From: Candidatus Poribacteria bacterium
Lineage (GTDB): Bacteria > Poribacteria > WGA-4E > JAJDTR01
NCBI GenBank assembly: GCA_028820655.1
Contig: JAPPIK010000006.1
Coordinates: forward strand, 108,841-172,840
DNA: 64,000 nt
Direction: 5' to 3'
Shown here: one piece after another, positions 1-64,000 of the stretch
How positions within the stretch are numbered: position 1 is the first letter of the stretch
Layout of the letters: each line of letters begins with the position of its first letter
The notes under the pieces: model-generated
Seen by the model: the letters and a program-made list of their open reading frames with translations, nothing else
Database searches by the model: none
Told to the model about the DNA's origin: nothing
Position numbers and translations under genes: made by a program

Positions 1-17
1 AAAATCGTCCTATTTGG

Positions 18-428
18 ATGAGTTACGCTCGTGTCATTGGAGACCCAACAGTTAATGAGTTAGGTAATTGGTGGACGAGCGCCGCTGTTTGGGGGCGAGT
101 GATTCTGTTTTCTGCTGGCGTTGCGTCACTTCTTTACGGTGCTTGGAAAGACTCTTCGATGCCTTATTGGTCTCAATGTACCATAACTGGTATCGTAGCA
201 TTCGTGTTCTGTTACGCCTTTGCCCCATCGGGAGCTGCACCCAAAGGCACCAACCTAACATTTACATATTGGGCAAGTCGGGTGTGGGAGTATATTGTTC
301 GTAAGATTGGACGTCCGTGGAAGAGGTTTTCTGTTTGGACGCCATGGCTTGTGTTTATTTTCAGAGTAATACTTTTCTTGGCTGGAATTTCCTTCATAAT
401 AGTCGCACTTCGTGACTGCTGGCTGTAG
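18..428 (+). CDS. Small multi-pass membrane protein, function unknown
   Basis: The 136-residue product is rich in hydrophobic stretches. Membrane segments are likely at about residues 24-45, 52-70 and 108-132, with a basic loop (RKIGRPWKR) before the last one. I recognise no domain. The gene starts only 17 bases into the window with ATG, and no strong ribosome-binding site is visible before it, so a start further upstream cannot be excluded. It ends 37 bases before the convergent recombinase gene. Base composition is clearly lower in GC than that recombinase gene. The call rests on a complete open frame with plausible membrane topology only. Confidence 0.55.
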   Translation: MSYARVIGDPTVNELGNWWTSAAVWGRVILFSAGVASLLYGAWKDSSMPYWSQCTITGIVAFVFCYAFAPSGAAPKGTNLTFTYWASRVWEYIVRKIGRPWKRFSVWTPWLVFIFRVILFLAGISFIIVALRDCWL

Positions 429-464
429 TGTGTGATCGCAAATCGTCTTATTCCCGATTTCGTC

Positions 465-1373
465 TCATTCTCCCTTATACCTCTTTACCGGACTCCCCTC
501 CTCAGGCGCCTCCCTCACATACCGCGCAGGCATCGCAGGATCCCGCCACCGCCCCGCCCGTTGCACCTCCCGCACCGATGCCCCCGCCTCCGCAAGCGAC
601 AACGCGGACCCGGCACGCAGCGAATGTCCGCTGATAGAGCCTTCCACTCCCGCTTCTGCCGCCCGCCGGCGTATCGCTTCACGTGCCCCCTTAACACCCA
701 GCCGGTCCTCGCTCACATGATTCTGAAAACGAATCCGCCGGAACAGAGCGCCCGAATCAACCCCCGTTCGCCTTCGATAGCGTTTGATTAACCGCCGAGT
801 CGAGTCGCAAATATACAGAGCGGCGCCCCGTTCCTCCTGCTCGCTCTCCCCACTGGTCATTCGAAGCCCCTCCTCTCCGACATCCTCCACATCCACGGCA
901 ACCACCTCCGAGATGCGCAACAGGCAATCGCTCATTAGGCTAATCATGGCGGCATCGCGCAAACCCGCCGCCGTGTCAGCCGATTCCGCTACGGCGCAAA
1001 CTCGCTCCACATCGTCCCATGTCAGTCCATCCACCCGACGGCGTTCTCGCCGCTTTCCCGCCTGACGAACATCGGACAACGCGCCCTCGGTCGATGCGCC
1101 AGCCACAGAATCAATCCCACGGTGCTCCGCCATCCACTTCACCGCAGACAGCGCCAGATTAATCGTCGCCGGCGATTTTCCCTGTTCATGCAGAAAACGA
1201 ACGTATTCCGCCAGCACCGCATCGGACAGCGCCCGCCCCTCAAGCCACGATTCCAGCTTGCGGGTCGCGTGCTCATACGCCTTCAGCGTGTTGTCGGATA
1301 CATCTGCGCGAATCTCCTCGCCCGTGCCCGATGCAATACGTAGACCTGTTTCCGACTCCTTTCCCTGTTTCAT
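465..1373 (-). CDS. Tyrosine recombinase/integrase
   Basis: The 302-residue protein has the two-part layout of phage-integrase-type site-specific recombinases. An N-terminal SAM-like core-binding domain (about residues 25-100, including SPATINLALSAVKWM) is followed by the catalytic domain. The visible catalytic residues are the first Arg in CLLRISEV, the HxxR box in GHSLRAG, the Trp in GRW and the nucleophilic Tyr in ARYVR near the C-terminus, so the enzyme should be able to cut and rejoin DNA. The gene is markedly GC-rich, and the protein rich in Ala, Arg and Glu, compared with its neighbours, which suggests a different origin. It lies 45 bases downstream of a same-strand hypothetical gene, probably co-transcribed. 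I found no att repeats. XerC/D-like housekeeping function is less likely from this context. Confidence 0.88.
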   Translation of the reverse strand: MKQGKESETGLRIASGTGEEIRADVSDNTLKAYEHATRKLESWLEGRALSDAVLAEYVRFLHEQGKSPATINLALSAVKWMAEHRGIDSVAGASTEGALSDVRQAGKRRERRRVDGLTWDDVERVCAVAESADTAAGLRDAAMISLMSDCLLRISEVVAVDVEDVGEEGLRMTSGESEQEERGAALYICDSTRRLIKRYRRRTGVDSGALFRRIRFQNHVSEDRLGVKGAREAIRRRAAEAGVEGSISGHSLRAGSALSLAEAGASVREVQRAGRWRDPAMPARYVREAPEEGSPVKRYKGE

Positions 1374-1417
1374 GACGAGCCCTGCATTCGCGGCGGCATC
1401 CCGCCGCTTTTAATCGG

Positions 1418-2431
1418 CTAGAAAACACCCTCCCGCACCATCGACCGGTTCAATTTCTTAACGACCGCCGGCGTCACCGGATCGTTGTCCGGGAGGAAAC
1501 CCTCCCCTTTTTTCAACTTGACCGCAGCAACGCTGTCCAACCCAGCCAACTTTTTTGTGCCTTTTAAAGCCTTCAAATCACCCCCGTAGTAATTAAACCA
1601 AGGGAGACCGGCGGCGGTGTAATCTTGCGCGGTCTGAGGTTTCCCCGGTGGCTGGCATCCCGTCAAATGAAAAAGCTGAACGCTATTGACGATATGAACG
1701 AAGCAGCGCGAGACGGATGACGTGTCCCACGCATCAATGCCGTGTTCGTCCTCGTATATCTGCTGGCGCATGAGTCCACCCGGTGCCAGGCCCATCTCCA
1801 CAGGTGCCGGGGCGCGCATGGCAGGTATATCTCGTAGTATCCCCTCAGAGATTCGATGCATTTCTTCGTATTTCGATCGCTTCATGGGGTAGACAGCAAT
1901 CTGCAGCCCGCCGTGCTCCGCCTCTCCGGTCAACTGTTCCTCCGGCGTGTATCCCTCGCCCAACGGCATCGCCACAAACTGCCGTATCAACCCCTTCTCC
2001 ACGCAGAAGCCGTCCAACCACGGCTGACCGGGCACCACCATGTAGTCCTGCGGTGCTTCTGTAAGCCCCTCGCTCCATGCCTCCCCGGTCACCGCGTTGA
2101 TCTTGCCCGCCGCGATCTTCACCGCCATCGGATAGTAACCGTGAAAATTGATCCATAGCGCTTCTGCTTGATACATCGGTAAGAACACCCCGCCATGTTG
2201 GCTCCACGTTTCCGGCAAGTTATCCGGATAGTCGTCCACACGATAAAGCGGAAATCGCCCGAGCCCCGGCGGAAGATAGTGTTCGCGGTTATCGTCCGGA
2301 ATTCGCAGCGTCCGCTGGAACTCAATCCCAAGTTCGGCTTCTCTGTGTACCCCCGGGAATCGGAAGATAAGTTGGTCGTTTCTAAGTTCGATGGTCTTTT
2401 TCCTGTTCCGTCTGGTGGTGACTCTTGCCAT
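1418..2431 (-). CDS. Conserved-looking hypothetical protein next to recombinase
   Basis: This is a soluble-looking protein of 337 residues from the chosen start, without signal peptide or membrane segment. An in-frame ATG at 2479 would add 16 residues, but the ATG at 2431 has a good purine-rich site (AGGGG about 10 bases upstream) and a typical basic start (MARVTTRRNRKK). Trp, Tyr and Gly are frequent, with stretches such as FHGYYPMAVKI and GLPWFNYYGGDLKAL. I cannot assign a family or function. It precedes the tyrosine recombinase on the same strand with a 45-base gap, so the two may form one transcription unit and possibly one mobile unit. That link is an inference from spacing only. Confidence 0.7.
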   Translation of the reverse strand: MARVTTRRNRKKTIELRNDQLIFRFPGVHREAELGIEFQRTLRIPDDNREHYLPPGLGRFPLYRVDDYPDNLPETWSQHGGVFLPMYQAEALWINFHGYYPMAVKIAAGKINAVTGEAWSEGLTEAPQDYMVVPGQPWLDGFCVEKGLIRQFVAMPLGEGYTPEEQLTGEAEHGGLQIAVYPMKRSKYEEMHRISEGILRDIPAMRAPAPVEMGLAPGGLMRQQIYEDEHGIDAWDTSSVSRCFVHIVNSVQLFHLTGCQPPGKPQTAQDYTAAGLPWFNYYGGDLKALKGTKKLAGLDSVAAVKLKKGEGFLPDNDPVTPAVVKKLNRSMVREGVF

Positions 2432-2562
2432 TTTCAGAAATCCCCTTTTTTTGTATGTAGAGTGAGTTGCATAAACCAACCACCCGAATCTTATATCCTA
2501 TAACCTGAATTATACTACCTAAGATTACGCATGTCAAGAATTTTTCGTGCGTCCAATTTCAA

Positions 2563-2591
2563 TTGCGAGAAACATCGCGCCGCGCTATAAT
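2563..2591 (+). promoter_or_regulatory. Predicted sigma70 promoter
   Basis: TTGCGA (2563-2568), 17-base spacer, TATAAT (2586-2591). The -10 box is perfect. It lies about 100 bases upstream of the small membrane protein gene starting at 2689 and is the obvious driver of it. Confidence 0.6.
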
Positions 2592-2688
2592 TCCCTGAAT
2601 CGATTTTCCGTGCGGCTGACCCACGTCCTGTGTCGACGCGGGAGCTACTTGACACAAGCGCCCATCACTGAACAAAAAGCCTTAACCG

Positions 2689-3012
2689 ATGATAGACATC
2701 ATTCTCCTCACGCTCAGCACTCTACTACTGCTCGTGTCTCTGATATTGTGCCTGAAAACCGTGAAGCGTTTTCGAGGACGCTTCCTGCTTATCACTATCG
2801 GAACCGGCGCGGTTGCCGGGATCCTCGGCAGCCTCGTACTAAATATGTGGGGCAAGGTCGTATTGTCAGTGGTCGTCGCCATCCTGTTCGTTTACATCCT
2901 GGCAGTTCTGTTGCTCGCTGGCGAGCAGATACCTCCGCCCCCCGTAACGTTAACAATGCGTCAGCAGGTCGAAACTGCCGCCGCAGATTTATTAGACATC
3001 TTTCCGAAATAG
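2689..3012 (+). CDS. Small membrane protein with three predicted helices
   Basis: The 107-residue product begins directly with a hydrophobic helix (about residues 2-22) followed by a basic patch (KTVKRFRGR). Two more helices lie at about 31-51 and 56-78, then a Pro-rich linker (GEQIPPPPVTL) and a short soluble tail ending in LLDIFPK. The topology would put the tail on one side of the inner membrane. No family is recognised. The start has only weak ribosome-binding potential (ACCG before ATG), but the perfect -10 box about 100 bases upstream supports expression. A long open frame on top of it in another phase is treated as a shadow. Confidence 0.55.
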   Translation: MIDIILLTLSTLLLLVSLILCLKTVKRFRGRFLLITIGTGAVAGILGSLVLNMWGKVVLSVVVAILFVYILAVLLLAGEQIPPPPVTLTMRQQVETAAADLLDIFPK

Positions 3013-3235
3013 CTCGCCGCAGATATGGTGATCTCGTTGATTAAAATAACTATGCAATTTGATGCCTTCTCGAGGCACGCCTTCGGTGATGTGAAAAACC
3101 TCACACCGTCTGACGATATGACCATGGTAACCATCTTGTGGCGTCAACCGTTGATTGAATTACTCATTCCCTGAATCAAGGACTGGCTCCGATGTGCCTT
3201 GATGGGCCTGGAACATACAGTTTGGCTGTGCCATG

Positions 3236-3500
3236 ACAGCCGCTGTCACGCCGACTTTTCTTCCCTCCCGCAACTTGAAACTTTTAGATTGACAACTTAA
3301 CATGTATGTGGTATATTATAACCGATCGCCCGTCATGGCGGTGAAACTTTTTTTTGTTGACATCGTGTTGCTATTGCGATTCCTGAGAACCCGCTTCGGC
3401 AAAGGGATTCTTGATTTTAAATCATGCTAACTCGCCGCTAAAATCAGCGCTCCATTAGCATCTCTTTCCACTAAATCGCCTCAATGAGAAAATACGGGGA
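3236..3500 (+). repeat. Copy A of a promoter-bearing ~260-bp duplicated element
   Basis: This stretch matches 22720-22985 (other strand) over its whole length by eye. Shared blocks include CTTCCCTCCCGCAACT, ATTGACAACTTAACA, GTGGTATATTATA, CGATTCCTGAGA and CAATGAGAAAA. It carries a consensus promoter at 3289-3317. About 18 bases after the -10 box is an ATG (3335) opening a 31-codon frame ending at 3430, with a hydrophobic middle (IVLLLRFLRTRF) and no Shine-Dalgarno site. The same peptide trace is readable in copy B but is broken there by a TGA. It could be the remnant of a short gene, the end of a mobile element, or a small-RNA gene. The 23-nt dispersed repeat begins exactly at its 3' end. Confidence 0.6.
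3289..3317 (+). promoter_or_regulatory. Consensus sigma70 promoter in element copy A
   Basis: TTGACA (3289-3294), exactly 17 bases, TATATT (3312-3317). The -35 box is perfect. No convincing long gene follows for 1.2 kb, so the transcript is either short or non-coding. Confidence 0.65.
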
Positions 3501-3621
3501 TCAAGCGAGTGGATAGATCAAGTGACCGAATAAGGAACGCAATAGAATTCCAGCGAGTGAGTGAATAGCGAACGATCAAATGAGCGGATAGCGAATGCGA
3601 TAGAAATCCCGTAGAATTCCC
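3499..3621 (+). repeat. Dispersed 23-nt-unit repeat, compound copy
   Basis: A truncated unit at 3499 is followed by a unit at 3516 whose tail GCAATAGAATTCC begins exactly 23 bases later (3539). Another unit begins at 3574 with tail GCGATAGAAATCCC exactly 23 bases later (3597), then a second half-tail GTAGAATTCCC. This is the longest copy in the window. Confidence 0.75.
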
Positions 3622-3642
3622 ATACATCACAGTTCAGACAAT

Positions 3643-3936
3643 GTGGATTACCGGCACCCAACACTAACCATATTTATTTTGGAAAACAAACCATTTGATT
3701 GCCGAACTTCCCAATCACTGTTACCGGATGAGCGAAGAAATACGGCACACCGGCAAAATGAATTCGCAAGCAAGTTTCACTTAACGGCAGAAAATGTGCG
3801 TGATTCTTTGCGTGAACGAGAAATCGAAAGGTTTCCAGATAACGTTCAAAGGCTGCGAGATATTTTAGACGGATTGAGTTTGCAGCCCGCCATCACCGGT
3901 GAAAAGCGCACTGACTTAACTCAAATTAATGAATAG
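3643..3936 (+). CDS. Doubtful small ORF in repeat-rich gap
   Basis: A GTG-started frame of 97 codons. The second half looks protein-like, with a charged helix-prone stretch (AENVRDSLREREIERFPD) and then LRDILDGLSLQP; the first half does not. There is no ribosome-binding site and it abuts the dispersed repeat. It may be the remnant of a gene whose 5' part has been lost, or chance. No family is recognised. The next 670 bases up to the histidine kinase hold another repeat copy (4043-4124) and nothing else I can support. Confidence 0.2.
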   Translation: MDYRHPTLTIFILENKPFDCRTSQSLLPDERRNTAHRQNEFASKFHLTAENVRDSLREREIERFPDNVQRLRDILDGLSLQPAITGEKRTDLTQINE

Positions 3937-4042
3937 TTGGTAAAAAAAGTGAAAAAAGTAATCGACATCTTTCCTGATTGACCCGAGCTGCTGCCGCTTG
4001 AAAATCGATCGACCGAGTGGTTTGCGAGCGCGGTAGAGCTCC

Positions 4043-4124
4043 GGCAAGCGAGTGGATGGCGAGTGATCAAGGGAATGGATAATGACTGATCAAGCGAGTG
4101 AATAGCGAGCGCGATAGAGATCCC
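4043..4124 (+). repeat. Dispersed 23-nt-unit repeat
   Basis: A partial unit is followed by full units starting with GATCAA at 4065 and 4088 (exactly 23 bases apart) and the tail GCGATAGAGATCCC at 4111, again exactly 23 bases on. Confidence 0.75.
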
Positions 4125-4608
4125 ACACGTTGCAACTTGCATTAACCAAATCACGAGCATTCAGAGGCACCAAGCAGGAAATTGAGTGGCTACGCAGGTT
4201 AAGAGGCACCGAAGAAAATCCTCCTAGGCTCTCGAATGTGCATTGCGTCCTTGGTCCCCCCAACATCGTGAAACAAGTCTGATACGAATGACGCTATTAT
4301 CGAAAGATGTCTATTGCATTGGCACCACCAAGATTCAAGTGACTTGCCCCGCGTTGACTTCGCTTTATTGCGGCACACAACACCGGATACAATGCATAGC
4401 GATATTCTATAACTACGCATATTGGCTTTGGCATCGAAACCGCCTAATACCGATGACAACCAGTGCACTCCCACGCTCTCAGTCTCTTTTGTAATCCCGA
4501 GTTCTTGTACTGGGCGCGAAAGTCGCGAAATCCTCAAGGCGCAGCCAACCTGGGTATTCAGATCGCTTGGAGTGTCCAAATAGTATGAATTGAAGGGGCC
4601 ACCAGACC

Positions 4609-6357
4609 ATCAAACTCCACCACAAAATCTTCCTCACTTACACCTCACTGTTCCTCATAACCGTCGGCGGCATATTCGCGATTGCAAGTTACTTTATACG
4701 CGCCGCATTTGACGAGCAGATCCGCGAAGAGGCGGCGGAATTCAAAACGCGCATCTCTGAAACGAGCAATTCCCTCGTCGCGGATATCGAAGAGAAGGTC
4801 GAAACCGAAAGATCCGACCCGGATGTGGTGCGCGCCATCAGAAACCGGGAAACGCGCCCGCCGACGATTCGAGACACGGCACTTCAGATTCTTGAGTACG
4901 GAAACGCCGATGGCCAAGTCATCGCCAGCCGACTAGATTTGGACTTTCGCCGGGGCGAGGTTGACTGGGAAGCTCAGGCACGCGCGGAGAACAAAACCCC
5001 CAAATCTGCGATACGGTTGAGAAAGTCGCCGCGCGGCGAAAGCGGCTCATCCGAATCTGCAATCGAGGTCACCCTGCCGATCAAGGCGGGCGAGAAAATC
5101 TTGGGTTTTGTCACGGGCGGCTATTTCTTGCGAGACCGACTTCACCGCGCGCTGAGAAATCAATCGCGGCATACGGTGTATCTTCGCGAAGCGGATGAGT
5201 TAATCCCTCTGAATCAGTCTGAAGATGTCACACCCCTCGAAAAAGATAATCTGCTTGAGGCCGCCGGCGAGGGCAAAACCGGCGTGTTCTCGAAGATCAA
5301 GCTTGATAACATGCCGCACAGTGTTATTCCGGTGGCGCTGCCGACGTTGACGTTAACTTCACCTATTGAGTTGATTATCGCGTATTCCCACGAGAACGAA
5401 ATTCGGTTGCAGCGCCAGTTGACTCTGATCCTTTTTGTCGTCGGGGCAGTCGGGCTACTGTTCGCTTATGTTGTCAGCTACCTCATCGGTCTCCGGATGA
5501 CCAAACCGATTCATCAACTCACGGCAGGCGTAAGCCGGATTGCGTCCGGGGAACTCTCTCACCAACTTGATGTGCACACCCGGGACGAAATTGGCCAGCT
5601 CACACAAGGCGTCAACCAGATGGCGACGGATCTGAAAACCAATCTGGAGCGGCGAATCAGCGCCGAACGCGTCGCCGCCTGGCGGGATGTGGCGCGCCAG
5701 ATTGCCCACGAAATTAAGAACCCTCTGTTTCCCATTCGTGTCTCCGTCGAAAACCTTCAGAAAGCGCGCTCTCAGCCCGAAATCTTCGACGCCATCTGCG
5801 ACGAATGCACAGAGACTATCATTGAAGAGGTCGACCGGCTCCAGCGGATGGTGGACGAATTCCATCAGTTCGCCCGGCTGCCCCTTCCCGATCGTAAGCC
5901 CTCGGACCTCAACCAAATCGTCGAACACACACTGAATCTGTACTCCCAATCGCTGTCGGGGGTTCAGATCGAGCCCGACCTACATCCCGACCTGCCTCTC
6001 ACCTCTATCGACCCGGAACAAATTGCCCAAGTCTTACAGAATCTTATCAAAAACGCAGTGGAAGCCATGCCGGACGGCGGAACTTTGAGAATTTTAACGC
6101 AACCGATGGACGGAGGCGGGGTTGCGGTGGAGGTTCAGGACACCGGTATGGGAATGTCGTCGGAAACGCAGCAGGAGATATTTACCCCGTACTACACGAC
6201 AAAGGATACCGGGACTGGCTTGGGTATGGCGATTGTGCAACGAATCATCACCGATCACGGCGGAAAAATCTCTGTGACGAGCGAGAAAGGGGTTGGCACT
6301 CTGATACGTCTGGAGTTCGCGAATCCCAACGCAGTAGGAGATCAAGCAAGCGGATAG
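4609..6357 (+). CDS. NtrY-like membrane sensor histidine kinase (non-canonical start)
   Basis: The open frame runs from a stop at 4591 to 6357 and encodes a first membrane helix (FLTYTSLFLITVGGIFAIAS), a periplasmic sensor region, a second helix near 5413-5490, a HAMP linker (MTKPIHQLTAGVSRI), a HisKA domain with AHEIKNPLFPIRVSVEN (phospho-accepting His codon 5707-5709) and an HATPase domain ending with GTGLGMAIVQRI. The linked HAMP, HisKA and NPLFPIR pattern is typical of NtrY-type kinases. The first ATG/GTG-type start (4825) would delete helix 1. The best-placed start is ATC at 4609, 10 bases after AAGGGG, giving 582 residues beginning with IKLHHKIF. Either this is a rare AUC start or the start codon has been mutated. 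No response regulator lies beside it. The last codons fall inside a dispersed repeat. Confidence 0.85.
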   Translation: MKLHHKIFLTYTSLFLITVGGIFAIASYFIRAAFDEQIREEAAEFKTRISETSNSLVADIEEKVETERSDPDVVRAIRNRETRPPTIRDTALQILEYGNADGQVIASRLDLDFRRGEVDWEAQARAENKTPKSAIRLRKSPRGESGSSESAIEVTLPIKAGEKILGFVTGGYFLRDRLHRALRNQSRHTVYLREADELIPLNQSEDVTPLEKDNLLEAAGEGKTGVFSKIKLDNMPHSVIPVALPTLTLTSPIELIIAYSHENEIRLQRQLTLILFVVGAVGLLFAYVVSYLIGLRMTKPIHQLTAGVSRIASGELSHQLDVHTRDEIGQLTQGVNQMATDLKTNLERRISAERVAAWRDVARQIAHEIKNPLFPIRVSVENLQKARSQPEIFDAICDECTETIIEEVDRLQRMVDEFHQFARLPLPDRKPSDLNQIVEHTLNLYSQSLSGVQIEPDLHPDLPLTSIDPEQIAQVLQNLIKNAVEAMPDGGTLRILTQPMDGGGVAVEVQDTGMGMSSETQQEIFTPYYTTKDTGTGLGMAIVQRIITDHGGKISVTSEKGVGTLIRLEFANPNAVGDQASG

Positions 6358-6411
6358 CGCGCGCGATAGTAAATCCTGCGATAGAGTTCCCGATGCGATA
6401 GGAATCTTCTC
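6340..6411 (+). repeat. Dispersed 23-nt-unit repeat overlapping a gene end
   Basis: The unit starts GATCAAGCAAGCGG at 6340 and the tail GCGATAG begins exactly 23 bases later (6363), with two more tail-like half copies to 6411. The unit supplies the last codons and the TAG stop of the histidine kinase gene, so here the repeat has entered or formed coding sequence. Confidence 0.7.
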
Positions 6412-6537
6412 CCAATCGCGACCGCAAGAATATAGAAGCGCAATCCACCCCAAACCGCTAGAACGTTAACCAAATCAATCCTCGCTCTACGTTCCCGAGT
6501 TTCGGTTGTAACGTCCCGCAATCACCCCATTTCTTCC

Positions 6538-6566
6538 TTGCAATTTCCCTTTGCCTATGCTAAACT
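6538..6566 (+). promoter_or_regulatory. Predicted sigma70 promoter
   Basis: TTGCAA (6538-6543), 17-base spacer, TAAACT (6561-6566), about 75 bases upstream of the rubredoxin-like gene. Confidence 0.5.
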
Positions 6567-6640
6567 TCGCAACGTTTTCCAAGTCTTAAACCGTGCTAAT
6601 TCTTACCGATTTTTGACACACAAAACAAGGAGGATAAACC

Positions 6641-6895
6641 ATGTTCGTTTGCACAGCTTGCGGCTATTTGTGGACGGATGCTGAGGAACCGCCCGAGGAA
6701 TGTCCTGCATGCGCCGCACCCAAGGAAAAATACATTCCCTATGATGACCGGGCAGAAAGATGGGTCAAAAGAGCGGTGGCGTCTCATGTGATGTACCCGG
6801 ATGAAGAGGGAGCAGACCTGCGCGCGGAGAATTCGGCGCTGTCATCGCATATTCGTTTCGCACTCGTTGGTTTGCTTGAAGAACTCAAAGAGTAA
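6641..6895 (+). CDS. Rubredoxin-like metal-binding protein
   Basis: The 84-residue protein opens with a rubredoxin-type knuckle: CTACGY at residues 4-9 (CxxCGY) and CPACAAPK at about 27-34 (CPxCxAPK), which together form a four-Cys site for one iron or zinc. The spacing between the knuckles is short, as in the rubredoxin-like domains of rubrerythrins. The remaining 45 residues are charged and helical with no further Cys. A full electron-transfer rubredoxin normally ends soon after the second knuckle, so the C-terminal half is an extension that may bind a partner. AAGGAGG eight bases before the ATG supports the start. A promoter lies at 6538-6566. The gene is monocistronic, followed by about 215 bases of intergenic DNA with a REP-like stretch near 6945-6985. 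Confidence 0.75.
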   Translation: MFVCTACGYLWTDAEEPPEECPACAAPKEKYIPYDDRAERWVKRAVASHVMYPDEEGADLRAENSALSSHIRFALVGLLEELKE

Positions 6896-7110
6896 CGTGC
6901 CAGCCATGCCATCGCTCCATAATGACGATGCATCAATGGCGTGAATTAGAATCGCGGTTCGGAAAGGGAATTCTATCGCGCGAAGATCTCCATGGGATTA
7001 GCTATCGCCCTCCCTTTTCAGAAGGTTAATCCTTCGTTATTCACTCAGTTCATCTATTTCAGCCGCTTCATCTTAAAACTGGCAGGTTTTCACTCCCTAA
7101 GGAGATATGG

Positions 7111-8664
7111 ATGCGACAACTGATAATCACCGGAACAAATACAATGAAAATACTCAAACCAATCGCATGTCTGCTGCTGACCCTATACGCGGCGGCGCTA
7201 TACGCCGCGGGCTTTGAAGACATCGAAGCACAGGTGCAAGAGCACGTGTTGTCGAACGGAATGAAGTTCATTATCCTTGAGCGGCACGATGCGCCCGTGT
7301 TTTCGGGATACATCTACGTTAATGTCGGCGGCGTTGATGAACCCGTGGGGAACACCGGAATCGCTCACGTTTTCGAGCACATGGCGTTCAAAGGAACAAC
7401 GACGCTCGGAACAAAAGACTACCAAGCAGAGAAAGCCGTCATGGATGAGATGGACGCCGTGTACGACCAACTCAGGAGCGAGTGGGTAAAAGCTGATCGT
7501 GCCGACCCCGAAAGAGTGAAACAGTTACAGGCGGAGTTTGACGCCCTGCAAGAGAAGGTATCCCAGTATTCCGATGGTGAGGAATATTCGAAACTTCTGG
7601 AGCAGGAGGGGGCTGTCGGTATCAACGCAACCACCTCCGCGGATTCCACCGAATACTTTTATAGCCTTCCGTCAAATCGGCTCGAACTCTGGATGGCGCT
7701 TGAATCGTCGAGGTTTCTCGACCCGGTGATGAGGGAATTTTTCAAGGAGAAGGATGTCATCAAAGAGGAGCGCCGAGGGCGCGTGGGCAGCAGCCCCATT
7801 GGCAGGCTGTTGGAAGAAATGAACGGGTTGGCTTTTCTCGCGCATCCTTACGGTCGTCCGATCATCGGTCACATGTCCGATATCAATACGACAACGCGCG
7901 CCGAGGCGCTTGCGTTCTTCGAGCAGTTTTACGCGCCCAGCAATATGGTGGCGGCGATCGTAGGCGATGTCCAGACCGACCAAGTCATCCAAATGGCGGA
8001 AAAGTACTTCGGCCAAATTCCGTCCCGCGCCAACCCGCCCCTTGTCGAAACCATCGAGCCGAAACAGTTGGGTACGCGGCATGTCAAACTCACGGAGCAA
8101 TCGCAACCAATTTTCATCTGCGCTTACCATGTTCCATCCATAAGGCACCCCGATTTTGTAGTACTGGGAGCAATCGCTGACATCCTGTCCTCCGGACGCA
8201 CGTCACGTTTTCACAAGAAGCTGATTCGCGACGAGAAAGCCTCAATCTCCGTCGGCGCGTTTCCGGGGTATCCGGGCGACAAATACGCCAACCTTTTCGT
8301 TGTATACTCATTCCCGGCGCAAGGGCATTCAAACGAGAAGAATGAAGAGATGATTATGGCCGAGATTGAGAATCTCAAGACCGAACTTGTGACAGAGGAT
8401 GAGTTGAAGAAAGTCCAGAGGAACGCGAAAGCCGGTTTTATCCGATCGTTGCGCTCCAACCAGGGTTTAGCCGCGGCGTTGTGTACCAGCGAATTTATCC
8501 GGGGTGACTGGCGTGAGATTTTCAACCTATTGGAACACATCGAAAAGATAACCGCGGAAGATATCAAACGTGTAGCGAACGAATACTTCGTGGATAACAA
8601 TCGTTCTGTCGCGGAAATTGTTACCGAAGAAGCATCTAAAGAAGAAACGGAGGCCGGTGAATGA
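7111..8664 (+). CDS. M16 family zinc peptidase, catalytic subunit
   Basis: This is an insulinase/pitrilysin-type peptidase of 517 residues. The inverted zinc motif HVFEH (HxxEH) is at residues 86-90, preceded by NTGIA, with a downstream acidic cluster (KEKDVIKEERRGR) that should supply the third zinc ligand. An N-terminal signal peptide (KILKPIACLLLTLYAAALYA) indicates export, so it probably degrades peptides in the periplasm. The start at 7111 is favoured by AAGGAG six bases upstream; an ATG at 7144 would begin directly at the signal peptide. It overlaps the next gene by ATGA, so the two are translationally coupled, and that gene encodes an M16 relative without the zinc motif. This is the usual arrangement for a heterodimeric M16 peptidase. 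Confidence 0.9.
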   Translation: MRQLIITGTNTMKILKPIACLLLTLYAAALYAAGFEDIEAQVQEHVLSNGMKFIILERHDAPVFSGYIYVNVGGVDEPVGNTGIAHVFEHMAFKGTTTLGTKDYQAEKAVMDEMDAVYDQLRSEWVKADRADPERVKQLQAEFDALQEKVSQYSDGEEYSKLLEQEGAVGINATTSADSTEYFYSLPSNRLELWMALESSRFLDPVMREFFKEKDVIKEERRGRVGSSPIGRLLEEMNGLAFLAHPYGRPIIGHMSDINTTTRAEALAFFEQFYAPSNMVAAIVGDVQTDQVIQMAEKYFGQIPSRANPPLVETIEPKQLGTRHVKLTEQSQPIFICAYHVPSIRHPDFVVLGAIADILSSGRTSRFHKKLIRDEKASISVGAFPGYPGDKYANLFVVYSFPAQGHSNEKNEEMIMAEIENLKTELVTEDELKKVQRNAKAGFIRSLRSNQGLAAALCTSEFIRGDWREIFNLLEHIEKITAEDIKRVANEYFVDNNRSVAEIVTEEASKEETEAGE

Positions 8665-10868
8665 GGAATCTCTTGTGCTGTGTGATAATCTGGGGTTGCG
8701 TTTTTGTGGTCGTCGCTTGGGGCGAGAAACCACTGGAGGCACTTGAATCATCTAACATGGCGATGGCGGCAGATACACCGAACGTTGAAACGATGGACGT
8801 TCTTTCAAAAAAGCCGCACGAAGGGCTTGTCTATCCTCCTCTGAACCAACCGCAACCGCCTGTGCCCCGGCGGGTGGAACTGGACAGCGGCATGATTATT
8901 TACCTGTTGGAAGATCATGAATTGCCGATTGTTGACATCTCGGTGCAGATTCGAACCGGGGCGATTTACGAACCGGAAGACAAAATCGGGTTAGCCGCCA
9001 TCACCGGCGCCGTGATGCGTACGGGCGGAACCACCAGTAAAACCGGAGACGAGCTTGATGAAATCCTCGAGAATCTCGCCGCCTCCGTCGAGGTCGGGAT
9101 AGGCGGTGATTCCGGGACGGCATCAATGTCCGTGTTGAAAGAGGACCTCGACACCGGTCTCGCTATCCTCGCAGACGTGCTCATGAATCCGGCGTTTCGG
9201 GAAGACAAAATCGAGTTGGAAAAGGTTCAACATCGCAGTTCGATTGCCCGGCGTAACGATAGTGCACGCAGCATCACCTCGAGAGAATTTCGGAAGCTAA
9301 TCCACGGCGCGGACAGTCCCTATGCCCGCACAACGGAATACGACACCATCAATAGCATCACGCGGGATGACCTTGTGGCTTTTCATGCGAAATACTTTCG
9401 ACCGAACAACACCATCTTGGGTGTGCTTGGGGACTTCAACTCCGAGGAGATACTCGGCAAAATTAGGGGTGCTTTCACAGGATGGCAGCCTGCGGAGATT
9501 GACCTTCCCGAAAAACCCAAAGTACACGAGGACATGGCGAGAAGGGTGGGTTTGGTAACGAAAGACGACGTGAATCAGACGAACATCAGGATGGGGCACG
9601 TCGGATGGCTGCGCAGCAACGAGGATTACCCCGCCTTGGTGGTGGGCTGCCAAATTCTCGGCATCGGTTTCAGCAGCAGATTGATGAACAGCATTCGAGT
9701 CGAAAAGGGATTGGCATATTCCGTAGGCAACAATTACGGCGCGGGCTACGACGTCCCCGGCGTTTTTCTCATCGTCTGTGCAACAAAGTCGGAGAGTACG
9801 GTTACGGCAACCGAGGCGATTCTGGCGGAAGTCGAACGGATGCGCGCCGAAGAGGTGTCGGATGAGGAGTTAAAGCAGGCAATCGATGGGTTCATGAACT
9901 CGTCCGTGTTTGACTACGACTCAAAGGGAGAAATCTTGTCTCGGGCTCTCAGATATGCGTATTATGACTATCCTCAGGACTTTGTCGAGCAATTGATGGC
10001 GGAGATTCGGAACGTCACAAAATCGGATGTGCAAAGGGTTGTTGCCAAATATATGCATCCCGATCAATTCACCATCTTGGCGGTCGGCAAGGCGAGCGAC
10101 TTCGATAAGCCCCTCGATTCCTTGGGCGACGTAACTGAAATTGATATTACCATTCCGACTCCGTCACCGGAGCCCGTGCCCGAAGCGGGCGAGGGAGATG
10201 TCGCGAAAGCGAGAGAGATTCTTGCCGCAGCTACCGAGGCGCACGGCGGGTTGGAGAATCTGAAGCAAGTGAAAACGTTCGTGTCGATTGGAGAGATAGT
10301 TATGAACACGCCTGCCGGAGAGATGACGATGGATGGCGAATTTACTGTCGCGCTGCCTGGCAAGTCACGAAATGATATGACGATCCCGGCGATGGGGATG
10401 ACAATGAGTCGAGTGCTTGGCGCGGATTCGGCGTGGATGGTGGGTCCTCAAGGCTCACAAACGATGCCGGAAGTCTTCGCTCAGGAGGGCAGGAATGTGA
10501 TTTTTCGACTGGATCCTCCCTTACTCACCTATGTCTCCGGTGCCGAGGTGCCCGTCCAACATCTCGGCGAAGAGGACGTCAACGGGCAAATGGCAGATGT
10601 GGTTTTGGTCAGTGATACGCCCGCGGGTTCCATCAAACTATTCATCGATCAGGAGTCTAAGCACATCGTTAAAAAGGCGTATCAGGCTTTGGGTCAACAG
10701 GGCGAGCCCGTGCAACGCGAGGAATTTCCCGGAGATTATCGAGTCATCTCCGGCGTGAAAGTTGCTTTTTCTATTGTCTTGGTTGACAACGGCGAGAAGG
10801 TTGCCGAGGTGACACTCAGCGAGGCAAAAATCAACGCAGAAGTTGACGAGTCAATTTTCGAGCAGTAG
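8661..10868 (+). CDS. Inactive M16-like subunit with C-terminal lipoprotein-sorting-like domain
   Basis: The 735-residue exported protein has a signal peptide at residues 1-20. Residues about 60-500 have the M16 fold signature (LDSGMIIYLLEDHELPIVDISVQI), but the place of the HxxEH motif reads IGLAAITGAV, so zinc ligands and catalytic Glu are missing. The second M16 half is intact (QILGIGFSSRLMNSIRVEKGLAYSV). Residues about 520-735 form an extra domain starting AREILAAATEAHGG and rich in beta strands (GEMTMDGEFTVALPGKSR), reminiscent of LolA/LppX-type lipid-carrier folds; that resemblance is from pattern only. It is translationally coupled to the active peptidase gene and is probably its partner subunit. 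Confidence 0.85.
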   Translation: MRNLLCCVIIWGCVFVVVAWGEKPLEALESSNMAMAADTPNVETMDVLSKKPHEGLVYPPLNQPQPPVPRRVELDSGMIIYLLEDHELPIVDISVQIRTGAIYEPEDKIGLAAITGAVMRTGGTTSKTGDELDEILENLAASVEVGIGGDSGTASMSVLKEDLDTGLAILADVLMNPAFREDKIELEKVQHRSSIARRNDSARSITSREFRKLIHGADSPYARTTEYDTINSITRDDLVAFHAKYFRPNNTILGVLGDFNSEEILGKIRGAFTGWQPAEIDLPEKPKVHEDMARRVGLVTKDDVNQTNIRMGHVGWLRSNEDYPALVVGCQILGIGFSSRLMNSIRVEKGLAYSVGNNYGAGYDVPGVFLIVCATKSESTVTATEAILAEVERMRAEEVSDEELKQAIDGFMNSSVFDYDSKGEILSRALRYAYYDYPQDFVEQLMAEIRNVTKSDVQRVVAKYMHPDQFTILAVGKASDFDKPLDSLGDVTEIDITIPTPSPEPVPEAGEGDVAKAREILAAATEAHGGLENLKQVKTFVSIGEIVMNTPAGEMTMDGEFTVALPGKSRNDMTIPAMGMTMSRVLGADSAWMVGPQGSQTMPEVFAQEGRNVIFRLDPPLLTYVSGAEVPVQHLGEEDVNGQMADVVLVSDTPAGSIKLFIDQESKHIVKKAYQALGQQGEPVQREEFPGDYRVISGVKVAFSIVLVDNGEKVAEVTLSEAKINAEVDESIFEQ

Positions 10869-10891
10869 CGCGTTGCCTGAATTACCAACTT

Positions 10892-11015
10892 GCGGCATAT
10901 GGCGACTCTGGCGTTCGCGTATGCCGCCGAGTTTGTTCTGGCACGCCTTGGGAAATAACATCGGAGATGCACAGTGACTAACGTAGGTTGGGTTGAACAA
11001 CGTGAAACCCAACAT
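10892..11015. repeat. Intergenic palindromes downstream of the M16 genes
   Basis: The gap 10869-11248 holds an inverted repeat (GCGGCATA at 10892 pairing with TATGCCGC at 10920-10927). At 10983-11015 is a palindrome GTAGGTTGGGTT paired with AAACCCAACA. The second recurs in longer form at 21545-21776. Either hairpin could end the M16 transcript, but neither has a clear T-tract. Confidence 0.5.
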
Positions 11016-11198
11016 CTCGTGTAGTAGAACTCCCTAGCGACCTCGTCTAACGACAGGATCATTCCGCATCCATCGAAATCCAGAAGGTCGGCAACCTATT
11101 TAATTTGCATCACCGCTTCACCGTCCAAACCTTTCGGAGGTGCTAGACTCCTCTCAACAATCGTTACCCTCCCGCGACTTGCCTCAAATCATTTCCCG

Positions 11199-11227
11199 TT
11201 GCAACATCGGATTTCATCCTTTAGAAT
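11199..11227 (+). promoter_or_regulatory. Predicted sigma70 promoter
   Basis: TTGCAA (11199-11204), 17-base spacer, TAGAAT (11222-11227). The start of transcription near 11234 leaves about 54 bases before the ATG at 11288, which supports that start over the TTG at 11249. Confidence 0.55.
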
Positions 11228-11287
11228 AACAGTTGGTCGAACCCCCTATTGTATTCTGACTTCGTAAGTCCTACGGTACCCTTCCCT

Positions 11288-12406
11288 ATGCAAGTCGATG
11301 TCAAACCCATCCGGACTCCGTCAGATCTGAAAGCGTTCATCGAGTTGCCTTGGCAGGTTTATCGCAACTGTGTGCAGTGGGTACCGCAGTTGCGCGGTCA
11401 ACTCAAGGAACGGTTTAGCCGATCGATCTGTCCAGTTTTTGATTACGCCGAAGTGGAGTTTTTCCTTGCTCGGCAGAATGGGGATGTCGTCGGACGGATA
11501 GCGGCAATCAAAAACGAGAACCATATCATCTTCCACGACGAACGTGTAGGGTTCTTCGGGTTCTTTGAGTGCATTCAGGATCAACGTGTGGCGGATGCAC
11601 TGTTTACCGAGGCCGCTGACTGGCTGAAAAGCCGCTATCTCAACGTGATGCGTGGTCCGACGAGCTACTCGACCAACGGCGAATGCGGCTTGCTCGTTGA
11701 CGGATTCGACTTCTCGCCGGCAATCATGATGTCGTACAATCTGCCATACTACGCCGATCTCGTTGAGGGGTTCGGGTTCAGGACGGCAAAGGACTTGTTA
11801 GCCTACGAGGTCACGGACGAAGCCTTCGCGCCCGAACGGCTGGGCAGAATTGTAGAGCGCATCAAGAGGCGGCGAAATGTTGTCGTGCGTCCCATCAGAA
11901 AGAAACAGATCGATCAAGAGATCGAACACATGAGAGAAATCTATAATTCAGCATGGCAGAGGAATTGGGGGTTTGTGCCGATGACCGATCGGGAGATCGA
12001 TTACATTGCAGACGAACTCATGCAGATTGTTGACCCCGACATTGTTCTGATTGCCGAAGTCGACGACGAACCGATTGCCTTCATCCTTGCCCTGCCCGAC
12101 TTTAATCAAGCGCTTCGGCATGCCAACGGACGCCTATTTCCGATCGGCTTGTTCAAAATCGTCTGGCACGCACGAAAAATTAAAGACGCCCGCATGGTGG
12201 CCCTTGGCGTTAAGGAGTCGCACCGCCAGCAGGGGATTGATGCGCTCCTGTATTACGAAGCCTTTCAAGCGAGCGTCAGGAAAGGCTATCGCCGCGCAGA
12301 GTTGTCCTGGATTTTGGAGGACAGCCGCCTCGTGAACCGGGCGCTTGAGACCATGGGAGCCAAGGTTTACAAACGCTATCGCCTCTACGATTATCCGCTC
12401 GTATGA
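11288..12406 (+). CDS. GNAT-type N-acetyltransferase-like protein
   Basis: The product of about 372 residues begins MQVDVKPIRTPSDLKAFIELPW. It has a two-part layout: an N-terminal half with the RIAAIKNENHI and GFFGFFEC segments, and a C-terminal GNAT-like half (PIAFILALPDF, then MVALGVKESHRQQGIDALLYYEAF, where RQQGI matches the acetyl-CoA loop R/Q-x-x-G-x). Proteins of this shape are usually annotated as uncharacterised N-acetyltransferases; the acceptor is unknown. The frame is open to a TTG at 11249, but the promoter position and the conserved-looking beginning favour ATG 11288. No operon partner is evident; the decaying methyltransferase gene begins 58 bases downstream. Confidence 0.72.
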   Translation: MQVDVKPIRTPSDLKAFIELPWQVYRNCVQWVPQLRGQLKERFSRSICPVFDYAEVEFFLARQNGDVVGRIAAIKNENHIIFHDERVGFFGFFECIQDQRVADALFTEAADWLKSRYLNVMRGPTSYSTNGECGLLVDGFDFSPAIMMSYNLPYYADLVEGFGFRTAKDLLAYEVTDEAFAPERLGRIVERIKRRRNVVVRPIRKKQIDQEIEHMREIYNSAWQRNWGFVPMTDREIDYIADELMQIVDPDIVLIAEVDDEPIAFILALPDFNQALRHANGRLFPIGLFKIVWHARKIKDARMVALGVKESHRQQGIDALLYYEAFQASVRKGYRRAELSWILEDSRLVNRALETMGAKVYKRYRLYDYPLV

Positions 12407-12464
12407 TAAGGGACAAGCTGACATATCGGCGAATAGACGTGTACATTATGGAACTCGTGCCCCA

Positions 12465-13270
12465 ATGAATGCAATACAGACAGATTATTATCTTGGCGAT
12501 TGCCTAGAGGTACTCTCCAAATTTGATGCCGATTCATCTGATCTGATCGTTACCTCCCCGCCGTATGCCGACAGACGATCAAAGACGTACGGTGGAATCA
12601 AACCGGATCAGTATGTCGAGTGGTTCCTCCCTCGAGCCGCGGAGTTTTTGAGGGTACTAAAACCGTCCGGCACCTTTATCCTCAACATCAAGGAGAAAGC
12701 AGTTAACGGCGAGCGTCACACCTACGTTATTGAGTTGATACTCGAGATGCGGAAGCAAGGCTGGTTGTGGACGGAGGAGTTCGTCTGGCACAAGAAGAAT
12801 TGCTATCCTGGCAAATGGCCAAATCGGTTCAGAGACGCTTGGGAAAGATGCATACAATTCAATAAAACCAAAGATTTTAATATGTACCAAGAGTCGGTTA
12901 TGGTGCCGATGGGGGATTGGGCGGAGAAACGGTTAAAGCATCTCAGCAAAGTTGATCAGAGTCGGGATACGTCGAAAGAGGGAAGCGGTTTTGGGAAGGA
13001 CGTTTCAAATTGGGTTGACCGGAAGATGGCGTACCCGACAAACGTATTGCACTTGGCAACAGAAACCGGCAATCGAAAACACAGCGCGGTTTTCCCCAAA
13101 TCCTTGCCCGAATGATTTATCAGGCTGTTTACGAAGAGAGACGATTGGGTGCTGGTATTGAGATTTTGCTTTAGAATTACCAGCTGGCTAAAGACAATAT
13201 CAAACCCACACAATACCTGTCATTTGAAGAGACCCCAGATGAAACCCATTACACAACAGGAAATCATTGA
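12465..13270 (+). pseudogene. Decayed N4/N6 DNA methyltransferase of an R-M system
   Basis: The intact 216-codon part starts MNAIQTDYYLGDCLEVLSKF and has the catalytic motif TSPPY near residue 26, as in beta-class DNA methyltransferases, in which the SAM-binding FxGxG motif lies near the C-terminus. The frame ends in TGA (13113) where a Trp codon is expected, since reading through gives FIRLFTKRDDWVL, the usual lead into DPFCGSGTT. That SAM-binding segment is then missing. Sequence resumes in another phase as GAGIEIL, followed by TAG and NYQLAKDNI, ending at 13270. So there is one nonsense codon, one out-of-frame deletion removing motif I, and a second nonsense codon. The protein cannot bind SAM normally. 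The endonuclease gene overlaps its end. Confidence 0.85.
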
Positions 13271-13973
13271 GTAAGTTGAGGCGAACATTCAGACGTTTCA
13301 TCAAAGAAGGTTAGATAAACTTCAAGAGCTGAAACTGATGGATGTCGTCAAACGGAAGAACCCCTATCTATTCAAAGCGAAATACATTAACGAGGCGCAG
13401 GAATTTGTAAAAACTATACTAGATGCTTTTCTATCTTCTCAAGAAGAAGGGATATTTGGTGATTTTCTGGAAGAACTTGCGATTTTTATTTGTGGTCAGG
13501 TGTATGGTGGCAGAAAATCCTCGACTGTTGGAATTGATTTAGAATTCGAGAAAGACAACATTAGATACATTGTGTCCATCAAATCCGGGCCAAATTGGGG
13601 AAACAGCGGCCAAATCGAGAAGATGCGAGATAACTTCAGACAAGCAAAACAGATACTCGGCAGAAATATTTCATCGACTAATGTCGTTGCTGTCAATGGC
13701 TGTTGTTACGGGAAAGACAGCGTTCCAAATAAGGGTGACTACTTCAAACTGTGTGGCCAGTCATTCTGGGAATTTATTTCAGGCGATGGGGGCCTATACA
13801 CCGCGATTATTGAGCCCCTTGGCCACCGGGCAAAAGAGATAAATGAACAGTTTAGTCTAGAGTATGCCAAAGTCGTAAACAGGTTCACAGGCGAATTCAT
13901 CAAGGAATTTTGCGACGCCGACGGCAGCATTCGATGGGGAGATGTTGTCAGGTTTAATTCGGCATCAACCTGA
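13239..13973 (+). pseudogene. PmeII-like type II restriction endonuclease, N-terminus interrupted
   Basis: The ancestral start is ATG 13239, overlapping the end of the methyltransferase. Codon 12 is TAA (13272), after which the frame continues open to 13973. Re-initiation at ATG 13338 would give 211 residues lacking the first 33. The remaining protein matches my memory of the PmeII family (NPYLFKAKYINEAQEFVK, then VAVNGCCYGKD) and keeps a PD-(D/E)xK-like core: GIDLEF (Asp about residue 67 of the short form) and SIKSG (Lys about 82). The core is therefore intact but the beginning is damaged, and no functional cognate methyltransferase exists here. It may still yield a shortened enzyme; loss of activity is an inference. 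The antitoxin-like gene follows after 12 bases. Confidence 0.75.
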
Positions 13974-13985
13974 TAGGCGAAAGAG

Positions 13986-14291
13986 ATGAGAAAATACCGC
14001 GATTATCTTATTGAAAGACTTTCCAACCATGAGGAGGCTATCGGATATTTCGAAGCCGCACTAGAAGAATATCAAAACGATGGTGATACGTTGGCATTCC
14101 TGATTGCTCTCCGGAGCGTCGCCGAAGCACAGGGCGGACTAGACGAACTCTCAAGGCGAACCCACACAGCTCCGGAGCTTCTCGTAAAAATACTGTCGCG
14201 AGAGGATGAATCCCATCTTGACACAATAAGAGCGATTCTTGACGTTTTAGGATGTCGGCTTTCTGTTGTCGAGACGGCAAAGCAAGCATAA
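13986..14291 (+). CDS. HigA-type addiction-module antidote protein, no toxin partner
   Basis: The 101-residue protein has an N-terminal helix pair (EEAIGYFEAALEEYQND) followed by a helix-turn-helix region (ALRSVAEAQGGLDELSRRT, then LVKILS, then TIRAILDVLGCRLSV). This is the layout of the HigA-like antidote family, in which the partner toxin (HigB/RelE/ParE fold) is usually encoded immediately upstream. Here the upstream gene is the broken endonuclease and no toxin frame is present on either side. The position of the protein behind a restriction endonuclease could mean it controls that locus, but orphan antitoxins are common. GCGAAAGAG before the ATG is a usable ribosome-binding site. Confidence 0.75.
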   Translation: MRKYRDYLIERLSNHEEAIGYFEAALEEYQNDGDTLAFLIALRSVAEAQGGLDELSRRTHTAPELLVKILSREDESHLDTIRAILDVLGCRLSVVETAKQA

Positions 14292-14332
14292 TTTCTCCCA
14301 ACTCTATAACGAGTACGACGATAGGAAATACT

Positions 14333-14563
14333 ATGCGAAAAGCGGAATTACAACGTCGAGCAGATATGTTAATTGAGCAACTCTCTACGGAAAAACTGAA
14401 AATAGCCAATGACTATTTGGCGTATCTCCAAGATAAAGAAGCGTGGGAAGCAACTCACGAATTGGCGAGCGATCCGGAATTCGCCAAAAGTTCGGAACAC
14501 GCGGAAGCCGATGTCAATTCAGGAAAACTAAAGCATTGGAGCGATGTTGGACGTGACTTATAG
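14333..14563 (+). CDS. Small antitoxin-like protein, no toxin partner
   Basis: The 76-residue helical protein begins MRKAELQRRADMLIEQLSTEKLKIANDYLAYLQDKE, a pattern seen in small antitoxin-type proteins that pair with RelE-like toxins (QLSxEKLxxAxDFLAYL). It ends in the acidic, Trp-containing tail KHWSDVGRDL. A toxin gene would be expected within a few bases downstream, but the next 75 bases contain none and the following gene is a membrane protein. It lies 41 bases after the HigA-like gene. Family assignment is by pattern memory and is moderate. Confidence 0.6.
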   Translation: MRKAELQRRADMLIEQLSTEKLKIANDYLAYLQDKEAWEATHELASDPEFAKSSEHAEADVNSGKLKHWSDVGRDL

Positions 14564-14638
14564 TGCGAAAATCCGGAAAAAATGAAAAAACGAACCCCTC
14601 TTGTACCTTAATAATCCCGCCACCCCGCCAAACCTCCT

Positions 14639-16532
14639 GTGCATCCTAGCCCCCCTAAAACTCCTCCACACATCGGCGCGTCATGGCGAGCTATCCTCGT
14701 CGGCGTGCTGCTGATCATCCCAAACGTATACTGGGTCACGGATTCGGCAGAGAAGGGCGATCCGACCACGGTCTCACTTTATTTTAATGTCGTATTCTGC
14801 ATCTTCATACTCACCGGCCTAAACGCAATACTCGCGCGAATCCACTCGGCGATGGTTCTCAAACCGGGCGAACTGGTGACCATCTATGCGATGTTGGCGA
14901 TCGCCTCCTCGCTGGCGGGGTACGACCTTCTCAGTGGCTTAATCCCGATGATTCCCCACGCCTTCTGGTATGCCACCCCGGAAAATGACTGGGCGGCGCT
15001 TTTCCATCGGCATATCCCGGATTGGCTGGCAGTAAAAGACAAGGCGATCTTAGCGGACTACTACCGCGGAGAATCCAGCTTTTATCACCGGGAGGTGGTA
15101 GGAGGTTGGATAGTACCGACGGTCACTTGGGGGAGTTTCGTGTGCGTCCTGTTGTTCCTGATGGTTTGCATCAACAGCCTTATTCGTAAGCAGTGGATTG
15201 AAACCGAGAAGCTGTCCTACCCAATCATCCAGCTCCCGCTCGCACTTGCAACGGGGCGAGAATCCTCAAGTTTTTTGACCAGTAGAATGTTGTGGATCGG
15301 ATTCTGTACAGCTGGCTCTATCGATCTTCTCAACGGTCTCCATTTTCTCAATCCCGAGTTTCCCTCTTTGGGCGGAAACGTGTACGACATCGGCGCTCTG
15401 TTCACCGAGAAACCGTGGAGCGCGATCGGCTGGACACCCGTGGCGGTTTATCCGTTTGCCGTTGGATCTCTCCTTCTCCTGTTGGTTTTTCTATCTCGTT
15501 TGGAAAGCCGTCTACATCTACGATGACGCGGCGAATAGGCTGCCGAATAATGCGCTTACTTACCAGACCTTCGGAGCGTGTATCGGACTCGCTGTCATTG
15601 CGCTTTATGTGACCCGGCGGCACCTCGCGCGAGCGATTCGGAAGGCTCTTACAAATGACAGTTCATTTGATGATTCAAATGAGCCGATGTCTTATCGCAC
15701 CACAATACTCGGGACCGTTGTGGGGATACTTTTAATCATGCTGTTCTGCAATGCCGCGGGAATGTCGGTTTGGGCGGTGTTGGTGTTCTTCGGCATCTAC
15801 TATACCATCTCGCTAGCCATAACGAGAATGAGGGCGGAACTCGGCGCACCGGTGCACGAACTGCTTTATATCGGGCCCGACGAAATTATGCCCGCCATGT
15901 TGGGCGCCCGCAGAATTGGTCCGCAGAACTTGACTATGTCCGCCTTCTTCTATTCCTTCAATAGCGCATACCGCGGCCACCCCATGCCGCATCAACTCGA
16001 AGGGTTCAAACTTGCCGAACGAACCGGAACAAACAACCGTCGATTACTTGCGGCGATGCTTATTGCCACGGTTGTCGGGACAATCTCCGCGTTTTGGGCG
16101 TTCTACCATATTTCGTACATCAAGGGCGTTGAGGATTTAAGGGACTGGTTGGCATATGACACCTTCCATCGCCTCGAAAGTTGGCTGGGCTGGCCCTACC
16201 AACAGTTCGCCGATTTTCCCGCGATAATTGTGGTGGTGCTCGGTTTCATCAGCACCTTGGGTTTGATGTTCATGCGCATGCGTTTCCTGTGGTGGCCCTT
16301 TCATCCCGCCGGCTACGTCATGTCCTACAGCCGCTCCATGGATGTGTTGTGGTTCTCAATCCTCATCAGTTCCGGCATCAAATGGATGCTTTTGAAGCAC
16401 GGAGGCAGGAGAACATACCGAAAACTGATTCCGTTTTTTCTGGGGTTGATATTGGGCGAGTTCGTCGTCGGAAGCCTGTGGAGCCTAATCGGGATTATCG
16501 TGGAACGTCCGATGTACCGTTTTCTTTACTGA
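14639..16532 (+). pseudogene. DUF6785/DUF6784-type large membrane protein, split by a frameshift
   Basis: Two overlapping open frames read as one protein of about 630 residues with many membrane helices. The first (GTG 14639 to 15526) carries AILVGVLLIIPNVYWVTD and IRKQWIETEKLSYPIIQLPLAL. The second continues with LDLSFSCWFFYLVWKAVYIYD to RFLY at 16532. The switch lies at about 15458-15463, where the first frame reads YPFA and the second PLDLSFS. Homologues as I remember them have a few more residues between these two, so a small deletion that shifts the frame is more likely than two separate genes. Such proteins are frequent in Poribacteria and planctomycete-like genomes; their function is unknown. 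A sequencing or assembly error is an alternative. Confidence 0.75.
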
Positions 16533-17014
16533 AGCAATGAAATCGGACGGCAGGTTGTGAGAAATAGCCAGACGTGTTGCTCACGAGACATGACCACGTT
16601 TTTCGCTTGTCCCCTCTACGCCGTCTGTTATATACTCTGTGCTTGATGCAGGTCGGCTATGCGCTCGCTTTCGACACCAGCTTACAGTCATGGCAAATCT
16701 TAATTCCGCTTGCCCGCGTTCAGGAATAAACATGGGAACTCTGTAGGGTGGCCACTGCCCACCGGTCTCTAAAAGCCTCAGTGGGGAAAGGTATGTAGCA
16801 AACAACAATTAAAGCATGAAGAAACTTCCCATAAATGACTATAAGTGCCTTCGCTGCCGATTATTCAAACAGGCTCTATCTGCTATTCCCAAACATCCGG
16901 ACTTGCTCAGTCATTTGTTGTCGGGTGTAATCAAGCGAATGAATAACGAGTGATCAAGGGAACGGTTAGTGACCGCGATAAAAATCCCCTGCGCTCCAGC
17001 CTTTACTTAATCCT
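16533..17014. other. Gene-free gap with REP palindrome and dispersed repeat
   Basis: At 16744-16768 is a palindrome of the GTAGGGTGGCCACTGCCCACC type, related to those at 18105, 19050 and 28027. At 16929-16988 the 23-nt dispersed repeat has two units exactly 23 bases apart (16929, 16952) and its tail GCGATAAAAATCCC at 16975. I see no supported gene between them. Confidence 0.6.
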
Positions 17015-18037
17015 ATGAGTATAAAAAGCGAGACAAACCGCATCCGAATGGTTGTTGTAGGCTGCGGCCGCGGACAATCACACGCCCGCAGTATGCTGGC
17101 GCTATCCGACAAATTCGAGCTGGTTGGGATGGTGGACCTTGACGAGAAACGGCTCAAAACCGCAATCGACAATCTCGGGCTGCCAGCCGACCTTGCATAC
17201 ACCTCATTTGCTGAAGCGCTAGAGAAATCGGAGTGTGACGGCGTGGTGGTTGCTACTTGGGCGCGCAGCCATGATCCACTGGTCGAAGAGGCGATTGAAG
17301 CCGGCAAACATATCATGGTGGAGAAGCCGTTCACTCTCGAGGTCGCTCCAGCCCGGCGATTGACGGAGATGGCGGAGGCACGCGGTCTAAAAATCGTCGT
17401 CACCCAACAGTGGCGTTACATGCCCGGGCGGCGCACTATTCGGCGCTTGATGACGGATAAGGTATACGGCGAACTTCAAACCGGGCACATGGTGACCTAC
17501 AAAGCCCGGGGCGGCGAATATCCGGATTCAGAGCATTCGCAGCTTTGGCAGATGACCGTTCACGAAATTGACGCGCTGGTCGCCATGGTGAACCAAAACG
17601 TGGCTGAGGTGTATGGCCATTCCTACCGCCCGCCGGCAACCACCTGGCGCCGCGAATCGACCGCCACAGCCGAGATTACCTTTGAGAGCGGTGCACGCTT
17701 TGTCATTGTTTCCACGTCCGATGCGCGCGCCGAGGGCAACGAGTTCCGTGCCGAATGCGAACGCGGTGCGGTGGTTTTGCACTCTACAGGGGCGTTTGGA
17801 GGAGAGGAGACCTTGCTCGTAGGGACGGACCGCAGCGATGGATTGCAGCCGCTGGAAATTGATCCCGGGCTGTCCGATGATAAGCTCGACCAACACGTCG
17901 CCGTGACCTTTGGCGATTGGGTGAACGGGGGTGCCGAACCGGAGACTAGCGGGCGCCAGAACTTGCACGTCCTGGCTATCCTGAATGCTCTCATCGATTC
18001 GGGAGCGTCGGGGAAGCCGATGAGAGTGGAAGTTTAA
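17015..18037 (+). CDS. Gfo/Idh/MocA family oxidoreductase
   Basis: The 340-residue NAD(P)-dependent sugar or cyclitol dehydrogenase-like protein has an N-terminal Rossmann fold (MVVVGCGRGQSHARSM with GxGxxxS-type turn, then VDLDEKR), the EKPFTL signature at about residues 109-114 that contacts the nicotinamide (the Lys is generally catalytic), and a C-terminal alpha/beta substrate domain including WQMTVHEIDAL, whose His is the usual active-site partner. Substrate cannot be told from sequence. Start ATG 17015 follows a weak ribosome-binding site. No operon partner is present; an O-methyltransferase follows 300 bases downstream behind an inverted-repeat end. Confidence 0.9.
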   Translation: MSIKSETNRIRMVVVGCGRGQSHARSMLALSDKFELVGMVDLDEKRLKTAIDNLGLPADLAYTSFAEALEKSECDGVVVATWARSHDPLVEEAIEAGKHIMVEKPFTLEVAPARRLTEMAEARGLKIVVTQQWRYMPGRRTIRRLMTDKVYGELQTGHMVTYKARGGEYPDSEHSQLWQMTVHEIDALVAMVNQNVAEVYGHSYRPPATTWRRESTATAEITFESGARFVIVSTSDARAEGNEFRAECERGAVVLHSTGAFGGEETLLVGTDRSDGLQPLEIDPGLSDDKLDQHVAVTFGDWVNGGAEPETSGRQNLHVLAILNALIDSGASGKPMRVEV

Positions 18038-18104
18038 GTGTGCTATCCATCCGCGGATGATCCGGGGTTGGCTGCATGCCACCCTAAATTCGACTATGTA
18101 AATT

Positions 18105-18160
18105 TGTAGGATGCGCACTGCACACCAGCCTTTGACGGCGTCAGCGGCGATCCAGCAACT
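18105..18160 (+). repeat. Left copy of ~55-bp inverted repeat flanking the O-methyltransferase gene
   Basis: GTAGGATGCGCACTGC with its following CAGCCTTTGACGGCGTCAGC region matches, in reverse orientation, 19000-19050. About 80 percent of positions agree by eye over 50 bases. Confidence 0.65.
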
Positions 18161-18336
18161 AAATAGATACTGTGATAGGAATTCCACAGAGAATAACACT
18201 CCAAACGTTCAACAATGGCTTTTTCATCTATTCATTTTACAGGTACTCGTCCAATACAATCCATACCCACCCAAAGGAGACGCTGCGTTCCTCTCAACTC
18301 TAGGAATAGGTACGAGGAATCGTCGCAACGAAGTCA

Positions 18337-18954
18337 ATGATCGCTGTACAAGAAGAAAAAATATCACGTGTGATTCACCGATTGGAAGAGGAAGACACCG
18401 AGGATCGGCGCATCCGCACCGAGCAGGGCAAAGATCCGAACCGAGAACCGATGTTAACCCTTCACCCTCATTCTGCCCGGCTCTGTCATATTATGGTTCA
18501 ATCCGTCTGTGCCAAGCGATTGCTAGAAATTGGCAGCTCGCACGGTTACTCGTCCGTGTGGTTGGCTCACGCCGCACGTATCACCGGCGGACAGTTTACC
18601 TCCCTAGAGGTGAATCCGAAGTTGGTTGAAATCGCCAAGAAAAACGTGGCGGAAGCCGGCTTGACGGAAAACGTCACCTTCATCGCGGGAGACGCGCGCG
18701 AGACGATGGCTTCTGTGGAAGGTCCACTCGACTTCGTGCTGCTAGACTGTTGGGAACCGTTGTATGTCGAGCTTCTCGACCTCATCGCCTGCAAGCTGCG
18801 CCCGGGTGGTCTGCTCGTCGCGGACAACGTGATTCCCGGAAGAGAGGGGTCGGACGAGTACATTCAAGCATTGACGGATCATCCCCTGATGGAGACCGTC
18901 AGTGTTCCCATCGGCAAAGAGATTGAAGTCAGCGTGAGAAGATTGGCACAATAG
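18337..18954 (+). CDS. Class I SAM-dependent O-methyltransferase (COMT/CCoAOMT-like)
   Basis: The 205-residue protein begins MIAVQEEKISRVIHRLEEED and has the O-methyltransferase family 3 pattern. SAM-binding motif I is KRLLEIGSSHGYSSVWLA (about residues 58-75), the acidic motif II is TSLEVNPKLVEIAKKN, then FIAGDARETM, then DFVLLDCWEPLY with the Asp that binds metal in catechol-type enzymes, and RPGGLLVADNVIPG, the usual motif with Asp-Asn metal ligands. It should transfer a methyl group to a hydroxyl of a small molecule, with divalent cation help. The gene stands alone between two inverted copies of a ~55-bp repeat (18105 and 19050), which may mean it was moved as a cassette. Confidence 0.85.
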   Translation: MIAVQEEKISRVIHRLEEEDTEDRRIRTEQGKDPNREPMLTLHPHSARLCHIMVQSVCAKRLLEIGSSHGYSSVWLAHAARITGGQFTSLEVNPKLVEIAKKNVAEAGLTENVTFIAGDARETMASVEGPLDFVLLDCWEPLYVELLDLIACKLRPGGLLVADNVIPGREGSDEYIQALTDHPLMETVSVPIGKEIEVSVRRLAQ

Positions 18955-18999
18955 TACGTTTGAAAACAGATGTCTAGGTAATTTATTCGCGATTCGGTG

Positions 19000-19050
19000 T
19001 TGTTGCACCGCTGGCGTTTTCAAACGCTGATGCGCAGTGCGCACCCTACA
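19000..19050 (-). repeat. Right copy of inverted repeat flanking the O-methyltransferase gene
   Basis: The reverse complement begins TGTAGGGTGCGCACTGCGCA and continues with a GTTTGAAAACGCCAGCGG segment, matching the left copy at 18105-18160. Confidence 0.65.
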
Positions 19051-19164
19051 GACCAAGATAATTTCGGTAGGAACGAAAGCAGCTAAGTTTACGGATCTTT
19101 CCGTTGGGAAAAACGACCATTATTCCCTACGACAACCGGGATCCGAATTTGTTCACACCTGCCC

Positions 19165-21291
19165 TCAAACGACATGCTCCCTCCCGCCAACGGCAACAGA
19201 GTGGAAGTCAACCCTCCCCTCTGTGCAAACCAAAGCTACACTGCCGGTTAGCAGCGGGCGATCCGTGTCCGAACACTCCAAGACGACATTGCCTTCAATG
19301 CGGGCGACCAAGTTTTCGCCCACCGCCTCCAAGCTCAGTTTGTAGTCCGTGTCCCAATCCCAAGCGAATTCTTTCGCCGCAAGTTCTGTCCTGCCGTCTA
19401 GCTCCTTGATCAGGCGCGCCTTCCCGTTGCCGCAAAGCAGGAGCGCGTAATATCGCTTGAGGCCCTGAACACACACCGCGATTCCGGCCTCCTTGGCTAG
19501 ATGCGGACTGACGGCAGCGGAAAAGGAATAGTTCTCCCACTCGCGAGTCCCCTGAATAAATAAACCCGTGTCGTGGTTCTGCATGAGGCGGTAGGCTTCC
19601 ACATCTGCTCTATCGGTAATCGCCTGGTCAACCGCGTCGATCCATGCCCGTTTCCACATCGTGCCGCCCGAAGATGGTTTGATTAACGACACTTCCGGCG
19701 TGCCCTCCCAAGTTAGGTAATCAAGGTATACAACGCCGGACACTCCGGCGTCCGAACTTACTTCAATTCCTACAGCGGCGATTGGGGCACCATCCGTCGG
19801 ATCCACTCGCCAGTTAAAAAGTCCCTCCTCTCCCGGTGATATCTCACGCGTTTCGCCCCGACGCAGGACCAAAGCGTCATCCGCTCCGTAGACCTGAATG
19901 TAAAGCGTACACGTCACCGTCTGGCAATTTTCCTCGTCTGCGGTTAAGCGTGCTTGAACTGTTTGCCCCGAATAGAGTGTAGGTGACGCAATCAACTCAT
20001 ACCCGGGCATTTCAATGGCTTCGGGCGGAATGAAGGTCGGCGTCGCCACGCGCGCCATTCTGCCGACTGCCAGTTGATTGTATCGGATAGCCAGGCTGCG
20101 GTTACCGCTGGCGCTATGACCGACGACGTTTTCGATGACCGCGGTTCCGTCGCTTTCCGGGCTTTCCTCTAGCATGAAGCCCTGTACCGATCCCGGGAGT
20201 TCAAAATGGAATCGCGCACCGTTCTTGGGGGATTCAATCGGTTGATTCGCCAGCGCACGTGCCGCCTTACTGATTGTATATGTCTCGCGCACCGCATCCG
20301 TGACGGCGCGTCCTCCGTCGGCGGCAGAAATATACATCCTGTCCGCAACAGGGCGGCGCCAATCGGGACCTGCGTCAATCCCCGCCAATCCGTTCTTGAT
20401 TCCCATGATGCATCCGACATTTCCGGAATTGCAGTCCGTATCCCAGCCGCACGTGTTCACGATGGTCAGGGCGCGCTGGAAGTCATCCTCACTGTAGAGC
20501 AGAGCGAGTATTATCAAAGCGTGATTCGGCACCATGTGTACATTTCCGCCATACTTGTCATAACCGTAATCGGCTACGATTCGCTCCCGTGTCAAACGCC
20601 AGTCGCTATCCCGCTGATGCCAGTCGCGAAGATCGTCGATGAGTCGGCAAATCACCGAATCTCTGGGAATGAAACCGACCGCAGTATCCAGCAGGTTGTC
20701 GATGTTGGATTCCACGAATGCCTGCGCCTCAATCGCCGCTACGACTTGCGCGCCGTAAATAGCTTCTCCGTCATGGCTAACACTCCCGGCTCGGCGCGCA
20801 AAATCAGCGGCAAGTTCGGGGTCACCGGGACACGCCATTCCCCAAGCATCGATAAATATCTGCGCGCCTATCTGCTCGGCCACGACTTGACTATTCAACT
20901 CGATTGAACCGCTCTGCGGCGCGGGCGTGCCAGCCTTGAGGCGCAGAAAGGCGGTGTGCTCAGTTGAATTGCCCATGCCGCCCCACCAGAGGATCGTCCT
21001 CCCTTCGATAATGTAATTGAGCCAGGACTGACCAATCTGTTCAGCCGTTAGTTCGCAGTTGTCACCATAATCTTCCAACGCCCGGAAAAAAGTGAAAGTG
21101 CCGGAGATGTCGTCGTCCGTGACAATCAGCGGCTTGTTCAACCGTTCGTGGACATAGTAGTTGATCTCTCCGAGATCTGCCATGATTTGGTCGTACGTCC
21201 AGTTTTCAAAGGGGCGTCCGAGGTAGACGCCAATAATTTTGCCAAGAACGCCGGCGTATAAGCGCTCCTCATAGTCATTGGGTATCATCAA
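19165..21291 (-). CDS. ADP-ribosylglycohydrolase fused to C-terminal beta-sandwich/LamG-like domains
   Basis: Residues about 8-340 of this 708-residue protein form an ADP-ribosylglycohydrolase (DraG/ARH-type) domain. The paired metal-binding motifs are TDDDISGT (58-65) and DTDCNSGNVG (284-293), and HDGEAIYGAQ lies between them. Such domains bind two Mg ions and cleave ADP-ribose from proteins or nucleosides. Residues about 365-530 look like a beta-sandwich, and 540-708 resembles a laminin-G/concanavalin-like lectin domain (SFSAAVSPHLAKEAGIAVC, then YYALLLCGNGKARLI). There is no signal peptide. AGGAGG stands 12 bases before the ATG. The lectin-like domains hint at a glycan or carbohydrate-linked substrate, which is inference. 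The gene is single, with long gaps on both sides. Confidence 0.85.
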   Translation of the reverse strand: MMIPNDYEERLYAGVLGKIIGVYLGRPFENWTYDQIMADLGEINYYVHERLNKPLIVTDDDISGTFTFFRALEDYGDNCELTAEQIGQSWLNYIIEGRTILWWGGMGNSTEHTAFLRLKAGTPAPQSGSIELNSQVVAEQIGAQIFIDAWGMACPGDPELAADFARRAGSVSHDGEAIYGAQVVAAIEAQAFVESNIDNLLDTAVGFIPRDSVICRLIDDLRDWHQRDSDWRLTRERIVADYGYDKYGGNVHMVPNHALIILALLYSEDDFQRALTIVNTCGWDTDCNSGNVGCIMGIKNGLAGIDAGPDWRRPVADRMYISAADGGRAVTDAVRETYTISKAARALANQPIESPKNGARFHFELPGSVQGFMLEESPESDGTAVIENVVGHSASGNRSLAIRYNQLAVGRMARVATPTFIPPEAIEMPGYELIASPTLYSGQTVQARLTADEENCQTVTCTLYIQVYGADDALVLRRGETREISPGEEGLFNWRVDPTDGAPIAAVGIEVSSDAGVSGVVYLDYLTWEGTPEVSLIKPSSGGTMWKRAWIDAVDQAITDRADVEAYRLMQNHDTGLFIQGTREWENYSFSAAVSPHLAKEAGIAVCVQGLKRYYALLLCGNGKARLIKELDGRTELAAKEFAWDWDTDYKLSLEAVGENLVARIEGNVVLECSDTDRPLLTGSVALVCTEGRVDFHSVAVGGREHVV

Positions 21292-21444
21292 GTGTTAAAA
21301 CCTCCTATATTGCTATTAGGTTTAGGCAAGCAGGAAACGCAGTTCTACGTTCTACACAGTAACGCTCCCCGGTCTCATTAGTCCTAAACACCGGCGCTCT
21401 GTGCCATCACTGAGGAAATTGGAATAATATTAATGAAGAAGCCT

Positions 21445-21487
21445 GACGCGCCCCGTCTGCAGTACGGTGCGTCTTTTTCTGATTTTA
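21445..21487 (+). terminator. Intrinsic-terminator-like hairpin on + strand
   Basis: GACGC (21445-21449) pairs with GCGTC (21469-21473), with an inner CCGT/ACGG stem, followed by TTTTTCTGATTTT. The T-tract is on the + strand only, yet no + strand gene precedes it; the gene to its left runs the other way. It may end a small RNA or antisense transcript starting in 21300-21440. Confidence 0.5.
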
Positions 21488-21544
21488 CCACAGATCCCCT
21501 AGGAATTGTATTTTTAACATGGTCAAACGCAATACCAATAATCT

Positions 21545-21776
21545 GTAGGTTGGGTTGAGTGGTTAAATGCGAATCGCTAAAACACGATCAAGTTCTGTTT
21601 TTCAATGAGGCGGACTTGAGCCGGAATTGAACGAAACCCAACACGTCGATTTAACCCGCGTGTTGACTATCCAGTTGGGTTTCACTAGATGTGTTAGGTT
21701 TCAAACCGAATTAAATCCTTAAAACCACGCGCAATGGCGGGTTATATTGGTTAATGTCCGTTCAGCCCAACCTACG
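21545..21776. repeat. Composite of GTAGGTTGGGTT palindromes
   Basis: TAGGTTGGGTT at 21546 faces CCCAACCTACG at about 21766-21776, with internal copies (GAAACCCAACACGTC, then CAGTTGGGTTTCAC). The same palindrome occurs alone at 10983-11015. It could fold into a large cruciform or nested hairpin. Confidence 0.5.
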
Positions 21777-22332
21777 CGCTCAAGGCGCGATTCACTCTCC
21801 GGACACTGTAATAGACATCTTTCCAGAATATTAAAAGTCGTATCGGAGTATTTTCCGAGCGTTGAGCAGCCACAGGCGAGAATGAACGATTGATAGATTT
21901 CGGCGATTCGGTTAAGGTTATTCGTCTGCTTGCCCTTCATTTTCCCGTGCGGAGGGCAGATATTTCCGTGATTTAATCAATTCAGGCGCTTTCTTTCGGG
22001 ATTCTTGATGCGCGGAATCTCTATCGGAACTTTCTGTTTCCCGTGACTCGCAATCGATCTTCCATGGTTGACGGTTACACTGGTTCTTCACCTTGGTTTA
22101 CGTGATTCAATTCGGCGTGCGATGCCGGATGTCGTCGCAGACGATGGCGATTCGCAAAAATCGGCCTGGAATCCAGTGATGACGCGGGTTTGACGGGTTT
22201 GGAGCGCCATGCGATGCTCTGCGATATACTGCGAATATATTTCAACGCGTCTCCTCCCGCTTAGCCAAACTATGTGGAGGGCGACGATATAAATTCGATC
22301 TGATTTCATAGAGTTGCAACACTTGACATCGT

Positions 22333-22384
22333 TTGAGGGATTTTTACGGGATTTGTATCGCATTTGCTATGCGCTCAATTGGAG
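22333..22384 (-). repeat. Dispersed 23-nt-unit repeat, reverse orientation
   Basis: Read on the - strand, one degenerate unit ending GAGCGCATAGCAAAT is followed in phase by the tail GCGATACAAATCCC (22361 to 22348) and the half-tail GTAAAAATCCC. Confidence 0.65.
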
Positions 22385-22400
22385 ATGCGATCCAATAAAG

Positions 22401-22430
22401 AAATCAAGTTTTCAAGAAAAAACTTGATTT
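22401..22430. other. Perfect 12-bp hairpin
   Basis: AAATCAAGTTTT and AAAACTTGATTT pair perfectly around the loop CAAGAA. It is AT-rich and symmetrical. It could act as a bidirectional terminator or protein-binding site; it lies downstream of element copy B read on the - strand. Confidence 0.5.
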
Positions 22431-22719
22431 AGGTCGTTGCGGCATAAAACTCGGCTTCGAGACTTGAGCGCACAACTCGGATTGGCTCTGAAATTGCGCT
22501 TGACGCCTTACGGGGCGTAGCTTGAAGCCGTTCGCGGCACGCTGCATGGTAGTGCGCTAATGTGCGCTCATACATTTCACCTCACATTTCTAAGAACGCT
22601 CGGACAGCGGTTTCGGAAGTAATCATGCGTCTGTAGATTTTCCGAGCATAAAGTGTCTCTAATTCCGGTCATCTTTTATCTCAATGAACGCTTGGATTTC
22701 CGCTTGCTTCCCGCCGTTT

Positions 22720-22985
22720 TTTCTCATTGGACAGGTGCAGCGAAGAGAGTCGGCGAATGAGCGTCGGATTGAGCGACGTGTTGGCATTCCCTGAAATGGA
22801 TTTCTTATGTTGAAGCAGGCTCTCAGGAATCGTAGCGCCATCAAAATGCCAATAAGTGATCAAAGTTGCGCTGCCATATCGGTCGCTTGGTATAATATAC
22901 CACACACCTGTTAAGTTGTCAATATAAAAATAACGAGTTGCGGGAGGGAAGAAACGTTGGCCGACGGCGGTCGTACCATTACTCT
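22720..22985 (-). repeat. Copy B of the promoter-bearing ~260-bp duplicated element
   Basis: Read on the - strand this matches 3236-3500 from upstream of the promoter (CTTCCCTCCCGCAACT) through CGATTCCTGAGAGCC to CAATGAGAAAA. The promoter is kept exactly, while the short peptide frame of copy A carries a TGA here. From the internal ATG at 22844 a 61-codon frame remains open. The promoter and a few downstream blocks are better preserved than the reading frame, which argues for an RNA or DNA role, or for ongoing decay of a coding element. Confidence 0.6.
22894..22922 (-). promoter_or_regulatory. Consensus sigma70 promoter in element copy B
   Basis: On the - strand: TTGACA (22922-22917), 17 bases, TATATT (22899-22894). 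Both boxes and the spacer length are identical to copy A. Confidence 0.65.
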
Positions 22986-23019
22986 AAGATTTCGGTGCGT
23001 AATTGGCAGATGGCGTGAA

Positions 23020-23325
23020 TTGGAATCGTGATTCGGAGATCCCTCCCACAGCGGGGGATCGGGATTCGGAAATCCCTCCTACAGCGGGGGGCGGGATTTG
23101 GAAATCCCTCCCACAGCGGGGGATCGGGATTCGGAAATCCCTCCCACAACGGGGAATCGTGACCTGGAGATCCCTCCTACAGCGGGAGATCGGGATTCGG
23201 AAATCCCTCCCACAACGGGGAATCGTGACCTGGAGATCCCTCCCACAGCGGGGGATCGGGATTTGGAAATCCCTCCCACAACGGGGAATCGTGACCTGGA
23301 GATCCCTCCTACAGCGGGGGGCGGC
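23020..23325 (+). repeat. Nine-copy 33-bp tandem array
   Basis: Nine units whose CCCTCC core starts at 23041, 23074, 23106, 23139, 23172, 23205, 23238, 23271 and 23304, so the period is 33 bases with one 32. The unit runs roughly GGGGATCGGGATTCGGAAAT then CCCTCCCACAGCG. From the fourth unit on, two variants alternate (ATTCGG/ATTTGG versus ACCTGG before the core), giving a 66-bp higher-order repeat. The unit resembles single dispersed palindromes such as that at 51059-51090. There are no spacers, so this is not CRISPR. The open frames through it are an effect of the multiple-of-three period. Confidence 0.9.
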
Positions 23326-23337
23326 AGACTTTGAAAC

Positions 23338-23366
23338 TTGACATCTGTCAATCTGAATGCTACAAT
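23338..23366 (+). promoter_or_regulatory. Predicted sigma70 promoter of argC
   Basis: TTGACA (23338-23343), 17 bases, TACAAT (23361-23366). It lies between the tandem array and argC. Confidence 0.65.
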
Positions 23367-23443
23367 TCTCCGCCGCTCATGAGAGGTTTAGTCCCACGAA
23401 TTTTATATGGTTAGACAGAACAAGACGAGGAGCGCGAATCCCA

Positions 23444-24487
23444 ATGGTAAAGGTTGGCATTGTGGGGGCGTCAGGTTATACGAGCAGCGAGTTGCTGCGA
23501 TTCCTGATGTGCCACCCGGGCGAGTTAAAAATCGAGATGGTCACGTCGGAGACGTATCCTGGCCAGCGAGTTGACCGGATAATGCCGAACCTTCGCGGCT
23601 TGATCGACCTTGAATTCGAACCGTTGGAGATTGAGGCGCTCGGAAATCGGGTGGATGTGATCGTTCTTGCCGTCCCTCATAAAGTTGCGATGTCGTATGT
23701 ACCGGAGATTTTGAAACAGGGTCTTCGCGTAATTGATTTCAGTGCGGATTACCGATTGGACGATCCCGATACGTATCAGGGGTGGTACCATGTCGAGCAT
23801 TCGGACCCCGAGTGGATGGAGCGCGCGGTTTACGGTTTGCCGGAACTTTATCGAAACGAGATTCGCACCGCAGAACTCGTGGCGAATCCCGGGTGCTATC
23901 CGACAAGCGCTATCCTCCCCACACTGCCGCTGCTTGCCAGAGATTTGGTTGAACCGAGTTCCATCATAATTGACTCGAAGTCCGGAATCTCCGGCGCGGG
24001 ACGCACTCCCAGCGCAACAACGCACTATCCCAATCGAGAATCGAATTTCATGGCATACAACATCGGCATGCATCGTCACACGCCGGAAATCGAGCAGGAG
24101 TTGAGCAAGATTGCGGGCGAAACTATCCGCGTAACCTTTACGCCCCACATCGCCCCGATGACGCGGGGTATTCTGAGTACACTCTACTTCCAACTCAAAG
24201 CCGAAATTTCAACCGAGTCGTTGTCGGCGATTTATTCGAAATTCTATGAAAAAGAACCGTTCGTCCGTGTTCTCGATCCGGGTGAATACCCGCAGACGAA
24301 AGCGGTTGCCGGAACCAACTATTGCGACATCGGGCTTGAAGTTGACGTGCGAACAGATCGCGTCGTCGTGATGGCTGCGATTGACAACCTCGGCAAGGGC
24401 GCTTCGAGCGCGGTCGTGCAGAACCTGAACGTGATGTTTGGGTTAGACGAAACCGCCGGGTTACGCATTCCGGGTATGATGCCGTAG
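23444..24487 (+). CDS. argC: N-acetyl-gamma-glutamyl-phosphate reductase
   Basis: ArgC makes N-acetylglutamate semialdehyde from N-acetylglutamyl phosphate using NADPH in arginine synthesis. The 347-residue protein has the N-terminal NADP-binding turn VGIVGASGYTSSELLRFL, the active-site Cys in ANPGCYPTSAILPTLPL (Cys151), and the family motifs HIAPMTRGILST and NYCDIGL. It ends with IDNLGKGASSAVVQNLN, the usual C-terminal motif. The ATG at 23444 has GAGGAG about 11 bases upstream and gives the standard start; the frame is open further back but carries no conserved sequence. No other arg gene is adjacent; lpxB follows 129 bases later. Confidence 0.96.
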   Translation: MVKVGIVGASGYTSSELLRFLMCHPGELKIEMVTSETYPGQRVDRIMPNLRGLIDLEFEPLEIEALGNRVDVIVLAVPHKVAMSYVPEILKQGLRVIDFSADYRLDDPDTYQGWYHVEHSDPEWMERAVYGLPELYRNEIRTAELVANPGCYPTSAILPTLPLLARDLVEPSSIIIDSKSGISGAGRTPSATTHYPNRESNFMAYNIGMHRHTPEIEQELSKIAGETIRVTFTPHIAPMTRGILSTLYFQLKAEISTESLSAIYSKFYEKEPFVRVLDPGEYPQTKAVAGTNYCDIGLEVDVRTDRVVVMAAIDNLGKGASSAVVQNLNVMFGLDETAGLRIPGMMP

Positions 24488-24616
24488 CGGAGCGATGCCG
24501 CGCAATCGGCGCGGCGAGCGTGCATAACCCGTAAAAATCTCCTTCCTCCCAACCCCTGTAAAGAATTCGGCGGCGTTTTTCTTTCTGAATCACCGACGAG
24601 ATGCGAGTGTGAAAAA

Positions 24617-25735
24617 ATGCCAGCGATTCTAATCGTAGCCGGTGAGCCGTCCGGTGATCTGCAGGCATCTCGGGTTGCAACTCAACTCAAAACTCTTCGT
24701 CCCGATATCGAGCTATTCGGAATGGGCGGCGATCGTATGGAAGCCGCAGGGGTCTCACTCGTTTATCACATTCGCGATTCGGCGGTGATGGGCATCGGCG
24801 AGGTGCTTTCGGCGATTCCTGCTTTCCTAAAAAAACAGCGATATCTAAAACGGCTCATTCGCGAGAAGCGACCCGACGCGGTCGTGCTCGTCGATTTCGC
24901 GGAATTCAACATGGGGCTTGCCGCCTACGCGCAACGACTGAAAATTCCCATTGTCTACTACATCCCTCCGAAAGCGTGGGCGTGGCGCGGGTATCGCGCC
25001 AAGAAGATCGCAAAAAGAACAAGCGCCGTCGCCTCAATCTTTCCTTTCGAAACGGACTTCTACCGGCGTGCGGGTGCACACGTCCGATTCGTTGGCCATC
25101 CACTATTGGACTACGCCAACTCGGACCTCGGCGTATCCGAAGCCCGCGAGAAACTCGAATTGGCGACCGATGCCCCGGTTCTCGGTTTGATGCCGGGGAG
25201 CCGGCGCCGGGAAGTGGAGGCACTGTATCCCGCGATGATGGACGCCGCCGAAAGGGTTCGTCGAATCCTACCGGATTGCCAGTTGATTCTACCACTCGCT
25301 CCAAGCATCCCCCCGGAAACCTTACCCAAAGCGCCAACGGTTCAAATCGTGAAAGATGCAACGTACGACGCCATGCGCGCCTCCGACCTGATACTGGTAG
25401 CATCGGGCACAGCTACGCTTGAGGCCGCATGCCTCCTGACGCCCATGGTTGTGCTCTATAGACTCTCTCGACTCAGTTGGTGGACGGCACAGCGATTCGT
25501 AAAACTCGATTCGAGCGCGTTGCCAAATATCGTCGCCGGGCGCCGCATCGTTCCCGAACTCTTGCAAGATGAGGTAGAGGTTGAGCGGTTAACCTCAGTC
25601 GCCCTCGGGTTATTACAAGATCCGGAGAAACGAAAAGCACAGCAAGTGGCGCTTTGCAAGGTACGCGAGCAATTAGGAGGGTCCGGGGCGGCGGAACGAA
25701 CGGCTGAGTTGGTATTGGGCTACGTCGAATCATGA
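24617..25735 (+). CDS. lpxB: Lipid-A-disaccharide synthase
   Basis: LpxB (glycosyltransferase family 19) joins UDP-diacylglucosamine and lipid X to make the lipid A disaccharide at the inner membrane. The 372-residue protein starts MPAILIVAGEPSGDLQASRV, the hallmark N-terminus (AGExSGD). It continues with MGGDRMEAAGV, VMGIGEVL, YYIPPKAWAWRGYRAKKI, and GLMPGSRRREVEAL in the nucleotide-sugar region, then VASGTATLEA. The length is as usual for the family. It overlaps lpxK by ATGA, so the two lipid A steps are translationally coupled. Confidence 0.96.
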   Translation: MPAILIVAGEPSGDLQASRVATQLKTLRPDIELFGMGGDRMEAAGVSLVYHIRDSAVMGIGEVLSAIPAFLKKQRYLKRLIREKRPDAVVLVDFAEFNMGLAAYAQRLKIPIVYYIPPKAWAWRGYRAKKIAKRTSAVASIFPFETDFYRRAGAHVRFVGHPLLDYANSDLGVSEAREKLELATDAPVLGLMPGSRRREVEALYPAMMDAAERVRRILPDCQLILPLAPSIPPETLPKAPTVQIVKDATYDAMRASDLILVASGTATLEAACLLTPMVVLYRLSRLSWWTAQRFVKLDSSALPNIVAGRRIVPELLQDEVEVERLTSVALGLLQDPEKRKAQQVALCKVREQLGGSGAAERTAELVLGYVES

Positions 25736-26844
25736 AGAATCATCTCTATTTCGTTATCACGCGGAGAGTCACGGGTTTTATTCCCTCCCTCCTGATAGCG
25801 CTGCTAACGCCGCTGAGTTATATCTATGCGGCGATCCTAAGCTTCCGCAATTGGCTCTACGATTGCCGCCTCTTCAAATCGAAACGCATTCCCTGCACGG
25901 TGATAAGCGTCGGCAACATTGTATCCGGCGGCACAGGCAAAACGCCGGTTGTCATTTGGATTGCGAAGGCGTTACGTGAAGTGGGCTACCGTCCAGCCAT
26001 CCTGTTGCGCGGCTATCACCGCCAAGAAAAAACGCCGGGGACGCATGTCGTGTCCGACTGTCGAGGAATATTGGCGTCGGTTGAGACGAGCGGCGATGAA
26101 GCCATGATGATCGCGCGAGAGGTGCCAAGCGTTCCGGTGCTTATCGGGAAAGACCGTTATGAAGCCGGCTGCCACGCCCTGCGGGAACTGAAGCCCGATG
26201 TGCTGATTTTGGATGACGGTTTTCAACACCGAATGTTGGAGAGGGATTTGGATATCCTTACCGTAGACGCAACGCAGCCGTTTGGAACGGGGAAACTGCT
26301 TCCTGCGGGAACGTTACGCGAACCGGTTTCGGCGCTACGGCGGGCGGATATGATTATGCTGACGCGGGTCGACACGGCGGAATCCGTGGCTGAGGTCCGC
26401 GAGGATATCACCAAGCTGGTAGGGGAAAAACCGATTGTAGAGAGCCGCCATGAGCCGACGCGGCTTTACCGGTTGGGTGGGTGCGAGGACGTTGATTTCG
26501 CCGTTTTGAAAGGGAAGAACTTACTCGCTGTGTGCGGGATTGGCCATCCGGGGGCGTTTGCCGAAACGCTGCGCCGATACAAGCCGGAGACCGTTGAGTT
26601 GCTGCCGTTCCCCGACCATCACCACTACTCCCGTGCGGATGTGGTCAGAATCCAAAATGAGGCAAAAGGAGCGGGGGCAAACTACATCATCACGACCCGC
26701 AAGGATGAACTCAAGTTAGCCGCGTTTTGCATGGACGAAAGCGACGCTTCCCCCCGTGACTATCCTCCCATTTTGGTGCTCGCGGTTGAGCTATCGATCA
26801 CTAGCGGAGAGTGTCTGCTGACTCGGCGGTTGCAGGAATGTTAG
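25732..26844 (+). CDS. lpxK: Tetraacyldisaccharide 4'-kinase
   Basis: LpxK phosphorylates the 4' position of the lipid A precursor made by LpxB, using ATP at the inner membrane. An N-terminal hydrophobic segment (about residues 16-37) serves as membrane anchor. The P-loop VGNIVSGGTGKTPVV lies at about 60-74, followed by LLRGYHRQEKTPGTHVVSD with GDEAMMIAREVP, and LDDGFQHRMLERDLDI, which are family signatures. The C-terminus ends in LTRRLQEC. Overlap ATGA with lpxB. Together with lpxB this shows the host makes lipopolysaccharide or a related glycolipid. Confidence 0.95.
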   Translation: MKNHLYFVITRRVTGFIPSLLIALLTPLSYIYAAILSFRNWLYDCRLFKSKRIPCTVISVGNIVSGGTGKTPVVIWIAKALREVGYRPAILLRGYHRQEKTPGTHVVSDCRGILASVETSGDEAMMIAREVPSVPVLIGKDRYEAGCHALRELKPDVLILDDGFQHRMLERDLDILTVDATQPFGTGKLLPAGTLREPVSALRRADMIMLTRVDTAESVAEVREDITKLVGEKPIVESRHEPTRLYRLGGCEDVDFAVLKGKNLLAVCGIGHPGAFAETLRRYKPETVELLPFPDHHHYSRADVVRIQNEAKGAGANYIITTRKDELKLAAFCMDESDASPRDYPPILVLAVELSITSGECLLTRRLQEC

Positions 26845-26907
26845 GCGTGGGCGGGACAAATGTCCTAACGATTGGAATCAATATCCTAGTTTCAGGCAAT
26901 TATCGCG

Positions 26908-27813
26908 CTATTCGATGGCTTCACGCTCAATGGATTTCAACCGCTCAATCAAGCCCATCTCAAGATTTTGGTTGTACTCCTTCGCCCACTTCTTCGCATT
27001 GTGGCGATTGCCCCAGTAGAACCGGGAACCCACCAGAAAGATTCCCGCCGCATCAACATAACGCTTATCCGCAACCGAATCACCCAGGAGGTAGAAGAAC
27101 GCGGCATTGATGCCTAAAGATATGAGACCGTTTCGGATTTTGCCGGCGTAGATTTGGCCGCTCCCGGGGATAACCGTGGACATGAACTGAGCAAGTCTCG
27201 GCGACTTGAGCGGCAACGGCGTATTGGCGAGAGTGGTATCGGCAAGTTTGACCGCGGTTCGTTCAAGTCGGGCATCGAAAGATCCGATATCACGGTTCTC
27301 CCCGCGCAAGCGGCGGATGTCCCGGAACTCCGATATCGCCTTAAACCAGTTTCGATCATGCAGATAGCACCATCCGCGCAGGTATTGGGCTTGCACGCGC
27401 AAGCTTTCATCACCTTTCTCCTGCAGAATCCGGAAGAATGCTGATCGCGCGGTAGCGTTTTCCCCGTCGTCCAAGTGAGTTTTTCCGAGCATAAACTGGG
27501 CGTGGTAATACAACGGAGATTCGGGAAAGGTTTTCATGAACTCCCCGAAAAGCTGCCGGGAGTATCCTCGATTGCCTTGGTAGTAGTGCGCTTGTGCAAT
27601 GCGATAGTGCGCAAAATCCGCCATGTCGGTATGCGATTGATAAAAAAGGAATCGCTTGTACTCAAGGATTGAGGGATTGTAGATGCGCCTTTCGAAGAGT
27701 TGCTCGGCGTAGAGCAACTGTTTTTCGGTGGGTTGAAGTTCAGCTTTTGACAAGTCTATGGAAGGTTCTATTGAACAAAACGAAGCCAAGCAGATGGCAA
27801 GGATTGTGTGCAT
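26908..27813 (-). CDS. TPR-containing membrane protein with TM2-like C-terminal domain
   Basis: The 301-residue protein has a short N-terminal hydrophobic leader (HTILAICLASFCS). About five TPR-like helix pairs span residues 30-185 (YNPSILEYKRFLFYQ, AHYRIAQAHYYQG, YYHAQFMLGKTHLDDGE). A C-terminal membrane part starts with FMSTVIPGSGQIYAGKIRNG and continues ISLGINAAFFYLLG, the pattern of TM2/DUF5683-type small membrane domains. It is convergent with lpxK, 63 bases apart. The role is unknown; TPRs suggest an assembly or scaffold function at the envelope. The ATG lacks a clear ribosome-binding site. Confidence 0.7.
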   Translation of the reverse strand: MHTILAICLASFCSIEPSIDLSKAELQPTEKQLLYAEQLFERRIYNPSILEYKRFLFYQSHTDMADFAHYRIAQAHYYQGNRGYSRQLFGEFMKTFPESPLYYHAQFMLGKTHLDDGENATARSAFFRILQEKGDESLRVQAQYLRGWCYLHDRNWFKAISEFRDIRRLRGENRDIGSFDARLERTAVKLADTTLANTPLPLKSPRLAQFMSTVIPGSGQIYAGKIRNGLISLGINAAFFYLLGDSVADKRYVDAAGIFLVGSRFYWGNRHNAKKWAKEYNQNLEMGLIERLKSIEREAIE

Positions 27814-28026
27814 GAAGGAGGCGTTACGTGTGCTATCGTATGATTGACGAAATCATCAGCGGGCTTCGGGTTTGGTGTTTTGTCCCATTGGGTTGGAAGC
27901 TTGTATTTCCATTTGTCCGAGTTTGAAGGGCGAAAGAGGTGTCAAGTAAGTTCTCTAAGACAGGGAGCGGGTTCTCAATCGAAATTCTATTCCATTTCCA
28001 TGATTGCAGCATGCACGCTACAACAG

Positions 28027-28052
28027 ATGGTGGGCAGTGCCCGCCCTACAGG
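28027..28052. repeat. REP-like palindrome
   Basis: GGTGGGCAGTGCCCGCCCTA forms a near-perfect palindrome. It belongs to the same family as 16744-16768 and the 18105/19050 pair. It lies in the 296-base gap between the TPR gene and the radical SAM gene; nothing else is seen there. Confidence 0.55.
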
Positions 28053-28109
28053 TTACTCAAATTTGGCAATCCAAGCCGAGCAGTCAGAGAGGGCGCGGAT
28101 AGAGAACCA

Positions 28110-29330
28110 TTAAAATCCCATGAGTCCGCAGCAGCGGCGGCATACGGGCATGATCCCGTCCGTGCTGATTGAGGATCTGAACTTCTGCGCTTTTTCGTTG
28201 TTCCACATGTCCATGACAGCATCGGTCTTGATGTTGCCGATTATGTAGTCGTGGTAGTCGCGGCAGAGGCTGACATCGCCGTTGCTGTCGATTTCCATCG
28301 TCATATAGATGCTGACGCATTGGTTGTAGTCGAAGGTTTCGTTGTGATCCGTATAGTAGGTCTGAATCTCTTCTCGCGTGTTGAGGCGCGGCATCATCAT
28401 AGGGGGACAACGCTGCTGCGTCTCGGATAGCTGTTCCATTTCCTCGAACCGATCAAAAATCACGCCGTGATCAAAGTCTTTCCACGTACCGATCCAACCG
28501 TAATGGGTTTGCGGTTTGAAGCCGAAACGCCGTTCAAAATCTTCGGTGTGCGCCTGCGCGGAATGCGAGTCCATCCACCATGTCAGATAGAAGATTTGCG
28601 CGTCGGCGAATTGACTTGTGAACTTGTACAGATCGACAACAACGTCGATGTTGTACATGGTAATGCAACTCAAGGGAACAATATAGGGAAACGCCGTATT
28701 CCGACGTTCCTTCTCGGCGCTCAGGGTCTCCAGCGCCGCTTTAACGTCGGTGAAGTTGTCGTAGTTCTCCGTGACTCCCGGGCGCTGCGTGTTGTGGATT
28801 TCCTCGTTTGGACCATCAACGCTGAGATAGATGATTTTGCAGGTCTCCAAAATGTCATCGGCTCGCCTGGCGATGTTGGTGGCATTGCTCACCAGCGAGA
28901 TCGGCATTCCCCGCTCCGAGATATAATGCATCAGTTCAATCAAACCGGGATAGAGCATCGGCTCGCCGCCCCAAATGTACCACACGGGCGACCAGCCGGC
29001 GTCGACAATCTGATCGACCAGTTGCTTGTACACCTCGACAGGCACTTCGCGCTGTTTCAGCTCCTTGAGAGATTTGCCGAGCAGATAGCCGTTATCGCCC
29101 CATTGCCCGCAGGAATGGCACCTGAGGTTGCACATGTCCGTGATTCGCAGACTGACCAGTTGCACGCTGTCTCCCTTTCCGTGTTTGCCGCCGAAGGGAT
29201 GCCTCCAGTTGAAACTTTCTTTGGCTACTTGATATTTGGCGAGCGTGTAGGCGGTTTGCCAGTCATCGGTTAGTGCGGTTGCGAGTTGGTTAACGAAGAA
29301 CCGTGGTGAAATTCGACTCCGTGTTGACAT
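28110..29330 (-). CDS. Radical SAM protein with SPASM domain
   Basis: The 406-residue enzyme binds a radical-SAM [4Fe-4S] cluster through DMCNLRCHSCGQW (Cys67, Cys71, Cys74; CxxxCxxC) and has the following GGEPMLYPGLIELM motif. The C-terminal third carries further Cys (QRCPPMM, QCVSIYMTMEIDSNGDVSLC, then VCRRCCGLMGF) typical of a SPASM/twitch region that holds auxiliary clusters, as in peptide-modifying maturases and sulfatase activators. No candidate precursor peptide or sulfatase is next to it. AAGAGG lies before the ATG. It follows the membrane glycosyltransferase gene on the same strand after 254 bases, which hold a TAGGACTTACGCA motif and a REP-like GGAGATCGCTCCTAC element near 29450. 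Confidence 0.9.
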   Translation of the reverse strand: MSTRSRISPRFFVNQLATALTDDWQTAYTLAKYQVAKESFNWRHPFGGKHGKGDSVQLVSLRITDMCNLRCHSCGQWGDNGYLLGKSLKELKQREVPVEVYKQLVDQIVDAGWSPVWYIWGGEPMLYPGLIELMHYISERGMPISLVSNATNIARRADDILETCKIIYLSVDGPNEEIHNTQRPGVTENYDNFTDVKAALETLSAEKERRNTAFPYIVPLSCITMYNIDVVVDLYKFTSQFADAQIFYLTWWMDSHSAQAHTEDFERRFGFKPQTHYGWIGTWKDFDHGVIFDRFEEMEQLSETQQRCPPMMMPRLNTREEIQTYYTDHNETFDYNQCVSIYMTMEIDSNGDVSLCRDYHDYIIGNIKTDAVMDMWNNEKAQKFRSSISTDGIMPVCRRCCGLMGF

Positions 29331-29584
29331 TATTTTTCCTCTTTTAGAAACCGGAATTATTGGTGTTTATAGGACTTACGCAGTTCGGTCTGTAGTAGTG
29401 CAATCGATTGCGCGTCGGCGGTAAGAGCGAACTTTGGTCGTGACAGGAGATCGCTCCTACAAATATGCTTATAAGAATGGCAATAGATGAGTTTATTGTA
29501 GGACGTAAGTTGCGATGCGAGTTTTAGGGAACGCAGACCTGCATTCTCTACGACTCACGCTGATCGTAAATACATTCATGACAA

Positions 29585-30865
29585 CTAATGATTATCTTCC
29601 GCCTCGGCCGTAGCGTCGGGGACACGGCCCAAGACCTGACATGCGGTGGCGGAGAGGATTCTATACCGCACACCGCCCCATATGATTTTGTCTTGAAACA
29701 CGGTGTATACAGCGTTCAATCCCGCAACAAACATCGAGATTGGTGTGGCGAACGAAGTCATTCTGATGTTGTCGCGAAAGCCGTCCATGTCTCTGAGCAC
29801 CTTGGGCAGATTTCGTGAGAAAATGCGATAGATATGGATTTCAATGAATGGTATTAGTAATGCAAGTAACACGAAAACCTGATTAAACTTGAAAGGCCAA
29901 TTGATGTAGAACGGCAGGAGCAGGATGGAGGCAAACACAATAAGCGCCTTGGGGAGCAAACCCACCAGACTCAAACCCCACTGTGCGGGGAACCCCATTC
30001 TGTACGTCATGATCATCTGACGGTTCGTAAATTCCAGCACTTGCCTCCATGTACGGTTTGCGGTATGAGTTATAACAACGCATTCCGGAACAAAATGCAC
30101 TTTGAGTTTTGAATCTCTCACCGCATGTGTCAGGTTGTGATCTTCGATGGTTGCGTTTTCCCATCGCCGCAGCACGTCCGCGTCCGAAATCAACTCACGG
30201 CGAATTGCGTTAGACCCACCCCATACCATGGTAAAACGGTGGTCACCTTGCACCCCAATCTGAAAATTTACCCAGATGGCTTCAACGAGTGAGGGGAGAT
30301 TGAGCGTGTGCGGATAGTAAAATCTGGCTCCTACCGTCGCACCGATTCGCGGATCTTGGAGGGGCTCGACCAGTAACCTCAGCCAATCTTCCCTAACGGT
30401 CACGTCTGCATCAACGAAAGCGATAATCTCAACATCGTCGGGCAATTCCGAAATTGCGGTGATAAGGTTCTGCACCTTTTGGGAACGGGGTAGAGAATTG
30501 TCGATCACATTGGGTGCCAGTAGTGCACGTACATGGGAGTGTTCTTGGGCGAGTCTGCCGAGATGCGAATATGAAGAATCGTAATCCGATCCGCCGACTG
30601 CGTTGGTTACAAAGAACACCTCATGTTCGCCTGCATAATCTTGGCTCAGCAATATTTTGACACTTTCCTCGGTTTGGGCATCCCACCCGTAGTGGGGCGC
30701 GATAATCACGGCTTTCGGCGCATAGCGTGGCCGTTTTATTTTTCGCTCTCGGCGCGCATATAAAAAGGAGTGCATTACCAAGCAGATTTCTACGATGAGA
30801 AAAAAATACGCTATGGCGATGAGGTACGGGATGATAGCGTTGTGATTAAAACCCGGGAACTGCAC
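29585..30865 (-). CDS. Membrane glycosyltransferase, GT2/GT21 (ceramide-glucosyltransferase-like)
   Basis: The 426-residue protein has one N-terminal helix (IIPYLIAIAYFFLIVEICLVMHSFL) and then a GT-A domain: AVIIAPHYGWD, FVDADVTVREDWL (the DxD-type metal and nucleotide-sugar site), GGSNAIRRELI and ENATIEDHNLTHAVRDSK (the ED catalytic motif). TNRQMIMT is followed by three or four C-terminal helices. This is the processive-type or ceramide-glucosyltransferase-like layout. It should transfer sugar from a nucleotide donor to a lipid or polysaccharide at the inner membrane. It uses a GTG start with GAGGAG 11 bases upstream. A - strand promoter lies at 30922-30950, divergent from the STAS gene's promoter. 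Confidence 0.85.
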   Translation of the reverse strand: MQFPGFNHNAIIPYLIAIAYFFLIVEICLVMHSFLYARRERKIKRPRYAPKAVIIAPHYGWDAQTEESVKILLSQDYAGEHEVFFVTNAVGGSDYDSSYSHLGRLAQEHSHVRALLAPNVIDNSLPRSQKVQNLITAISELPDDVEIIAFVDADVTVREDWLRLLVEPLQDPRIGATVGARFYYPHTLNLPSLVEAIWVNFQIGVQGDHRFTMVWGGSNAIRRELISDADVLRRWENATIEDHNLTHAVRDSKLKVHFVPECVVITHTANRTWRQVLEFTNRQMIMTYRMGFPAQWGLSLVGLLPKALIVFASILLLPFYINWPFKFNQVFVLLALLIPFIEIHIYRIFSRNLPKVLRDMDGFRDNIRMTSFATPISMFVAGLNAVYTVFQDKIIWGGVRYRILSATACQVLGRVPDATAEAEDNH

Positions 30866-30921
30866 GATGTCGTCGCAATCTCCTCAAACCTGCGCGGTTG
30901 GTGTGTTGTAAAGTCAGTCTC

Positions 30922-30950
30922 AATTCTAACACAACCGTAGACGAAGGTCA
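30922..30950 (-). promoter_or_regulatory. Predicted promoter of the glycosyltransferase gene
   Basis: On the - strand: TTGACC (30950-30945), 17 bases, TAGAAT (30927-30922), about 55 bases before the GTG start. Confidence 0.6.
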
Positions 30951-30996
30951 ATCGATTTTGAGAATGGCGCAGGATGCGATTTGCGCCGTTGAAGAC

Positions 30997-31025
30997 TTGA
31001 CAAGAAGTCATATTTCCTTTAGAAT
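30997..31025 (+). promoter_or_regulatory. Predicted promoter upstream of the STAS-phosphatase cluster
   Basis: TTGACA (30997-31002), 17 bases, TAGAAT (31020-31025). It would give a leader of about 205 bases before the STAS gene; nothing else is encoded in the interval. Confidence 0.6.
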
Positions 31026-31236
31026 CAACCTTGGAACAAAAACCGTAGGTTTAGTGTTAGCAGGCAATAACACGCGACAAATTAGAATCGCCCTGCTCTC
31101 GAAAGGCTCGAATAGGGAAAAATTCTACCGTTTTAGGGCGAGGCAATCACATAAATCGGCGCGTCCGTTTCTGCCGTACTAGGATGACAATTCATAAGAT
31201 TTTCCAGTTGGAAACTTCATTTCAGGAGGGCAAAAA

Positions 31237-31581
31237 ATGGCAATTGATGTTACTCAGAAGGATGGCGTTATCGTTTTGAAGCCTAGCGGAAAGCTGATCG
31301 GAAGCGCCGTCTCAGACCTCAGGAAGACAATTGATAGCGAACTGCCCGATAGCGGGGAAAATCCAAGGTTGTTAGTCGATTTCGCCGATGTGACAATGAT
31401 GGACAGTTCCGGGCTAGGTACGTTGATGGGAACCCACGTATCCATCGCAAAAAAGGGAGGACGAATCGGTATCATCAACGTCGGCACAAATATCAAAAAC
31501 CTGATTATAAGAAGTCGCTTAATTAGCACCTTCGAACATTTCGACAGCGAAAACGAGGCAGTTACGGCGCTCGCATCCTGA
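31237..31581 (+). CDS. STAS-domain anti-sigma-factor antagonist (RsbV/SpoIIAA-like)
   Basis: The 114-residue single STAS domain begins MAIDVTQKDGVIVLKPSGKL and carries the phosphorylation loop VTMMDSSGLGTLMG (residues 52-65), with the Ser that the anti-sigma kinase phosphorylates in SpoIIAA-type proteins. In the unphosphorylated state such proteins bind the RsbW-type kinase and release its target. AGGAGG lies 8 bases before the ATG. It starts a run of same-strand signalling genes: a PP2C phosphatase 135 bases downstream could dephosphorylate it, and the anti-sigma kinase is encoded at 37573-38052. Confidence 0.92.
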   Translation: MAIDVTQKDGVIVLKPSGKLIGSAVSDLRKTIDSELPDSGENPRLLVDFADVTMMDSSGLGTLMGTHVSIAKKGGRIGIINVGTNIKNLIIRSRLISTFEHFDSENEAVTALAS

Positions 31582-31716
31582 GCAAAGTGAATAAATCATT
31601 TGATGGTGTGCATCGGACTTGCATCACCGGCAACAAAACCCTCGTGTCGTTAACACCTAATCGAAACGCGATTGATAGATAAAGTCTGACGCCACCTGAC
31701 TCGTAAGTCAACAGGT

Positions 31717-33534
31717 GTGGAGATGAAGTTCGCTTCCTCCGGGAACAGTATGGGGCGACTGCTTTCAATCCTGTCCGAACTTGAGCAAATCGAAAATTCC
31801 GTCATTTCTGGACAGGATAGATTTGAGTCCTTGAATGAAGCCTATCTGCAACTGACTCTGGATGCGATAAAGGCGAACGAAGGAGCGATACTACGCCTTG
31901 ACCCCGCCAAAAGTCACCTTTATATCGAATCGTCAATCTTTCCCCACCCGATATCCGCTATTATTCCAATAATGGCGGAGGAAATCGACGCCATCCCACA
32001 ATCGTCACCCATTCATATTGCCGATTTACCCGCATCTCTGACAGAACTTCAAGACCGAATTACGCAGCAACTACAGGGGTTTGGCGCTGACGTATGGATT
32101 CCCTTGCAGACCGATGGAGATTTCATAGGCATTATCGCCCTAGGAACCTCCTCAATCGGAATTGAAAAACAAACATGGGTAGACGTCCTGATAAGTACAG
32201 TTGCGAATCGCGTCGCTACTGCTATGGCATATTCGCGCGCCTTGCAAGAGATGCGCACTGCCAAATTGCGCCTTCTCTTGCTGTCCGATGTTACCGCTCA
32301 GATCAGCAAACTTCTGGATGTCGAAAGCATCGAGAAGGCGGCAATGAATCACGTTGTCTCCCTCTTGGACAGTGGGATGGGATATCTTTTGCTTGGCATT
32401 CCCGAAATGAGACAACTTGAGGTGAGAAGCCATGTCTTATTTGACGCGGATTCTCCAGCCGACCTGCATGGAATTGTCATCGATTTGGAGGGTCAAGAGG
32501 GAGAATCGCCCGCGTTCTCCATACTTCGGGATGTAGCTAATTCCGGTATCTCGCAGATTTGCAATGATGCGAACCAGGTCATGCCGTTTGGCAAAAGGAA
32601 TCTAATTGCTGTTCCAATCTTCAGACGAGAGATTCTGGGTGTCATGGTGGTATGCGACAAGGCGGGGCTGGATGACGCGTCTCTCGAATTCGTCGACGAG
32701 GATCGAATTCTGCTCGAAGCCTTCGCCTATCAAATCGGCGTCTCGATTGAAAACGCCCGTCTTTACCAGGAAGCCCTTGAAAGGCGCCGGTTACAAGCCG
32801 AGATGGAGGAAGCTGCAAAAATCCAGGCGAACTTGCTGCCGGCAGCACAACCCAACATTCCCGGTTACGAGGCCGCCGGATTGAGTATGCCGCATCATGA
32901 CGGCGTAGGCGGCGATTATTTCGATTTTATTCAAGAGCCGGATGGCAATTGGGGGTTTGTCATCGCAGACGTTTCCGGAAAAGGGATGCAAGCTGCGCTG
33001 CTGATGGTAATGCTTCGAACGTCGTTACGATCAGAGGTTGCGCGACAGAACAACTTGCTAGCTATGACAATGAGGCTGAATGCGCTCTTGTGCGAGGGAA
33101 GCATAAGCGATGCTTACGCAACCTTCGTCTACGCCCGATTACATTTGGACACGGGCACGTTGACATCGGTGAATGCAGGGCACAACTATCCAATCGTTAT
33201 ACGTTGCGATGGAAGCGTGGCGCAACTAGAAAAGGGAGGATCGGTTGTCGGAATGTATCCCGCTGATGTCTTGGCTAACATAGCCGAGTATCAGCAGGAA
33301 ACGGTTCAGTTACATCACGGTGATACCCTTCTGCTTTACACCGACGGCGTGACCGACGCCTTGGACCCCAACGGCGACCCGTTCGAAGAGCAGCGTCTCT
33401 GCGACCTGGCGAGGCGAATACGTCACGCTAGTGCAAACGACATTTGTACCAAGATTCGCGACGCGGTTACGGAATTTCAAGGGGACACTCAACAGTTTGA
33501 CGATTTGACATTGTTGGTTTTGAAAAGAAAATGA
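31717..33534 (+). CDS. GAF-domain PP2C (SpoIIE/RsbU-type) phosphatase
   Basis: The 605-residue cytoplasmic regulator has one or two GAF-like sensory domains (about residues 20-180 and 190-350, e.g. FGADVWIPLQTDGDFIGIIALG, then NLIAVPIFRREILGVMVV). A short coiled linker (LYQEALERRRLQAEMEEAAKIQANLLPA) leads to a SpoIIE-type PP2C domain from about residue 365 to the end. Metal-binding signatures are VGGDYFDFI, IADVSGKGMQAALLM and LLLYTDGVTDALDPNG. It should remove phosphate from a STAS protein in response to a GAF signal. GTG 31717 and ATG 31723 are both possible starts. The hybrid kinase gene follows after 15 bases. Confidence 0.9.
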   Translation: MEMKFASSGNSMGRLLSILSELEQIENSVISGQDRFESLNEAYLQLTLDAIKANEGAILRLDPAKSHLYIESSIFPHPISAIIPIMAEEIDAIPQSSPIHIADLPASLTELQDRITQQLQGFGADVWIPLQTDGDFIGIIALGTSSIGIEKQTWVDVLISTVANRVATAMAYSRALQEMRTAKLRLLLLSDVTAQISKLLDVESIEKAAMNHVVSLLDSGMGYLLLGIPEMRQLEVRSHVLFDADSPADLHGIVIDLEGQEGESPAFSILRDVANSGISQICNDANQVMPFGKRNLIAVPIFRREILGVMVVCDKAGLDDASLEFVDEDRILLEAFAYQIGVSIENARLYQEALERRRLQAEMEEAAKIQANLLPAAQPNIPGYEAAGLSMPHHDGVGGDYFDFIQEPDGNWGFVIADVSGKGMQAALLMVMLRTSLRSEVARQNNLLAMTMRLNALLCEGSISDAYATFVYARLHLDTGTLTSVNAGHNYPIVIRCDGSVAQLEKGGSVVGMYPADVLANIAEYQQETVQLHHGDTLLLYTDGVTDALDPNGDPFEEQRLCDLARRIRHASANDICTKIRDAVTEFQGDTQQFDDLTLLVLKRK

Positions 33535-33549
33535 AGAGAGGTCACAACT

Positions 33550-35844
33550 ATGAACCGTCCCAACGGCATCTCCGAGCGAGAACGTTTTTTCACGCTCTCG
33601 CTAGACATGCTGTGTATTGCCAGTTTTGACGGATTTTTCGTTGATTTAAATCCGGCATGGGAGCGAACACTCGGATTCACAATTGACGAACTCAAAGCCA
33701 AGCCGTTTATCGACTTCGTCCATCCCGATGACCAAGAGTCGACGATTGCAGAAGCCGAGACCATTATGGCAACGGGCAAAGATGTCGTTTCCTTTGAGAA
33801 TCGCTACCAGTGCAAGGATGGAGGTTATCGGTGGATACTGTGGAGCGCCACGGTATCTCTTGAAAAACGTCTGTATTATGCCGTTGGCAGAGACGTCACG
33901 CGGCGAAAGCAAACGGACGACGCCTTGGAACAAGAACAAAGCCTTTTGAGCACGTTCATGGACAATACTCCCGATCACATTTACTTTAAGGATATGGCAA
34001 GCCGGTTTATCCGAATCAACAAAGCGGTAACGAAGCTTTTTCATCTTACCGATGCCGAAGAAGCGATTGGGAAGTCAGATGCCGACTTTTTCACGGAGGA
34101 ACATGCACAACAGGCATTTGCGGACGAACAGCAAGTAATGAAGTCGGGCGCACCGATGGAAGCGAAGGAGGAAAAGGAGACCTGGCCCACCGGGCAGGAA
34201 ACATGGGTATCAACGACGAAGGCGCCGTTGTATGAAACGTCAGGTAAAATCATAGGCACGTTTGGAATTTCCAGAGATATTACCGAGCGTGTGCACGCAC
34301 AAGCGGAATTGAGGGCGGCGAAAGAAGCAGCCGAATATGCGGACCGCGCGAAGAGCGATTTTCTTGCCAACATGAGCCATGAGCTGCGCACCCCGCTAAA
34401 CGCCATTATAGGGTTTGCGGAGATATTACGGGACGAGATTATTGCACCGATCAAGCCCGAACAAAAGGAACTTGTGACCGATATCCATACGAGCGGTCGC
34501 CATCTCCTTGACATGATTAACGACATTCTCGACTTGTCGAAGATTGAAGCGGGCACCATGGATTTAGACTTTGAATCCTTCTCCATCATACAAACTATGG
34601 AGGAGGTGAATACGGTCGTTAGCGCTTTAGCCGGCAAGAAGCGCATTCAACTCACTCGGGAATTCGATCAAGACATTACGATAACGGCGGACAAGACCAA
34701 ATTCAAGCAGATTCTCTACAACTTACTCGCTAATGGCGTCAAATTCACAAATGAAGGTGGTCGAGTGACTACCACGGTTGAGATTTCGGACACCTTGTTG
34801 TTAATCCGAGTGACTGATAACGGTGTGGGTATTTCACCGGAAGATAAGGAGATGCTATTCCAAGCATTTACGCAAGTTGACGCATCGAAAGCACGTGCGC
34901 ATGAAGGGACGGGTTTAGGACTCGCTCTTACAAAGCGACTGGTGGAATTGCACGGTGGAGAAATATGGGTCGAGAGCGCCGTCGGTGAAGGAAGTACCTT
35001 CTCGTTCACGCTACCGTTACAGCAGCATGTGGCTTCAAGCCCCGCTCCGCTGCCTACGAATCTTCCATCTCCAGCCAATAACCGAACCATCTTGGTCGCT
35101 GAAGATAACGAGCAGGCTGCGCAACTCTTGGGGATCTATTTGATGGAGGCAGGTTACCGCGTTGAATTCGCAACAGATGGCGAGGCGGCAATTACCAAGG
35201 CGGCAGAAATCAATCCGTTCGCAATAACCCTCGACATCATGCTTCCAAAGAAAGACGGCTGGCAAGTCCTGAAAGCACTAAAAGCGAATCCCACTCTTCA
35301 GTCTATACCCGTAATAATTGTTTCTATCACCGAAGAACGTCAACTGGGATTCGGGTTGGGAGCAGTTGACCATCTTGTAAAGCCGATTGATAAGACTGCC
35401 CTTCTCACCTCGTTGCGGTCGTTGCACCTTCCGGAACAGGACGGCAGCGTCCGCATTCTCATAGTCGATGACGATCCAAAGGCGATCCGATTGTTATCTA
35501 CCGTTTTGGAATCCGAAGGATACGACGTGTTGAAAGCCCTTGGGGGCCAGGAAGGAATTGATTTGGCGATTGCCGAGGCGCCGGGTCTCATCATCTTGGA
35601 TTTGGCGATGCCAGAAGTTGATGGCTTCCAAGTTGTAAAACGCTTGGCGGAAGATCCCCAGTCGTGCGACATTCCAATTGTGATTTGCACGGCGATGGAT
35701 CTCAGCGACGAGGAAAAGGATCGCCTCAACGGTCAAATCCAATCCGTGATTGAAAAATCCGGGGATGTTAAACAGAAATTGCTGGATGCAATCAAGCAAA
35801 TTGAGCGTATTCGGGCACCGAGTACACCATCCGCTGGTGAATAG
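33550..35844 (+). CDS. Hybrid sensor histidine kinase: PAS-PAS-HisKA-HATPase-REC-REC
   Basis: This is a soluble 764-residue kinase. PAS domain 1 (about 8-115, SLDMLCIASFDGFFVDLNPAW) and PAS 2 (about 140-255, DHIYFKDMASRFIRINKA) are followed by HisKA with FLANMSHELRTPLNAIIGFAE (His277), and HATPase (about 385-495, N box YNLLANGVKFTNEGG, G boxes VTDNGVGIS and GTGLGLALTK). Receiver 1 (about 512-625, with ITLDIMLPKKDGW) and receiver 2 (634-755, LIILDLAMPEVDGF) both keep the phospho-accepting Asp. It has no membrane segments, so it senses an internal signal. It lies 15 bases after the GAF-PP2C gene, and a stand-alone receiver and a receiver-PP2C follow, so the phosphorelay probably ends on the phosphatase. 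Confidence 0.93.
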   Translation: MNRPNGISERERFFTLSLDMLCIASFDGFFVDLNPAWERTLGFTIDELKAKPFIDFVHPDDQESTIAEAETIMATGKDVVSFENRYQCKDGGYRWILWSATVSLEKRLYYAVGRDVTRRKQTDDALEQEQSLLSTFMDNTPDHIYFKDMASRFIRINKAVTKLFHLTDAEEAIGKSDADFFTEEHAQQAFADEQQVMKSGAPMEAKEEKETWPTGQETWVSTTKAPLYETSGKIIGTFGISRDITERVHAQAELRAAKEAAEYADRAKSDFLANMSHELRTPLNAIIGFAEILRDEIIAPIKPEQKELVTDIHTSGRHLLDMINDILDLSKIEAGTMDLDFESFSIIQTMEEVNTVVSALAGKKRIQLTREFDQDITITADKTKFKQILYNLLANGVKFTNEGGRVTTTVEISDTLLLIRVTDNGVGISPEDKEMLFQAFTQVDASKARAHEGTGLGLALTKRLVELHGGEIWVESAVGEGSTFSFTLPLQQHVASSPAPLPTNLPSPANNRTILVAEDNEQAAQLLGIYLMEAGYRVEFATDGEAAITKAAEINPFAITLDIMLPKKDGWQVLKALKANPTLQSIPVIIVSITEERQLGFGLGAVDHLVKPIDKTALLTSLRSLHLPEQDGSVRILIVDDDPKAIRLLSTVLESEGYDVLKALGGQEGIDLAIAEAPGLIILDLAMPEVDGFQVVKRLAEDPQSCDIPIVICTAMDLSDEEKDRLNGQIQSVIEKSGDVKQKLLDAIKQIERIRAPSTPSAGE

Positions 35845-35931
35845 ATAAAGATGAGGTGTGTCGTGTAATTTGATTCGTAGCCCTCCAAAGGCTGGGAGAT
35901 TCAATAAGGAAAGCGACAAGGATATAGACAC

Positions 35932-36315
35932 ATGAGCACTAAAAGTGTTTTAGTCGTTGAGGACAAGGAGCTAAATCAGAAGGTCGTTCGGATTGTGCTG
36001 GAGGCGGAGGGGTATAAAATGCTCGAGGCAGCCACCGCCGAAGAAACCTTCCAGATACTGAGCGCAAAAACACCGGATCTGATTCTGATGGATATCGCCC
36101 TTCCCGGCGGCATGGACGGAGAAGAATTGACTCGGCAGATTAAAACCGATCCCCGATGGCAGCATGTTCCAATCGTTGCCTTGACCGCGGCGGCAATGAA
36201 AGGCGACCGCGAGCGAATACTTGAAGCCGGGTGTGACGATTATATAAGCAAACCCATCGATACCCGCGTTCTTGTCGATTTTGTACGTAAGCATGCAGGA
36301 GAATCCAAGGCATGA
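35932..36315 (+). CDS. Single-domain response regulator (DivK/CheY-like)
   Basis: The 127-residue stand-alone receiver has acidic pocket VVEDKELNQKVV, phospho-Asp in DLILMDIALPGGMDGEEL, the conserved Thr/Ala segment ALTAAAMKGDRE, and Lys in DYISKPID. There is no output domain, so it acts as a phosphate shuttle or by protein contact. Its end overlaps the next gene (ATGA), coupling it to the receiver-PP2C protein. Together with the hybrid kinase upstream, it fits a multi-step relay into the partner-switching phosphatase. Confidence 0.93.
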   Translation: MSTKSVLVVEDKELNQKVVRIVLEAEGYKMLEAATAEETFQILSAKTPDLILMDIALPGGMDGEELTRQIKTDPRWQHVPIVALTAAAMKGDRERILEAGCDDYISKPIDTRVLVDFVRKHAGESKA

Positions 36316-37502
36316 GCACGCGCGCAGCACCCAAAATCCTCGTTGTCGATGATGACGGCATAAACATCAAAATACTTCAAATTCAGCTTGAAGCACAAGG
36401 CTATGTCGTGCTTACCGCCACCAGCGGAGGCGAAGCCCTAGAACTGATAGCGTCAACCCCTCCGGACCTGGTTCTGCTAGACATTCAGATGCCAAGGATG
36501 GACGGGTTTGAGGTATGCCGCCAAATTCGCGCGGAAGAATCAACACAGTTTGTCCCCGTAGTGATGGTTACCGCGCTAAAAGATGCCGCCGATCGTATCC
36601 AGTCCATTCAAGCGGGTGCGGACGATTTTATATCGAAACCGTTTGATGGCCATGAAATCGTGGCGCGTGTCGGCTCGCTGCTGCGAATCAAAGAGTACCG
36701 TGACGAACTGGAAGAACATAATGCCCGTTTGCAAGCCGAGTTAGAAATGGCGCGGCAAGTCCAAGAGATTCTGATGCCGCAGAACGGAATTGTCGATCTG
36801 GCGGGATTCGAGATTGTGTCGCATTCCACTCCGGAGATAGAAGTGGGCGGGGATTTCTTCGATTTCTGGGAAATACAGCCCGGTCGTGTGGGACTATTCA
36901 TTTCCGACGTGATGGGTCACGGTGTTTCCGCCGCACTCGTTGCCGTGTTCATGAAGACGGTTGTCGGGGAGATCAGAGATCTGTTGGGAAACGATCCCGG
37001 ACAACTGCTTACCGCGCTAAACGCTCGGTTTAGCAATACTATTAGTTCGCAGATGTTCATGTTCGCGACTGCGTTTTACGCTGTGATGGATTTGTCTAAC
37101 GCATCGATTTCCTGCGCAAATGCCGGGCACCCGCATCCGTTTCTCATCCACCGGCACCGGCGTACATGCGAGTTCCTTAGTCAAGGGATTGTCGGAAAAG
37201 GGCTAGGATTGTTGGCTGACTCTGTCTACGAAACCGCCAATTACGACTTTGACCACTGCAGTAGGATGTTGCTCTATACGGATGGCGCGTACGAGGCGAG
37301 AAACCCGGAGAAGGAAGAATTTGGAGTTCGACGACTTGAGCAAGCCGCCGTACAACAAACGGAGGAATCCGGGGCTGCACTGGTTAGTCGGCTACGGGAC
37401 TCCATCGACAAGTTTAGAAACGGGATTCCAACGGATGACGATTTAACATTCGTTGCTGTCGATGTTGCCGAACCGGAGAATTCAACCGGCTCAACCAACT
37501 AA
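36312..37502 (+). CDS. Response regulator with PP2C (SpoIIE-type) output domain
   Basis: The 396-residue protein has a receiver domain at about residues 8-122 (VVDDDGINIKILQI, phospho-Asp in DLVLLDIQMPRMDGF, Lys in DDFISKPFDG), a coiled linker (YRDELEEHNARLQAELEMARQVQEILMP), and a SpoIIE-type phosphatase at about 170-390 (VGGDFFDFWEIQ, ISDVMGHGVSAALVAVF, then LLYTDGAYEAR). It is the RsbU/RssB-like output of the relay: phosphorylation of the receiver is expected to control dephosphorylation of a STAS antagonist. It overlaps the preceding receiver gene by 4 bases. The anti-sigma kinase gene ends 70 bases downstream on the opposite strand. Confidence 0.92.
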   Translation: MSTRAAPKILVVDDDGINIKILQIQLEAQGYVVLTATSGGEALELIASTPPDLVLLDIQMPRMDGFEVCRQIRAEESTQFVPVVMVTALKDAADRIQSIQAGADDFISKPFDGHEIVARVGSLLRIKEYRDELEEHNARLQAELEMARQVQEILMPQNGIVDLAGFEIVSHSTPEIEVGGDFFDFWEIQPGRVGLFISDVMGHGVSAALVAVFMKTVVGEIRDLLGNDPGQLLTALNARFSNTISSQMFMFATAFYAVMDLSNASISCANAGHPHPFLIHRHRRTCEFLSQGIVGKGLGLLADSVYETANYDFDHCSRMLLYTDGAYEARNPEKEEFGVRRLEQAAVQQTEESGAALVSRLRDSIDKFRNGIPTDDDLTFVAVDVAEPENSTGSTN

Positions 37503-37572
37503 ACAATAGCCATGCGCCGATAGGCGGGTGCGGTGAAAGGCACACGACGCGTTCGTTGATCTTGGTTGGATG

Positions 37573-38052
37573 CTAATCGTCTGGTTTGTTGGAAGGATTT
37601 GTGTCCCGCCGACGTTGTTCATCAGTCGAAAGACTAAATCTAACTCGAACATCCGTTCCGCCAAATGAGTTCGGTTCCATTTTCACTTCGTCCGAAAGTT
37701 CCTCTACCATGTAGATTCCATGTCCCCGTTCTCGATCGGGCGCACGCCGTTGGGATATCTCCTCGAGTTTTTCCGCTGTTAACCAACTCCCCCTGTCCCG
37801 CGTTCCCTTGTCCCTGACAAGAATATCGAGTTGGTGGTCGTTCACATCAATACTGATAGCGATTCCCTTGTCATCACCTTCCGACCCGTGCTCAATAGCA
37901 TTCCCACAGATTTCATCAATTGCGAGTTGAATGTCCGCAATGCGCTGTTGGCAGAATCCGATTTGTTGAGCCAATTGTTTGAGAAAGGCGAGAACAGGCT
38001 CAATATACCACAAACGGCTCGGCAGATGGATTTCAATGTGCTCTTGTCCCAT
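37573..38052 (-). CDS. Anti-sigma factor serine kinase (RsbW/SpoIIAB-like)
   Basis: The 159-residue GHKL-type ATPase has N box IQLAIDEICGNAIEHGSEGDD, G1 box ILVRDKGTRDRG and G2 box RERGHGIYMVEELSDEV. This is the compact anti-sigma/anti-partner kinase family that phosphorylates STAS proteins and sequesters a sigma factor or other target. It lies convergent to the receiver-PP2C gene, with a STAS gene 220 bases upstream on the same strand. The C-terminus has a short basic/polar tail (EQRRRDTNPSNKPDD) not needed for the fold. No sigma factor gene is found in the window, so the final target is unknown. Confidence 0.9.
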   Translation of the reverse strand: MGQEHIEIHLPSRLWYIEPVLAFLKQLAQQIGFCQQRIADIQLAIDEICGNAIEHGSEGDDKGIAISIDVNDHQLDILVRDKGTRDRGSWLTAEKLEEISQRRAPDRERGHGIYMVEELSDEVKMEPNSFGGTDVRVRFSLSTDEQRRRDTNPSNKPDD

Positions 38053-38272
38053 GTTTTTTTCGAAAGTTGATGGACTGAAGATGGGTTTTCGCTCGGATGG
38101 TAACGCATATATTACCGCCGCGCAGGCAAGTTCAAACCAACTGCTTAGGACATTGACATCTCGACATCGTGCGGATTGTCTTTGGCTTAAGTAAAGCTCG
38201 CATACCGATTAACCCCAGCCAGGATGAAACTTCCACGGTATGTACACACTGTGTGCGGCTATTTGACCTAGG

Positions 38273-38614
38273 TCAAAAAGCTGAGATTGCGCTGCTTTCC
38301 GACTCATAAATCTCTACGACGCTAGAAGCGCCGGTGAGATCGAAAGTTCGTTTAATGTTGTCCGCCAGCCCGCACACCTTTACATCACCGCCCCTTTGGC
38401 GTATCCGCTTTGCTGCACCAACTATCGCTCCGACTCCCGTACTGTTGATATGTTGCACGCTTCCAAGGTTCACGATTATTTTCTGAGTTTTGCTTCCAAG
38501 CAAATCTTCCAAGTTTTCTCGCAGATCTGAAGCTACATAACTTCCAAGGTCATCTTGAACTTCAATAACTGTTACATCGGAGTTTTCTCGGACGGTCATG
38601 GATCCGTTTGACAT
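38273..38614 (-). CDS. STAS-domain anti-sigma-factor antagonist, second copy
   Basis: The 113-residue STAS domain from ATG 38614, chosen because AGAGGA stands 8 bases upstream; an ATG at 38638 would add 8 residues without a ribosome-binding site. The phosphorylation loop is VQHINSTGVGAIVGAA, with Ser/Thr in place of the DSSG of the other copy, still phosphorylatable. The protein is only distantly similar to the copy at 31237, so the two may answer to different phosphatases. A - strand promoter is at 38676-38705. The 220-base gap to the kinase gene holds no other gene. Confidence 0.88.
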   Translation of the reverse strand: MSNGSMTVRENSDVTVIEVQDDLGSYVASDLRENLEDLLGSKTQKIIVNLGSVQHINSTGVGAIVGAAKRIRQRGGDVKVCGLADNIKRTFDLTGASSVVEIYESESSAISAF

Positions 38615-38675
38615 TTTAAAATTCCTCTCATTCCTCAAGTTTTCCCATTCATGATTGAACGGACATCGTTCGACA

Positions 38676-38705
38676 ATTGTAGCAGAAGCGAAACAGCAAA
38701 GTCAA
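38676..38705 (-). promoter_or_regulatory. Predicted promoter of the second STAS gene
   Basis: On the - strand: TTGACT (38705-38700), 18 bases, TACAAT (38681-38676), about 60 bases before the ATG. Confidence 0.55.
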
Positions 38706-38986
38706 AGCAAATCAAAATCGCAATCTACGCAGATTCGACGTCAATTAGTGTATGGGTACATCACGCGACTATGCAAGGGATGTGTGATGGAACGCATTGA
38801 AGTTCCCGGTTGAGTTCCGGATTGTCCTTCAAATTTGAATCGTCGAATCACAGATACCAGGTGATTGCCAACGTCGCTTTTCCCTCCTTTCTTCACTTTT
38901 CTACACCTCCGCACCAGACTTGGAAGGGGCTGCCGCTGCAACACAAGAATTAGACGCAATTGCGCCGTAGGAACTTAAGATTGCAG

Positions 38987-39016
38987 TTGCAAGTCTTAAT
39001 TCGCTTATGCTATACT
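38987..39016 (+). promoter_or_regulatory. Predicted promoter of rpsA
   Basis: TTGCAA (38987-38992), 18 bases, TATACT (39011-39016), about 105 bases before the rpsA start. Confidence 0.55.
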
Positions 39017-39076
39017 ATATAAGTTTTAGCTAATTGTGGGCGGCGATTGGCCTATTCCGAGGATAGGAACCTGACA

Positions 39077-39099
39077 AAGGAGGCATCTGGTTGAGTTAG
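39077..39099 (+). promoter_or_regulatory. Strong ribosome-binding site before a two-codon mini-ORF in the rpsA leader
   Basis: AAGGAGG (39077-39083) is the best Shine-Dalgarno match in this leader, but it is 41 bases from the rpsA ATG. Seven bases after it stands TTG AGT TAG, a two-codon frame. The rpsA ATG itself has no such site. The layout suggests a ribosome-loading or autoregulatory leader. Confidence 0.4.
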
Positions 39100-39124
39100 A
39101 TTTAACACTTTTTTCGAAATTCAG

Positions 39125-41161
39125 ATGAAGCCAGATAAGTTAATGAACGAGGATTCAAACAAAGAAGGGTCGACTATAGATCAAACTGATACAGCGATGG
39201 AGGCAGAAACCGATACCCTGGAGAAACTTCAGGAAGAGTCTCCGGGCGAGCAAATAGAGGGTACTAGCGAGAATGTGCAAGATGCCGTTGATAGCGAAGG
39301 TTCAACGGTTGATGCAGAGTCTGCCGTTGCGTCTGATAATGCAGAGGAAGATTCCACCGAATCTTCAGAAGCCGGTACGTCTGGCGAGATTTCGGAAGAT
39401 TCTCGGCAGCCGCATTCTGAGTCGCCATTTGCGGACAACGAAGCATCAGAATCCGGCGCATCGCTGTTGAGCGACGAGTCCCTCGAAAAAGCATACGACA
39501 ATTCAATCAAAGCTTTCTCCGAGGGGCAGATCGTAAAAGGCAGCGTTGTAGAACTCAATCGTGACGAAGTCATGATCGACATTGGGTTCAAGTCTGAGGG
39601 ATATATTCCGTCTTCCGAGTTTGACGCAACCGAGGAAGGTTTACCGCTAGTTCAGGTAGGCGATGAGATTGATGTTTACATTGTCCGCAGGGAAGATGCT
39701 GACGGACAACTTGTGCTTTCGAAGAAACTCGCAGACCAGACCCGTATCTGGGATGAAATCGCCGCAGCATGTGAACAAGAGCAGACCGTTGAAGGAAAAG
39801 TTGTAGAGAGAATCAAAGGCGGACTTCGCGTCGATATCGGATCTTTACGGGCATTTCTTCCAGCTTCACAGATAGAGTTGCGTCCAATTCCAAATCTTGA
39901 CAAATACGTTGGGGAGACACTTGAACTCAAGATCGTAAAACTTAACAAACGGCGTCATAACATCGTGTTATCCCGGCGGGCGTTACTGGAAGAGGAACTC
40001 GTCGCACGCAAGACGGAATTGCTTGGCGGCCTTGAGGTAGGACAAACTCGTGCTGGAGTGGTCAAGAATATCACCTCGTTTGGTGCCTTTGTTGATTTGG
40101 GCGGCATCGACGGTCTTCTCCATAAAACCGATATGTCGTGGAAGAAGGTAAATCAACCTTCCGAAATCGTTTCGATCGGTGATGAGATTGAGGTGCTTGT
40201 TATAGGTGTTGACCACGAAAAGGAGAAAGTTTCATTAGGGTTAAAACAGAAAACGCCAAATCCTTGGGAGGGCATTGCGGAGAAATATCCCGTAGGCACT
40301 AATGTCAGAGGAACGGTCGTCAACATCGTTAATTACGGAGCATTCTTGGAGTTGGAAGAGGGTGTTGAAGGATTGATTCACGTCTCGGAGATGTCATGGA
40401 CGCGACGCAATGTGGCGCCCTCCAAGTTTGTTACAAAGGGCGATGTGATTGAAGCAATTGTTCTCGACATCAACAAATCTTCAAAGAGAGTCTCACTTGG
40501 ATTGAAACAGCTGGAACCAAATCCTTGGGAGCAACTCGGGGAGAAATATCCGATTGGCGGGAAGATTGTAGGTCGTGTGCGTAATCTCACCGATTTTGGC
40601 GCATTTGTCGAGATTGAAGAGGGAATCGATGGCTTAATCCACGTTTCGGATCTCTCTTGGGTTAAACGCGACGTTCACCCGCGCGAGATTCTAAAGGAAG
40701 GCGACGAGGTTGAAGTGGTGGTCTTGCAGATTGATCCCGCCGAACAACGTGTGTCGCTAGGGTTAAAGCAGGTTGAACCAGACCCGTGGTTACAGGTGCC
40801 GGAAAAATATAAGATCGGCACGGTGGTGCGCGGCGAAATCATGAACTTAACCAGTTTCGGTGCATTTGCCAAGCTAGAAGATGCCGTCGAAGGTCTTATA
40901 CATATATCCGAACTGGCTGACCGTAGGATTGAAAAGCCGGAAGAGATCGTTTCAATTGGCGATCAATTGGAACTGAAAGTTATTCATCTCGATGTCACCG
41001 AGCGCCGGATTGGTTTAAGTTTGAAAGCGGCGCTAGCCGAGCAGGAACGGGCAACAACGGTTCAATATCAAGAAGAGCAGACTGAGAGTAAGGATGAAGA
41101 ACCGGCAACATTAGGCGCTTTGCTCAAAGAAGAATTAGATAAGCCAAATTCGGATAGCTGA
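39125..41161 (+). CDS. rpsA: Ribosomal protein S1 with acidic N-terminal extension
   Basis: The 678-residue protein holds six S1 RNA-binding domains: about residues 135-205 (VKGSVVELNRDEVMIDIGFK), 220-290, 305-375 (AGVVKNITSFGAFVDLGG), 390-460, 475-550 and 560-635. The third to fifth repeats are best conserved, ending in GLxHxxDMSW/GLIHVSEMSW/GLIHVSDLSW. This matches six-domain S1, which helps the 30S subunit bind and unwind mRNA leaders. It is longer than E. coli S1 (557) because of about 130 N-terminal residues that are almost purely Ser, Glu, Asp, Ala and Thr and look disordered. No Shine-Dalgarno site stands directly before the ATG, which is also known for E. coli rpsA. Confidence 0.95.
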   Translation: MKPDKLMNEDSNKEGSTIDQTDTAMEAETDTLEKLQEESPGEQIEGTSENVQDAVDSEGSTVDAESAVASDNAEEDSTESSEAGTSGEISEDSRQPHSESPFADNEASESGASLLSDESLEKAYDNSIKAFSEGQIVKGSVVELNRDEVMIDIGFKSEGYIPSSEFDATEEGLPLVQVGDEIDVYIVRREDADGQLVLSKKLADQTRIWDEIAAACEQEQTVEGKVVERIKGGLRVDIGSLRAFLPASQIELRPIPNLDKYVGETLELKIVKLNKRRHNIVLSRRALLEEELVARKTELLGGLEVGQTRAGVVKNITSFGAFVDLGGIDGLLHKTDMSWKKVNQPSEIVSIGDEIEVLVIGVDHEKEKVSLGLKQKTPNPWEGIAEKYPVGTNVRGTVVNIVNYGAFLELEEGVEGLIHVSEMSWTRRNVAPSKFVTKGDVIEAIVLDINKSSKRVSLGLKQLEPNPWEQLGEKYPIGGKIVGRVRNLTDFGAFVEIEEGIDGLIHVSDLSWVKRDVHPREILKEGDEVEVVVLQIDPAEQRVSLGLKQVEPDPWLQVPEKYKIGTVVRGEIMNLTSFGAFAKLEDAVEGLIHISELADRRIEKPEEIVSIGDQLELKVIHLDVTERRIGLSLKAALAEQERATTVQYQEEQTESKDEEPATLGALLKEELDKPNSDS

Positions 41162-41699
41162 CTCCCGAACCGCAACAGCGCGGTAAGGGATTTTCAAAAC
41201 CTATCAGTGCGAATTCTTCGAAGTTCCCACCTTTGTTTTGGCGCGTCCGAGCGGGTGTTACACGGCCTCGGTTCCATAAACCGTCGGGTGTGGCATCTTT
41301 CGAGTTCGCCAAATTCAGGCATTCATCCGAAATTGACGACTCAATCGTGCATTGGATCATTCGGCGGTTGACCACGCTCGCACGCTTGTCAATGCCGTAG
41401 CTTGTCTTGACAAGGTTGCCATTTTTGAGTGTCATGTGAAATCTGCCCCGCCCTCATTCTGACTTTCGGATCTCACCTAGAATTGGTAGATGAACACCCT
41501 TCCCTCAGATCGCGGCAAGTCGGCCTATCTCATTGTTGCATCCAAATTCTGAAGATATGACGTAAACTTTTCCAGAGTGGCACGGCCGAAAGTTTTCAGT
41601 TTTCAATCCCGCAACTTCCCGGATGCTTCGAAAGAGGAACTATGTTACCGAAGAGAGTTTACTTTGCCCTAATAATAATTCTATACGAGGAGACACGAA
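41162..41699. other. 538-base gap between rpsA and metK
   Basis: I see no supported gene and no SAM-riboswitch signature (none of the conserved core of SAM-I/II/III recognised). A 103-codon frame on the - strand (41124-41435) reaches into rpsA and lacks a convincing ribosome-binding site; I do not call it. Confidence 0.4.
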
Positions 41700-42848
41700 T
41701 TGAGCCAGAACTATTTGTTTACGTCAGAATCCATCACTGAAGGACATCCGGACAAGGTTGCGGATCAGATTTCCGATGCCGTGCTAGACGCAATCATGTC
41801 GGAAGATCCGATGGGTCGCGTGGCTTGCGAGACACTTGTGACAACCGGGCTTGCGCTTGTCACCGGTGAGATTACCACGAACGCGAACCGTGTGGATATC
41901 CCGTCGCTTGCTCGCAATGTAATACGAGAAATAGGTTACACCGATGCGAGTTATGGATTTGACGCCGATCACTGCGCATTATTGACTGCGATTGATGAAC
42001 AATCTCCCGACATTGCAATGGGAGTTGATCGTCTAGGCGCGGGCGATCAAGGCATGATGTTTGGCTATGCGTGTAACGAAACGCCGGAATTGATGCCCAT
42101 GCCAATTACCCTGGCGCACAAACTCACTCGACGACTAGCCGAAGCGCGAAAAACGGGTATACTCGAATTCCTTCGCCCGGACGGGAAATCTCAGGTGACC
42201 GTTAAATACCGTGATGGCGTGCCCGTCAATGTGGATACGGTGGTCATCTCCACTCAACACCATCCGGACGTGCCCGACGGGGTGTTGAAAGAGGGCGTGG
42301 TCGAAGAGATTATAAAACGTGTCATTCCCGACGATTTGAGAGGCGCCGACATCAAATATCACATCAATCCGACCGGCAGGTTCGTCGTGGGAGGACCGCA
42401 GGGCGATTCGGGCTTAACCGGTAGGAAGATCATTGCCGATACCTACGGTGGGATGGGCAGGCACGGCGGTGGAGCGTTTTCCGGCAAAGATCCGACAAAG
42501 GTGGATCGGAGCGCATGCTACGCCGCTCGACATGTGGCGAAGAACATCGTTGCCGCGGAACTCGCGGATCGATGCGAAGTGGAGGTTTCCTACGCCATTG
42601 GAGTGGAAGAACCCATCTCAATCATGGTCGAGACCTTCGGCACGGGCAAGTTTGAGGATGAACAGCTTACAAACCTTGTTCAGAAACAGTTCGATTTGAC
42701 ACCGTATGGGATTATCCGGCGCCTTGATTTGCGAAAACCGATCTACAAAAATACGGCAAGTTATGGACATTTTGGACGGAATGAAACGGGATTCACGTGG
42801 GAATTAACTGATTATACCGACTTGCTCAAATCGGAAGCCGGAATTTAA
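41700..42848 (+). CDS. metK: S-adenosylmethionine synthetase
   Basis: MetK makes SAM from methionine and ATP. The 382-residue protein has the signature N-terminus [38 protein letters not shown] (the hexapeptide-type loop) and the [16 protein letters not shown] motif of the P-loop-like region, with [20 protein letters not shown] before it. Length is normal. The start is TTG with GAGGAG upstream (8-base spacing). AhcY follows 10 bases later, so SAM synthesis and removal of its product S-adenosylhomocysteine are in one operon. Confidence 0.97.
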
Positions 42849-42858
42849 AGGAGAAGAA

Positions 42859-44121
42859 ATGGACTGCGATATCAGGAGTCGCAACTTGGCGGCAGAAGGA
42901 AAGCAGCGAATCGACTGGGCGGATCGTTTTATGCCCGTACTGCGTTTGATTCGCGAGCGTTTTGAGAAAGACCGTCCGCTGGAAGGGGTAAGAGCGGCGG
43001 CGTGTTTGCACGTCACGACGGAAACCGCGAACCTAATGCGGGCGCTGAAAGCGGGCGGAGCGGAGGTGGTTTTGTGTGCCTCGAACCCACTGAGCACGCA
43101 GGATGATGTGGCGGCATCACTCGTCGTACACGATGGCATACCGGTGTTTGCCATCAACGGCGAAGACACCGAAACCTACTATCAGCATATCGACGCCGCT
43201 ATCAATTCGGGACCGATGATTACCATGGACGATGGCGCCGATCTTGTCTCTCGACTTCACGGCGAAGATATGAACCCCGCCCTTGTCGACAATGTGTTTG
43301 CGGGGACGGAGGAAACAACCACGGGCGTGATTCGTTTGAAAAGTATGGCGAAGGAAGACGTCTTGAAATATCCCATTATCGCGGTCAATGACGCCAAGAC
43401 AAAGCACTTTTTCGACAATCGATACGGCACGGGACAGAGCACGCTGGACGGCATTATTCGCGCAACGAATCTGTTGATCGCCGGTTCGACGGTTGTTGTA
43501 GCAGGCTATGGGTGGTGCGGTCGAGGTGTCGCGAACAGGGCCCGCGGATTGGGCGCAAATGTCATCGTCACCGAAGTCGATGCCCTCAATGCGCTTGAGG
43601 CGGTAATGGACGGGTTCCGCGTCCTACCGATGACCAAAGCTGTGACAGAGGCGGACGTTGTAGTGACCATCACGGGCGACATACACGTTCTTCGACGCGA
43701 ACATTTCGAAGCCATGAAGGATGGCGCGCTCATTTGCAATTCGGGGCACTTCAATGTCGAAATCAATATCGACGATCTTGAGGAACTAAGCGTCGAAAAG
43801 AAGGTTGTGCGCAATTTTGTCGAAGAGTACACGTTAAGGGATGGGCGCAGACTCCATCTTCTGGGCGAAGGCCGGCTCATTAACCTTGCTTCGGCTGAGG
43901 GGCACCCGGCGAGTGTCATGGACATGAGTTTTGCAAATCAGGCTCTCTCTGCGGAGTATATCGTCAACAACCATGAAAGCTTGGAGAAAAACGTTTACGT
44001 TGTTCCGGAAGGGATTGATACATTGATTGCCGAGCTGAAACTCCAAGCACTTGGCGTCGAGATTGACGCGCTTACGGCGGAACAACAGACCTATCTGAGT
44101 TCATGGACAATGGGCACCTAA
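42859..44121 (+). CDS. ahcY: Adenosylhomocysteinase
   Basis: The enzyme splits S-adenosylhomocysteine into adenosine and homocysteine, relieving product inhibition of methyltransferases. The 420-residue protein is of the short type that lacks the about 40-residue insertion of mammalian and many proteobacterial enzymes. It shows [21 protein letters not shown], the substrate/NAD region [15 protein letters not shown], and the Rossmann turn [21 protein letters not shown], and ends with a C-terminal segment near [12 protein letters not shown] that usually reaches into the neighbour subunit. AAAGGAG precedes the ATG. It is operonic with metK (10-base gap). Confidence 0.96.
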
Positions 44122-44178
44122 TCCAGTGGCGAGATCCGGAGTTAGCCGCCGAAGCATCTATTTGAGGAGTTCACTTCC

Positions 44179-44397
44179 ATGAAAACGTCTGATCGTTGGG
44201 AAAATTGGATTCTACTCGCATCCGCCGTAGCGCTTCTTCCGATCTGGTTGGCTCAATCAGAAGGGGTTTCCATGCCTGGCAGCGTACTTAGTCTGCTTCA
44301 GGTTTTACAGTTTGTCTTGCTCGTTGTGCTTGTCACGATCCTGATTCGGCGTATTCGGAGAGTGGTGGCGGCGTTCCGCGAAAACAAGAATCGGTGA
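44179..44397 (+). CDS. Small membrane protein, two predicted helices
   Basis: The 72-residue protein has helices at about residues 9-26 (WILLASAVALLPIWLAQ) and 37-57 (LLQVLQFVLLVVLVTILI), followed by a basic tail (RRIRRVVAAFRENKNR) expected on the cytoplasmic side. GAGGAG stands about 10 bases before the ATG. It lies 57 bases after ahcY on the same strand and may be the last gene of that operon. No family is recognised. Confidence 0.6.
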   Translation: MKTSDRWENWILLASAVALLPIWLAQSEGVSMPGSVLSLLQVLQFVLLVVLVTILIRRIRRVVAAFRENKNR

Positions 44398-44407
44398 GAT
44401 TAAGCGG

Positions 44408-44469
44408 GATCAATTAAGCGAATGGCGAAGGCGTTACCAAATCCTGCTTGCTATTCACTCGCTTGATTG
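44408..44469. repeat. Dispersed 23-nt-unit repeat with inverted second unit
   Basis: A + strand unit starts GATCAATTAAGCGAATGG at 44408, with a tail-like GCGTTACCAAATCC exactly 23 bases later (44431). It is immediately followed by a unit in reverse orientation (its - strand reads CAATCAAGCGAGTGAATAGC). The two arms can pair. Confidence 0.65.
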
Positions 44470-44527
44470 TTTCGCCCAGCCTAAGGACTAAAGATGTAAT
44501 TAGCAAGATTAATGATGAGGTTCTTGC

Positions 44528-44773
44528 TTAAACCTTGTGAATTTCATGGTTAGAGATGTGCTCGGTAACGGTCCGAGTAAGAACATCAACTTTAACGGCA
44601 AGCGTATCGTGTTCTCGGCTCATTTGCGAACGCAAATCATCAATGCGTTTGTCCAGATGGATCCGAAAATCATCAAGTCGTTTGTTTATGGCGTTGGTTG
44701 TTATTCTGGTAGCGAATAATACTACGGCTACTATTATCGCAGGTTGTATCCACGCGCTTATGGATTGATCCAT
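44528..44773 (-). CDS. Small membrane-anchored coiled-coil protein
   Basis: From ATG 44773 (AAGGGG nine bases upstream) the 81-residue product has one N-terminal helix (IQPAIIVAVVLFATRITTNAI) and then a charged heptad-rich stretch (KRLDDFRIHLDKRIDDLRSQMSREHDTL, broken here: about residues 29-56) typical of small bacterial coiled-coil membrane proteins that regulate or scaffold. An upstream ATG at 44803 lacks a site. A perfect 8-bp palindrome (44811-44833) lies just upstream and may be an operator. Function unknown. Confidence 0.6.
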   Translation of the reverse strand: MDQSISAWIQPAIIVAVVLFATRITTNAINKRLDDFRIHLDKRIDDLRSQMSREHDTLAVKVDVLTRTVTEHISNHEIHKV

Positions 44774-44810
44774 CGTAATTCCCCTTTTGAATAATTGTAG
44801 CAAGTAACCA

Positions 44811-44833
44811 TTATGTTAGTAATTATAACATAA
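44811..44833. promoter_or_regulatory. Palindrome upstream of the coiled-coil gene, possible operator
   Basis: TTATGTTA and TAACATAA form a perfect inverted repeat around a 7-base spacer (GTAATTA), 38-60 bases before the - strand gene start. Symmetry and spacing fit a dimeric repressor site; no regulator is known. The rest of the gap to 45220 shows no supported gene. Confidence 0.4.
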
Positions 44834-45220
44834 AATTAGTCAAAATGCTATACTTCACCTTGTATAACTTGGTAATATACGACGGTTTGAATGCAACGTT
44901 GGCTAGAAAGTCAAAACGCCTCATATGCGGAAAAATGGAGATTACACACACTTCAGAGCTAATCCGGTTGCTTCTCGGTTCGGCGTGTTCCCCAACTGCT
45001 AAGTCTGTATCAGTAAATCCGGACCGCACATTCAGTTAGGATAGTTCGACAAATCCACGCGCGTGATTCACCATGCGGACGAGTTCCTTTCATCATCTCT
45101 AAGTCTTGTCACCGGATATTGGCAAAGCAACTAATCGAATAAACAGAGCATCCCTTCCTAATTGACCACCCTAAATGCATCGTATCCCATTAAACATCCT
45201 GTTAGTGAGGTTTCTTCCAG

Positions 45221-46126
45221 ATGAGTATCTTGGTTGTCGGATCGGCGGCACTCGATTCGGTTGAAACACCGGCCGGACGTGCCGAAGATGCCCTCGGCGG
45301 ATCTGCCATTTATTTTTCCACCGCGGCGAGTTTTTTTGCTGAATCCATACGAATGGTCGCTGTCGTCGGCGACGATTTTCCGCGGGAGCATGTCGCATTT
45401 CTTGAGTCGCGGAACATCGACATTGAAGGATTGGAACAAGTGACAGGTGGGCGAACGTTTCGTTGGGGAGGACGCTACACCGACGATCTGAACTCGGCAT
45501 CTACACTCTTTACCGAACTCAATGTGTACGGTGACTTTCAGCCAAGATTGCCGCAGTCTTATCGGGATACTCCGTACGTGTTTTTGGCAAACATCAATCC
45601 GGAGTTACAACTCAACGTGCTCGAACAGGTCAATCGGCCGAAGCTTGTTGTTTGCGACACCATGAATCTTTGGATCAATAACAGCCGCACAGCGTTGATG
45701 GAAACGCTTGAAAACGTAGACATTTTAATCCTGAACGACACCGAGGCGCAGCTATTGACTGAGGAAAGCAATCTTATATCGGCAGCCAAGAAGATTCTTA
45801 CTTACGGTCCAAGCCGAGTGATTGTCAAGAAGGGCGAGCACGGCGCCATGTCCCTCACGGAGACGACCTTCTTCTCCGCTCCGGCGCATCCGCTCGAATC
45901 GGTGTGCGACCCGACCGGTGCGGGCGACAGTTTCGCAGGCGGATTCCTCGGTTATGTCGCTTCGGTCGGCGACAGTTCCGAGGTCACAATCAGGCAAGCC
46001 ATCATGTACGGCACTGTCGTCGCGTCGTTCAATGTCGAAGATTTTAGCCTGAATCGTCAGCGCGACCTGAATCGCGCGGAGATCGACCGCCGCTACCAAG
46101 AACTGAGAGAGTCGACACGGTACTGA
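45221..46126 (+). CDS. PfkB-family carbohydrate/nucleoside kinase
   Basis: The 301-residue protein has the ribokinase fold. It begins MSILVVGSAALDSVETPAG and GGSAIYFSTAASFF, then VGDDFPREH. The C-terminal signature DPTGAGDSFAGGFLGY (about residues 230-245) includes the catalytic Asp and anion-hole GAGD. It phosphorylates a sugar or nucleoside with ATP; the substrate cannot be fixed from sequence. Similar proteins encoded beside SAM-cycle genes may act on adenosine from AhcY, but here about 1.1 kb and two genes separate them, so that link is only a suggestion. The ATG has a weak ribosome-binding site (GTGAGG). Confidence 0.88.
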   Translation: MSILVVGSAALDSVETPAGRAEDALGGSAIYFSTAASFFAESIRMVAVVGDDFPREHVAFLESRNIDIEGLEQVTGGRTFRWGGRYTDDLNSASTLFTELNVYGDFQPRLPQSYRDTPYVFLANINPELQLNVLEQVNRPKLVVCDTMNLWINNSRTALMETLENVDILILNDTEAQLLTEESNLISAAKKILTYGPSRVIVKKGEHGAMSLTETTFFSAPAHPLESVCDPTGAGDSFAGGFLGYVASVGDSSEVTIRQAIMYGTVVASFNVEDFSLNRQRDLNRAEIDRRYQELRESTRY

Positions 46127-46449
46127 AGTCTCGGCTTAGAATTTAGGGGTACCACCAATACCATTTCGCTTGGAGAACAGTGCGTAGAGTAAAGTGCTTA
46201 TTTCGCTAGGACTTACACGGTTACGCGGTCTATCACCCGGTAGGATAAAGTGACTGAACAAGGAGCGCGATAGAGATCCCTTGAACTCCGAATCGCGACT
46301 CCAACCGTCGAAATTTGCCAGTTTCGCACCGTCATTTTGGAGAAATGGTATTACCGTATCGCGGTTGAAACGTGGTTTCGGTTTAAGCCAGGTGTGCGGT
46401 GAAAACAACACGGAGTGGAGATGGTGAGCCGTGCCCATCTTACAAGAGA
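46127..46449. other. Convergent gap with dispersed repeat
   Basis: One 23-nt unit at 46244 (GATAAAGTGACTGAAC) and its tail GCGATAGAGATCCC exactly 23 bases later (46267-46280). A TAGGACTTACACGG motif at 46207 resembles TAGGACTTACGCAG near 29370. No gene is seen. Confidence 0.6.
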
Positions 46450-47832
46450 TTACATGATGTGAATCGCGCGATCATACGCCGCTTCAGCCGATTCCATAAC
46501 TGCCTCGCCTAGCGTCGGGTGAGCGTGAATGGTGTGCGCTAGTTCTTCTACCGTAGCTCCCAAGCCGATCGCTACAACGGCTTCGTGGATCAGATCCGAT
46601 GCGTGAGCGCCGACAATATGCGCGCCTAGGATGTCCCCGGCTTCGGAGTCGGAGACAATCTTGACGAATCCGTCCGTTTCGCGCATGCCGATCGCTTTGC
46701 CGCTTGCGGCGTAAGGGAATCTGCCCACCTTGACCTCGTACCCTTCCGAGGCGGCTTCGTCTTCTGTCATACCCACTCTAGCGATTTCGGGAATTGTGAA
46801 GACGCACCAAGGGACGGTGCCATAATCCATTTCTGCCTCTTCTCCCATACAGTTTCGCGCCGCTACAACTCCTTCTGCCGATGCGACATGAGCGAGCGCG
46901 TATCGACTGCACACATCGCCAACGGCATAAACGCCCGGAACGCTGGTCTCCATCCGTTCGTCGACTATGATTTTTCCTTTCTCCGTTTGAACTCCGGCGC
47001 GTTCCAGCCCAATGTTCTCGGAGTTCAATTGTCGTCCAATGGAAATCAACATTTTTTGAGCCGAAAATTCTTCGCCGGATTCCAGCTTTGCCGTAACGCC
47101 GGCTTCCGATTTCTCAACATGCGTTACGTTGGCTCCGGTCTTGATCGTGATGCCTTTTCGTTTCATCGACTGTTGAACATGCCTGACAACCTGAGTGTCC
47201 TCGGTGGCAAGGATGGTCGGCAGCAGTTCAAGGACAGTAATTTCGGTGCCCAGACCATTGAAGATGGAGGCGAATTCGCAACCCGATACGCCGCCGCCGA
47301 TTATGATTAGGCTTTTCGGCAACTCGTGCAACTCCAAGACACCGGTTGTGGTCAACACCTGCCGCTCATCAATCTCGAAGATTGGAATATTCGCCGGCTC
47401 GGAACCCGTGGCAATAATAATTCTCGATGCATGAATATGTTCCACCGAGCCTTCGGATGTGTCCACTTCAATCGTGTTGGAGCCAGTCAACCTACCAAAT
47501 CCGTTGACAGTGTGAACTCGATTGGCTTTCAGCAGTTGCCCGATGCCCTTGGTCAGTTTCGCGACGGTTTCATTCTTGTGAGCCAAAACTTGGGGATAGT
47601 CGATTTCGGCGCCTTGAATCTTGATACCAAACCCGCCGGCGTCATGCACTTGGGTCATCAAATTGGCGACGGCATAGAGCGTTTTGGTCGGTATGCAGCC
47701 ACGATTCAAGCAAGTGCCTCCCCAATCCCCTTGTTCAATCAAGCAGACCGTACCGCCCAATTGCGCTGCCTTGATCGCCGCAACATAACCTCCGGGCCCG
47801 CCCCCAATAACAGCAACGTCAAATGTGGACAT
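46450..47832 (-). CDS. lpdA: Dihydrolipoyl dehydrogenase
   Basis: This FAD-dependent disulfide oxidoreductase re-oxidises dihydrolipoyl groups of 2-oxoacid dehydrogenase or glycine-cleavage complexes, passing electrons to NAD. The 460-residue protein has the FAD-binding VAVIGGGPGGYVAAIKAAQ, the redox pair in GGTCLNRGCIPTK (Cys41, Cys46), the NAD-binding LIIIGGGVSGCEFASIF, AVGDVCSRYALAHVASAEG, and the C-terminal HAHPTLGEAVMESA with the catalytic His-Glu. GGAGGGG stands before the ATG. No E1 or E2 genes are adjacent. Divergent from the ferredoxin gene. Confidence 0.95.
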   Translation of the reverse strand: MSTFDVAVIGGGPGGYVAAIKAAQLGGTVCLIEQGDWGGTCLNRGCIPTKTLYAVANLMTQVHDAGGFGIKIQGAEIDYPQVLAHKNETVAKLTKGIGQLLKANRVHTVNGFGRLTGSNTIEVDTSEGSVEHIHASRIIIATGSEPANIPIFEIDERQVLTTTGVLELHELPKSLIIIGGGVSGCEFASIFNGLGTEITVLELLPTILATEDTQVVRHVQQSMKRKGITIKTGANVTHVEKSEAGVTAKLESGEEFSAQKMLISIGRQLNSENIGLERAGVQTEKGKIIVDERMETSVPGVYAVGDVCSRYALAHVASAEGVVAARNCMGEEAEMDYGTVPWCVFTIPEIARVGMTEDEAASEGYEVKVGRFPYAASGKAIGMRETDGFVKIVSDSEAGDILGAHIVGAHASDLIHEAVVAIGLGATVEELAHTIHAHPTLGEAVMESAEAAYDRAIHIM

Positions 47833-48107
47833 TTACCCCTCCGTTAAATCAAACTCCTTGCGAAATGAACGCGGGCTATTATATGCACGTGCAGAGTTAG
47901 TGTCAAGGCGATTTGACTGCATGCCTAGAAATTAACTACCATCAATTTGTGGCATCTTAACAGGTATAGCTCCTTGTAGAGCCGATCTCCCGGTCGCGAT
48001 ATGGAATTGACGACCATTCTTCCACACGTCCCACTTTCCATCGTTCTTCCTCACGAAGCTTTTACCGGTCACAGATTACCGGCCACTGCTTTTCCTCTGA
48101 ATCCATT

Positions 48108-48136
48108 TGACAACATCTTGTGGATGTGATATGATA
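48108..48136 (+). promoter_or_regulatory. Predicted promoter of the ferredoxin gene
   Basis: TTGACA (48108-48113), 17 bases, TATGAT (48131-48136), about 105 bases before the ATG at 48242. Confidence 0.65.
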
Positions 48137-48241
48137 AGGGGGCTTGGATGGAGAATACAAACTCAAGACATTCGCTAACTAAAGTTGACGTGAAAGGCTT
48201 CAATCGCCTTGCCAATAAATTGACTACGGAGTGTTTTTGAA

Positions 48242-48508
48242 ATGACCTACGTGATAGCCGAACCGTGTATTGATGTAAAGGATACCGCCTGTGTTGACGT
48301 TTGCCCCGTGGACTGCATTCACCCGACATCTTCGGCGGACGATTTTGACGACGAGAACCAGCTCTACATAGAACCTGAAGAATGCATCGACTGCGGAGTA
48401 TGCGAACCTGAATGTCCGGTGGAGGCAATTTTTATGGAAGAGGATGTTCCGGAAGAATGGGCTCACTTTACGCAACTGAACGCGGACTATTTCACTAGGC
48501 GGGGCTAA
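48242..48508 (+). CDS. 7Fe-type ferredoxin ([3Fe-4S][4Fe-4S])
   Basis: The 88-residue electron carrier has the FdxA-like pattern. Its first Cys group is CIDVKDTACVDVCPVDC (Cys9, 17, 21, 25) and the second CIDCGVCEPECPVEAI. At position 12, where 8Fe ferredoxins have a second ligand Cys, it has Val. With Cys9, Cys17 and the last Cys of the second group left as ligands, this fits a [3Fe-4S] plus [4Fe-4S] protein like Azotobacter FdI. The C-terminal tail HFTQLNADYFTRRG is short. It is monocistronic with its own promoter. The ATG has GGAG about 10 bases upstream. Confidence 0.88.
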   Translation: MTYVIAEPCIDVKDTACVDVCPVDCIHPTSSADDFDDENQLYIEPEECIDCGVCEPECPVEAIFMEEDVPEEWAHFTQLNADYFTRRG

Positions 48509-48782
48509 TGACCGCCAGCGGGCGTTTGTGTTGCCTCATTGATGAAACCGGCATGAAACCAACTCGATAACCGGCTTGATGTGTCGACGGTGAGATATTG
48601 GTCGACTTCTGGTGGGAATCGTCGGTTGAGCCTTTTCCTCCGTTTTCTTGTATTTGTATCCGTCAATCTTTGCTTACGGCGGCATGAAGTGACAGTATGC
48701 CCTTCACCGTGCATCCCGTACTCGGTAAAGTTGGAATCACAGACGCTCGTCAGTTTATTAACCCGGTACCGGAATACTCCCT

Positions 48783-49724
48783 TCACATTTCTTCCTTGGA
48801 ACACACCCTAAAATCCTTTACTGCAGAGCGAAACAGGACGATTTTCGATCCGTTTCGCAGTACGAGTTTGATTTCGTTCGGACTTTCCCAGTCTACGTTA
48901 CCGAGAAATATTTCCCCTTCACGCATTGTCACTTCAATCGGAACTCGATTCTCACGCGCATCGATAAGTTGTCGTGTGTCAATTTGGAATCCATCCTCGG
49001 ATGCGCCCACCGGCCCCAGTTTTTGATCTCGAACTGATTCGTCATAGCGGAGGATTTCTTGCAATTTGTCGGTATCTTGGACTTTATGGCAGAATTTTAG
49101 CTTTGTCCGCGAGACTTCAATATTATCGTCATCAATGCGGAGTATGAATTCATGTTTATTGAATCCTCGAATAGTTCCTGACATGAATTGGTGGTCGTAC
49201 AAGCCAAAAACCATGTCGGTTTGAAATTCTATCTGCTTTTGAATGTAAAGGTTGCCGAATGTAGGTCGACTCACGCGCTTCGATCGCGGTTTCGGAGCAG
49301 TGGAACCGTTGGCGTGTTTTTTTGTCACGTCATTGATTCGGTGCTCAACATCTTTGAGCGGTTCTGACTGCGACCCGGCAGCGCCCGCCTGTTCGACATT
49401 TCCTGCTTCAAACGATTGATCCAGATTGAAACCCTTTTCCGGGTGCTGCGACAGGCTGCCAAGATAATCGCGCGGGATAACCGCTTTGCCTTGGCGTAGC
49501 CATTTCCGTTCGATTGGCGAAAGCAAGACTTCGACATCTTGAGCGACCAGCCCTCTTTTCCCTTCGACGACGCTGTATTGCACGCGTTGTCCAATTCGAA
49601 GTTCATCGTCTTCCCAGTATTTCACAGAAGAATTGTGTAAAAAAACATCCGCATCTCCACTGTCTTGTGCGATGAATCCGAACCCCTTTTCAGGATTATA
49701 GTATTTGATTCGCCCCGTGGGCAT
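48783..49724 (-). CDS. Cold-shock domain protein fused to two Sm/Hfq-like segments
   Basis: From ATG 49724 (AAGGAGGG about 7 bases upstream; an earlier ATG at 49781 has none) the protein has 313 residues. Residues 1-70 are a cold-shock domain with RNP1 KGFGFI (13-18) and RNP2 VFLHNS (27-32). A linker of about 85 residues is charged and disordered-looking, and carries the basic PKPRSKRVSRP. Residues 160-212 (IEFQTDMVFGLYDHQFMSGTIRGFNKHEFILRID, read as two Sm-like halves) and 257-307 (ENRVPIEVTMREGEIFLGNV, then NEIKLVLRNGSKIVLFRSAV) look like tandem Sm/Hfq-type beta-barrels. Together this suggests an RNA chaperone that contacts RNA at several sites. The Sm reading is by pattern only. Confidence 0.78.
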   Translation of the reverse strand: MPTGRIKYYNPEKGFGFIAQDSGDADVFLHNSSVKYWEDDELRIGQRVQYSVVEGKRGLVAQDVEVLLSPIERKWLRQGKAVIPRDYLGSLSQHPEKGFNLDQSFEAGNVEQAGAAGSQSEPLKDVEHRINDVTKKHANGSTAPKPRSKRVSRPTFGNLYIQKQIEFQTDMVFGLYDHQFMSGTIRGFNKHEFILRIDDDNIEVSRTKLKFCHKVQDTDKLQEILRYDESVRDQKLGPVGASEDGFQIDTRQLIDARENRVPIEVTMREGEIFLGNVDWESPNEIKLVLRNGSKIVLFRSAVKDFRVCSKEEM

Positions 49725-49881
49725 ATTTTCCCTCCTTGGCGAGACCCCAGCGCGGTTAATCGCGAGTAGGTGCATTATCACGTTTTACTAATCTATAGCG
49801 CAAGTTGCTACTCACAAAATTGTAGATATGTACCGTCGAATTTGATCGAAAATGGTGTATTAATCGCGGAGAATTCGTAGC

Positions 49882-49918
49882 AATCAAACGACTGAATAAG
49901 GAGTGCGATAGAGCGTCC
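49882..49918 (+). repeat. Dispersed 23-nt-unit repeat
   Basis: A unit starts AATCAAACGACTGAATAAGG at 49882 and the tail GCGATAGAGCGTCCC begins exactly 23 bases later (49905). The rest of the divergent gap 49725-50223 has a partial unit near 49973 but no gene. Confidence 0.65.
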
Positions 49919-50223
49919 CACTGTCAGTTTGCGTATCACAGGCACATCCTAACAGACCAATCGACTGAATGAGATCGACCACACGGATAGTGAGGGAGCG
50001 ACTGAATTGACAGCGAAGAAGGTAAGATCCCATAGCCAATCCCACACAATAGAGAGCGCTCATGCTACAAAGGTGGCGGCTTGGGGTATATTATCTTGGT
50101 TTTGTCGCTCGCCATACGATCGAGTCGAGTTTTTTTACCATTTTTCTTGGATAAGAACGACAAATCGATGTGGAAAGATTCAAAGATAAAGAATCGGGGA
50201 CTCGGTAAATTAACACACCAGAG

Positions 50224-50988
50224 ATGGCAACTATGCGAAACACAGTTGCGGCAACTAGGGTAACGGGTTCGGACGACTTTGGCTCCCTGCGTGATACGGT
50301 TGCTTCAATCGCGACAGGATTGCAACCGATACGGCAGGTCGTACTGGTTACGGCAGCGGCGTGGACAAGTGATGCAGGCAAACTATGTCTACTCTCGAAG
50401 GTAGGGGAGCAATGGCGACCGGAGGGAGGCGGCATACACGTGATGTTGGGGCAAAACGGGATGGGGTGGGGAAGCGGTGTTCACTGCACGGTTAGCAATC
50501 CGCCTCAAAAAGCGGAAGGGGATTCCAAGGCGCCGGCGGGTGCATTTAGACTCGGTCCCACGTTTGGCTATGATGCAGAGCCTCCAACGGGCACATCAAT
50601 TCCATATCGATGTATCACCGAAGACGATTATTACGTCGACGACGTTGAATCGGAGGATTACAATCGGTGGGTAAGGCTCGACGGAAACGCGGAATCACCG
50701 GAGCGAAAGTGGAATTCATGGGAGGAGATGAAACGTCCCGACCACCTGTATGAGTTGGGCGTCGTTGTCGAACACAACGCCGCGCCTGTCGTAAACGGCA
50801 GGGGGAGCGCCATCTTCCTTCACGTGTGGCAAGCGAGAGGAGTACCGACCGCGGGATGCACCGCCATGGCGAAGGACGATCTCGCCGCCCTCATTCGATG
50901 GCTGAAGCCCGTCGAAAATCCGTGCCTTATCCAAGCGCCAGTCGATGAACTGGGACGATTGCGGCTTGACACGGCTGCCTTCCCGTAG
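50224..50988 (+). CDS. L,D-transpeptidase (YkuD-like) domain protein
   Basis: The 254-residue protein ends in an L,D-transpeptidase-type catalytic block: GSAIFLHVWQARGVPTAGCTAM with His200 and Cys212 (His, about 11 residues, Gly-Cys), preceded by KAPAGAFRLG, which in this superfamily forms the substrate wall. Such enzymes cross-link or process peptidoglycan stem peptides or act as related amidases. There is no clear signal peptide; the first 40 residues are polar with only a weak hydrophobic stretch (RQVVLVTAAAW), so export is uncertain. An upstream GAG-rich site is weak. It is monocistronic; the following 250 bases hold REP-like palindromes. Confidence 0.75.
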   Translation: MATMRNTVAATRVTGSDDFGSLRDTVASIATGLQPIRQVVLVTAAAWTSDAGKLCLLSKVGEQWRPEGGGIHVMLGQNGMGWGSGVHCTVSNPPQKAEGDSKAPAGAFRLGPTFGYDAEPPTGTSIPYRCITEDDYYVDDVESEDYNRWVRLDGNAESPERKWNSWEEMKRPDHLYELGVVVEHNAAPVVNGRGSAIFLHVWQARGVPTAGCTAMAKDDLAALIRWLKPVENPCLIQAPVDELGRLRLDTAAFP

Positions 50989-51095
50989 GATCGACCTCCT
51001 GGTCGCGACCCGCTTCCTACCGCGGTTCGAGTGGTATAGTCTTGACCGCCCCATACTGTAGGAGCGATCTCCGAATCGCGACCTACTTCTTTCCC
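50989..51095. repeat. REP-like palindromes related to the 33-bp array unit
   Basis: GTAGGATCGACCTCCTGGTC at 50986-51005 and TGTAGGAGCGATCTCCGAAT at 51058-51077 are single copies of the motif that, reversed, makes the 33-bp unit at 23020-23325. Similar singles lie near 29450, 47975 and 59578. Confidence 0.55.
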
Positions 51096-51163
51096 CGACC
51101 GATACGGTATAGTATTGACCACCCATAAAATGAGTGCTACTATCTTCCGATAGGATCAACTGA

Positions 51164-51211
51164 GATCAAGCGAGTGAATAGCGAGCGCGATAGAATTCCC
51201 ATAGAAATCCC
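51164..51211 (+). repeat. Dispersed 23-nt-unit repeat
   Basis: A unit begins GATCAAGCGAGTGAATAGCG at 51164, with the tail GCGATAGAATTCCC exactly 23 bases later (51187) and a second half-tail CATAGAAATCCC. This is the most consensus-like copy; it ends 33 bases before the next gene. Confidence 0.75.
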
Positions 51212-51243
51212 TTTCGAATCGCGATGGAATACAGGAGAAGATT

Positions 51244-51837
51244 ATGAGCACAGAATACCCTCCGCTCATCAATGAAATCGTTCAGAAACTTGATACACGC
51301 CAACCATTGCCCCCGCTCGCGCCGGAGAAGGAGTGGGATTCCGAACTGACGAAACAAATCCAGGCAGCCTCTATAGCGGATCTATTTAACGGCCGGGCGC
51401 TCAAAGATCCGTCCTTGGCAAATGCGGTGAAGTCCGCACTGTTACTCTGGAATGATGCGTTGGACGACTCTCACGACATTTCACAGGGTGTCCGCTCCAA
51501 GACGGGCAGTTATTGGCACGGCATCATGCACCGGCGCGAACCGGATTACAGCAATTCCAAATACTGGTTTGCGCGGGTGGGAAGCCATCCAATCTTCCCG
51601 GCGCTGCGGGCGCGCGTTCTTGAAATCCTCAAGGCTGATTCAAGCCAATCGGAGCAACTTGCCCGCTACGCGGAGGCAATCGAGCGAAACGACAACTGGG
51701 ACGCCCCGCAATTCATCGACTGGTGCCAAGACGCCGCCAAGCATGCCGATGACGAGGTCGTCCAGTTCCTGCAAACCGTGCAAGTCGAGGAGATGAAACT
51801 CCTGCTCGACTACTCCTGCCGAAATGCGCTGGCATGA
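51244..51837 (+). CDS. Conserved-looking hypothetical protein
   Basis: The 197-residue soluble protein begins MSTEYPPLINEIVQKLDTRQPLPPLAPEKEWD. The middle has LWNDALDDSHDISQGVRSKTGSYWHGIMHRREPDYSNSKYWF (residues about 78-119, quoted only to show the His/Asp/Glu-rich stretch in parts), where HDIS, YWHGIMHRREPDY and SKYWFARVG look conserved and could form a metal site. I recall similar hypothetical proteins but no function. AGGAGA stands 7 bases before the ATG. The dispersed repeat lies directly upstream, so its promoter must be within or beyond the repeat. Confidence 0.75.
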   Translation: MSTEYPPLINEIVQKLDTRQPLPPLAPEKEWDSELTKQIQAASIADLFNGRALKDPSLANAVKSALLLWNDALDDSHDISQGVRSKTGSYWHGIMHRREPDYSNSKYWFARVGSHPIFPALRARVLEILKADSSQSEQLARYAEAIERNDNWDAPQFIDWCQDAAKHADDEVVQFLQTVQVEEMKLLLDYSCRNALA

Positions 51838-51926
51838 AAACGGGTGGACTACTGTTAGGCTTGATTCCTAGACGCGGCGAACGTGTGTCGTTGTTGTTAG
51901 ATACCATCAGCGGGTGGACAACGAGT

Positions 51927-52017
51927 GATCAACTGAGCAAACAACGAAGGATCAAGCGAATGGATAATGAGCAGGATTTCTATCGCACTCCATAATCGGT
52001 CGCTTAATCTATTCGTT
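51927..52017. repeat. Dispersed 23-nt-unit repeat with inverted tail
   Basis: Units start GATCAACTGAGC at 51927 and GATCAAGCGAATGG at 51950, exactly 23 bases apart. Another 23 bases on (51973), where the tail should begin, the sequence is AGGATTTCTATCGC, the exact reverse complement of a tail, followed by an inverted unit. So the tail module has flipped in place. Confidence 0.7.
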
Positions 52018-52192
52018 CTTTTGACCTATAGAGATCCCATAGTAGATCACCGGTGAAAAAAATTTTCTAGAGATTCTTGTTCATTCCCCACGAAGAAACG
52101 GCTGCTTCGAATAGAAGCTGAAAACGTCACATACTCCGCAATCCCCAGTAGGACAACATGCGGCAACCTAAGCTAGAATAGTCAAAATTCGT

Positions 52193-52420
52193 ATGAAAAC
52201 CTCACCTCAAGATAACGCTCAACAGTGGATTGAAAGCTGGAAACAGGCATCGGTTGCATTAAAGGCTATCAAACGACACGAGCTCCGCAACTACGATTAT
52301 GCGAAGAACCAAGCCATCGTGGACGGAATGTTGCAATGGGCTTTTGAACATCGAACGGTGCGATTGGATAGCGGGTTGGTCGAACAACAACGCCTTTTCA
52401 TGAAGATGAAATCATCGTAA
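52193..52420 (+). CDS. Small hypothetical protein
   Basis: The 75-residue helical protein begins MKTSPQDNAQQWIESWKQASVALKAIKRHEL and ends FMKMKSS. It is amphipathic and charged, without membrane segment or motif I can name. The reading frame and composition are protein-like, but no clear ribosome-binding site precedes the ATG. It lies 63 bases before the propeller gene and may be co-transcribed with it. Similar short proteins are often seen next to toxin-antitoxin remnants; that is only an impression. Confidence 0.5.
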   Translation: MKTSPQDNAQQWIESWKQASVALKAIKRHELRNYDYAKNQAIVDGMLQWAFEHRTVRLDSGLVEQQRLFMKMKSS

Positions 52421-52483
52421 GTGAACCCAGACGTGAATCTCGCACGAACACACACTCGTCGCGACCGGTAGAGGAGAATTACA

Positions 52484-54004
52484 ATGGCGATGATTGAAAT
52501 CGGATCCGCCAAACAGCTCTTCTTCGATGATTTCCTGATCGAGAGCTTAACCAACGCAAAACAGGGGCTGAACCCCGCGGTAAAGGTGGATGACAACCCC
52601 ATCCTCCGACCGGAATGCCCGTGGGAAGGAAACTTCATGCGGCCCAACTCGGTGGTTTTCGACCCAACCGAGCAGATCTTCAAGATGTGGTACTTCTCCT
52701 CGACCACGACCGTACGCCTCGAAAACGGGAAGCCGGTTCCCGGCGGCGCGTCGGGCTTGCTCTGGGACACCCGAGGCGAAGTGAGGTGTCTGGCGACCTC
52801 CGAGGATGGGATTCACTGGGAACGACCGTCGTTGGGTCTCGTCGAGTTCGAAGGCTCGACGGATAATAACATTCTACCGGAGAAAGAGAATCTGCCGAAG
52901 GTACCCGGCTTCTTGGATCTGCGCGAGAGCGATCCCGCCAAGCGGTACAAGGCAATGATCATGATCGGCGACACGCAGACACGAGGGATGCAATACGATC
53001 TGTTCTATTCCCCGGACGCGCTCGACTGGACTCCTTACGAAGAAAACCCCGTGATTGACACCGGCCAGGAATTGGGACGTTGGGCGGGTCGATTCCAAGG
53101 CTGGGATCCGATACGCGAGACATACTACGTCACCATGGAAGCCAGCCACCACTGGCGCGGACCTTACGGCAAACGGCTTGTCGGCAGGGCGGAAAGCCCG
53201 GACATGATACACTGGAGCGAGCCGGAGATTATCCTGGTACCGGACGAGCACGATTTTCCCGACACCGAGTTCTATAGCATGCCGGTCATCCCCTACGAGG
53301 GAATCTACGTCGGGCTGCTTTGGATCTTCCGAACCACCAATGTAACCCATCATCCGGAAGTTATTTTCAGCCGGGATGGATTCCACTTTCAGCGGAACTA
53401 CCGGGAACCCTTCATCCCGCGGGGCGGTTCGCTTTCGGACTTCGACTCGAGCAGCGTGTACGCCGAAACCATGATCGTTCACGGGGACCGGATCCTCACC
53501 TACTATATCGGCACCAACAGCCGATCGCCCGAAATCGCCTTGGAGTTAGGCGACAAGTCCATGGAAGGGATTGGGTTGGCAATCTCGCGTCTGGACGGAT
53601 TTGTCTCTCTCGACAGCGGGAAGGGTTGGGTTACGAAGGACAGATCCGAGGAGGAACTGCAACACGTCTACACCGAGCGGCAGGTTTTCGGTGAGCCGGA
53701 GTCCTTCGGTCAGATGACGACCCGTCCGTTCGGGTTCTCCGGGTCTCGCCTCTACGTTAACACAAGCATGGCGCCGATCGCCGCCGGAGCGGGGCTCGGC
53801 GACGTTCGGGTTGAAATTTTAAGAGCGAACCACAAGAAATTGCCCGGATTTAGCTTTCACGTCGCCGACCCGATCACGGAATCCGGCACTTCCCAAGTTG
53901 TGTCGTGGAATGGCAATTCCGACGTGAGTGCGCTGGCTAACCAGCCGGTGAAGTTGCGTTTCTACTTCAAGAACGCCAAACTCTACTCCTTTCAGTTCAA
54001 GTAA
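52484..54004 (+). CDS. Five-bladed propeller glycosidase-like protein (GH32/GH43/GH130-type fold)
   Basis: The 506-residue protein begins MAMIEIGSAKQLFFDDFLIE. It is made of repeated blades with the signature of furanosidase-type propellers: DNPILRPECPWEG, VFDPTEQIFKMWYF, ATSEDGIHWERPSLGLVEF, YSPDALDWTPYEENPV, AESPDMIHWSEPEIIL, SRDGFHFQR (the S-x-D-G-x-x-W/F motif). A C-terminal beta-sandwich follows (RVEILRANHKKLPGF, ANQPVKLRFYFKNAKLYSFQF). There is no signal peptide, so it would act in the cytoplasm on an imported glycan. The catalytic acids cannot be assigned with confidence. GC content is visibly above its neighbours. AGGAG stands 8 bases before the ATG. Confidence 0.8.
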   Translation: MAMIEIGSAKQLFFDDFLIESLTNAKQGLNPAVKVDDNPILRPECPWEGNFMRPNSVVFDPTEQIFKMWYFSSTTTVRLENGKPVPGGASGLLWDTRGEVRCLATSEDGIHWERPSLGLVEFEGSTDNNILPEKENLPKVPGFLDLRESDPAKRYKAMIMIGDTQTRGMQYDLFYSPDALDWTPYEENPVIDTGQELGRWAGRFQGWDPIRETYYVTMEASHHWRGPYGKRLVGRAESPDMIHWSEPEIILVPDEHDFPDTEFYSMPVIPYEGIYVGLLWIFRTTNVTHHPEVIFSRDGFHFQRNYREPFIPRGGSLSDFDSSSVYAETMIVHGDRILTYYIGTNSRSPEIALELGDKSMEGIGLAISRLDGFVSLDSGKGWVTKDRSEEELQHVYTERQVFGEPESFGQMTTRPFGFSGSRLYVNTSMAPIAAGAGLGDVRVEILRANHKKLPGFSFHVADPITESGTSQVVSWNGNSDVSALANQPVKLRFYFKNAKLYSFQFK

Positions 54005-54055
54005 GGTGACTTAGGTTGCTATAGTTAAACCAACGATTATTAGTAAACTGCAGTA

Positions 54056-54121
54056 GGTTCGGTCTCCTAACCGAACCGGTATTTTTCCAGTATCGTAGGT
54101 GCGGTTGGAAACCGCACCTAC
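54056..54121. terminator. Two strong hairpins downstream of the propeller gene
   Basis: GGTTCGGT/ACCGAACC (54056-54077) is followed by GGTATTTTT, a plausible terminator. GTAGGTGCGGTT/AACCGCACCTAC (54095-54121) is a perfect 12-bp hairpin. A relative of the first (GGTTCGGTTAGGAAACCGAA) lies at 57470-57490. They also belong to the REP-like class. Confidence 0.55.
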
Positions 54122-54194
54122 GGTGATGTGTGTAACTAAATGTATGGGAATGACTACGGATGTCATCACGCCCTAGCCACCGGCTATTTTTCAC

Positions 54195-54222
54195 TTGACC
54201 AAATTCCCGCGTCTGATATAAT
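54195..54222 (+). promoter_or_regulatory. Predicted promoter of the TlpA-like gene
   Basis: TTGACC (54195-54200), 16 bases, TATAAT (54217-54222), about 155 bases before the ATG at 54377. Confidence 0.6.
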
Positions 54223-54376
54223 CCCGCGGCCTTTTCGAATTGGGCTGTCATGGTTCCCGCAAAAGGAGTCATCGATGCACCAATGACCACCGATTCATCT
54301 TGACTGAACAAACAAGGTTGTTATTAAAAACGAAATCTCGTAAGTATAACACCATCTCACGCGAGGAGGCTATATC

Positions 54377-55384
54377 ATGAATCTTCGAAGCGCACGTTCC
54401 TGCCGACAGTTAGTCCCGGTTGTTTGTATACTCGCAATCGTGATGTGCGTTACCATCGTCTATGCGGGCTCGGTACCGCCGGCGTTTAAGTATCAAGAGA
54501 TAAAGAGACTTCACAAAAAAATGCTGAGAGGCAGTGGATCCGGCGACTTGGATGTGCTTATTGATAAGGCGGCGGCATTTGTGACCGAGCATTCCGATTA
54601 TAAAAGGGCCGCCCAGATCCACTATATACTGGGCGGTGCGCTGTCCCGCGCCGATCGCACCGAAGAGGCCGTTCAGACTTATGAACGTCTCACAAAGGAT
54701 TACCCCGATGGCTCGTTCCCCGGGGAAGTTTGGCTGAAGCTGGGATTGGCTTACGACAAGCTCGGCCGGCACGACGAAGCCAACGGCGTTTATCAACGGC
54801 TTATCGATCATCCCAAACACGGCTCTAGTTCGTTTGCAAACACTGCCAAGAGGACATTGGCAATGGACCGAACGTCGCGCAAAGGCGAGATGCCGTCCAA
54901 CAGATTCCAAATGGGCAACCCGGACGAACTGGTTGGAAAACCGGCAATCGAATTCCATGTCAAGGATGTGAATGGGGGCGACCTTTCGTTGGAAAAACAC
55001 CGGGGCAAAGTTGTCCTACTCGATTTCTGGGCGGTTTGGTGCGGACCTTGCCGAGCGGAGACGCCGCATCTGAAGAGGGCATACGAGGAATTTAAAAACC
55101 GGGAATTTGAGATAATCGGCTCCAGCTTGGATCACAATGAGTCCGAGCTATTGGCATACATTGAGGAACAGGAAATGACTTGGCCTCAGTTTTTGAATGA
55201 GACAGGGGAAAACGACATCGCGCAAAAGTATAACGTCATGGCAATTCCGCAGGCTTTCCTCATCGATCACGAAGGCGTAATTCGCAAAGCGAACCTGCGT
55301 GGGCACGCTCTGGAACCGGCGATCGCCGAACTGCTTAAAGAGCGCGATGCAAAATTGGGGGCGGCAATCAACCCCGTTAAGTGA
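54377..55384 (+). CDS. Exported TPR protein with TlpA-type thioredoxin domain
   Basis: The 335-residue protein has a signal peptide (about residues 1-30, RQLVPVVCILAIVMCVTIVYA). TPR repeats follow at about 45-165 (IHYILGGALSRADRTEEAVQ, WLKLGLAYDKLGRHDEANG). The thioredoxin-like domain (about 190-325) contains the redox site FWAVWCGPCRAETPHLK and the cis-Pro region NVMAIPQAFLIDHEG. It should act in the periplasm as a thiol-disulfide oxidoreductase, as in cytochrome c maturation or general disulfide reduction; TPRs may select partners. GAGGAGG stands before the ATG. It has its own promoter at 54195-54222. Confidence 0.9.
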   Translation: MNLRSARSCRQLVPVVCILAIVMCVTIVYAGSVPPAFKYQEIKRLHKKMLRGSGSGDLDVLIDKAAAFVTEHSDYKRAAQIHYILGGALSRADRTEEAVQTYERLTKDYPDGSFPGEVWLKLGLAYDKLGRHDEANGVYQRLIDHPKHGSSSFANTAKRTLAMDRTSRKGEMPSNRFQMGNPDELVGKPAIEFHVKDVNGGDLSLEKHRGKVVLLDFWAVWCGPCRAETPHLKRAYEEFKNREFEIIGSSLDHNESELLAYIEEQEMTWPQFLNETGENDIAQKYNVMAIPQAFLIDHEGVIRKANLRGHALEPAIAELLKERDAKLGAAINPVK

Positions 55385-55456
55385 TGGTGCTGGTATTGGT
55401 TCATATAGTTGTCGCAACTGGCAATTACGCATGCACGTGAGTAATGACTTCCTTCT

Positions 55457-55483
55457 GTACCACAATCTGCTAGATTGTGGTAC
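55457..55483. other. Perfect 12-bp hairpin
   Basis: GTACCACAATCT and AGATTGTGGTAC around a 3-base loop (GCT), 73 bases after the TlpA-like gene. There is no T-tract. It may be a REP-type element or a processing site. Confidence 0.5.
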
Positions 55484-55646
55484 TCGCAAACCAACAGTGG
55501 GAAGTTTTATCGCACTCCTCATTCAGTCGCCTGGTTGCTACAAGGCCGCGTCCGGTTTTGGGGAATTGCCCATATCATCGTCGTTCATTAACATACAGTC
55601 AAATATGTGCAGATGTGAATATGAATGACTATAACCTACAACACAG

Positions 55647-56675
55647 ATGAACATTCTTGGAATTGACACATCCTGCGACGAAACTGCCGCCGCAGTCGTC
55701 GTCGACGGCAGAGAGATTCTATCCAACATCATCTCTTCGCAGATTGATCTGCACAGGAAGTACGGCGGGATTGTGCCCGAACTGGCGTCTCGAAAACATG
55801 TCGAGTCGATTAACTACATCGTTGATCAGGCGATGCTCGAATCGGGAACCGGCTTCGAGGATCTTCGGGCTATCGCAGTGACAAATCGCCCCGGACTAAT
55901 CGGCGCGCTGCTCGTGGGCGTTGCCGCGGCGAAATCCCTGGCATACGCGCATAACCTCCCCCTGCTCGGTATAAATCACATTGAGGGGCATATCTACGCG
56001 AACTTCATGGTGCACGATGCACTCCCGTTTCCGCATGTTTGCTTGACAGTTTCCGGAGGGCATACGCTGCTGGTGGAAGTGCAAAAAGAGTGGCGGTATG
56101 AGGTTCTCGGGGGTACGCTCGATGATGCCGCCGGTGAGGCTTACGACAAGGTGGCGCAGTATCTCGGCCTCGGTTTTCCCGGCGGGAAGGTAATCGACGA
56201 CTTGGCGAAACAGGGCAATCCGGCGGCGATTGAATTCCCCCGCCCGATGTTAGACAGCGGCGACTATCAGTTTAGTTTCAGCGGAATAAAAACCGCCGTT
56301 CGATATTACGTGGACAACGCAAAATCCTCCGGGGCAATGCCTCCCATCGAAGATATCGCGGCAAGTTTCCAAGCTGCTGTTGTGGACGTGCTGGTGCGCA
56401 AAACCATTCGCGCCGCACAAGAGAAAAACGCCAGAGCAATTACGCTGACCGGCGGTGTGGCGGCGAACAGCCAACTCCGTGCCTCTATGTCTGGAGCGGC
56501 AGATAGCCTCGGCGCGAAAGTCTACTATCCGCCGATCAACCTATGCACCGACAACGGCGCGATGATTGCCGGAATAGCATATCACCAGTACCAAACGGGG
56601 CAGAGGGATGCGCTCGACCTTAACGCATCCGCTTCGGGCTCAATCTTGGAACAACAGGAGCGCAACGCCTCGTAG
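55647..56675 (+). CDS. tsaD: tRNA N6-threonylcarbamoyladenosine transferase subunit TsaD
   Basis: TsaD moves the threonylcarbamoyl group onto A37 of ANN-decoding tRNAs. The 342-residue protein begins MNILGIDTSCDETAAAVV and has the iron-binding HIEGHIYANF (His111, His115). It continues with CLTVSGGHTLLV, AAGEAYDKVAQYLGLGFPGG, FSFSGIKTAV, TGGVAANSQLR and LCTDNGAMIAGIAY, all family hallmarks, so the protein looks fully functional. The gene for TsaC/Sua5, which makes the threonylcarbamoyl-AMP donor, follows at once. No ribosome-binding site is obvious before the ATG. Confidence 0.97.
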   Translation: MNILGIDTSCDETAAAVVVDGREILSNIISSQIDLHRKYGGIVPELASRKHVESINYIVDQAMLESGTGFEDLRAIAVTNRPGLIGALLVGVAAAKSLAYAHNLPLLGINHIEGHIYANFMVHDALPFPHVCLTVSGGHTLLVEVQKEWRYEVLGGTLDDAAGEAYDKVAQYLGLGFPGGKVIDDLAKQGNPAAIEFPRPMLDSGDYQFSFSGIKTAVRYYVDNAKSSGAMPPIEDIAASFQAAVVDVLVRKTIRAAQEKNARAITLTGGVAANSQLRASMSGAADSLGAKVYYPPINLCTDNGAMIAGIAYHQYQTGQRDALDLNASASGSILEQQERNAS

Positions 56676-56699
56676 AATGGGTGGTCGTTCCCTCGCAGC

Positions 56700-57326
56700 T
56701 TGCATTCTCAATCATCTATATCGGTGAATTCTTTTTCTCCTCGGCATCTGAATCAAGCCGTTCAACTCCTGAAAGATGGAGATGTTGTCGCTTTTCCAAC
56801 CGATACGGTATACGGCGTTGGGGTCGATCCGCTCCAACCGGAAGCGGTGCGCAGGCTGTATCGGATAAAGGGACGACCGGATGATAAACCGATTGCCGTT
56901 CTCGTCGGATCGATTGAAGATGTCGAACGCGTCGCTCAAACTCCTTCAGGAGCCTTCTCTCGACTTGCTGATCGATTTTGGCCCGGTGGGTTGACGCTGA
57001 TCGTCGAAGCGCGAGATTTACCGCCGGAGATTACCGCGGGTGGAAATACGGTAGGCGTCCGAATGCCCAACCACGCGTTAACGTTGGACCTTCTAGGCGG
57101 CTTTGGCGGCCCAATCGCAACCACCAGCGCGAACAGATCGGGTGAGAACGCTGCGACCTCCGCCGAGGAAGTAGCTGCCCAGCTTGGCGATCGTGTCAAC
57201 CTGATTATAGACGGCGGAGAAACCATCACAAAAGTCGCTTCGACGGTGCTTGATCTCTCGGTGTCGCCTCCGCAAATTCTCCGTCACGGGGGTATTTCCG
57301 AGGAGTCGTTGATGGAATGTCTATAG
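56700..57326 (+). CDS. tsaC: Threonylcarbamoyl-AMP synthase (TsaC/Sua5 family)
   Basis: The enzyme makes threonylcarbamoyl-AMP from threonine, bicarbonate and ATP for t6A37 modification. The 208-residue YrdC-fold protein has LLKDGDVVAFPTDTVYGVG, the KGRPDDKPIAVLV motif, FWPGGLTLIVEA, VGVRMPNHALTLDLL and PIATTSANRSGE. It is the short form (no extra C-terminal Sua5 domain). The start is uncertain: TTG 56700 or GTG 56724; the first conserved residues begin near 56755. It follows tsaD by 24 bases, so both steps of the t6A pathway are co-transcribed. Confidence 0.93.
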   Translation: MHSQSSISVNSFSPRHLNQAVQLLKDGDVVAFPTDTVYGVGVDPLQPEAVRRLYRIKGRPDDKPIAVLVGSIEDVERVAQTPSGAFSRLADRFWPGGLTLIVEARDLPPEITAGGNTVGVRMPNHALTLDLLGGFGGPIATTSANRSGENAATSAEEVAAQLGDRVNLIIDGGETITKVASTVLDLSVSPPQILRHGGISEESLMECL

Positions 57327-57362
57327 TCAATTTTATTCACATTTACACATATTTCGGTAGGT

Positions 57363-57434
57363 GATCAAGCGAACGGATAGTGAGTGATCAACTGACTGAA
57401 CAAGGAAGGCGATAGAACTCCCATAGAGATCCCT
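57363..57434 (+). repeat. Dispersed 23-nt-unit repeat
   Basis: Units start GATCAAGCGAACGG at 57363 and GATCAACTGACTGAAC at 57386 (23 bases apart), the tail GCGATAGAACTCCC at 57409 (23 bases on), then the half-tail CATAGAGATCCC. The remaining gap to 57704 has one GGTTCGGTTAGGAAACC hairpin and no gene. Confidence 0.75.
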
Positions 57435-57704
57435 TTCCAACCCCCCTACGAGACTGGATAAATACCGGTTCGGTTAGGAAACCGAACCTACCACAGTGTA
57501 AAAAATGATAATAGGTATTATTATAGAGGGCGAAAAGCTTGTTTGAATAAACAATGTAACTTGGTGCCATACTTTGAATGAAGTAGCGACTTAATCAACT
57601 AAGAGTGACATTGGTGTCCATTTTCCTAACTGGTTGAAGATGGCGTGGTAGGAAGACTTCCAACCTTCCATTCCTCCAACCTTAACCCGATGGAGGATAC
57701 TCTC

Positions 57705-58304
57705 ATGGCACGACAGGTATTCGTAGACATCGACACCCAATATGACTTTGTTAGTCGGGACGGAGCGCTCTCCGTGCCAGGCGCCGAAGAAATTCGAGGC
57801 AACTTAAAGACACTGACCGATTTCGCAGTGAGAAACGGCATTAAGATTGTCGCCTCCGCTGACGCGCATGTCCCGGATGACAAGGAGTTTGAGGTTTTCC
57901 CGCCTCATTGCGTTCAGAATACACCGGGACAAAAGAAGATTGAAGAGACAACCATAGAGGCTACGGTTGTGCTTAAAAATGACGCCTCAGGCACAGCGAG
58001 CGCGGACGACATCGAAAGCGCCGACCAGGTTCTGTTGGAGAAACAAACGTACGACGTGTTCACCAATCCCAGTGCGTCCGGAATTTTTGAAGCCGCCGAT
58101 GGCGATGAATACATTGTGTACGGTGTAGCCACCGATTACTGCGTCAAAGCCGCCGCTGTCGGCTTGCTTGAACGCGGATACAAGGTGACGGTGGTCAAAG
58201 ACGCTATCGCCGCGGTTGCGCCGGAAACGGGAGAGGAATCCATCGCGCTGATGGAGGAGATGGGAGCAGGATTCAAGACGACGCATGAGATCGTCGGTAG
58301 GTAG
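57705..58304 (+). CDS. Nicotinamidase-like cysteine hydrolase (isochorismatase fold)
   Basis: From ATG 57705 (GGAGG seven bases upstream) the protein has 199 residues. It shows VFVDIDTQYDFV with the catalytic Asp, SADAHVPDD followed by FPPHCVQNTPG, which resembles the metal-binding Asp-x-His...His site of PncA-type nicotinamidases, a Lys in VVLKND, and the nucleophilic Cys in GVATDYCVKAAAVGLLERGY. The expected reaction is nicotinamide to nicotinate in NAD salvage; a related amidase is possible. The histone-deacetylase-like gene follows after 12 bases. Because NAD-dependent and zinc-dependent deacylases both relate to protein acylation, a functional link is conceivable, but this is speculative. 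Confidence 0.82.
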   Translation: MARQVFVDIDTQYDFVSRDGALSVPGAEEIRGNLKTLTDFAVRNGIKIVASADAHVPDDKEFEVFPPHCVQNTPGQKKIEETTIEATVVLKNDASGTASADDIESADQVLLEKQTYDVFTNPSASGIFEAADGDEYIVYGVATDYCVKAAAVGLLERGYKVTVVKDAIAAVAPETGEESIALMEEMGAGFKTTHEIVGR

Positions 58305-58316
58305 TCGGAGAAGAAG

Positions 58317-59267
58317 ATGAACACTGGCGGGATGACCGGATTGGCGTATCACTCCGATTATGTCAAACACGATACGGGGGCAGGGCATCCTGAGCGACGG
58401 GATCGCATACGAGCGGGAATTCAGGCGCTTCAGGCGTCAGACTATTGGGAACGACTGCATCACATTGAACCGACACATGCCGCAGTGGAGCAAATCCGGT
58501 ACGCGCACGCCAATGACTACATCGAGCATGTACGCCGATGCTGTGAACAGGAAATCAACTTAGACTACGATACGCCAGTCGTAAAGGCATCATTCGACAT
58601 TGCCCGTCTCTCAACCGGCGGGTTATTGAGGGCAGCCGATGCGGTGATGGCGGGAACAGTTCGCCACGCATTCGCGCTCGTTCGTCCGCCCGGACACCAT
58701 GCCACTCCGAGCAGAAGCATGGGATTCTGTTTGTTCAACAACGTCGCGGTCGCGGCACGCTACCTACAACGCGAGCACGGAATCGGGAAGGTGGCGATCG
58801 TCGATTGGGACGTGCATCACGGCAACGGCACACAGGATATTTTCTACGCCGACCCTTCGGTCTTCTTCTTCTCCATTCACCAATCGCCGCTATATCCGGG
58901 AACGGGCGCAGCCAATCAAACCGGCTCCGGGGCTGCGCTGGGCTCAACGCTCAACGCGCCCGTGCCGGCGGGGAGCGATCTCGACACCTACGTGGAAACT
59001 TTCGAAAAGGTTCTCACACCTGCACTGCTGCACTTCTCACCGGATTTTATTCTCATCTCCGCCGGCTTTGATGCCCACCGGCGAGATCCGCTCGCCACCA
59101 TCAAACTGACCGGCGAAGGTTTCGCGACCCTCACCAGAATCGTCCTCGACATTGCCTCGGAAACGGCTGAGGGTAAGATTGTCTCTGCATTGGAGGGAGG
59201 ATACAGTCTGAAGGGCTTATCGGAGTCGATTGTCGCGCATGTAGGAGAACTCGTAAAGAGCGATTAA
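58317..59267 (+). CDS. Histone-deacetylase-superfamily zinc amidohydrolase (AcuC-like)
   Basis: The 316-residue protein has the HDAC-fold hallmarks: TGAGHPERRDRIRAGIQALQ, ALVRPPGHHATPSRSMGFCLFNNVAVAARY with the active-site His pair, and VAIVDWDVHHGNGTQDIFYADPSVFFFS with zinc ligands Asp and His. LISAGFDAHRRDPLATIKLT carries the third ligand Asp, and ALEGGYSLKGL ends the domain. It should remove acyl groups from protein lysines, polyamines or small molecules. The start ATG 58317 has GGAGAAG upstream. It is coupled to the nicotinamidase-like gene (12-base gap). The stop codon region lies at the edge of a dispersed repeat (59274 onward). Confidence 0.92.
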   Translation: MNTGGMTGLAYHSDYVKHDTGAGHPERRDRIRAGIQALQASDYWERLHHIEPTHAAVEQIRYAHANDYIEHVRRCCEQEINLDYDTPVVKASFDIARLSTGGLLRAADAVMAGTVRHAFALVRPPGHHATPSRSMGFCLFNNVAVAARYLQREHGIGKVAIVDWDVHHGNGTQDIFYADPSVFFFSIHQSPLYPGTGAANQTGSGAALGSTLNAPVPAGSDLDTYVETFEKVLTPALLHFSPDFILISAGFDAHRRDPLATIKLTGEGFATLTRIVLDIASETAEGKIVSALEGGYSLKGLSESIVAHVGELVKSD

Positions 59268-59273
59268 ACGAAC

Positions 59274-59356
59274 GATCAACTGAACGAATAAATCTAGCGA
59301 GCGCGATAGAGATCCCAAGGGGATAGGAAGTCTTGATAGAGTTCCCATAGAAATCC
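59274..59356 (+). repeat. Dispersed 23-nt-unit repeat, slightly out of phase
   Basis: A unit starts GATCAACTGAACGAATAAAT at 59274; the tail GCGATAGAGATCCC begins at 59303, 6 bases later than in other copies. Further half-tails run to 59356. The rest of the gap to 59632 has a REP-like GGAGATCGCTCCTAC and no gene. Confidence 0.65.
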
Positions 59357-59632
59357 TAGTGCGACATAAACCATCTCGCCCCACACCCAACACGGTAGAC
59401 GGGACATCTTGCCCCGCATCCGAGGCCAAACGGGGTGAATAGCGATGCATGGGAACCGGTCATGGTAGGCGGTACCTACCTTACAGACCTTCGTTACAAG
59501 AATCATCTATCGCGCTCGCTCTCCACTGCGCCGATCATTCGCCTGATCAGCGCTCATTCTAGAGGAAGACGCGATGAGGAGATCGCTCCTACTGGACGGC
59601 TGGTGGATGCTGTCGCTTTCCCGAATCCTTTG

Positions 59633-60337
59633 TTATTTTTTTCGCCCGACGTGAATCGCCACAATGCCGAAAGTCTTCCTATAAAACCTGACATCCTCCA
59701 ATTCGCACGAACGCATAATTCTCGCCAACTCCTCACAATCGGGAAATTGCATCACAGACTGCGGAAGATAACCGTAAGCATCGTCTCTGTTCTTCGAGAC
59801 CAGATTCCCTATACAGGGCAAGACCTTCGTGAAGTAAAAGTAGTAAAAACCCGTAAACATCCGATGGTTTGGTTGGGTGAACTCCAAGATAACGACACGT
59901 CCGCCGCTGACAGCCACCCGCGCCATCTCCCTAATGCCACGTTCGAGGTCGGCAACATTGCGAATGCCGAACCCGACTGACACCACATCAAATGTCTCTT
60001 CTGCAAAGGGAAGCGAAAGCGTATCGGCCTCAATAGGGACAAACGCTCTCGGGCGTTCCTGTTTCTCAACCTTCGTCTTGCCGACCGCCAACATTTCAAA
60101 GCAGAAATCCGTCCCGATCACCGCCGCACTCGTTCCCATTTCATCGGCATAGGCAAGCGCGAGTTCGCCGGTTCCCGTACAGACATCAAGTACCTTGCTC
60201 CCGGGTGAAACACCGCTAGCCCGTGCGGTAGACCTTCTCCATGAACGATCAAACCGGAGGCTCAAGAGCGAATTAAGGAAATCGTATTGCCTCGCTATGG
60301 CGGTAAAGATTTTGTGAACGTAGATCGCTTTGTTCAT
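59633..60337 (-). CDS. menG: Demethylmenaquinone/ubiquinone methyltransferase
   Basis: The enzyme methylates the quinone ring in the last or late step of menaquinone (or ubiquinone) synthesis, using SAM. The 234-residue protein has the UbiE/MenG pattern: HKIFTAIARQYDFLNSLLSLRFDRSWRR, SAM motif SKVLDVCTGTGELALAYA, ADTLSLPFAEETFDVVSVGFGIRNVADLERG, and VVILEFTQPNHRMFTGFYYFYF with LPCIGNLVSKNRDDAYGYLPQSVMQFPD near the C-terminus (the UbiE signature). Whether the host makes menaquinone or ubiquinone cannot be told from this gene. No other men or ubi gene is adjacent. Confidence 0.94.
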   Translation of the reverse strand: MNKAIYVHKIFTAIARQYDFLNSLLSLRFDRSWRRSTARASGVSPGSKVLDVCTGTGELALAYADEMGTSAAVIGTDFCFEMLAVGKTKVEKQERPRAFVPIEADTLSLPFAEETFDVVSVGFGIRNVADLERGIREMARVAVSGGRVVILEFTQPNHRMFTGFYYFYFTKVLPCIGNLVSKNRDDAYGYLPQSVMQFPDCEELARIMRSCELEDVRFYRKTFGIVAIHVGRKK

Positions 60338-60365
60338 TGGGATTCAGCGGTTAGGACTGAGGCGA

Positions 60366-60401
60366 GATCAAGGAATGGACAATGACTGCGGAAGAGATTC
60401 C
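60366..60401 (+). repeat. Dispersed 23-nt-unit repeat, degenerate
   Basis: A unit starts GATCAAGGAATGGACAATG at 60366 and the tail-like GCGGAAGAGATTCC follows 22 bases later. Confidence 0.5.
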
Positions 60402-60444
60402 TCCCCAAATCGCGACGTATCGGGAATCAGAATTCCCCCTACGG

Positions 60445-62841
60445 TTAACTGCGCAACTCGGCCCCCAACTCTTTGTTTAGCCTTTTGACAATTCCATCAT
60501 GAACGCGATCTACCTGTTCATCGGTAAGGGTTTCCGTCGGCGATGAGTATTCGATGGCATACGCAAGGCTTTTCTTGCCGTCGGGTACTTGGTCGCCGAT
60601 GTAGAGATCGAAGAGACGCACTGATTTGACTAGATCTCCGCCGGCAGAACGGATAAGCTGAACAGGACGATTCGCCTGAATCTCAGCATCAAGCACGATG
60701 GCGATGTCTCTATTAACGCTCGGATAGATTGAAATCGGCTCAACTCGCCGGGTTAAACTCGCAGCGTCCGCCATGACGTCGAATTCAAACTCGAACAAGT
60801 ATGCTTTGTGCTCGAGATCGTAGTTCTGCTGTACTTCCGGGTGGATTTCTCCAAAGACACCGAGTGGTTGCCCGCTAATCTTCACGGATGCATTTCGACC
60901 GGGGTGAAAGAGCGGGTGGCGCGTCGAGGCAAACGTGTAATCGGATATGCCGCACACATCGAGCAAGCCCTCTACAATTCCCTTGATATCGAAGAAATCC
61001 GCCGAACGGTAAGGGTCGCCATGAACACCAGCACCGATATTCCCTGCAATGACGCCTGCCACGCACTCGGGTTCGTTCGGCAAATCGGAATCTCCACTAG
61101 GCACGAACACTTTGGAAATCTCGAAGAGTTGGATATTTTCTACGCGATGGTTTCGATTTCGCTGCGTATTCTCAAGCAAACTGGGAACTAGCGTAGTTCG
61201 CATAATCGACATCTCTTCGCTCAAAGGATTCCGAATTTTGAGCGCGTCTCTTAGGCCATCGGAGGCTTCAAGCCGCAAACGGTCAAAACTTCGCGGATCG
61301 TAGAAGGAGTAGTTGACGGCTTCCGTCATCCCCGATGCGATAAGGTGTGCCTTCACATGTTCGCGCAAGTCCGATCTTGTAGTTGACGGAGGCGCGGGAA
61401 CGTCCCCCGCGGGCATCGTTGTCGGAATGTTATCGTAGCCGTGCACGCGCGCAATCTCCTCGATTAGGTCAATCTCGCGGCTGACATCCGGACGAAACGT
61501 GGGAACCGTGACTTCCCATGTGAGCGACACTTCGAATCCGAGGCGAGTCAAGATTTCGACCATTTCGTCCGAAGAGATCTGAGTGCCGAGCACGAAATTG
61601 GCACGCTCCGGTCGCAACTTCACTTGTACCGGTTCCCGTTTTCCAGGATAAACATCAATGATCCCTGTCGCGATCTCTCCGCCCGCGATTTCCGCGATTA
61701 GTTGCGCCGCTCGGTTGAGAGCCGGTATCACCCCCTCCGGATCCGCACCGCGCTCGAATCGGTGAGAGGCTTCGGTGTGCATACTCAGCGACTTTGAGGT
61801 TTTTCGGATGCTTGGTGGATGGAAGTAGGCGCTCTCAAGCAGCACATCGACCGTTTGGTCGGATATCTCCGAATCAAATCCGCCCATTACACCAGCCAAT
61901 GCAACAGGTTTCTCGGCATCCGCTATGACTAGCATGTCTGATGTGAGTTTTCGTTCCGTTTCATCAATGGTTGTTAGGGATTCGTTAGGCGCCGCCCTCC
62001 GCACGACAATCCGGTTTTCAGCCAGCTTATGATAGTCGAAGGCGTGGAGCGGGTGACCGCATTCCATCAATACAAAGTTGGTGATATCGACCACATTATT
62101 GATTGACCCAACGTCGATCGATTCGAGCTTACGCTGCAACCATTGCGGCGACGGTGCAATCCTGACGCCTCGTATAACTCGAGCCGCGTATCGCGGACAT
62201 AGCTCCGGCGCGTCAATGATTACCCCTGTCAGGTCTCGCACGTCCGAGGTGCCCTCATTCACGTGGTCTGACGGCGGTTTTACAGGGTTGCCCGTTTCTG
62301 CCCCGATTTCTCGTGCGATGCCGATCATGCTGAGACAGTCCGGGCGGTTTGGCGTGATTTCCAGTTCCAAAACGGCGTCGTCCAACCCAAATGCTTCGGC
62401 TAGCGGCGCGCCAATCGGTAATTCGTCGGAAAGCGTCATCAAACCCGAGGCGTCATCGCCGATTCCCAATTCCTTTTCCGAGCACAGCATTCCGCGCGAT
62501 TCTTCCCCGCGGATTTTCGCTGCCTTGACTGTCAACCCCGTAGCAACTCGAGTCCCCACCAGTGCAACAGGTGCAATGAGCCCTTCACGCGCGTTCGGAG
62601 CGCCGCACACGATCTGCAAATCGGCATCCTGTGCCACATCGACATCGCACAGAACCAGCTTGTTTGCGTTTGGATGGTTTCTAACGGCATTTATTCTGCC
62701 TACGACCACGCCAACCAAACCCTCTCCAAGTTGCTTGATGGATTCGGTCTCAACCCCGAGCATCAACAGACGATCCGCCAATACCTCCGGAGAAAAGTCA
62801 AAATCAATGTATTCCTTTAACCAGTTTATTGACACATTCAT
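60445..62841 (-). CDS. pheT: Phenylalanyl-tRNA synthetase beta subunit
   Basis: PheT is the large subunit of the alpha2beta2 synthetase that charges tRNA-Phe. The 798-residue protein begins [29 protein letters not shown]. It carries the tRNA-binding EMAP-like domain (about 40-150, [21 protein letters not shown]), the B3/B4 editing domain ([42 protein letters not shown]), the B5 domain (about 400-470), the catalytic-like domain ([41 protein letters not shown]), and a C-terminal ferredoxin-fold anticodon-binding domain ([14 protein letters not shown]). Length is normal. GGAG precedes the ATG. It lies 245 bases downstream of pheS. Confidence 0.97.
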
Positions 62842-63086
62842 CGCTGATGTTTCTCCGCTTTCAATTCATACTTTGCAATGAAATCTATGATCATCGAACC
62901 CGCGATCTTGTCTATCCTTGTGACTGGAATTCCCGAAGAACGTTGTTATTCCCTTCACAACATATTGCCTTTACGATACTGCCATTACTATGCGTTACGT
63001 TTAAAATCCTTGATTTGTGTTCCCTACAATCTGAACCGTGTACAACCCGATCGGATTCAACATCCGTCCACTTGTAAATGACGTTT

Positions 63087-64000
63087 TCAGAACTGCCGCA
63101 GAAACCGCAAGTCGTTCTCATATAGCGCACGGATATCAGGAATGCCGTAGCTTATGCTCGCGATCCGTTCTACTCCCATCCCGAATGCAAAACCTGTGAC
63201 TTCATTCGGACTGTAGTTGGCATATTCGAATACATTCGGATCGACGGCTCCCGCCCCTAAGATTTCAAGCCACCCGGTTCCCGAGCAGGTGCGGCAGCCT
63301 TTGCCGCTGCACACCGTGCAAGAGATATCGACCTCTGCGCTCGGCTCCGTGAAAGGGAAGAAATGCGGACGAAACCGCATAGCGGTCTGATCGCCGAACA
63401 TTTGGCGCGCAAATGACTGGAGAACGCCTTTCAACTCGCTGAACGTGACGTGCTGATCCACCAGCAACCCCTCCACCTGATGGAAGGTCGGTGTGTGCGA
63501 CACATCGTAGTCAAGCCGGTAGGCTTTCCCCGGAACGATTATCCGAATAGGCGGTTTGTGCTTTTCCATGAAACGGACTTGGACCGGCGAGGTGTGCGTC
63601 CGCAAGAGCACTTCATCAGTGATATAGAGCGTGTCCTGAAGATCGCGGGCGGGGTGATCGACTGGTGTGTTCAATGCGTCGAAGTTATAGTATTCGTGTT
63701 CGATTTCCGGTCCGTCAGCGACTTGGAAACCCATTCCTCCGAAGATTTGCTGGATATGATCAATGGTTTGTGTGATGGGGTGCTTTTTGCCCAACTGCGG
63801 ACGTCTGCCCGGCAAGGTGATATCAATCGCTTCCGCCGCAAGCTGTTTCTCGCGGTCTTGCCGGTTTAATCTTTCTCCAACCTCCTCAAATGCATTCGTC
63901 AGATGCTGCCTCACCTCATTTGCCAGTTTCCCAATGACCGGACGCTCCGCGTCGGTGAGTGTGCCCATGCCACGCATTACAGTGGACAGCAGTCCCTTCC
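63087..64000 (-). CDS. pheS: Phenylalanyl-tRNA synthetase alpha subunit (5' end outside window)
   Basis: PheS carries the aminoacylation site of the PheST enzyme. The visible 304 codons start inside the N-terminal coiled-coil region: the frame continues through the window edge as KGLLSTVMRGMGTLTDAERP, matching the usual internal sequence, so the ATG at 63977 is not the start. The catalytic class II domain follows: HPITQTIDHIQQIFGGMGFQV, NFDALNTPVDHPARDLQDTLY (motif 2 region), LLRTHTSPVQVRFM, FHQVEGLLVD, and GFAFGMGVERIASISYGIPDIR (motif 3). It is followed by pheT after 245 bases without a convincing gene. Confidence 0.96.
   Translation of the reverse strand, partial: KGLLSTVMRGMGTLTDAERPVIGKLANEVRQHLTNAFEEVGERLNRQDREKQLAAEAIDITLPGRRPQLGKKHPITQTIDHIQQIFGGMGFQVADGPEIEHEYYNFDALNTPVDHPARDLQDTLYITDEVLLRTHTSPVQVRFMEKHKPPIRIIVPGKAYRLDYDVSHTPTFHQVEGLLVDQHVTFSELKGVLQSFARQMFGDQTAMRFRPHFFPFTEPSAEVDISCTVCSGKGCRTCSGTGWLEILGAGAVDPNVFEYANYSPNEVTGFAFGMGVERIASISYGIPDIRALYENDLRFLRQF

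Follow-up and report, generated by a model that had tools for sequence, protein, structure and literature searches.

A covarying 23-nt hairpin unit nested in GTAG-tagged REPs of a Candidatus Poribacteria genome

Arrays of a 23-nt unit in the window

The window, as we call the whole 64,000-nt stretch of DNA analyzed here, comes from a MAG of Candidatus Poribacteria, a sponge-type bacterium (genome G000) with a congener and sister species, G001. Dispersed through the window are copies of a cassette composed of one to three 23-nt units followed by a tail, GCGATAGARATCCC. Each unit consists of a 6-nt leader, RATCAA, and a 17-nt hairpin, NN-GA-NN-GRATA-NN-GA-NN. The loci are as follows.

3499..3610, + strand: array of a truncated unit at 3499 and units at 3516, 3551, and 3574, with the tail GCGATAGAAATCCC at 3597-3610
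4007..4124, + strand: array of a unit at 4007, a tail-like sequence, a unit at 4042, units at 4065 and 4088 at 23-nt steps, and the tail at 4111-4124 (TRF period 23)
6340..6408, + strand: unit at 6340-6362 preceded by GTAGGA, with three tail repeats
6966..7054, - strand: degenerate unit at 7054-7032, with a tail near 6979
16929..16988, + strand: two units and a tail flanked by REP-like arms, GGGTGT...TGCGCTCC
44408..44468, both strands: facing units, + at 44408-44430 and - at 44468-44446
46244..46280, + strand: unit abutting GTAG, then the tail
49882..49919, + strand: unit and tail within a GTAGC[..]ACTGT(C/T)AGTTTGCG REP
51164..51211, + strand: unit, tail, and 11-nt tail extension; among the few cassettes shared with the orthologous place in G001
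51927..52009, both strands: two + units (51927 and 51950) opposed to a - unit at 52009-51987 with a tail
55500..55536, - strand: unit and tail within a TTGTAGC[..] REP
57363..57433, + strand: two units, tail, and tail extension within a GGTAGGT[..]TTTCCAACC REP
59274..59357, + strand: degenerate unit and tails

The original prediction had placed units and tails at 4065/4088/4111, 16929/16952/16975, 57363/57386/57409, 3574/3597, 6340/6363, 46244/46267, 49882/49905, and 51164/51187, and we found them at each of these positions. It had also described the spacing as exactly 23 nt. A 23-nt step did dominate between neighboring units (52 cases), but exactness did not hold: steps of 35 nt (15 cases), 17 nt (10 cases; in the window, 3499/3516), 12 nt (4 cases), and 18 nt (3 cases) also occurred.

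We counted 326 units scoring above 12 bits in 831 kb of G000, compared with about 10 in second-order Markov sequence of equal length, which is far more than chance would give. The copy number of the unit in G000 is estimated to be at least 1,000. Arrays of one, two, and three units numbered 268, 52, and 7 in this genome, and more than 300 dispersed arrays were present in 1.2 Mb of each of the two independently assembled species. The module was uncommon among Poribacteria, with about 7 carriers in 85 genomes. The avoidance of coding DNA that had been suspected was also seen: only 6 of 197 clusters lay within predicted genes, which were called with a purpose-made simple gene finder and covered 77% of the sequence. 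The module had no match in Rfam, either at the gathering cutoff or at E values up to 5, and none in viral contigs, and a nonexhaustive search of the literature found no described repeat that resembles it. It is not a CRISPR, as the arrays have no spacers and the sites are dispersed.

The hairpin within the unit

The 23-nt phase follows from the makeup of the unit, because a covarying 17-nt hairpin is joined to a 6-nt leader. The hairpin has two covarying base pairs on each side of a tandem G-A/A-G mismatch and is capped by the GRATA loop; the NN dinucleotides pair and covary, while the GA/GA mismatches and the loop are constant. The hairpin is preserved through complementary changes. There were 59 distinct fully paired stems, and the three pairs of positions with the highest mutual information within the unit were the stem pairs 11-19, 8-22, and 7-23. 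Stem cells were paired in 945 of 1,148 cases, compared with 680 ± 12 after shuffling. RNAalifold recovered the identical four pairs de novo (80% paired versus 57% in shuffled units), and the covariation score was 0.70, with slid versions reaching at most 0.18. The result was replicated in G001, where units picked without regard to the stem columns were 80.9% paired versus 54.2%. Both tandem GA dinucleotides were unbroken in 200 of 287 distinct units, with the adjacent pairs covarying. The earlier view that unit length is constrained therefore stands, but a ruler of two helical turns does not, since the covarying hairpin explains the constraint. Additional units would have arisen by tandem duplication of a single hairpin, which would fix the 23-nt step.

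Among the stem cells, G-T was observed 172 times (238 expected) and A-C 56 times (139 expected). When the last unit was paired with the tail, a mismatch of AA opposite GC separated ATC/GAT from the hairpin stem in 158 of 196 cases. We count two folding results against the explanation that we favor below. The isolated hairpin is marginally stable (-1.3 to -2.6 kcal/mol as RNA), and DNA folding of the 35-nt unit plus tail was no better than that of shuffles. Pairing of the 5' flanks with the 3' flanks was an uninformative comparison under shuffling (5.72 versus 5.58 bp).

REP hosts and RAYT genes

Units and tail together lay inside ordinary GTAG-tagged REPs of several families whose stems are unrelated. 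These hosts have the marks of such REPs, a GTAG foot at the 5' end and then a palindrome. The original prediction had not recognized a REP/BIME family here; this holds for the 23-nt module itself, which has no Rfam match, but not for its surroundings, which are classical GTAG REPs accompanied by REP-flanked RAYT genes. Cassettes were oriented along the GTAG strand of their hosts: a GTAG lay within 16 nt upstream of the unit 54 times versus 3 times reversed in G000 and 51 versus 9 times in G001. It abutted the unit directly in only 5 cases; usually, the host GTAG was 1 to 5 nt further out, and many units had none.

The cassette replaces about 4 nt of the REP, for a net gain of about 33 nt plus 23 nt for each additional unit, and the junction types differ by REP family. 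In the one clean orthologous pair that was fully inspected, the REP at C41:2777 in G000 was filled and that at C66:33510 in G001 was empty (373 versus 340 nt, a 33-nt difference). GCAA had been exchanged for 37 nt, and this pair had no target duplication. Empty REPs, whose forms fold at -6.7 and -8.8 kcal/mol as DNA, were found both within G000 and in relatives without the module. The empty REP GTAGTAGCGCAATTCATTGCGC occurred 30 times in the cassette-less genome G007 and was also present in G012, G024, G030, G039, and G050, and the H7 REP was found in cassette-less G002, G015, and G026. Because the same REPs occur in cassette-less genomes, these distributions show the empty REP to be the older state. 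In the window, the REP hosting the cassette at 57363..57433 has an empty form, GGTAGGT-GCGG-TTTCCAACCGCACC, elsewhere. The G001 intergenic stretch orthologous to 55500..55536 is nearly missing (9-nt gap), and no cassette is present at the G001 place orthologous to 59274..59357. Cassette sites were mostly unshared between the sister species, and this comparison shows quick turnover. Cassette-bearing composites also recurred as bigger units.

A REP-associated transposase, which the original prediction had raised, is encoded in G000: genes matching NF047646 above the cutoff were found on contigs C60, C61 (two genes), and C28. By sequence, these are true RAYT genes with empty and filled REPs at their flanks. 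The RAYT at C61:117604 (L141) has direct empty REPs upstream and inverted filled REPs downstream. Three of the matching RAYTs (L139 to L141) had a cassette within 165 nt, and the C28 RAYT had none; with a background of 21% for genes, this association is weak. RAYT and IS200-like genes were equally present in cassette-less relatives, which we count against a RAYT route, and RAYT presence thus fails to discriminate the cassette genomes. We considered an autonomous element in low-copy genomes (G014 contigs C72 and C116, G010, and G004) and rejected it, as the copies there were also nested in REPs. On C9 of G004, the cluster lies around a gene for an IS200-like TnpA that has GCCCCAGCGGGGC REPs on its flanks, and this gene is not cassette specific.

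Origin of the cassette and its relation to known repeats

Nested in REPs and quickly gained and lost, the cassette resembles a miniature passenger on a mobile system already described, and not an unexplained spacing code. We favor, with a probability of roughly 60%, a nonautonomous hairpin module that acts as single-stranded DNA and enters resident REPs, probably by way of the REP/RAYT machinery. The cassette would act when folded, probably when replication leaves REP loci single stranded, and after entry it would spread further through the copying of cassette-bearing REPs and BIME-like composites. The recognizing protein would probably be RAYT or a related HUH enzyme, and its need for the hairpin would explain why the hairpin is maintained. 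Insertion disrupts the strong REP hairpin, which could disable, rather than exploit, recognition by RAYT. A bolder proposal, which we hold as possible but doubtful, is that of a REP hyperparasite: a mobile hairpin of minimal size (about 33 nt net) that would insert into unrelated REP stems by a single-strand, strand-specific route of its own and be recognized via a compact tandem sheared G-A hairpin that has no described counterpart.

It is unlikely that the arrays instead function as RNA, transcribed in untranslated regions for protein docking or mRNA stability and kept by selection. The strand-specific structure evident in the G-T and A-C counts fits such a role, as does the GRATA loop, which is akin to a GNRNA loop. 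Cassettes beside codirectional genes also lean to the sense strand (96:43), but this lean is confounded with regional strand, and one-third of those copies are antisense. Where local and regional gene strand conflicted there was no preference (18:15), and between mixed-strand genes cassettes tracked the regional strand in 35 of 48 cases. These counts are suggestive only as to whether replication or transcription is the source of the strand bias. That sites are mostly unshared argues against a function at each site, and insertion specific to REPs and to strand does not fit an RNA role.

We give a similarly low probability to spread between repeats solely through homologous recombination or template switching, with no dedicated recognition of the hairpin. 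The family-specific junctions, the 4-nt replacement, which resembles copying between partly matching hairpins, and the recurring composites all speak for it. However, the G-A mismatches, which template switching in hairpins would remove, are mostly kept at both GAs, and one cassette enters REPs whose stems are unrelated. Spread as a classical MITE, moved by a DDE transposase that went unseen, would account for many intergenic, noncoding copies with quick turnover, but it is strongly disfavored: there are no terminal inverted repeats, the clean orthologous site has a replacement of GCAA instead of a target duplication, and insertion is strongly biased by strand. Simple tandem-repeat slippage or an assembly artifact, for which the 23-nt tandem steps and a draft MAG with some masked N runs might speak, is refuted because the copies are dispersed in both species and covary in a structure-specific manner.

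On the reading that we favor, of a module entering REPs, a puzzling 23-nt spacing becomes a structure that can be put to the test, a REP-invading hairpin unit with a covarying stem. It offers a natural case of REP-nested elements with empty and filled orthologous sites, which bears on REP spread and RAYT cargo. Because one genome holds hundreds of copies, whose stems are compensated in many different ways, the set is usable as natural mutagenesis for deriving the rules by which an enzyme acting on single strands recognizes its target.

The hosts share with GTAG REPs and BIMEs and their RAYT (TnpA_REP) the GTAG foot, the palindrome, hundreds of copies, and a REP-flanked RAYT gene (PMC2817692, PMC3733652, PMC8266576). 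The AA/GC mismatch of the last unit and tail parallels the AA-GC mismatch that is conserved in Escherichia coli REPs and required by TnpA_REP (PMC8266576). Among described REPs, we found none that share a tandem, covarying 23-nt hairpin in the stem, identical across families with unrelated stems as it is here. REP-targeting insertion sequences (ISPpu9, ISPa11, and others) likewise insert specifically into REPs, but they are full, transposase-encoding elements, whereas the insert here is about 33 nt net and noncoding (PMC1525189). The ends of IS200/IS605-type elements, with a guide tetranucleotide 5' of a hairpin, resemble the invariant leader 5' of a variable-stem hairpin and its strand specificity; unlike them, the cassette has neither a gene nor defined cleavage sites. 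In Streptococcus BOX elements, too, flanking modules enclose an internal module, boxB, whose copy number varies (PMC3049150). In Streptococcus suis, one boxB is found between two flank pairs, A/C and E/F, much as the cassette lies between different REP arms (PMC3049150). BOX, which we compared by description, differs in sequence and unit size, and we saw no link of it to RAYT reported in the literature; the flanks here are GTAG REPs in their own right, which are found empty as well. On balance, the cassette system would best be read as a REP/BIME variant that is built much like a BOX element.

Number, spacing, and placement of cassettes

We found every unit and tail at its listed position in the window (C22:108841-172840 of a 5.88-Mb, 61-contig assembly). 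The units are enriched over chance: a position weight matrix detected 326 units in 831 kb of the genome holding the window (G000) and about 10 in a second-order Markov control of equal length. Scanning 1.23 Mb of G000 gave 327 arrays, of which 268 have one unit and 52 have two and 7 have three units spaced by exactly 23 nt; 1.17 Mb of its nearest relative, the congener G001, gave 332, with the matrix cutoff letting in a few per cent chance matches. Extrapolated from the scanned stretches to the whole, this amounts to roughly 1,500 arrays in each genome. The exact 23-nt phase described earlier held in part: this is the commonest step (n = 52), but steps of 35 (n = 15), 17 (n = 10), 12 (n = 4), and 18 (n = 3) nt also occur. 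Steps of 17 and 18 nt come from units truncated in the loop, and the 35-nt step is a unit and 12-nt tail followed by another cassette (one to three units plus a tail). Copies avoid coding DNA; 6 of 197 clusters lie within genes predicted by our own simple gene finder in these draft MAGs, though genes make up 77% of the sequence. Units on opposite strands face each other at window positions 44408-44468 and 51927-52009.

Among 84,980 species genomes, an exact 37-nt unit-plus-tail pattern matched only Candidatus Poribacteria MAGs, and a nearly identical pattern had zero matches in the viral contigs searched. When 85 Poribacteria genomes were searched with a covariance model, 7 had matches: G000, G001, and G004 with many each, among the candidates scored; G014 with 21, mostly on a few short contigs; and G010, G080, and G081 with one to three each. 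Cross-binning is possible for contig C72 of G014, which may come from the same metagenome as G001.

A hairpin inside the 23-nt unit

In aligned units, the positions that vary are complementary to one another, 7-8 matching 22-23 and 11-12 matching 18-19, and the top three mutual-information pairs were 11-19, 8-22, and 7-23. Among 287 distinct units, 945 of 1,148 stem cells are paired, whereas shuffling the partners gives 680 ± 12; the units include 59 different stems whose positions all pair. Given 60 diverse sequences and no structure, RNAalifold predicted exactly the four stem pairs; pairing was 80% versus 57% shuffled, with 68 versus 19 double changes. Slid structures scored at most 0.18, and the real one scored 0.70. 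With stem columns set to zero in the search matrix, pairing was 80.9% versus 54.2% in G001, 95% versus 68% in G014 (few copies), and, more weakly, 68% versus 54% in G004. Conserved between and inside the stem pairs are GA opposite GA (200 of 287 units keep both), which we take to be tandem sheared G-A pairs, and a G-R-A-T-A loop, presumably GNRNA-like. Since the stem pairs covary and these elements are conserved, the 23-nt phase is the leader RATCAA plus a 17-nt hairpin. The stem tolerates G-T pairs more than A-C; thus, the strand as written is the structural strand. The computed stability of the isolated hairpin is weak.

Nesting in REPs and turnover

Cassettes are located inside other repeats, of several families.

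Cassette host repeats
TGTAGGGTGC[..]TGCGCACC
GTAGTAGC[..]TTCATTGCGC
GGTAGGT[..]TTTCCAACCGCACC
GTAGGCGGG[..]CTTGCCCCG
GCCCCAGAGGG[..]AAGGTGTATAG
CACTCCAGCG[..]GCAATGTC
TGTAGGA[..]CTCCGAATCGCGA

Empty versions carry about 4 nt (GCAC, GCAA, GCGG, GCAT, GAGT, or GCGAT) where the cassette would be, and the gap between host arms is 4 to 8 nt when empty versus 37 to 41 nt with one unit. Strong folding as DNA was computed for the two empty forms examined. Nesting is strand specific: among cassettes with a canonical tail, GTAG lies ≤16 nt upstream in 54 of the 158 from G000 (reverse orientation in 3) and in 51 of the 151 from G001 (reverse in 9).

In the one single-copy orthologous pair inspected in full, the REP is filled at G000 C41:2777 and empty at G001 C66:33510; the aligned stretches measure 373 and 340 nt, and GCAA is replaced by 37 nt, a net gain of 33 nt. 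Relatives that lack the cassette have the empty form of this REP (G007, with 30 copies, and G012, G024, G030, G039, and G050) or the GTAGGAGCGAYCTCC REP (G002, G015, and G026). Thus, the empty state is older. Across 66 syntenic gaps, units were found only in G000 in 15, only in G001 in 11, and in both in 10, few of these last being the same site (one example is window 51164). Cassette sites turn over fast between the two genomes.

MITE-like composites with ends TTAGAGCCTGTTTGAAAA / TTTTCAAACAGGCTCTAA (G000 C42:18654 and C56:100600-100955; G001 C66:94063 and C86:41665) hold several REPs, both filled and empty. A second composite, with inverted ends around TCGACTTTGTACA (G000 C4:75187-75404 and 286414-286657; G001 C20:203592, C135:89420, and C102:10409), holds a GTAGGCGGG REP that is filled or empty depending on the copy. 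In four ACTAACC/ACTGACC heptamer stretches (L053, L055, L067, and L069), a cassette subtype with an AGCAA leader and GCGGTAG tail sits inside CACTAAC-type heptamer repeats; position 3 in the leader and position 27 in the tail covary (T/A versus G/G).

Probable movement of the cassette and likeness to known REPs

G000 encodes three proteins above the cutoff of NF047646, REP-associated tyrosine transposase (RAYT), at C60 and C61, and a fourth at C28. The RAYT at C61:117604 lies between REPs of one family, which are direct and empty on its upstream side and inverted and filled on its downstream side; filled REPs also lie close downstream of those at C61:100579 and C60:78291, and the REP cluster downstream of the G001 RAYT at C51:34810 includes cassettes. 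Cassette-less genomes also encode RAYTs, so RAYT presence does not separate genomes with the cassette from those without it. A tandem array of 33/66-nt units (GGAAATCCCTCCCACAGCGGGG...) at window 23022-23320 appears to consist of another REP repeated head to tail, and a similar array lies directly upstream of the C60 RAYT (L139). At 2500-9200 of L129 (G004 C9), a long GCCCCAGCGGGGCGACAGGT REP array surrounds an IS200-like TnpA gene (2816-3316, minus strand); the cassettes there are of two sequence types, which point in opposite directions.

The cassette probably moves as folded single-stranded DNA via the REP/RAYT route. Copying by template switching within the hairpin alone is unlikely, as it would erase the G-A mismatches, which are conserved. 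Cassettes lean toward the sense strand (96:43), as would suit a role in RNA. However, there is no preference where local and regional strand disagree (18:15), and where the flanking genes differ in strand, 35 of 48 cassettes match the regional strand; we consider an RNA role less likely.

In the last unit of a cassette, leader ATC can pair with tail GAT, with AA opposite GC between them (158 of 196 have both AA and GC, and 144 of 196 have ATC/GAT). This AA-GC mismatch is shared with E. coli REPs, where it is conserved and required by their TnpA_REP (PMC8266576), a resemblance and no proof of kinship. Empty host forms such as GTAGGGTGCGCACTGCGCACC and GTAGGAGCGAYCTCC-TCGCGA are a textbook match to GTAG REPs (Table 1 of PMC2817692).

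What the first reader, a model, noticed from the sequence alone, without database searches (positions are those of the whole stretch)
3236..3500. Twin ~260-bp elements with identical strong promoters and no clear gene
3236-3500 (+) and 22720-22985 (-) match along their length and both have TTGACA-17-TATATT, the strongest promoter pattern in the window. The shared downstream part has a possible 31-codon peptide (3335-3430) in copy A that is broken by TGA in copy B, while other blocks (CGATTCCTGAGA, CAATGAGAAAA) persist. This could be a small RNA, a dying short gene, or the end of a mobile element. In copy A the 23-nt repeat starts at its 3' border; copy B is also followed by a repeat copy on the same strand.
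Basis: partly seen in the sequence, partly recalled or inferred. Interest (0 to 1): 0.66.

Follow-up and report, generated by a model that had tools for sequence, protein, structure and literature searches.

The report
Mobile promoter carrying a switch-like RNA
The two 260-bp "twins" are worn copies of a small mobile element, present about 40 times in this Poribacteria genome, that carries a strong promoter and a previously undescribed RNA able to fold in two mutually exclusive ways, and that always points at the next host gene.

Summary
Observation confirmed, interpretation partly. The twins are two degraded members of a repeat family: about 41 RNA-core copies in this Candidatus Poribacteria genome, 15 in its congener, 1 and 8-9 in genomes of other families of the order. 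They are the centre of non-autonomous transposons: copy A spans 2993-4313 between IS5-type inverted repeats. The same promoter-plus-RNA cassette also sits inside MITEs with unrelated ISAs1-type ends. There is no reading frame. The ~125-nt core has a T-run, two 9-nt sites spaced 11 nt apart, a conserved AACCCGC...CAAAGG loop, an inverted site 3 and usually a site 4. Site 3 can pair with site 2 or with site 4. Both helices show compensatory changes; one pair takes all four Watson-Crick forms across subfamilies. In the genus the next gene downstream is co-directional in 49 of 49 scorable copies, although those genes are diverse. Three divergent copies lie 9-25 nt behind a two-gene operon whose first product resembles phage terminase small subunits. 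Best reading: a mobile promoter/leader cassette with an attenuator-like RNA. A trans-acting small RNA remains possible, and some copies in one relative look stand-alone. No Rfam, phage, plasmid or viral-contig match was found. No expression data exist.

The parts
2993..4313 (+). Copy A: whole non-autonomous element, IS5-type terminal repeat to terminal repeat (1,321 bp)
   Evidence: TIR matches at both ends in inverted orientation; same TIR 50+49 times in the genome against 4+5 for the reversed-pattern control
2993..3010 (+). Left terminal inverted repeat TAGACATCTTTCCGAAAT
   Evidence: 0 mismatches
4296..4313 (-). Right terminal inverted repeat, 2 mismatches
3289..3317 (+). Promoter TTGACAACTTAACATGTATGTGGTATATT
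   Evidence: 29/29 to family consensus, 54 nt upstream of the core; 97% mean pairwise identity in its 30-nt block among ten long-form copies
3343..3492 (+). RNA core of copy A
   Evidence: covariance model R2, 134.5 bits
3355..3363 (+). Site 1 (TGTTGACAT)
   Evidence: read from sequence against alignment A3
3366..3374 (+). Site 2 (TGTTGCTAT, degraded in this copy), 11 nt after site 1
3385..3412 (+). Conserved loop GAGAACCCGCTTCGGCAAAGGGATTCTT
   Evidence: AACCCGC..CAAAGG or a variant of it kept in all four subfamilies
3424..3432 (+). Site 3 (ATGCTAACT), inverted; partner of site 2 or of site 4
3453..3461 (+). Site 4 (CATTAGCAT); hairpin with site 3 followed by CTCTTTCC
22719..22866 (-). RNA core of copy B (site 4 degraded)
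   Evidence: model R2, 91.8 bits
22894..22922 (-). Promoter of copy B TTGACAACTTAACAGGTGTGTGGTATATT
   Evidence: 27/29 to consensus
21812..21829 (+). Surviving 3' terminal repeat of copy B
   Evidence: 1 mismatch
4825..6357 (+). First gene downstream of copy A, co-directional: histidine kinase
   Evidence: Pfam HATPase_c, HAMP, HisKA; orientation
19165..21291 (-). First gene downstream of copy B, co-directional: ADP-ribosylglycohydrolase family
   Evidence: Pfam PF03747, 2e-57

Best explanation
The feature is a mobile promoter-plus-leader-RNA cassette. Shown by sequence: non-autonomous elements of two unrelated IS families (IS5-type and ISAs1-type ends) carry a homologous sigma-70-type promoter and a homologous ~125-nt core that keeps two mutually exclusive helices (site 2:site 3, and site 3:site 4). 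In this genus every scorable copy is oriented so that its transcription would run into the next host gene. Inferred (about 0.4): the RNA works in cis as a transcription attenuator. When site 3 pairs with site 4 it makes a hairpin followed by a U-rich stretch that stops transcription; when site 3 is held by site 2 (or 1), transcription continues into the host gene. A factor that binds the conserved AACCCGC..CAAAGG loop or the tandem sites would set the balance. The downstream genes share no pathway, so the signal would be general, or serve the element itself, not a metabolite of one pathway. Further inference (about 0.3): the RNA came from, and may still answer to, the two-gene terminase-small-subunit-like operon behind which divergent copies lie.
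For: Copy number and models. IS5-type TIRs and partner. ISAs1-type TIRs and partner (NF033564, 1e-124). Core more conserved than flanks in the ISAs1-type elements (0.84-0.95 per 30-nt block against mostly 0.5-0.8). Site 3:4 helix 94% of cells paired with 44 double changes; 2:3 helix 95% with 45; slid controls 22-31% and 18-50%. Within one genome the three sites read A/T/A or G/C/G together in 26 of 32 copies, 0 of 100,000 permutations as concordant; repeated changes on a tree. Across three subfamilies one 2:3 pair takes all four Watson-Crick types and three more pairs change on both sides. Orientation 32/32 own, 13/13 congener, 4/4 extra. Divergent copies 9-25 nt behind the operon.
Against: No transcript data. 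The U-run after the 3:4 hairpin is short in many subfamily-1 copies (CTCATTTC). Subfamily 3 lacks site 4, and five of its eight copies face a gene in the opposite direction, four of them ending in a strong hairpin, as expected of a stand-alone RNA. Distance to the downstream gene is often 0.8-2.5 kb. Folding energy is not unusual for most copies (z from -2.7 to +0.6). Promoter-only copies, without the RNA, are also co-directional in 15 of 16 cases, so orientation may reflect the promoter alone.
Confidence: 0.62

Rival explanations
1. A multicopy trans-acting small RNA. Promoter, ~140-235-nt RNA and 3:4 terminator form a complete transcription unit spread by MITEs; the conserved loop pairs with or titrates a partner.
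For: Promoter at a nearly fixed distance from the core within each subfamily. Four subfamily-3 copies are followed by a strong hairpin and face opposite genes. The loop is the best-conserved sequence across four subfamilies.
Against: The total orientation bias toward downstream genes in the genus is not needed for a trans-acting RNA with a good terminator. Terminators in subfamilies 1 and 2 look weak.
Confidence: 0.25
2. A DNA-level element: the repeated 9-mers are binding sites for the terminase-small-subunit-like protein ORF1 (packaging-site-like or an operator), not RNA helices.
For: ORF1 matches phage terminase small subunits (phrog_6299, 7e-17), whose family binds repeated DNA sites (own knowledge). 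Sites 1 and 2 are direct repeats 11 bp apart, about one helical turn. Divergent copies lie behind ORF1-ORF2.
Against: Within one genome, hence with one set of proteins, sites 2, 3 and 4 change together inside a copy, which pairing predicts and a shared degenerate protein motif does not. A promoter upstream and transcription in a constant direction are not needed for a DNA site. Viral relatives of ORF1 carry no core.
Confidence: 0.1
3. Ordinary parasitic MITEs. The promoter and fold are relics; orientation reflects loss of insertions that would drive antisense transcription.
For: Promoter-only elements, several of them with the same TIRs, show the same bias (15/16). Several copies, including both window copies, are degraded at sites 2 or 4.
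Against: Core conservation above the flanks, compensatory changes maintained over several subfamilies, and carriage by two unrelated IS families are not expected of a relic.
Confidence: 0.15

Closest known systems
Pneumococcal BOX, RUP and SPRITE repeats (PMC3049150)
   Same: Short non-autonomous interspersed repeats with extensive RNA structure, co-transcribed with neighbouring genes
   Different: Different sequence and host; here a strong promoter is part of the element, two exclusive helices covary, and the same core sits in elements of two IS families
Correia/NEMIS, ERIC and other bacterial MITEs (review PMC2229807)
   Same: TIR-bounded small mobile sequences; Correia elements carry putative promoters and an IHF site; ERIC and NEMIS RNAs affect adjacent transcripts
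   Different: Those fold mostly as long stem-loops; here the structured part is internal and switch-like, and the direction relative to the next gene is fixed
Transcription attenuators and riboswitch-like leaders (own knowledge)
   Same: Mutually exclusive antiterminator-like and terminator-like hairpins downstream of a promoter, upstream of genes
   Different: Mobile, no common pathway downstream, no match to any Rfam family
IS5-family and ISAs1-family MITEs
   Same: TIRs shared with transposase-bearing elements in the same genomes
   Different: Carry a conserved non-transposon cassette common to both families
OMEGA (TnpB/IscB) and IS110 bridge RNAs (own knowledge)
   Same: Conserved non-coding RNA tied to mobile DNA
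   Different: No such gene was recognised next to the copies examined; the operon ORFs found beside some copies are of other kinds; no guide identified

Membership tests
IS5-family MITE (copy A, subfamily 1) | Terminal inverted repeats matching those of an IS5-like element in the genome | tested here: met
   partner ORF has HTH_Tnp_4 and DDE_Tnp_4 but scores NF033581 below its cut-off and is frame-broken
IS5-family MITE (copy A, subfamily 1) | No transposase gene inside | tested here: met
   Only short frames (up to 126 aa) in 2993-4313, none called as a gene
IS5-family MITE (copy A, subfamily 1) | Target-site duplication or empty site | not tested
   Both terminal repeats begin with TA, which fits a TA duplication; no empty site was compared
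ISAs1-family MITE (subfamily 2) | TIRs shared with an ISAs1 transposase element | tested here: met
   L168 TIRs at 397 and 1646, transposase NF033564 1e-124
Known Rfam RNA family | Covariance-model match at gathering score | tested here: not met
Transcription attenuator | Two mutually exclusive helices, both conserved | tested here: met
   (subfamilies 1 and 2; subfamily 3 lacks site 4)
Transcription attenuator | Terminator hairpin followed by a U-run | tested here: inconclusive
   TTTTT in many subfamily-2 copies, CTCTTT or CTCATTT in most subfamily-1 copies
Transcription attenuator | Condition-dependent read-through into the downstream gene | not testable with these tools
   No expression data
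Metabolite riboswitch | Downstream genes of one pathway | tested here: not met
   Histidine kinase, ADP-ribosylglycohydrolase, GroEL, ribosomal protein S6, Der GTPase, permease and others
Protein-coding short gene | Conserved reading frame | tested here: not met
   T-run length varies between copies

The most novel reading that the evidence does not exclude
The RNA is the nucleic-acid half of an undescribed mobile RNA-protein system: a terminase-small-subunit-like protein (ORF1), a protein of unknown family (ORF2) and the RNA form the complete unit, and the dozens of promoter-RNA copies are satellites that were captured by two kinds of MITE and now act as switchable leaders of host genes.
Probability: 0.15. 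Interest if true: 0.85.

Novelty: new variant of a known kind. Interest (0 to 1): 0.6.

Why it matters
Bacterial MITEs are known to bring promoters or structured RNA, but here one conserved promoter-plus-switch cassette is carried by two unrelated transposon families and sits, always facing forward, before dozens of unrelated genes. If expressed, it would be a case of transposons wiring many genes to one regulatory RNA in an uncultured phylum, and the link to a phage-terminase-like operon gives a concrete candidate for the trans-acting partner.

Tried and rejected
Rfam at gathering and permissive thresholds: no family, only chance hits. Plasmid, phage and viral collections: no match. Genome contigs pattern: two Halomonas hits; the one read lies in unrelated sequence, and only the Poribacteria hit shows the element. 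Peptide: rejected, no conserved frame. Metabolite riboswitch: rejected, diverse genes. Inner hairpin between sites 3 and 4: no single register of pairs fits all copies by eye. Site 1:site 3 helix: weaker (15 double changes, 87% paired). Conserved origin in the operon across the phylum: the only other ORF2 homologue, in G027 (33% identity), has an ORF1 but no detectable RNA. The 213-bp ISAs1 MITEs as a neutral orientation control are imperfect, because they sit mostly between divergent genes. Paper searches for Poribacteria transposons, MITE attenuators and terminase-linked RNAs gave nothing on this element.

Full report
The window lies in a 5.88-Mb genome (G000:C22:108841-172840). Its nearest searched relative, G001, carries the contig of a record named Candidatus Poribacteria (L031 and L038 hold the same element), so the host is taken to be a member of that candidate phylum.

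Observation. The two stretches match as described. Searching the genome with copy A gave 23 long matches, 70-87% identical apart from itself, plus about 17 short matches, nearly all to the promoter alone. Aligned in one direction, the copies share a very conserved promoter, TTGANAACTTAACANNTRTGTGGTATATT, and a core of about 125-150 nt that starts with a T-run. The T-run length varies, so no reading frame is conserved. A covariance model built from 21 copies found 39 matches at E <= 0.1 in the genome, 14 in the congener and 1 in a genome of another family. A broader model raised this to 41, 15 and 1, plus 5 weak ones in a further genome, where BLAST then showed 8 copies. A sequence-only model of four subfamilies gave 41, 15, 1 and 9, plus three marginal single hits elsewhere.

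What carries it. In the congener most copies are about 565 bp long with terminal repeats AGGGGAAACGCATCTRA. An element with the same ends encodes an ISAs1 transposase. In the window genome the ends are TAGACATCTTTCCRAAAT, found 50+49 times against 4+5 for the reversed control; an element with these ends encodes a broken IS5-like transposase. Copy A is 2993-4313; copy B has lost its left end. A third element type, about 715 bp, has the IS5-type ends and the promoter but not the core. The same promoter and core are therefore carried by mobile frames of two unrelated transposase families. One ISAs1-type insertion (L115 and L179) is shared at the same place by both species, with flanks about 91% identical, so at least that insertion predates their split.

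The RNA. Four 9-nt sites recur. In subfamily 1 they read TGTTGGCAT, TGTTRGCAT, ATGYYAACA and CGTTRGCAT; in subfamily 2 TGTTAACAT, TGTTCACAT, ATGTGAACA and CGTTCACAT; in subfamily 3 TGGTTACCT twice and AGGTAACCA, with no fourth site. Sites 1 and 2 are 11 nt apart, start to start, in the three subfamilies. Pair counts on 48 distinct sequences: helix 3:4 is 94% paired with 44 doubly changed cells, helix 2:3 is 95% with 45, and slid controls fall to 22-31% and 18-50%. That alignment was fitted to the 3:4 helix, so those counts lean towards it; a MAFFT alignment of 21 copies gave the same picture on fewer changes. In a 29-sequence alignment read by register, every subfamily 1-3 copy keeps 8-9 of 9 pairs in helix 2:3, one pair occurs as A-T, G-C, C-G and T-A, and three others change on both sides. 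Subfamily 3 needed a one-base shift of register there, chosen for best pairing. Within the window genome, where all copies meet the same proteins, the central letters of sites 2, 3 and 4 are A/T/A or G/C/G in 26 of 32 copies; no permutation of 100,000 was as concordant, and the state changes repeatedly on a tree of the rest of the core (at least 10 changes by parsimony, not all of them clean switches). Relatedness of copies is not removed by the permutation. This argues for intramolecular pairing over a shared protein-binding motif. The two helices compete for site 3. In nine full-length subfamily-2 elements the core is 84-95% identical per 30-nt block, the promoter 88%, and the rest mostly 50-80%. 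Single-sequence folding energies are unremarkable for most copies.

Context. Using a hexamer-based gene caller trained on long frames of the fetched loci, the next gene downstream is co-directional in 32 of 32 scorable copies of the window genome and 13 of 13 of the congener, and in 4 of 4 further copies: 49 of 49. Upstream genes are mixed, with many same-strand pairs and no case of the reverse orientation. Promoter-only copies show 15 of 16, so the promoter alone may explain the bias. The downstream genes are diverse: histidine kinase and ADP-ribosylglycohydrolase in the window, and elsewhere GroEL, ribosomal protein S6, Der, a DUF6807 protein and a permease. In the subfamily-3 genome only 3 of 8 copies face a co-directional gene; four of the others end in a strong hairpin, as a stand-alone RNA would.

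Possible source. Two divergent copies, L258 in the window genome and L175 in the congener, lie 9 and 25 nt behind a two-gene operon. A search of 85 genomes with ORF2 found a third such locus in the congener, again with a core 11 nt behind it by the gene-caller coordinates, and a 33% homologue elsewhere without a detectable core. In the L258 and L263 copies the tandem sites read TGTACCTA and do not pair well with site 3, while the 3:4 hairpin remains. ORF1 matches phage terminase small subunits, and eight viral contigs encode relatives but no core. ORF2 matches no family. In the congener, the L175 core has the same site sequences as that genome's MITE copies. Whether these proteins act on the RNA is untested.

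Judgement. That the twins are MITE-borne copies of a conserved promoter-plus-structured-RNA cassette is well supported. That the RNA works as an attenuator of the following gene is the reading I consider most likely, mainly from the exclusive helices and the orientation, but it is inferred. A trans-acting small RNA is the main rival. The closest described things are bacterial MITEs with structured transcripts, such as BOX/RUP/SPRITE (PMC3049150) and Correia/NEMIS and ERIC (PMC2229807). No resemblance to a described RNA family was found, within the limits of the libraries searched.

Noticed in passing
window 3494-59356, e.g. 3516-3611, 4007-4125, 51164-51201: A degenerate 23-38-nt dispersed repeat (GATCAAGCGAGTGAATAGCGAGCGCGATAGAGATCCC), about 16 copies in the window on this strand plus inverted ones, often in tandem pairs 23 nt apart; also visible in loci of the congener and of other families of the order.
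   Followed up: no
window 22994-23351: Tandem array of a ~33-bp unit (GGGATTTCCAAATCCCGATCCCCCGCTGTGGGA-like), nine overlapping copies, beside copy B.
   Followed up: no
L150 269-985, L151 284-998: Third MITE type of ~715 bp with the IS5-type ends and the same promoter but no RNA core; its interior resembles the right part of copy B's element.
   Followed up: partly
G001 contigs, e.g. C89:43605-43838: Numerous ~230-bp ISAs1-type MITEs, mostly lying between divergently transcribed genes.
   Followed up: partly
L038 6140-6320 (- strand): A core copy interrupted by an insert with ends GTTCAGTC and GGACTGAAC and a duplicated AAAATGSTAAC flank: another small mobile element.
   Followed up: no
L110 and L177: Elements of different subfamilies stand upstream of the same orthologous transporter gene in the two species, with different flanks.
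   Followed up: partly
L247-L253 (G004), 40-80 nt upstream of the core: Palindrome ATGCTAA..TTAGCAT just after the putative -10 box in most subfamily-3 copies, possibly an operator.
   Followed up: no
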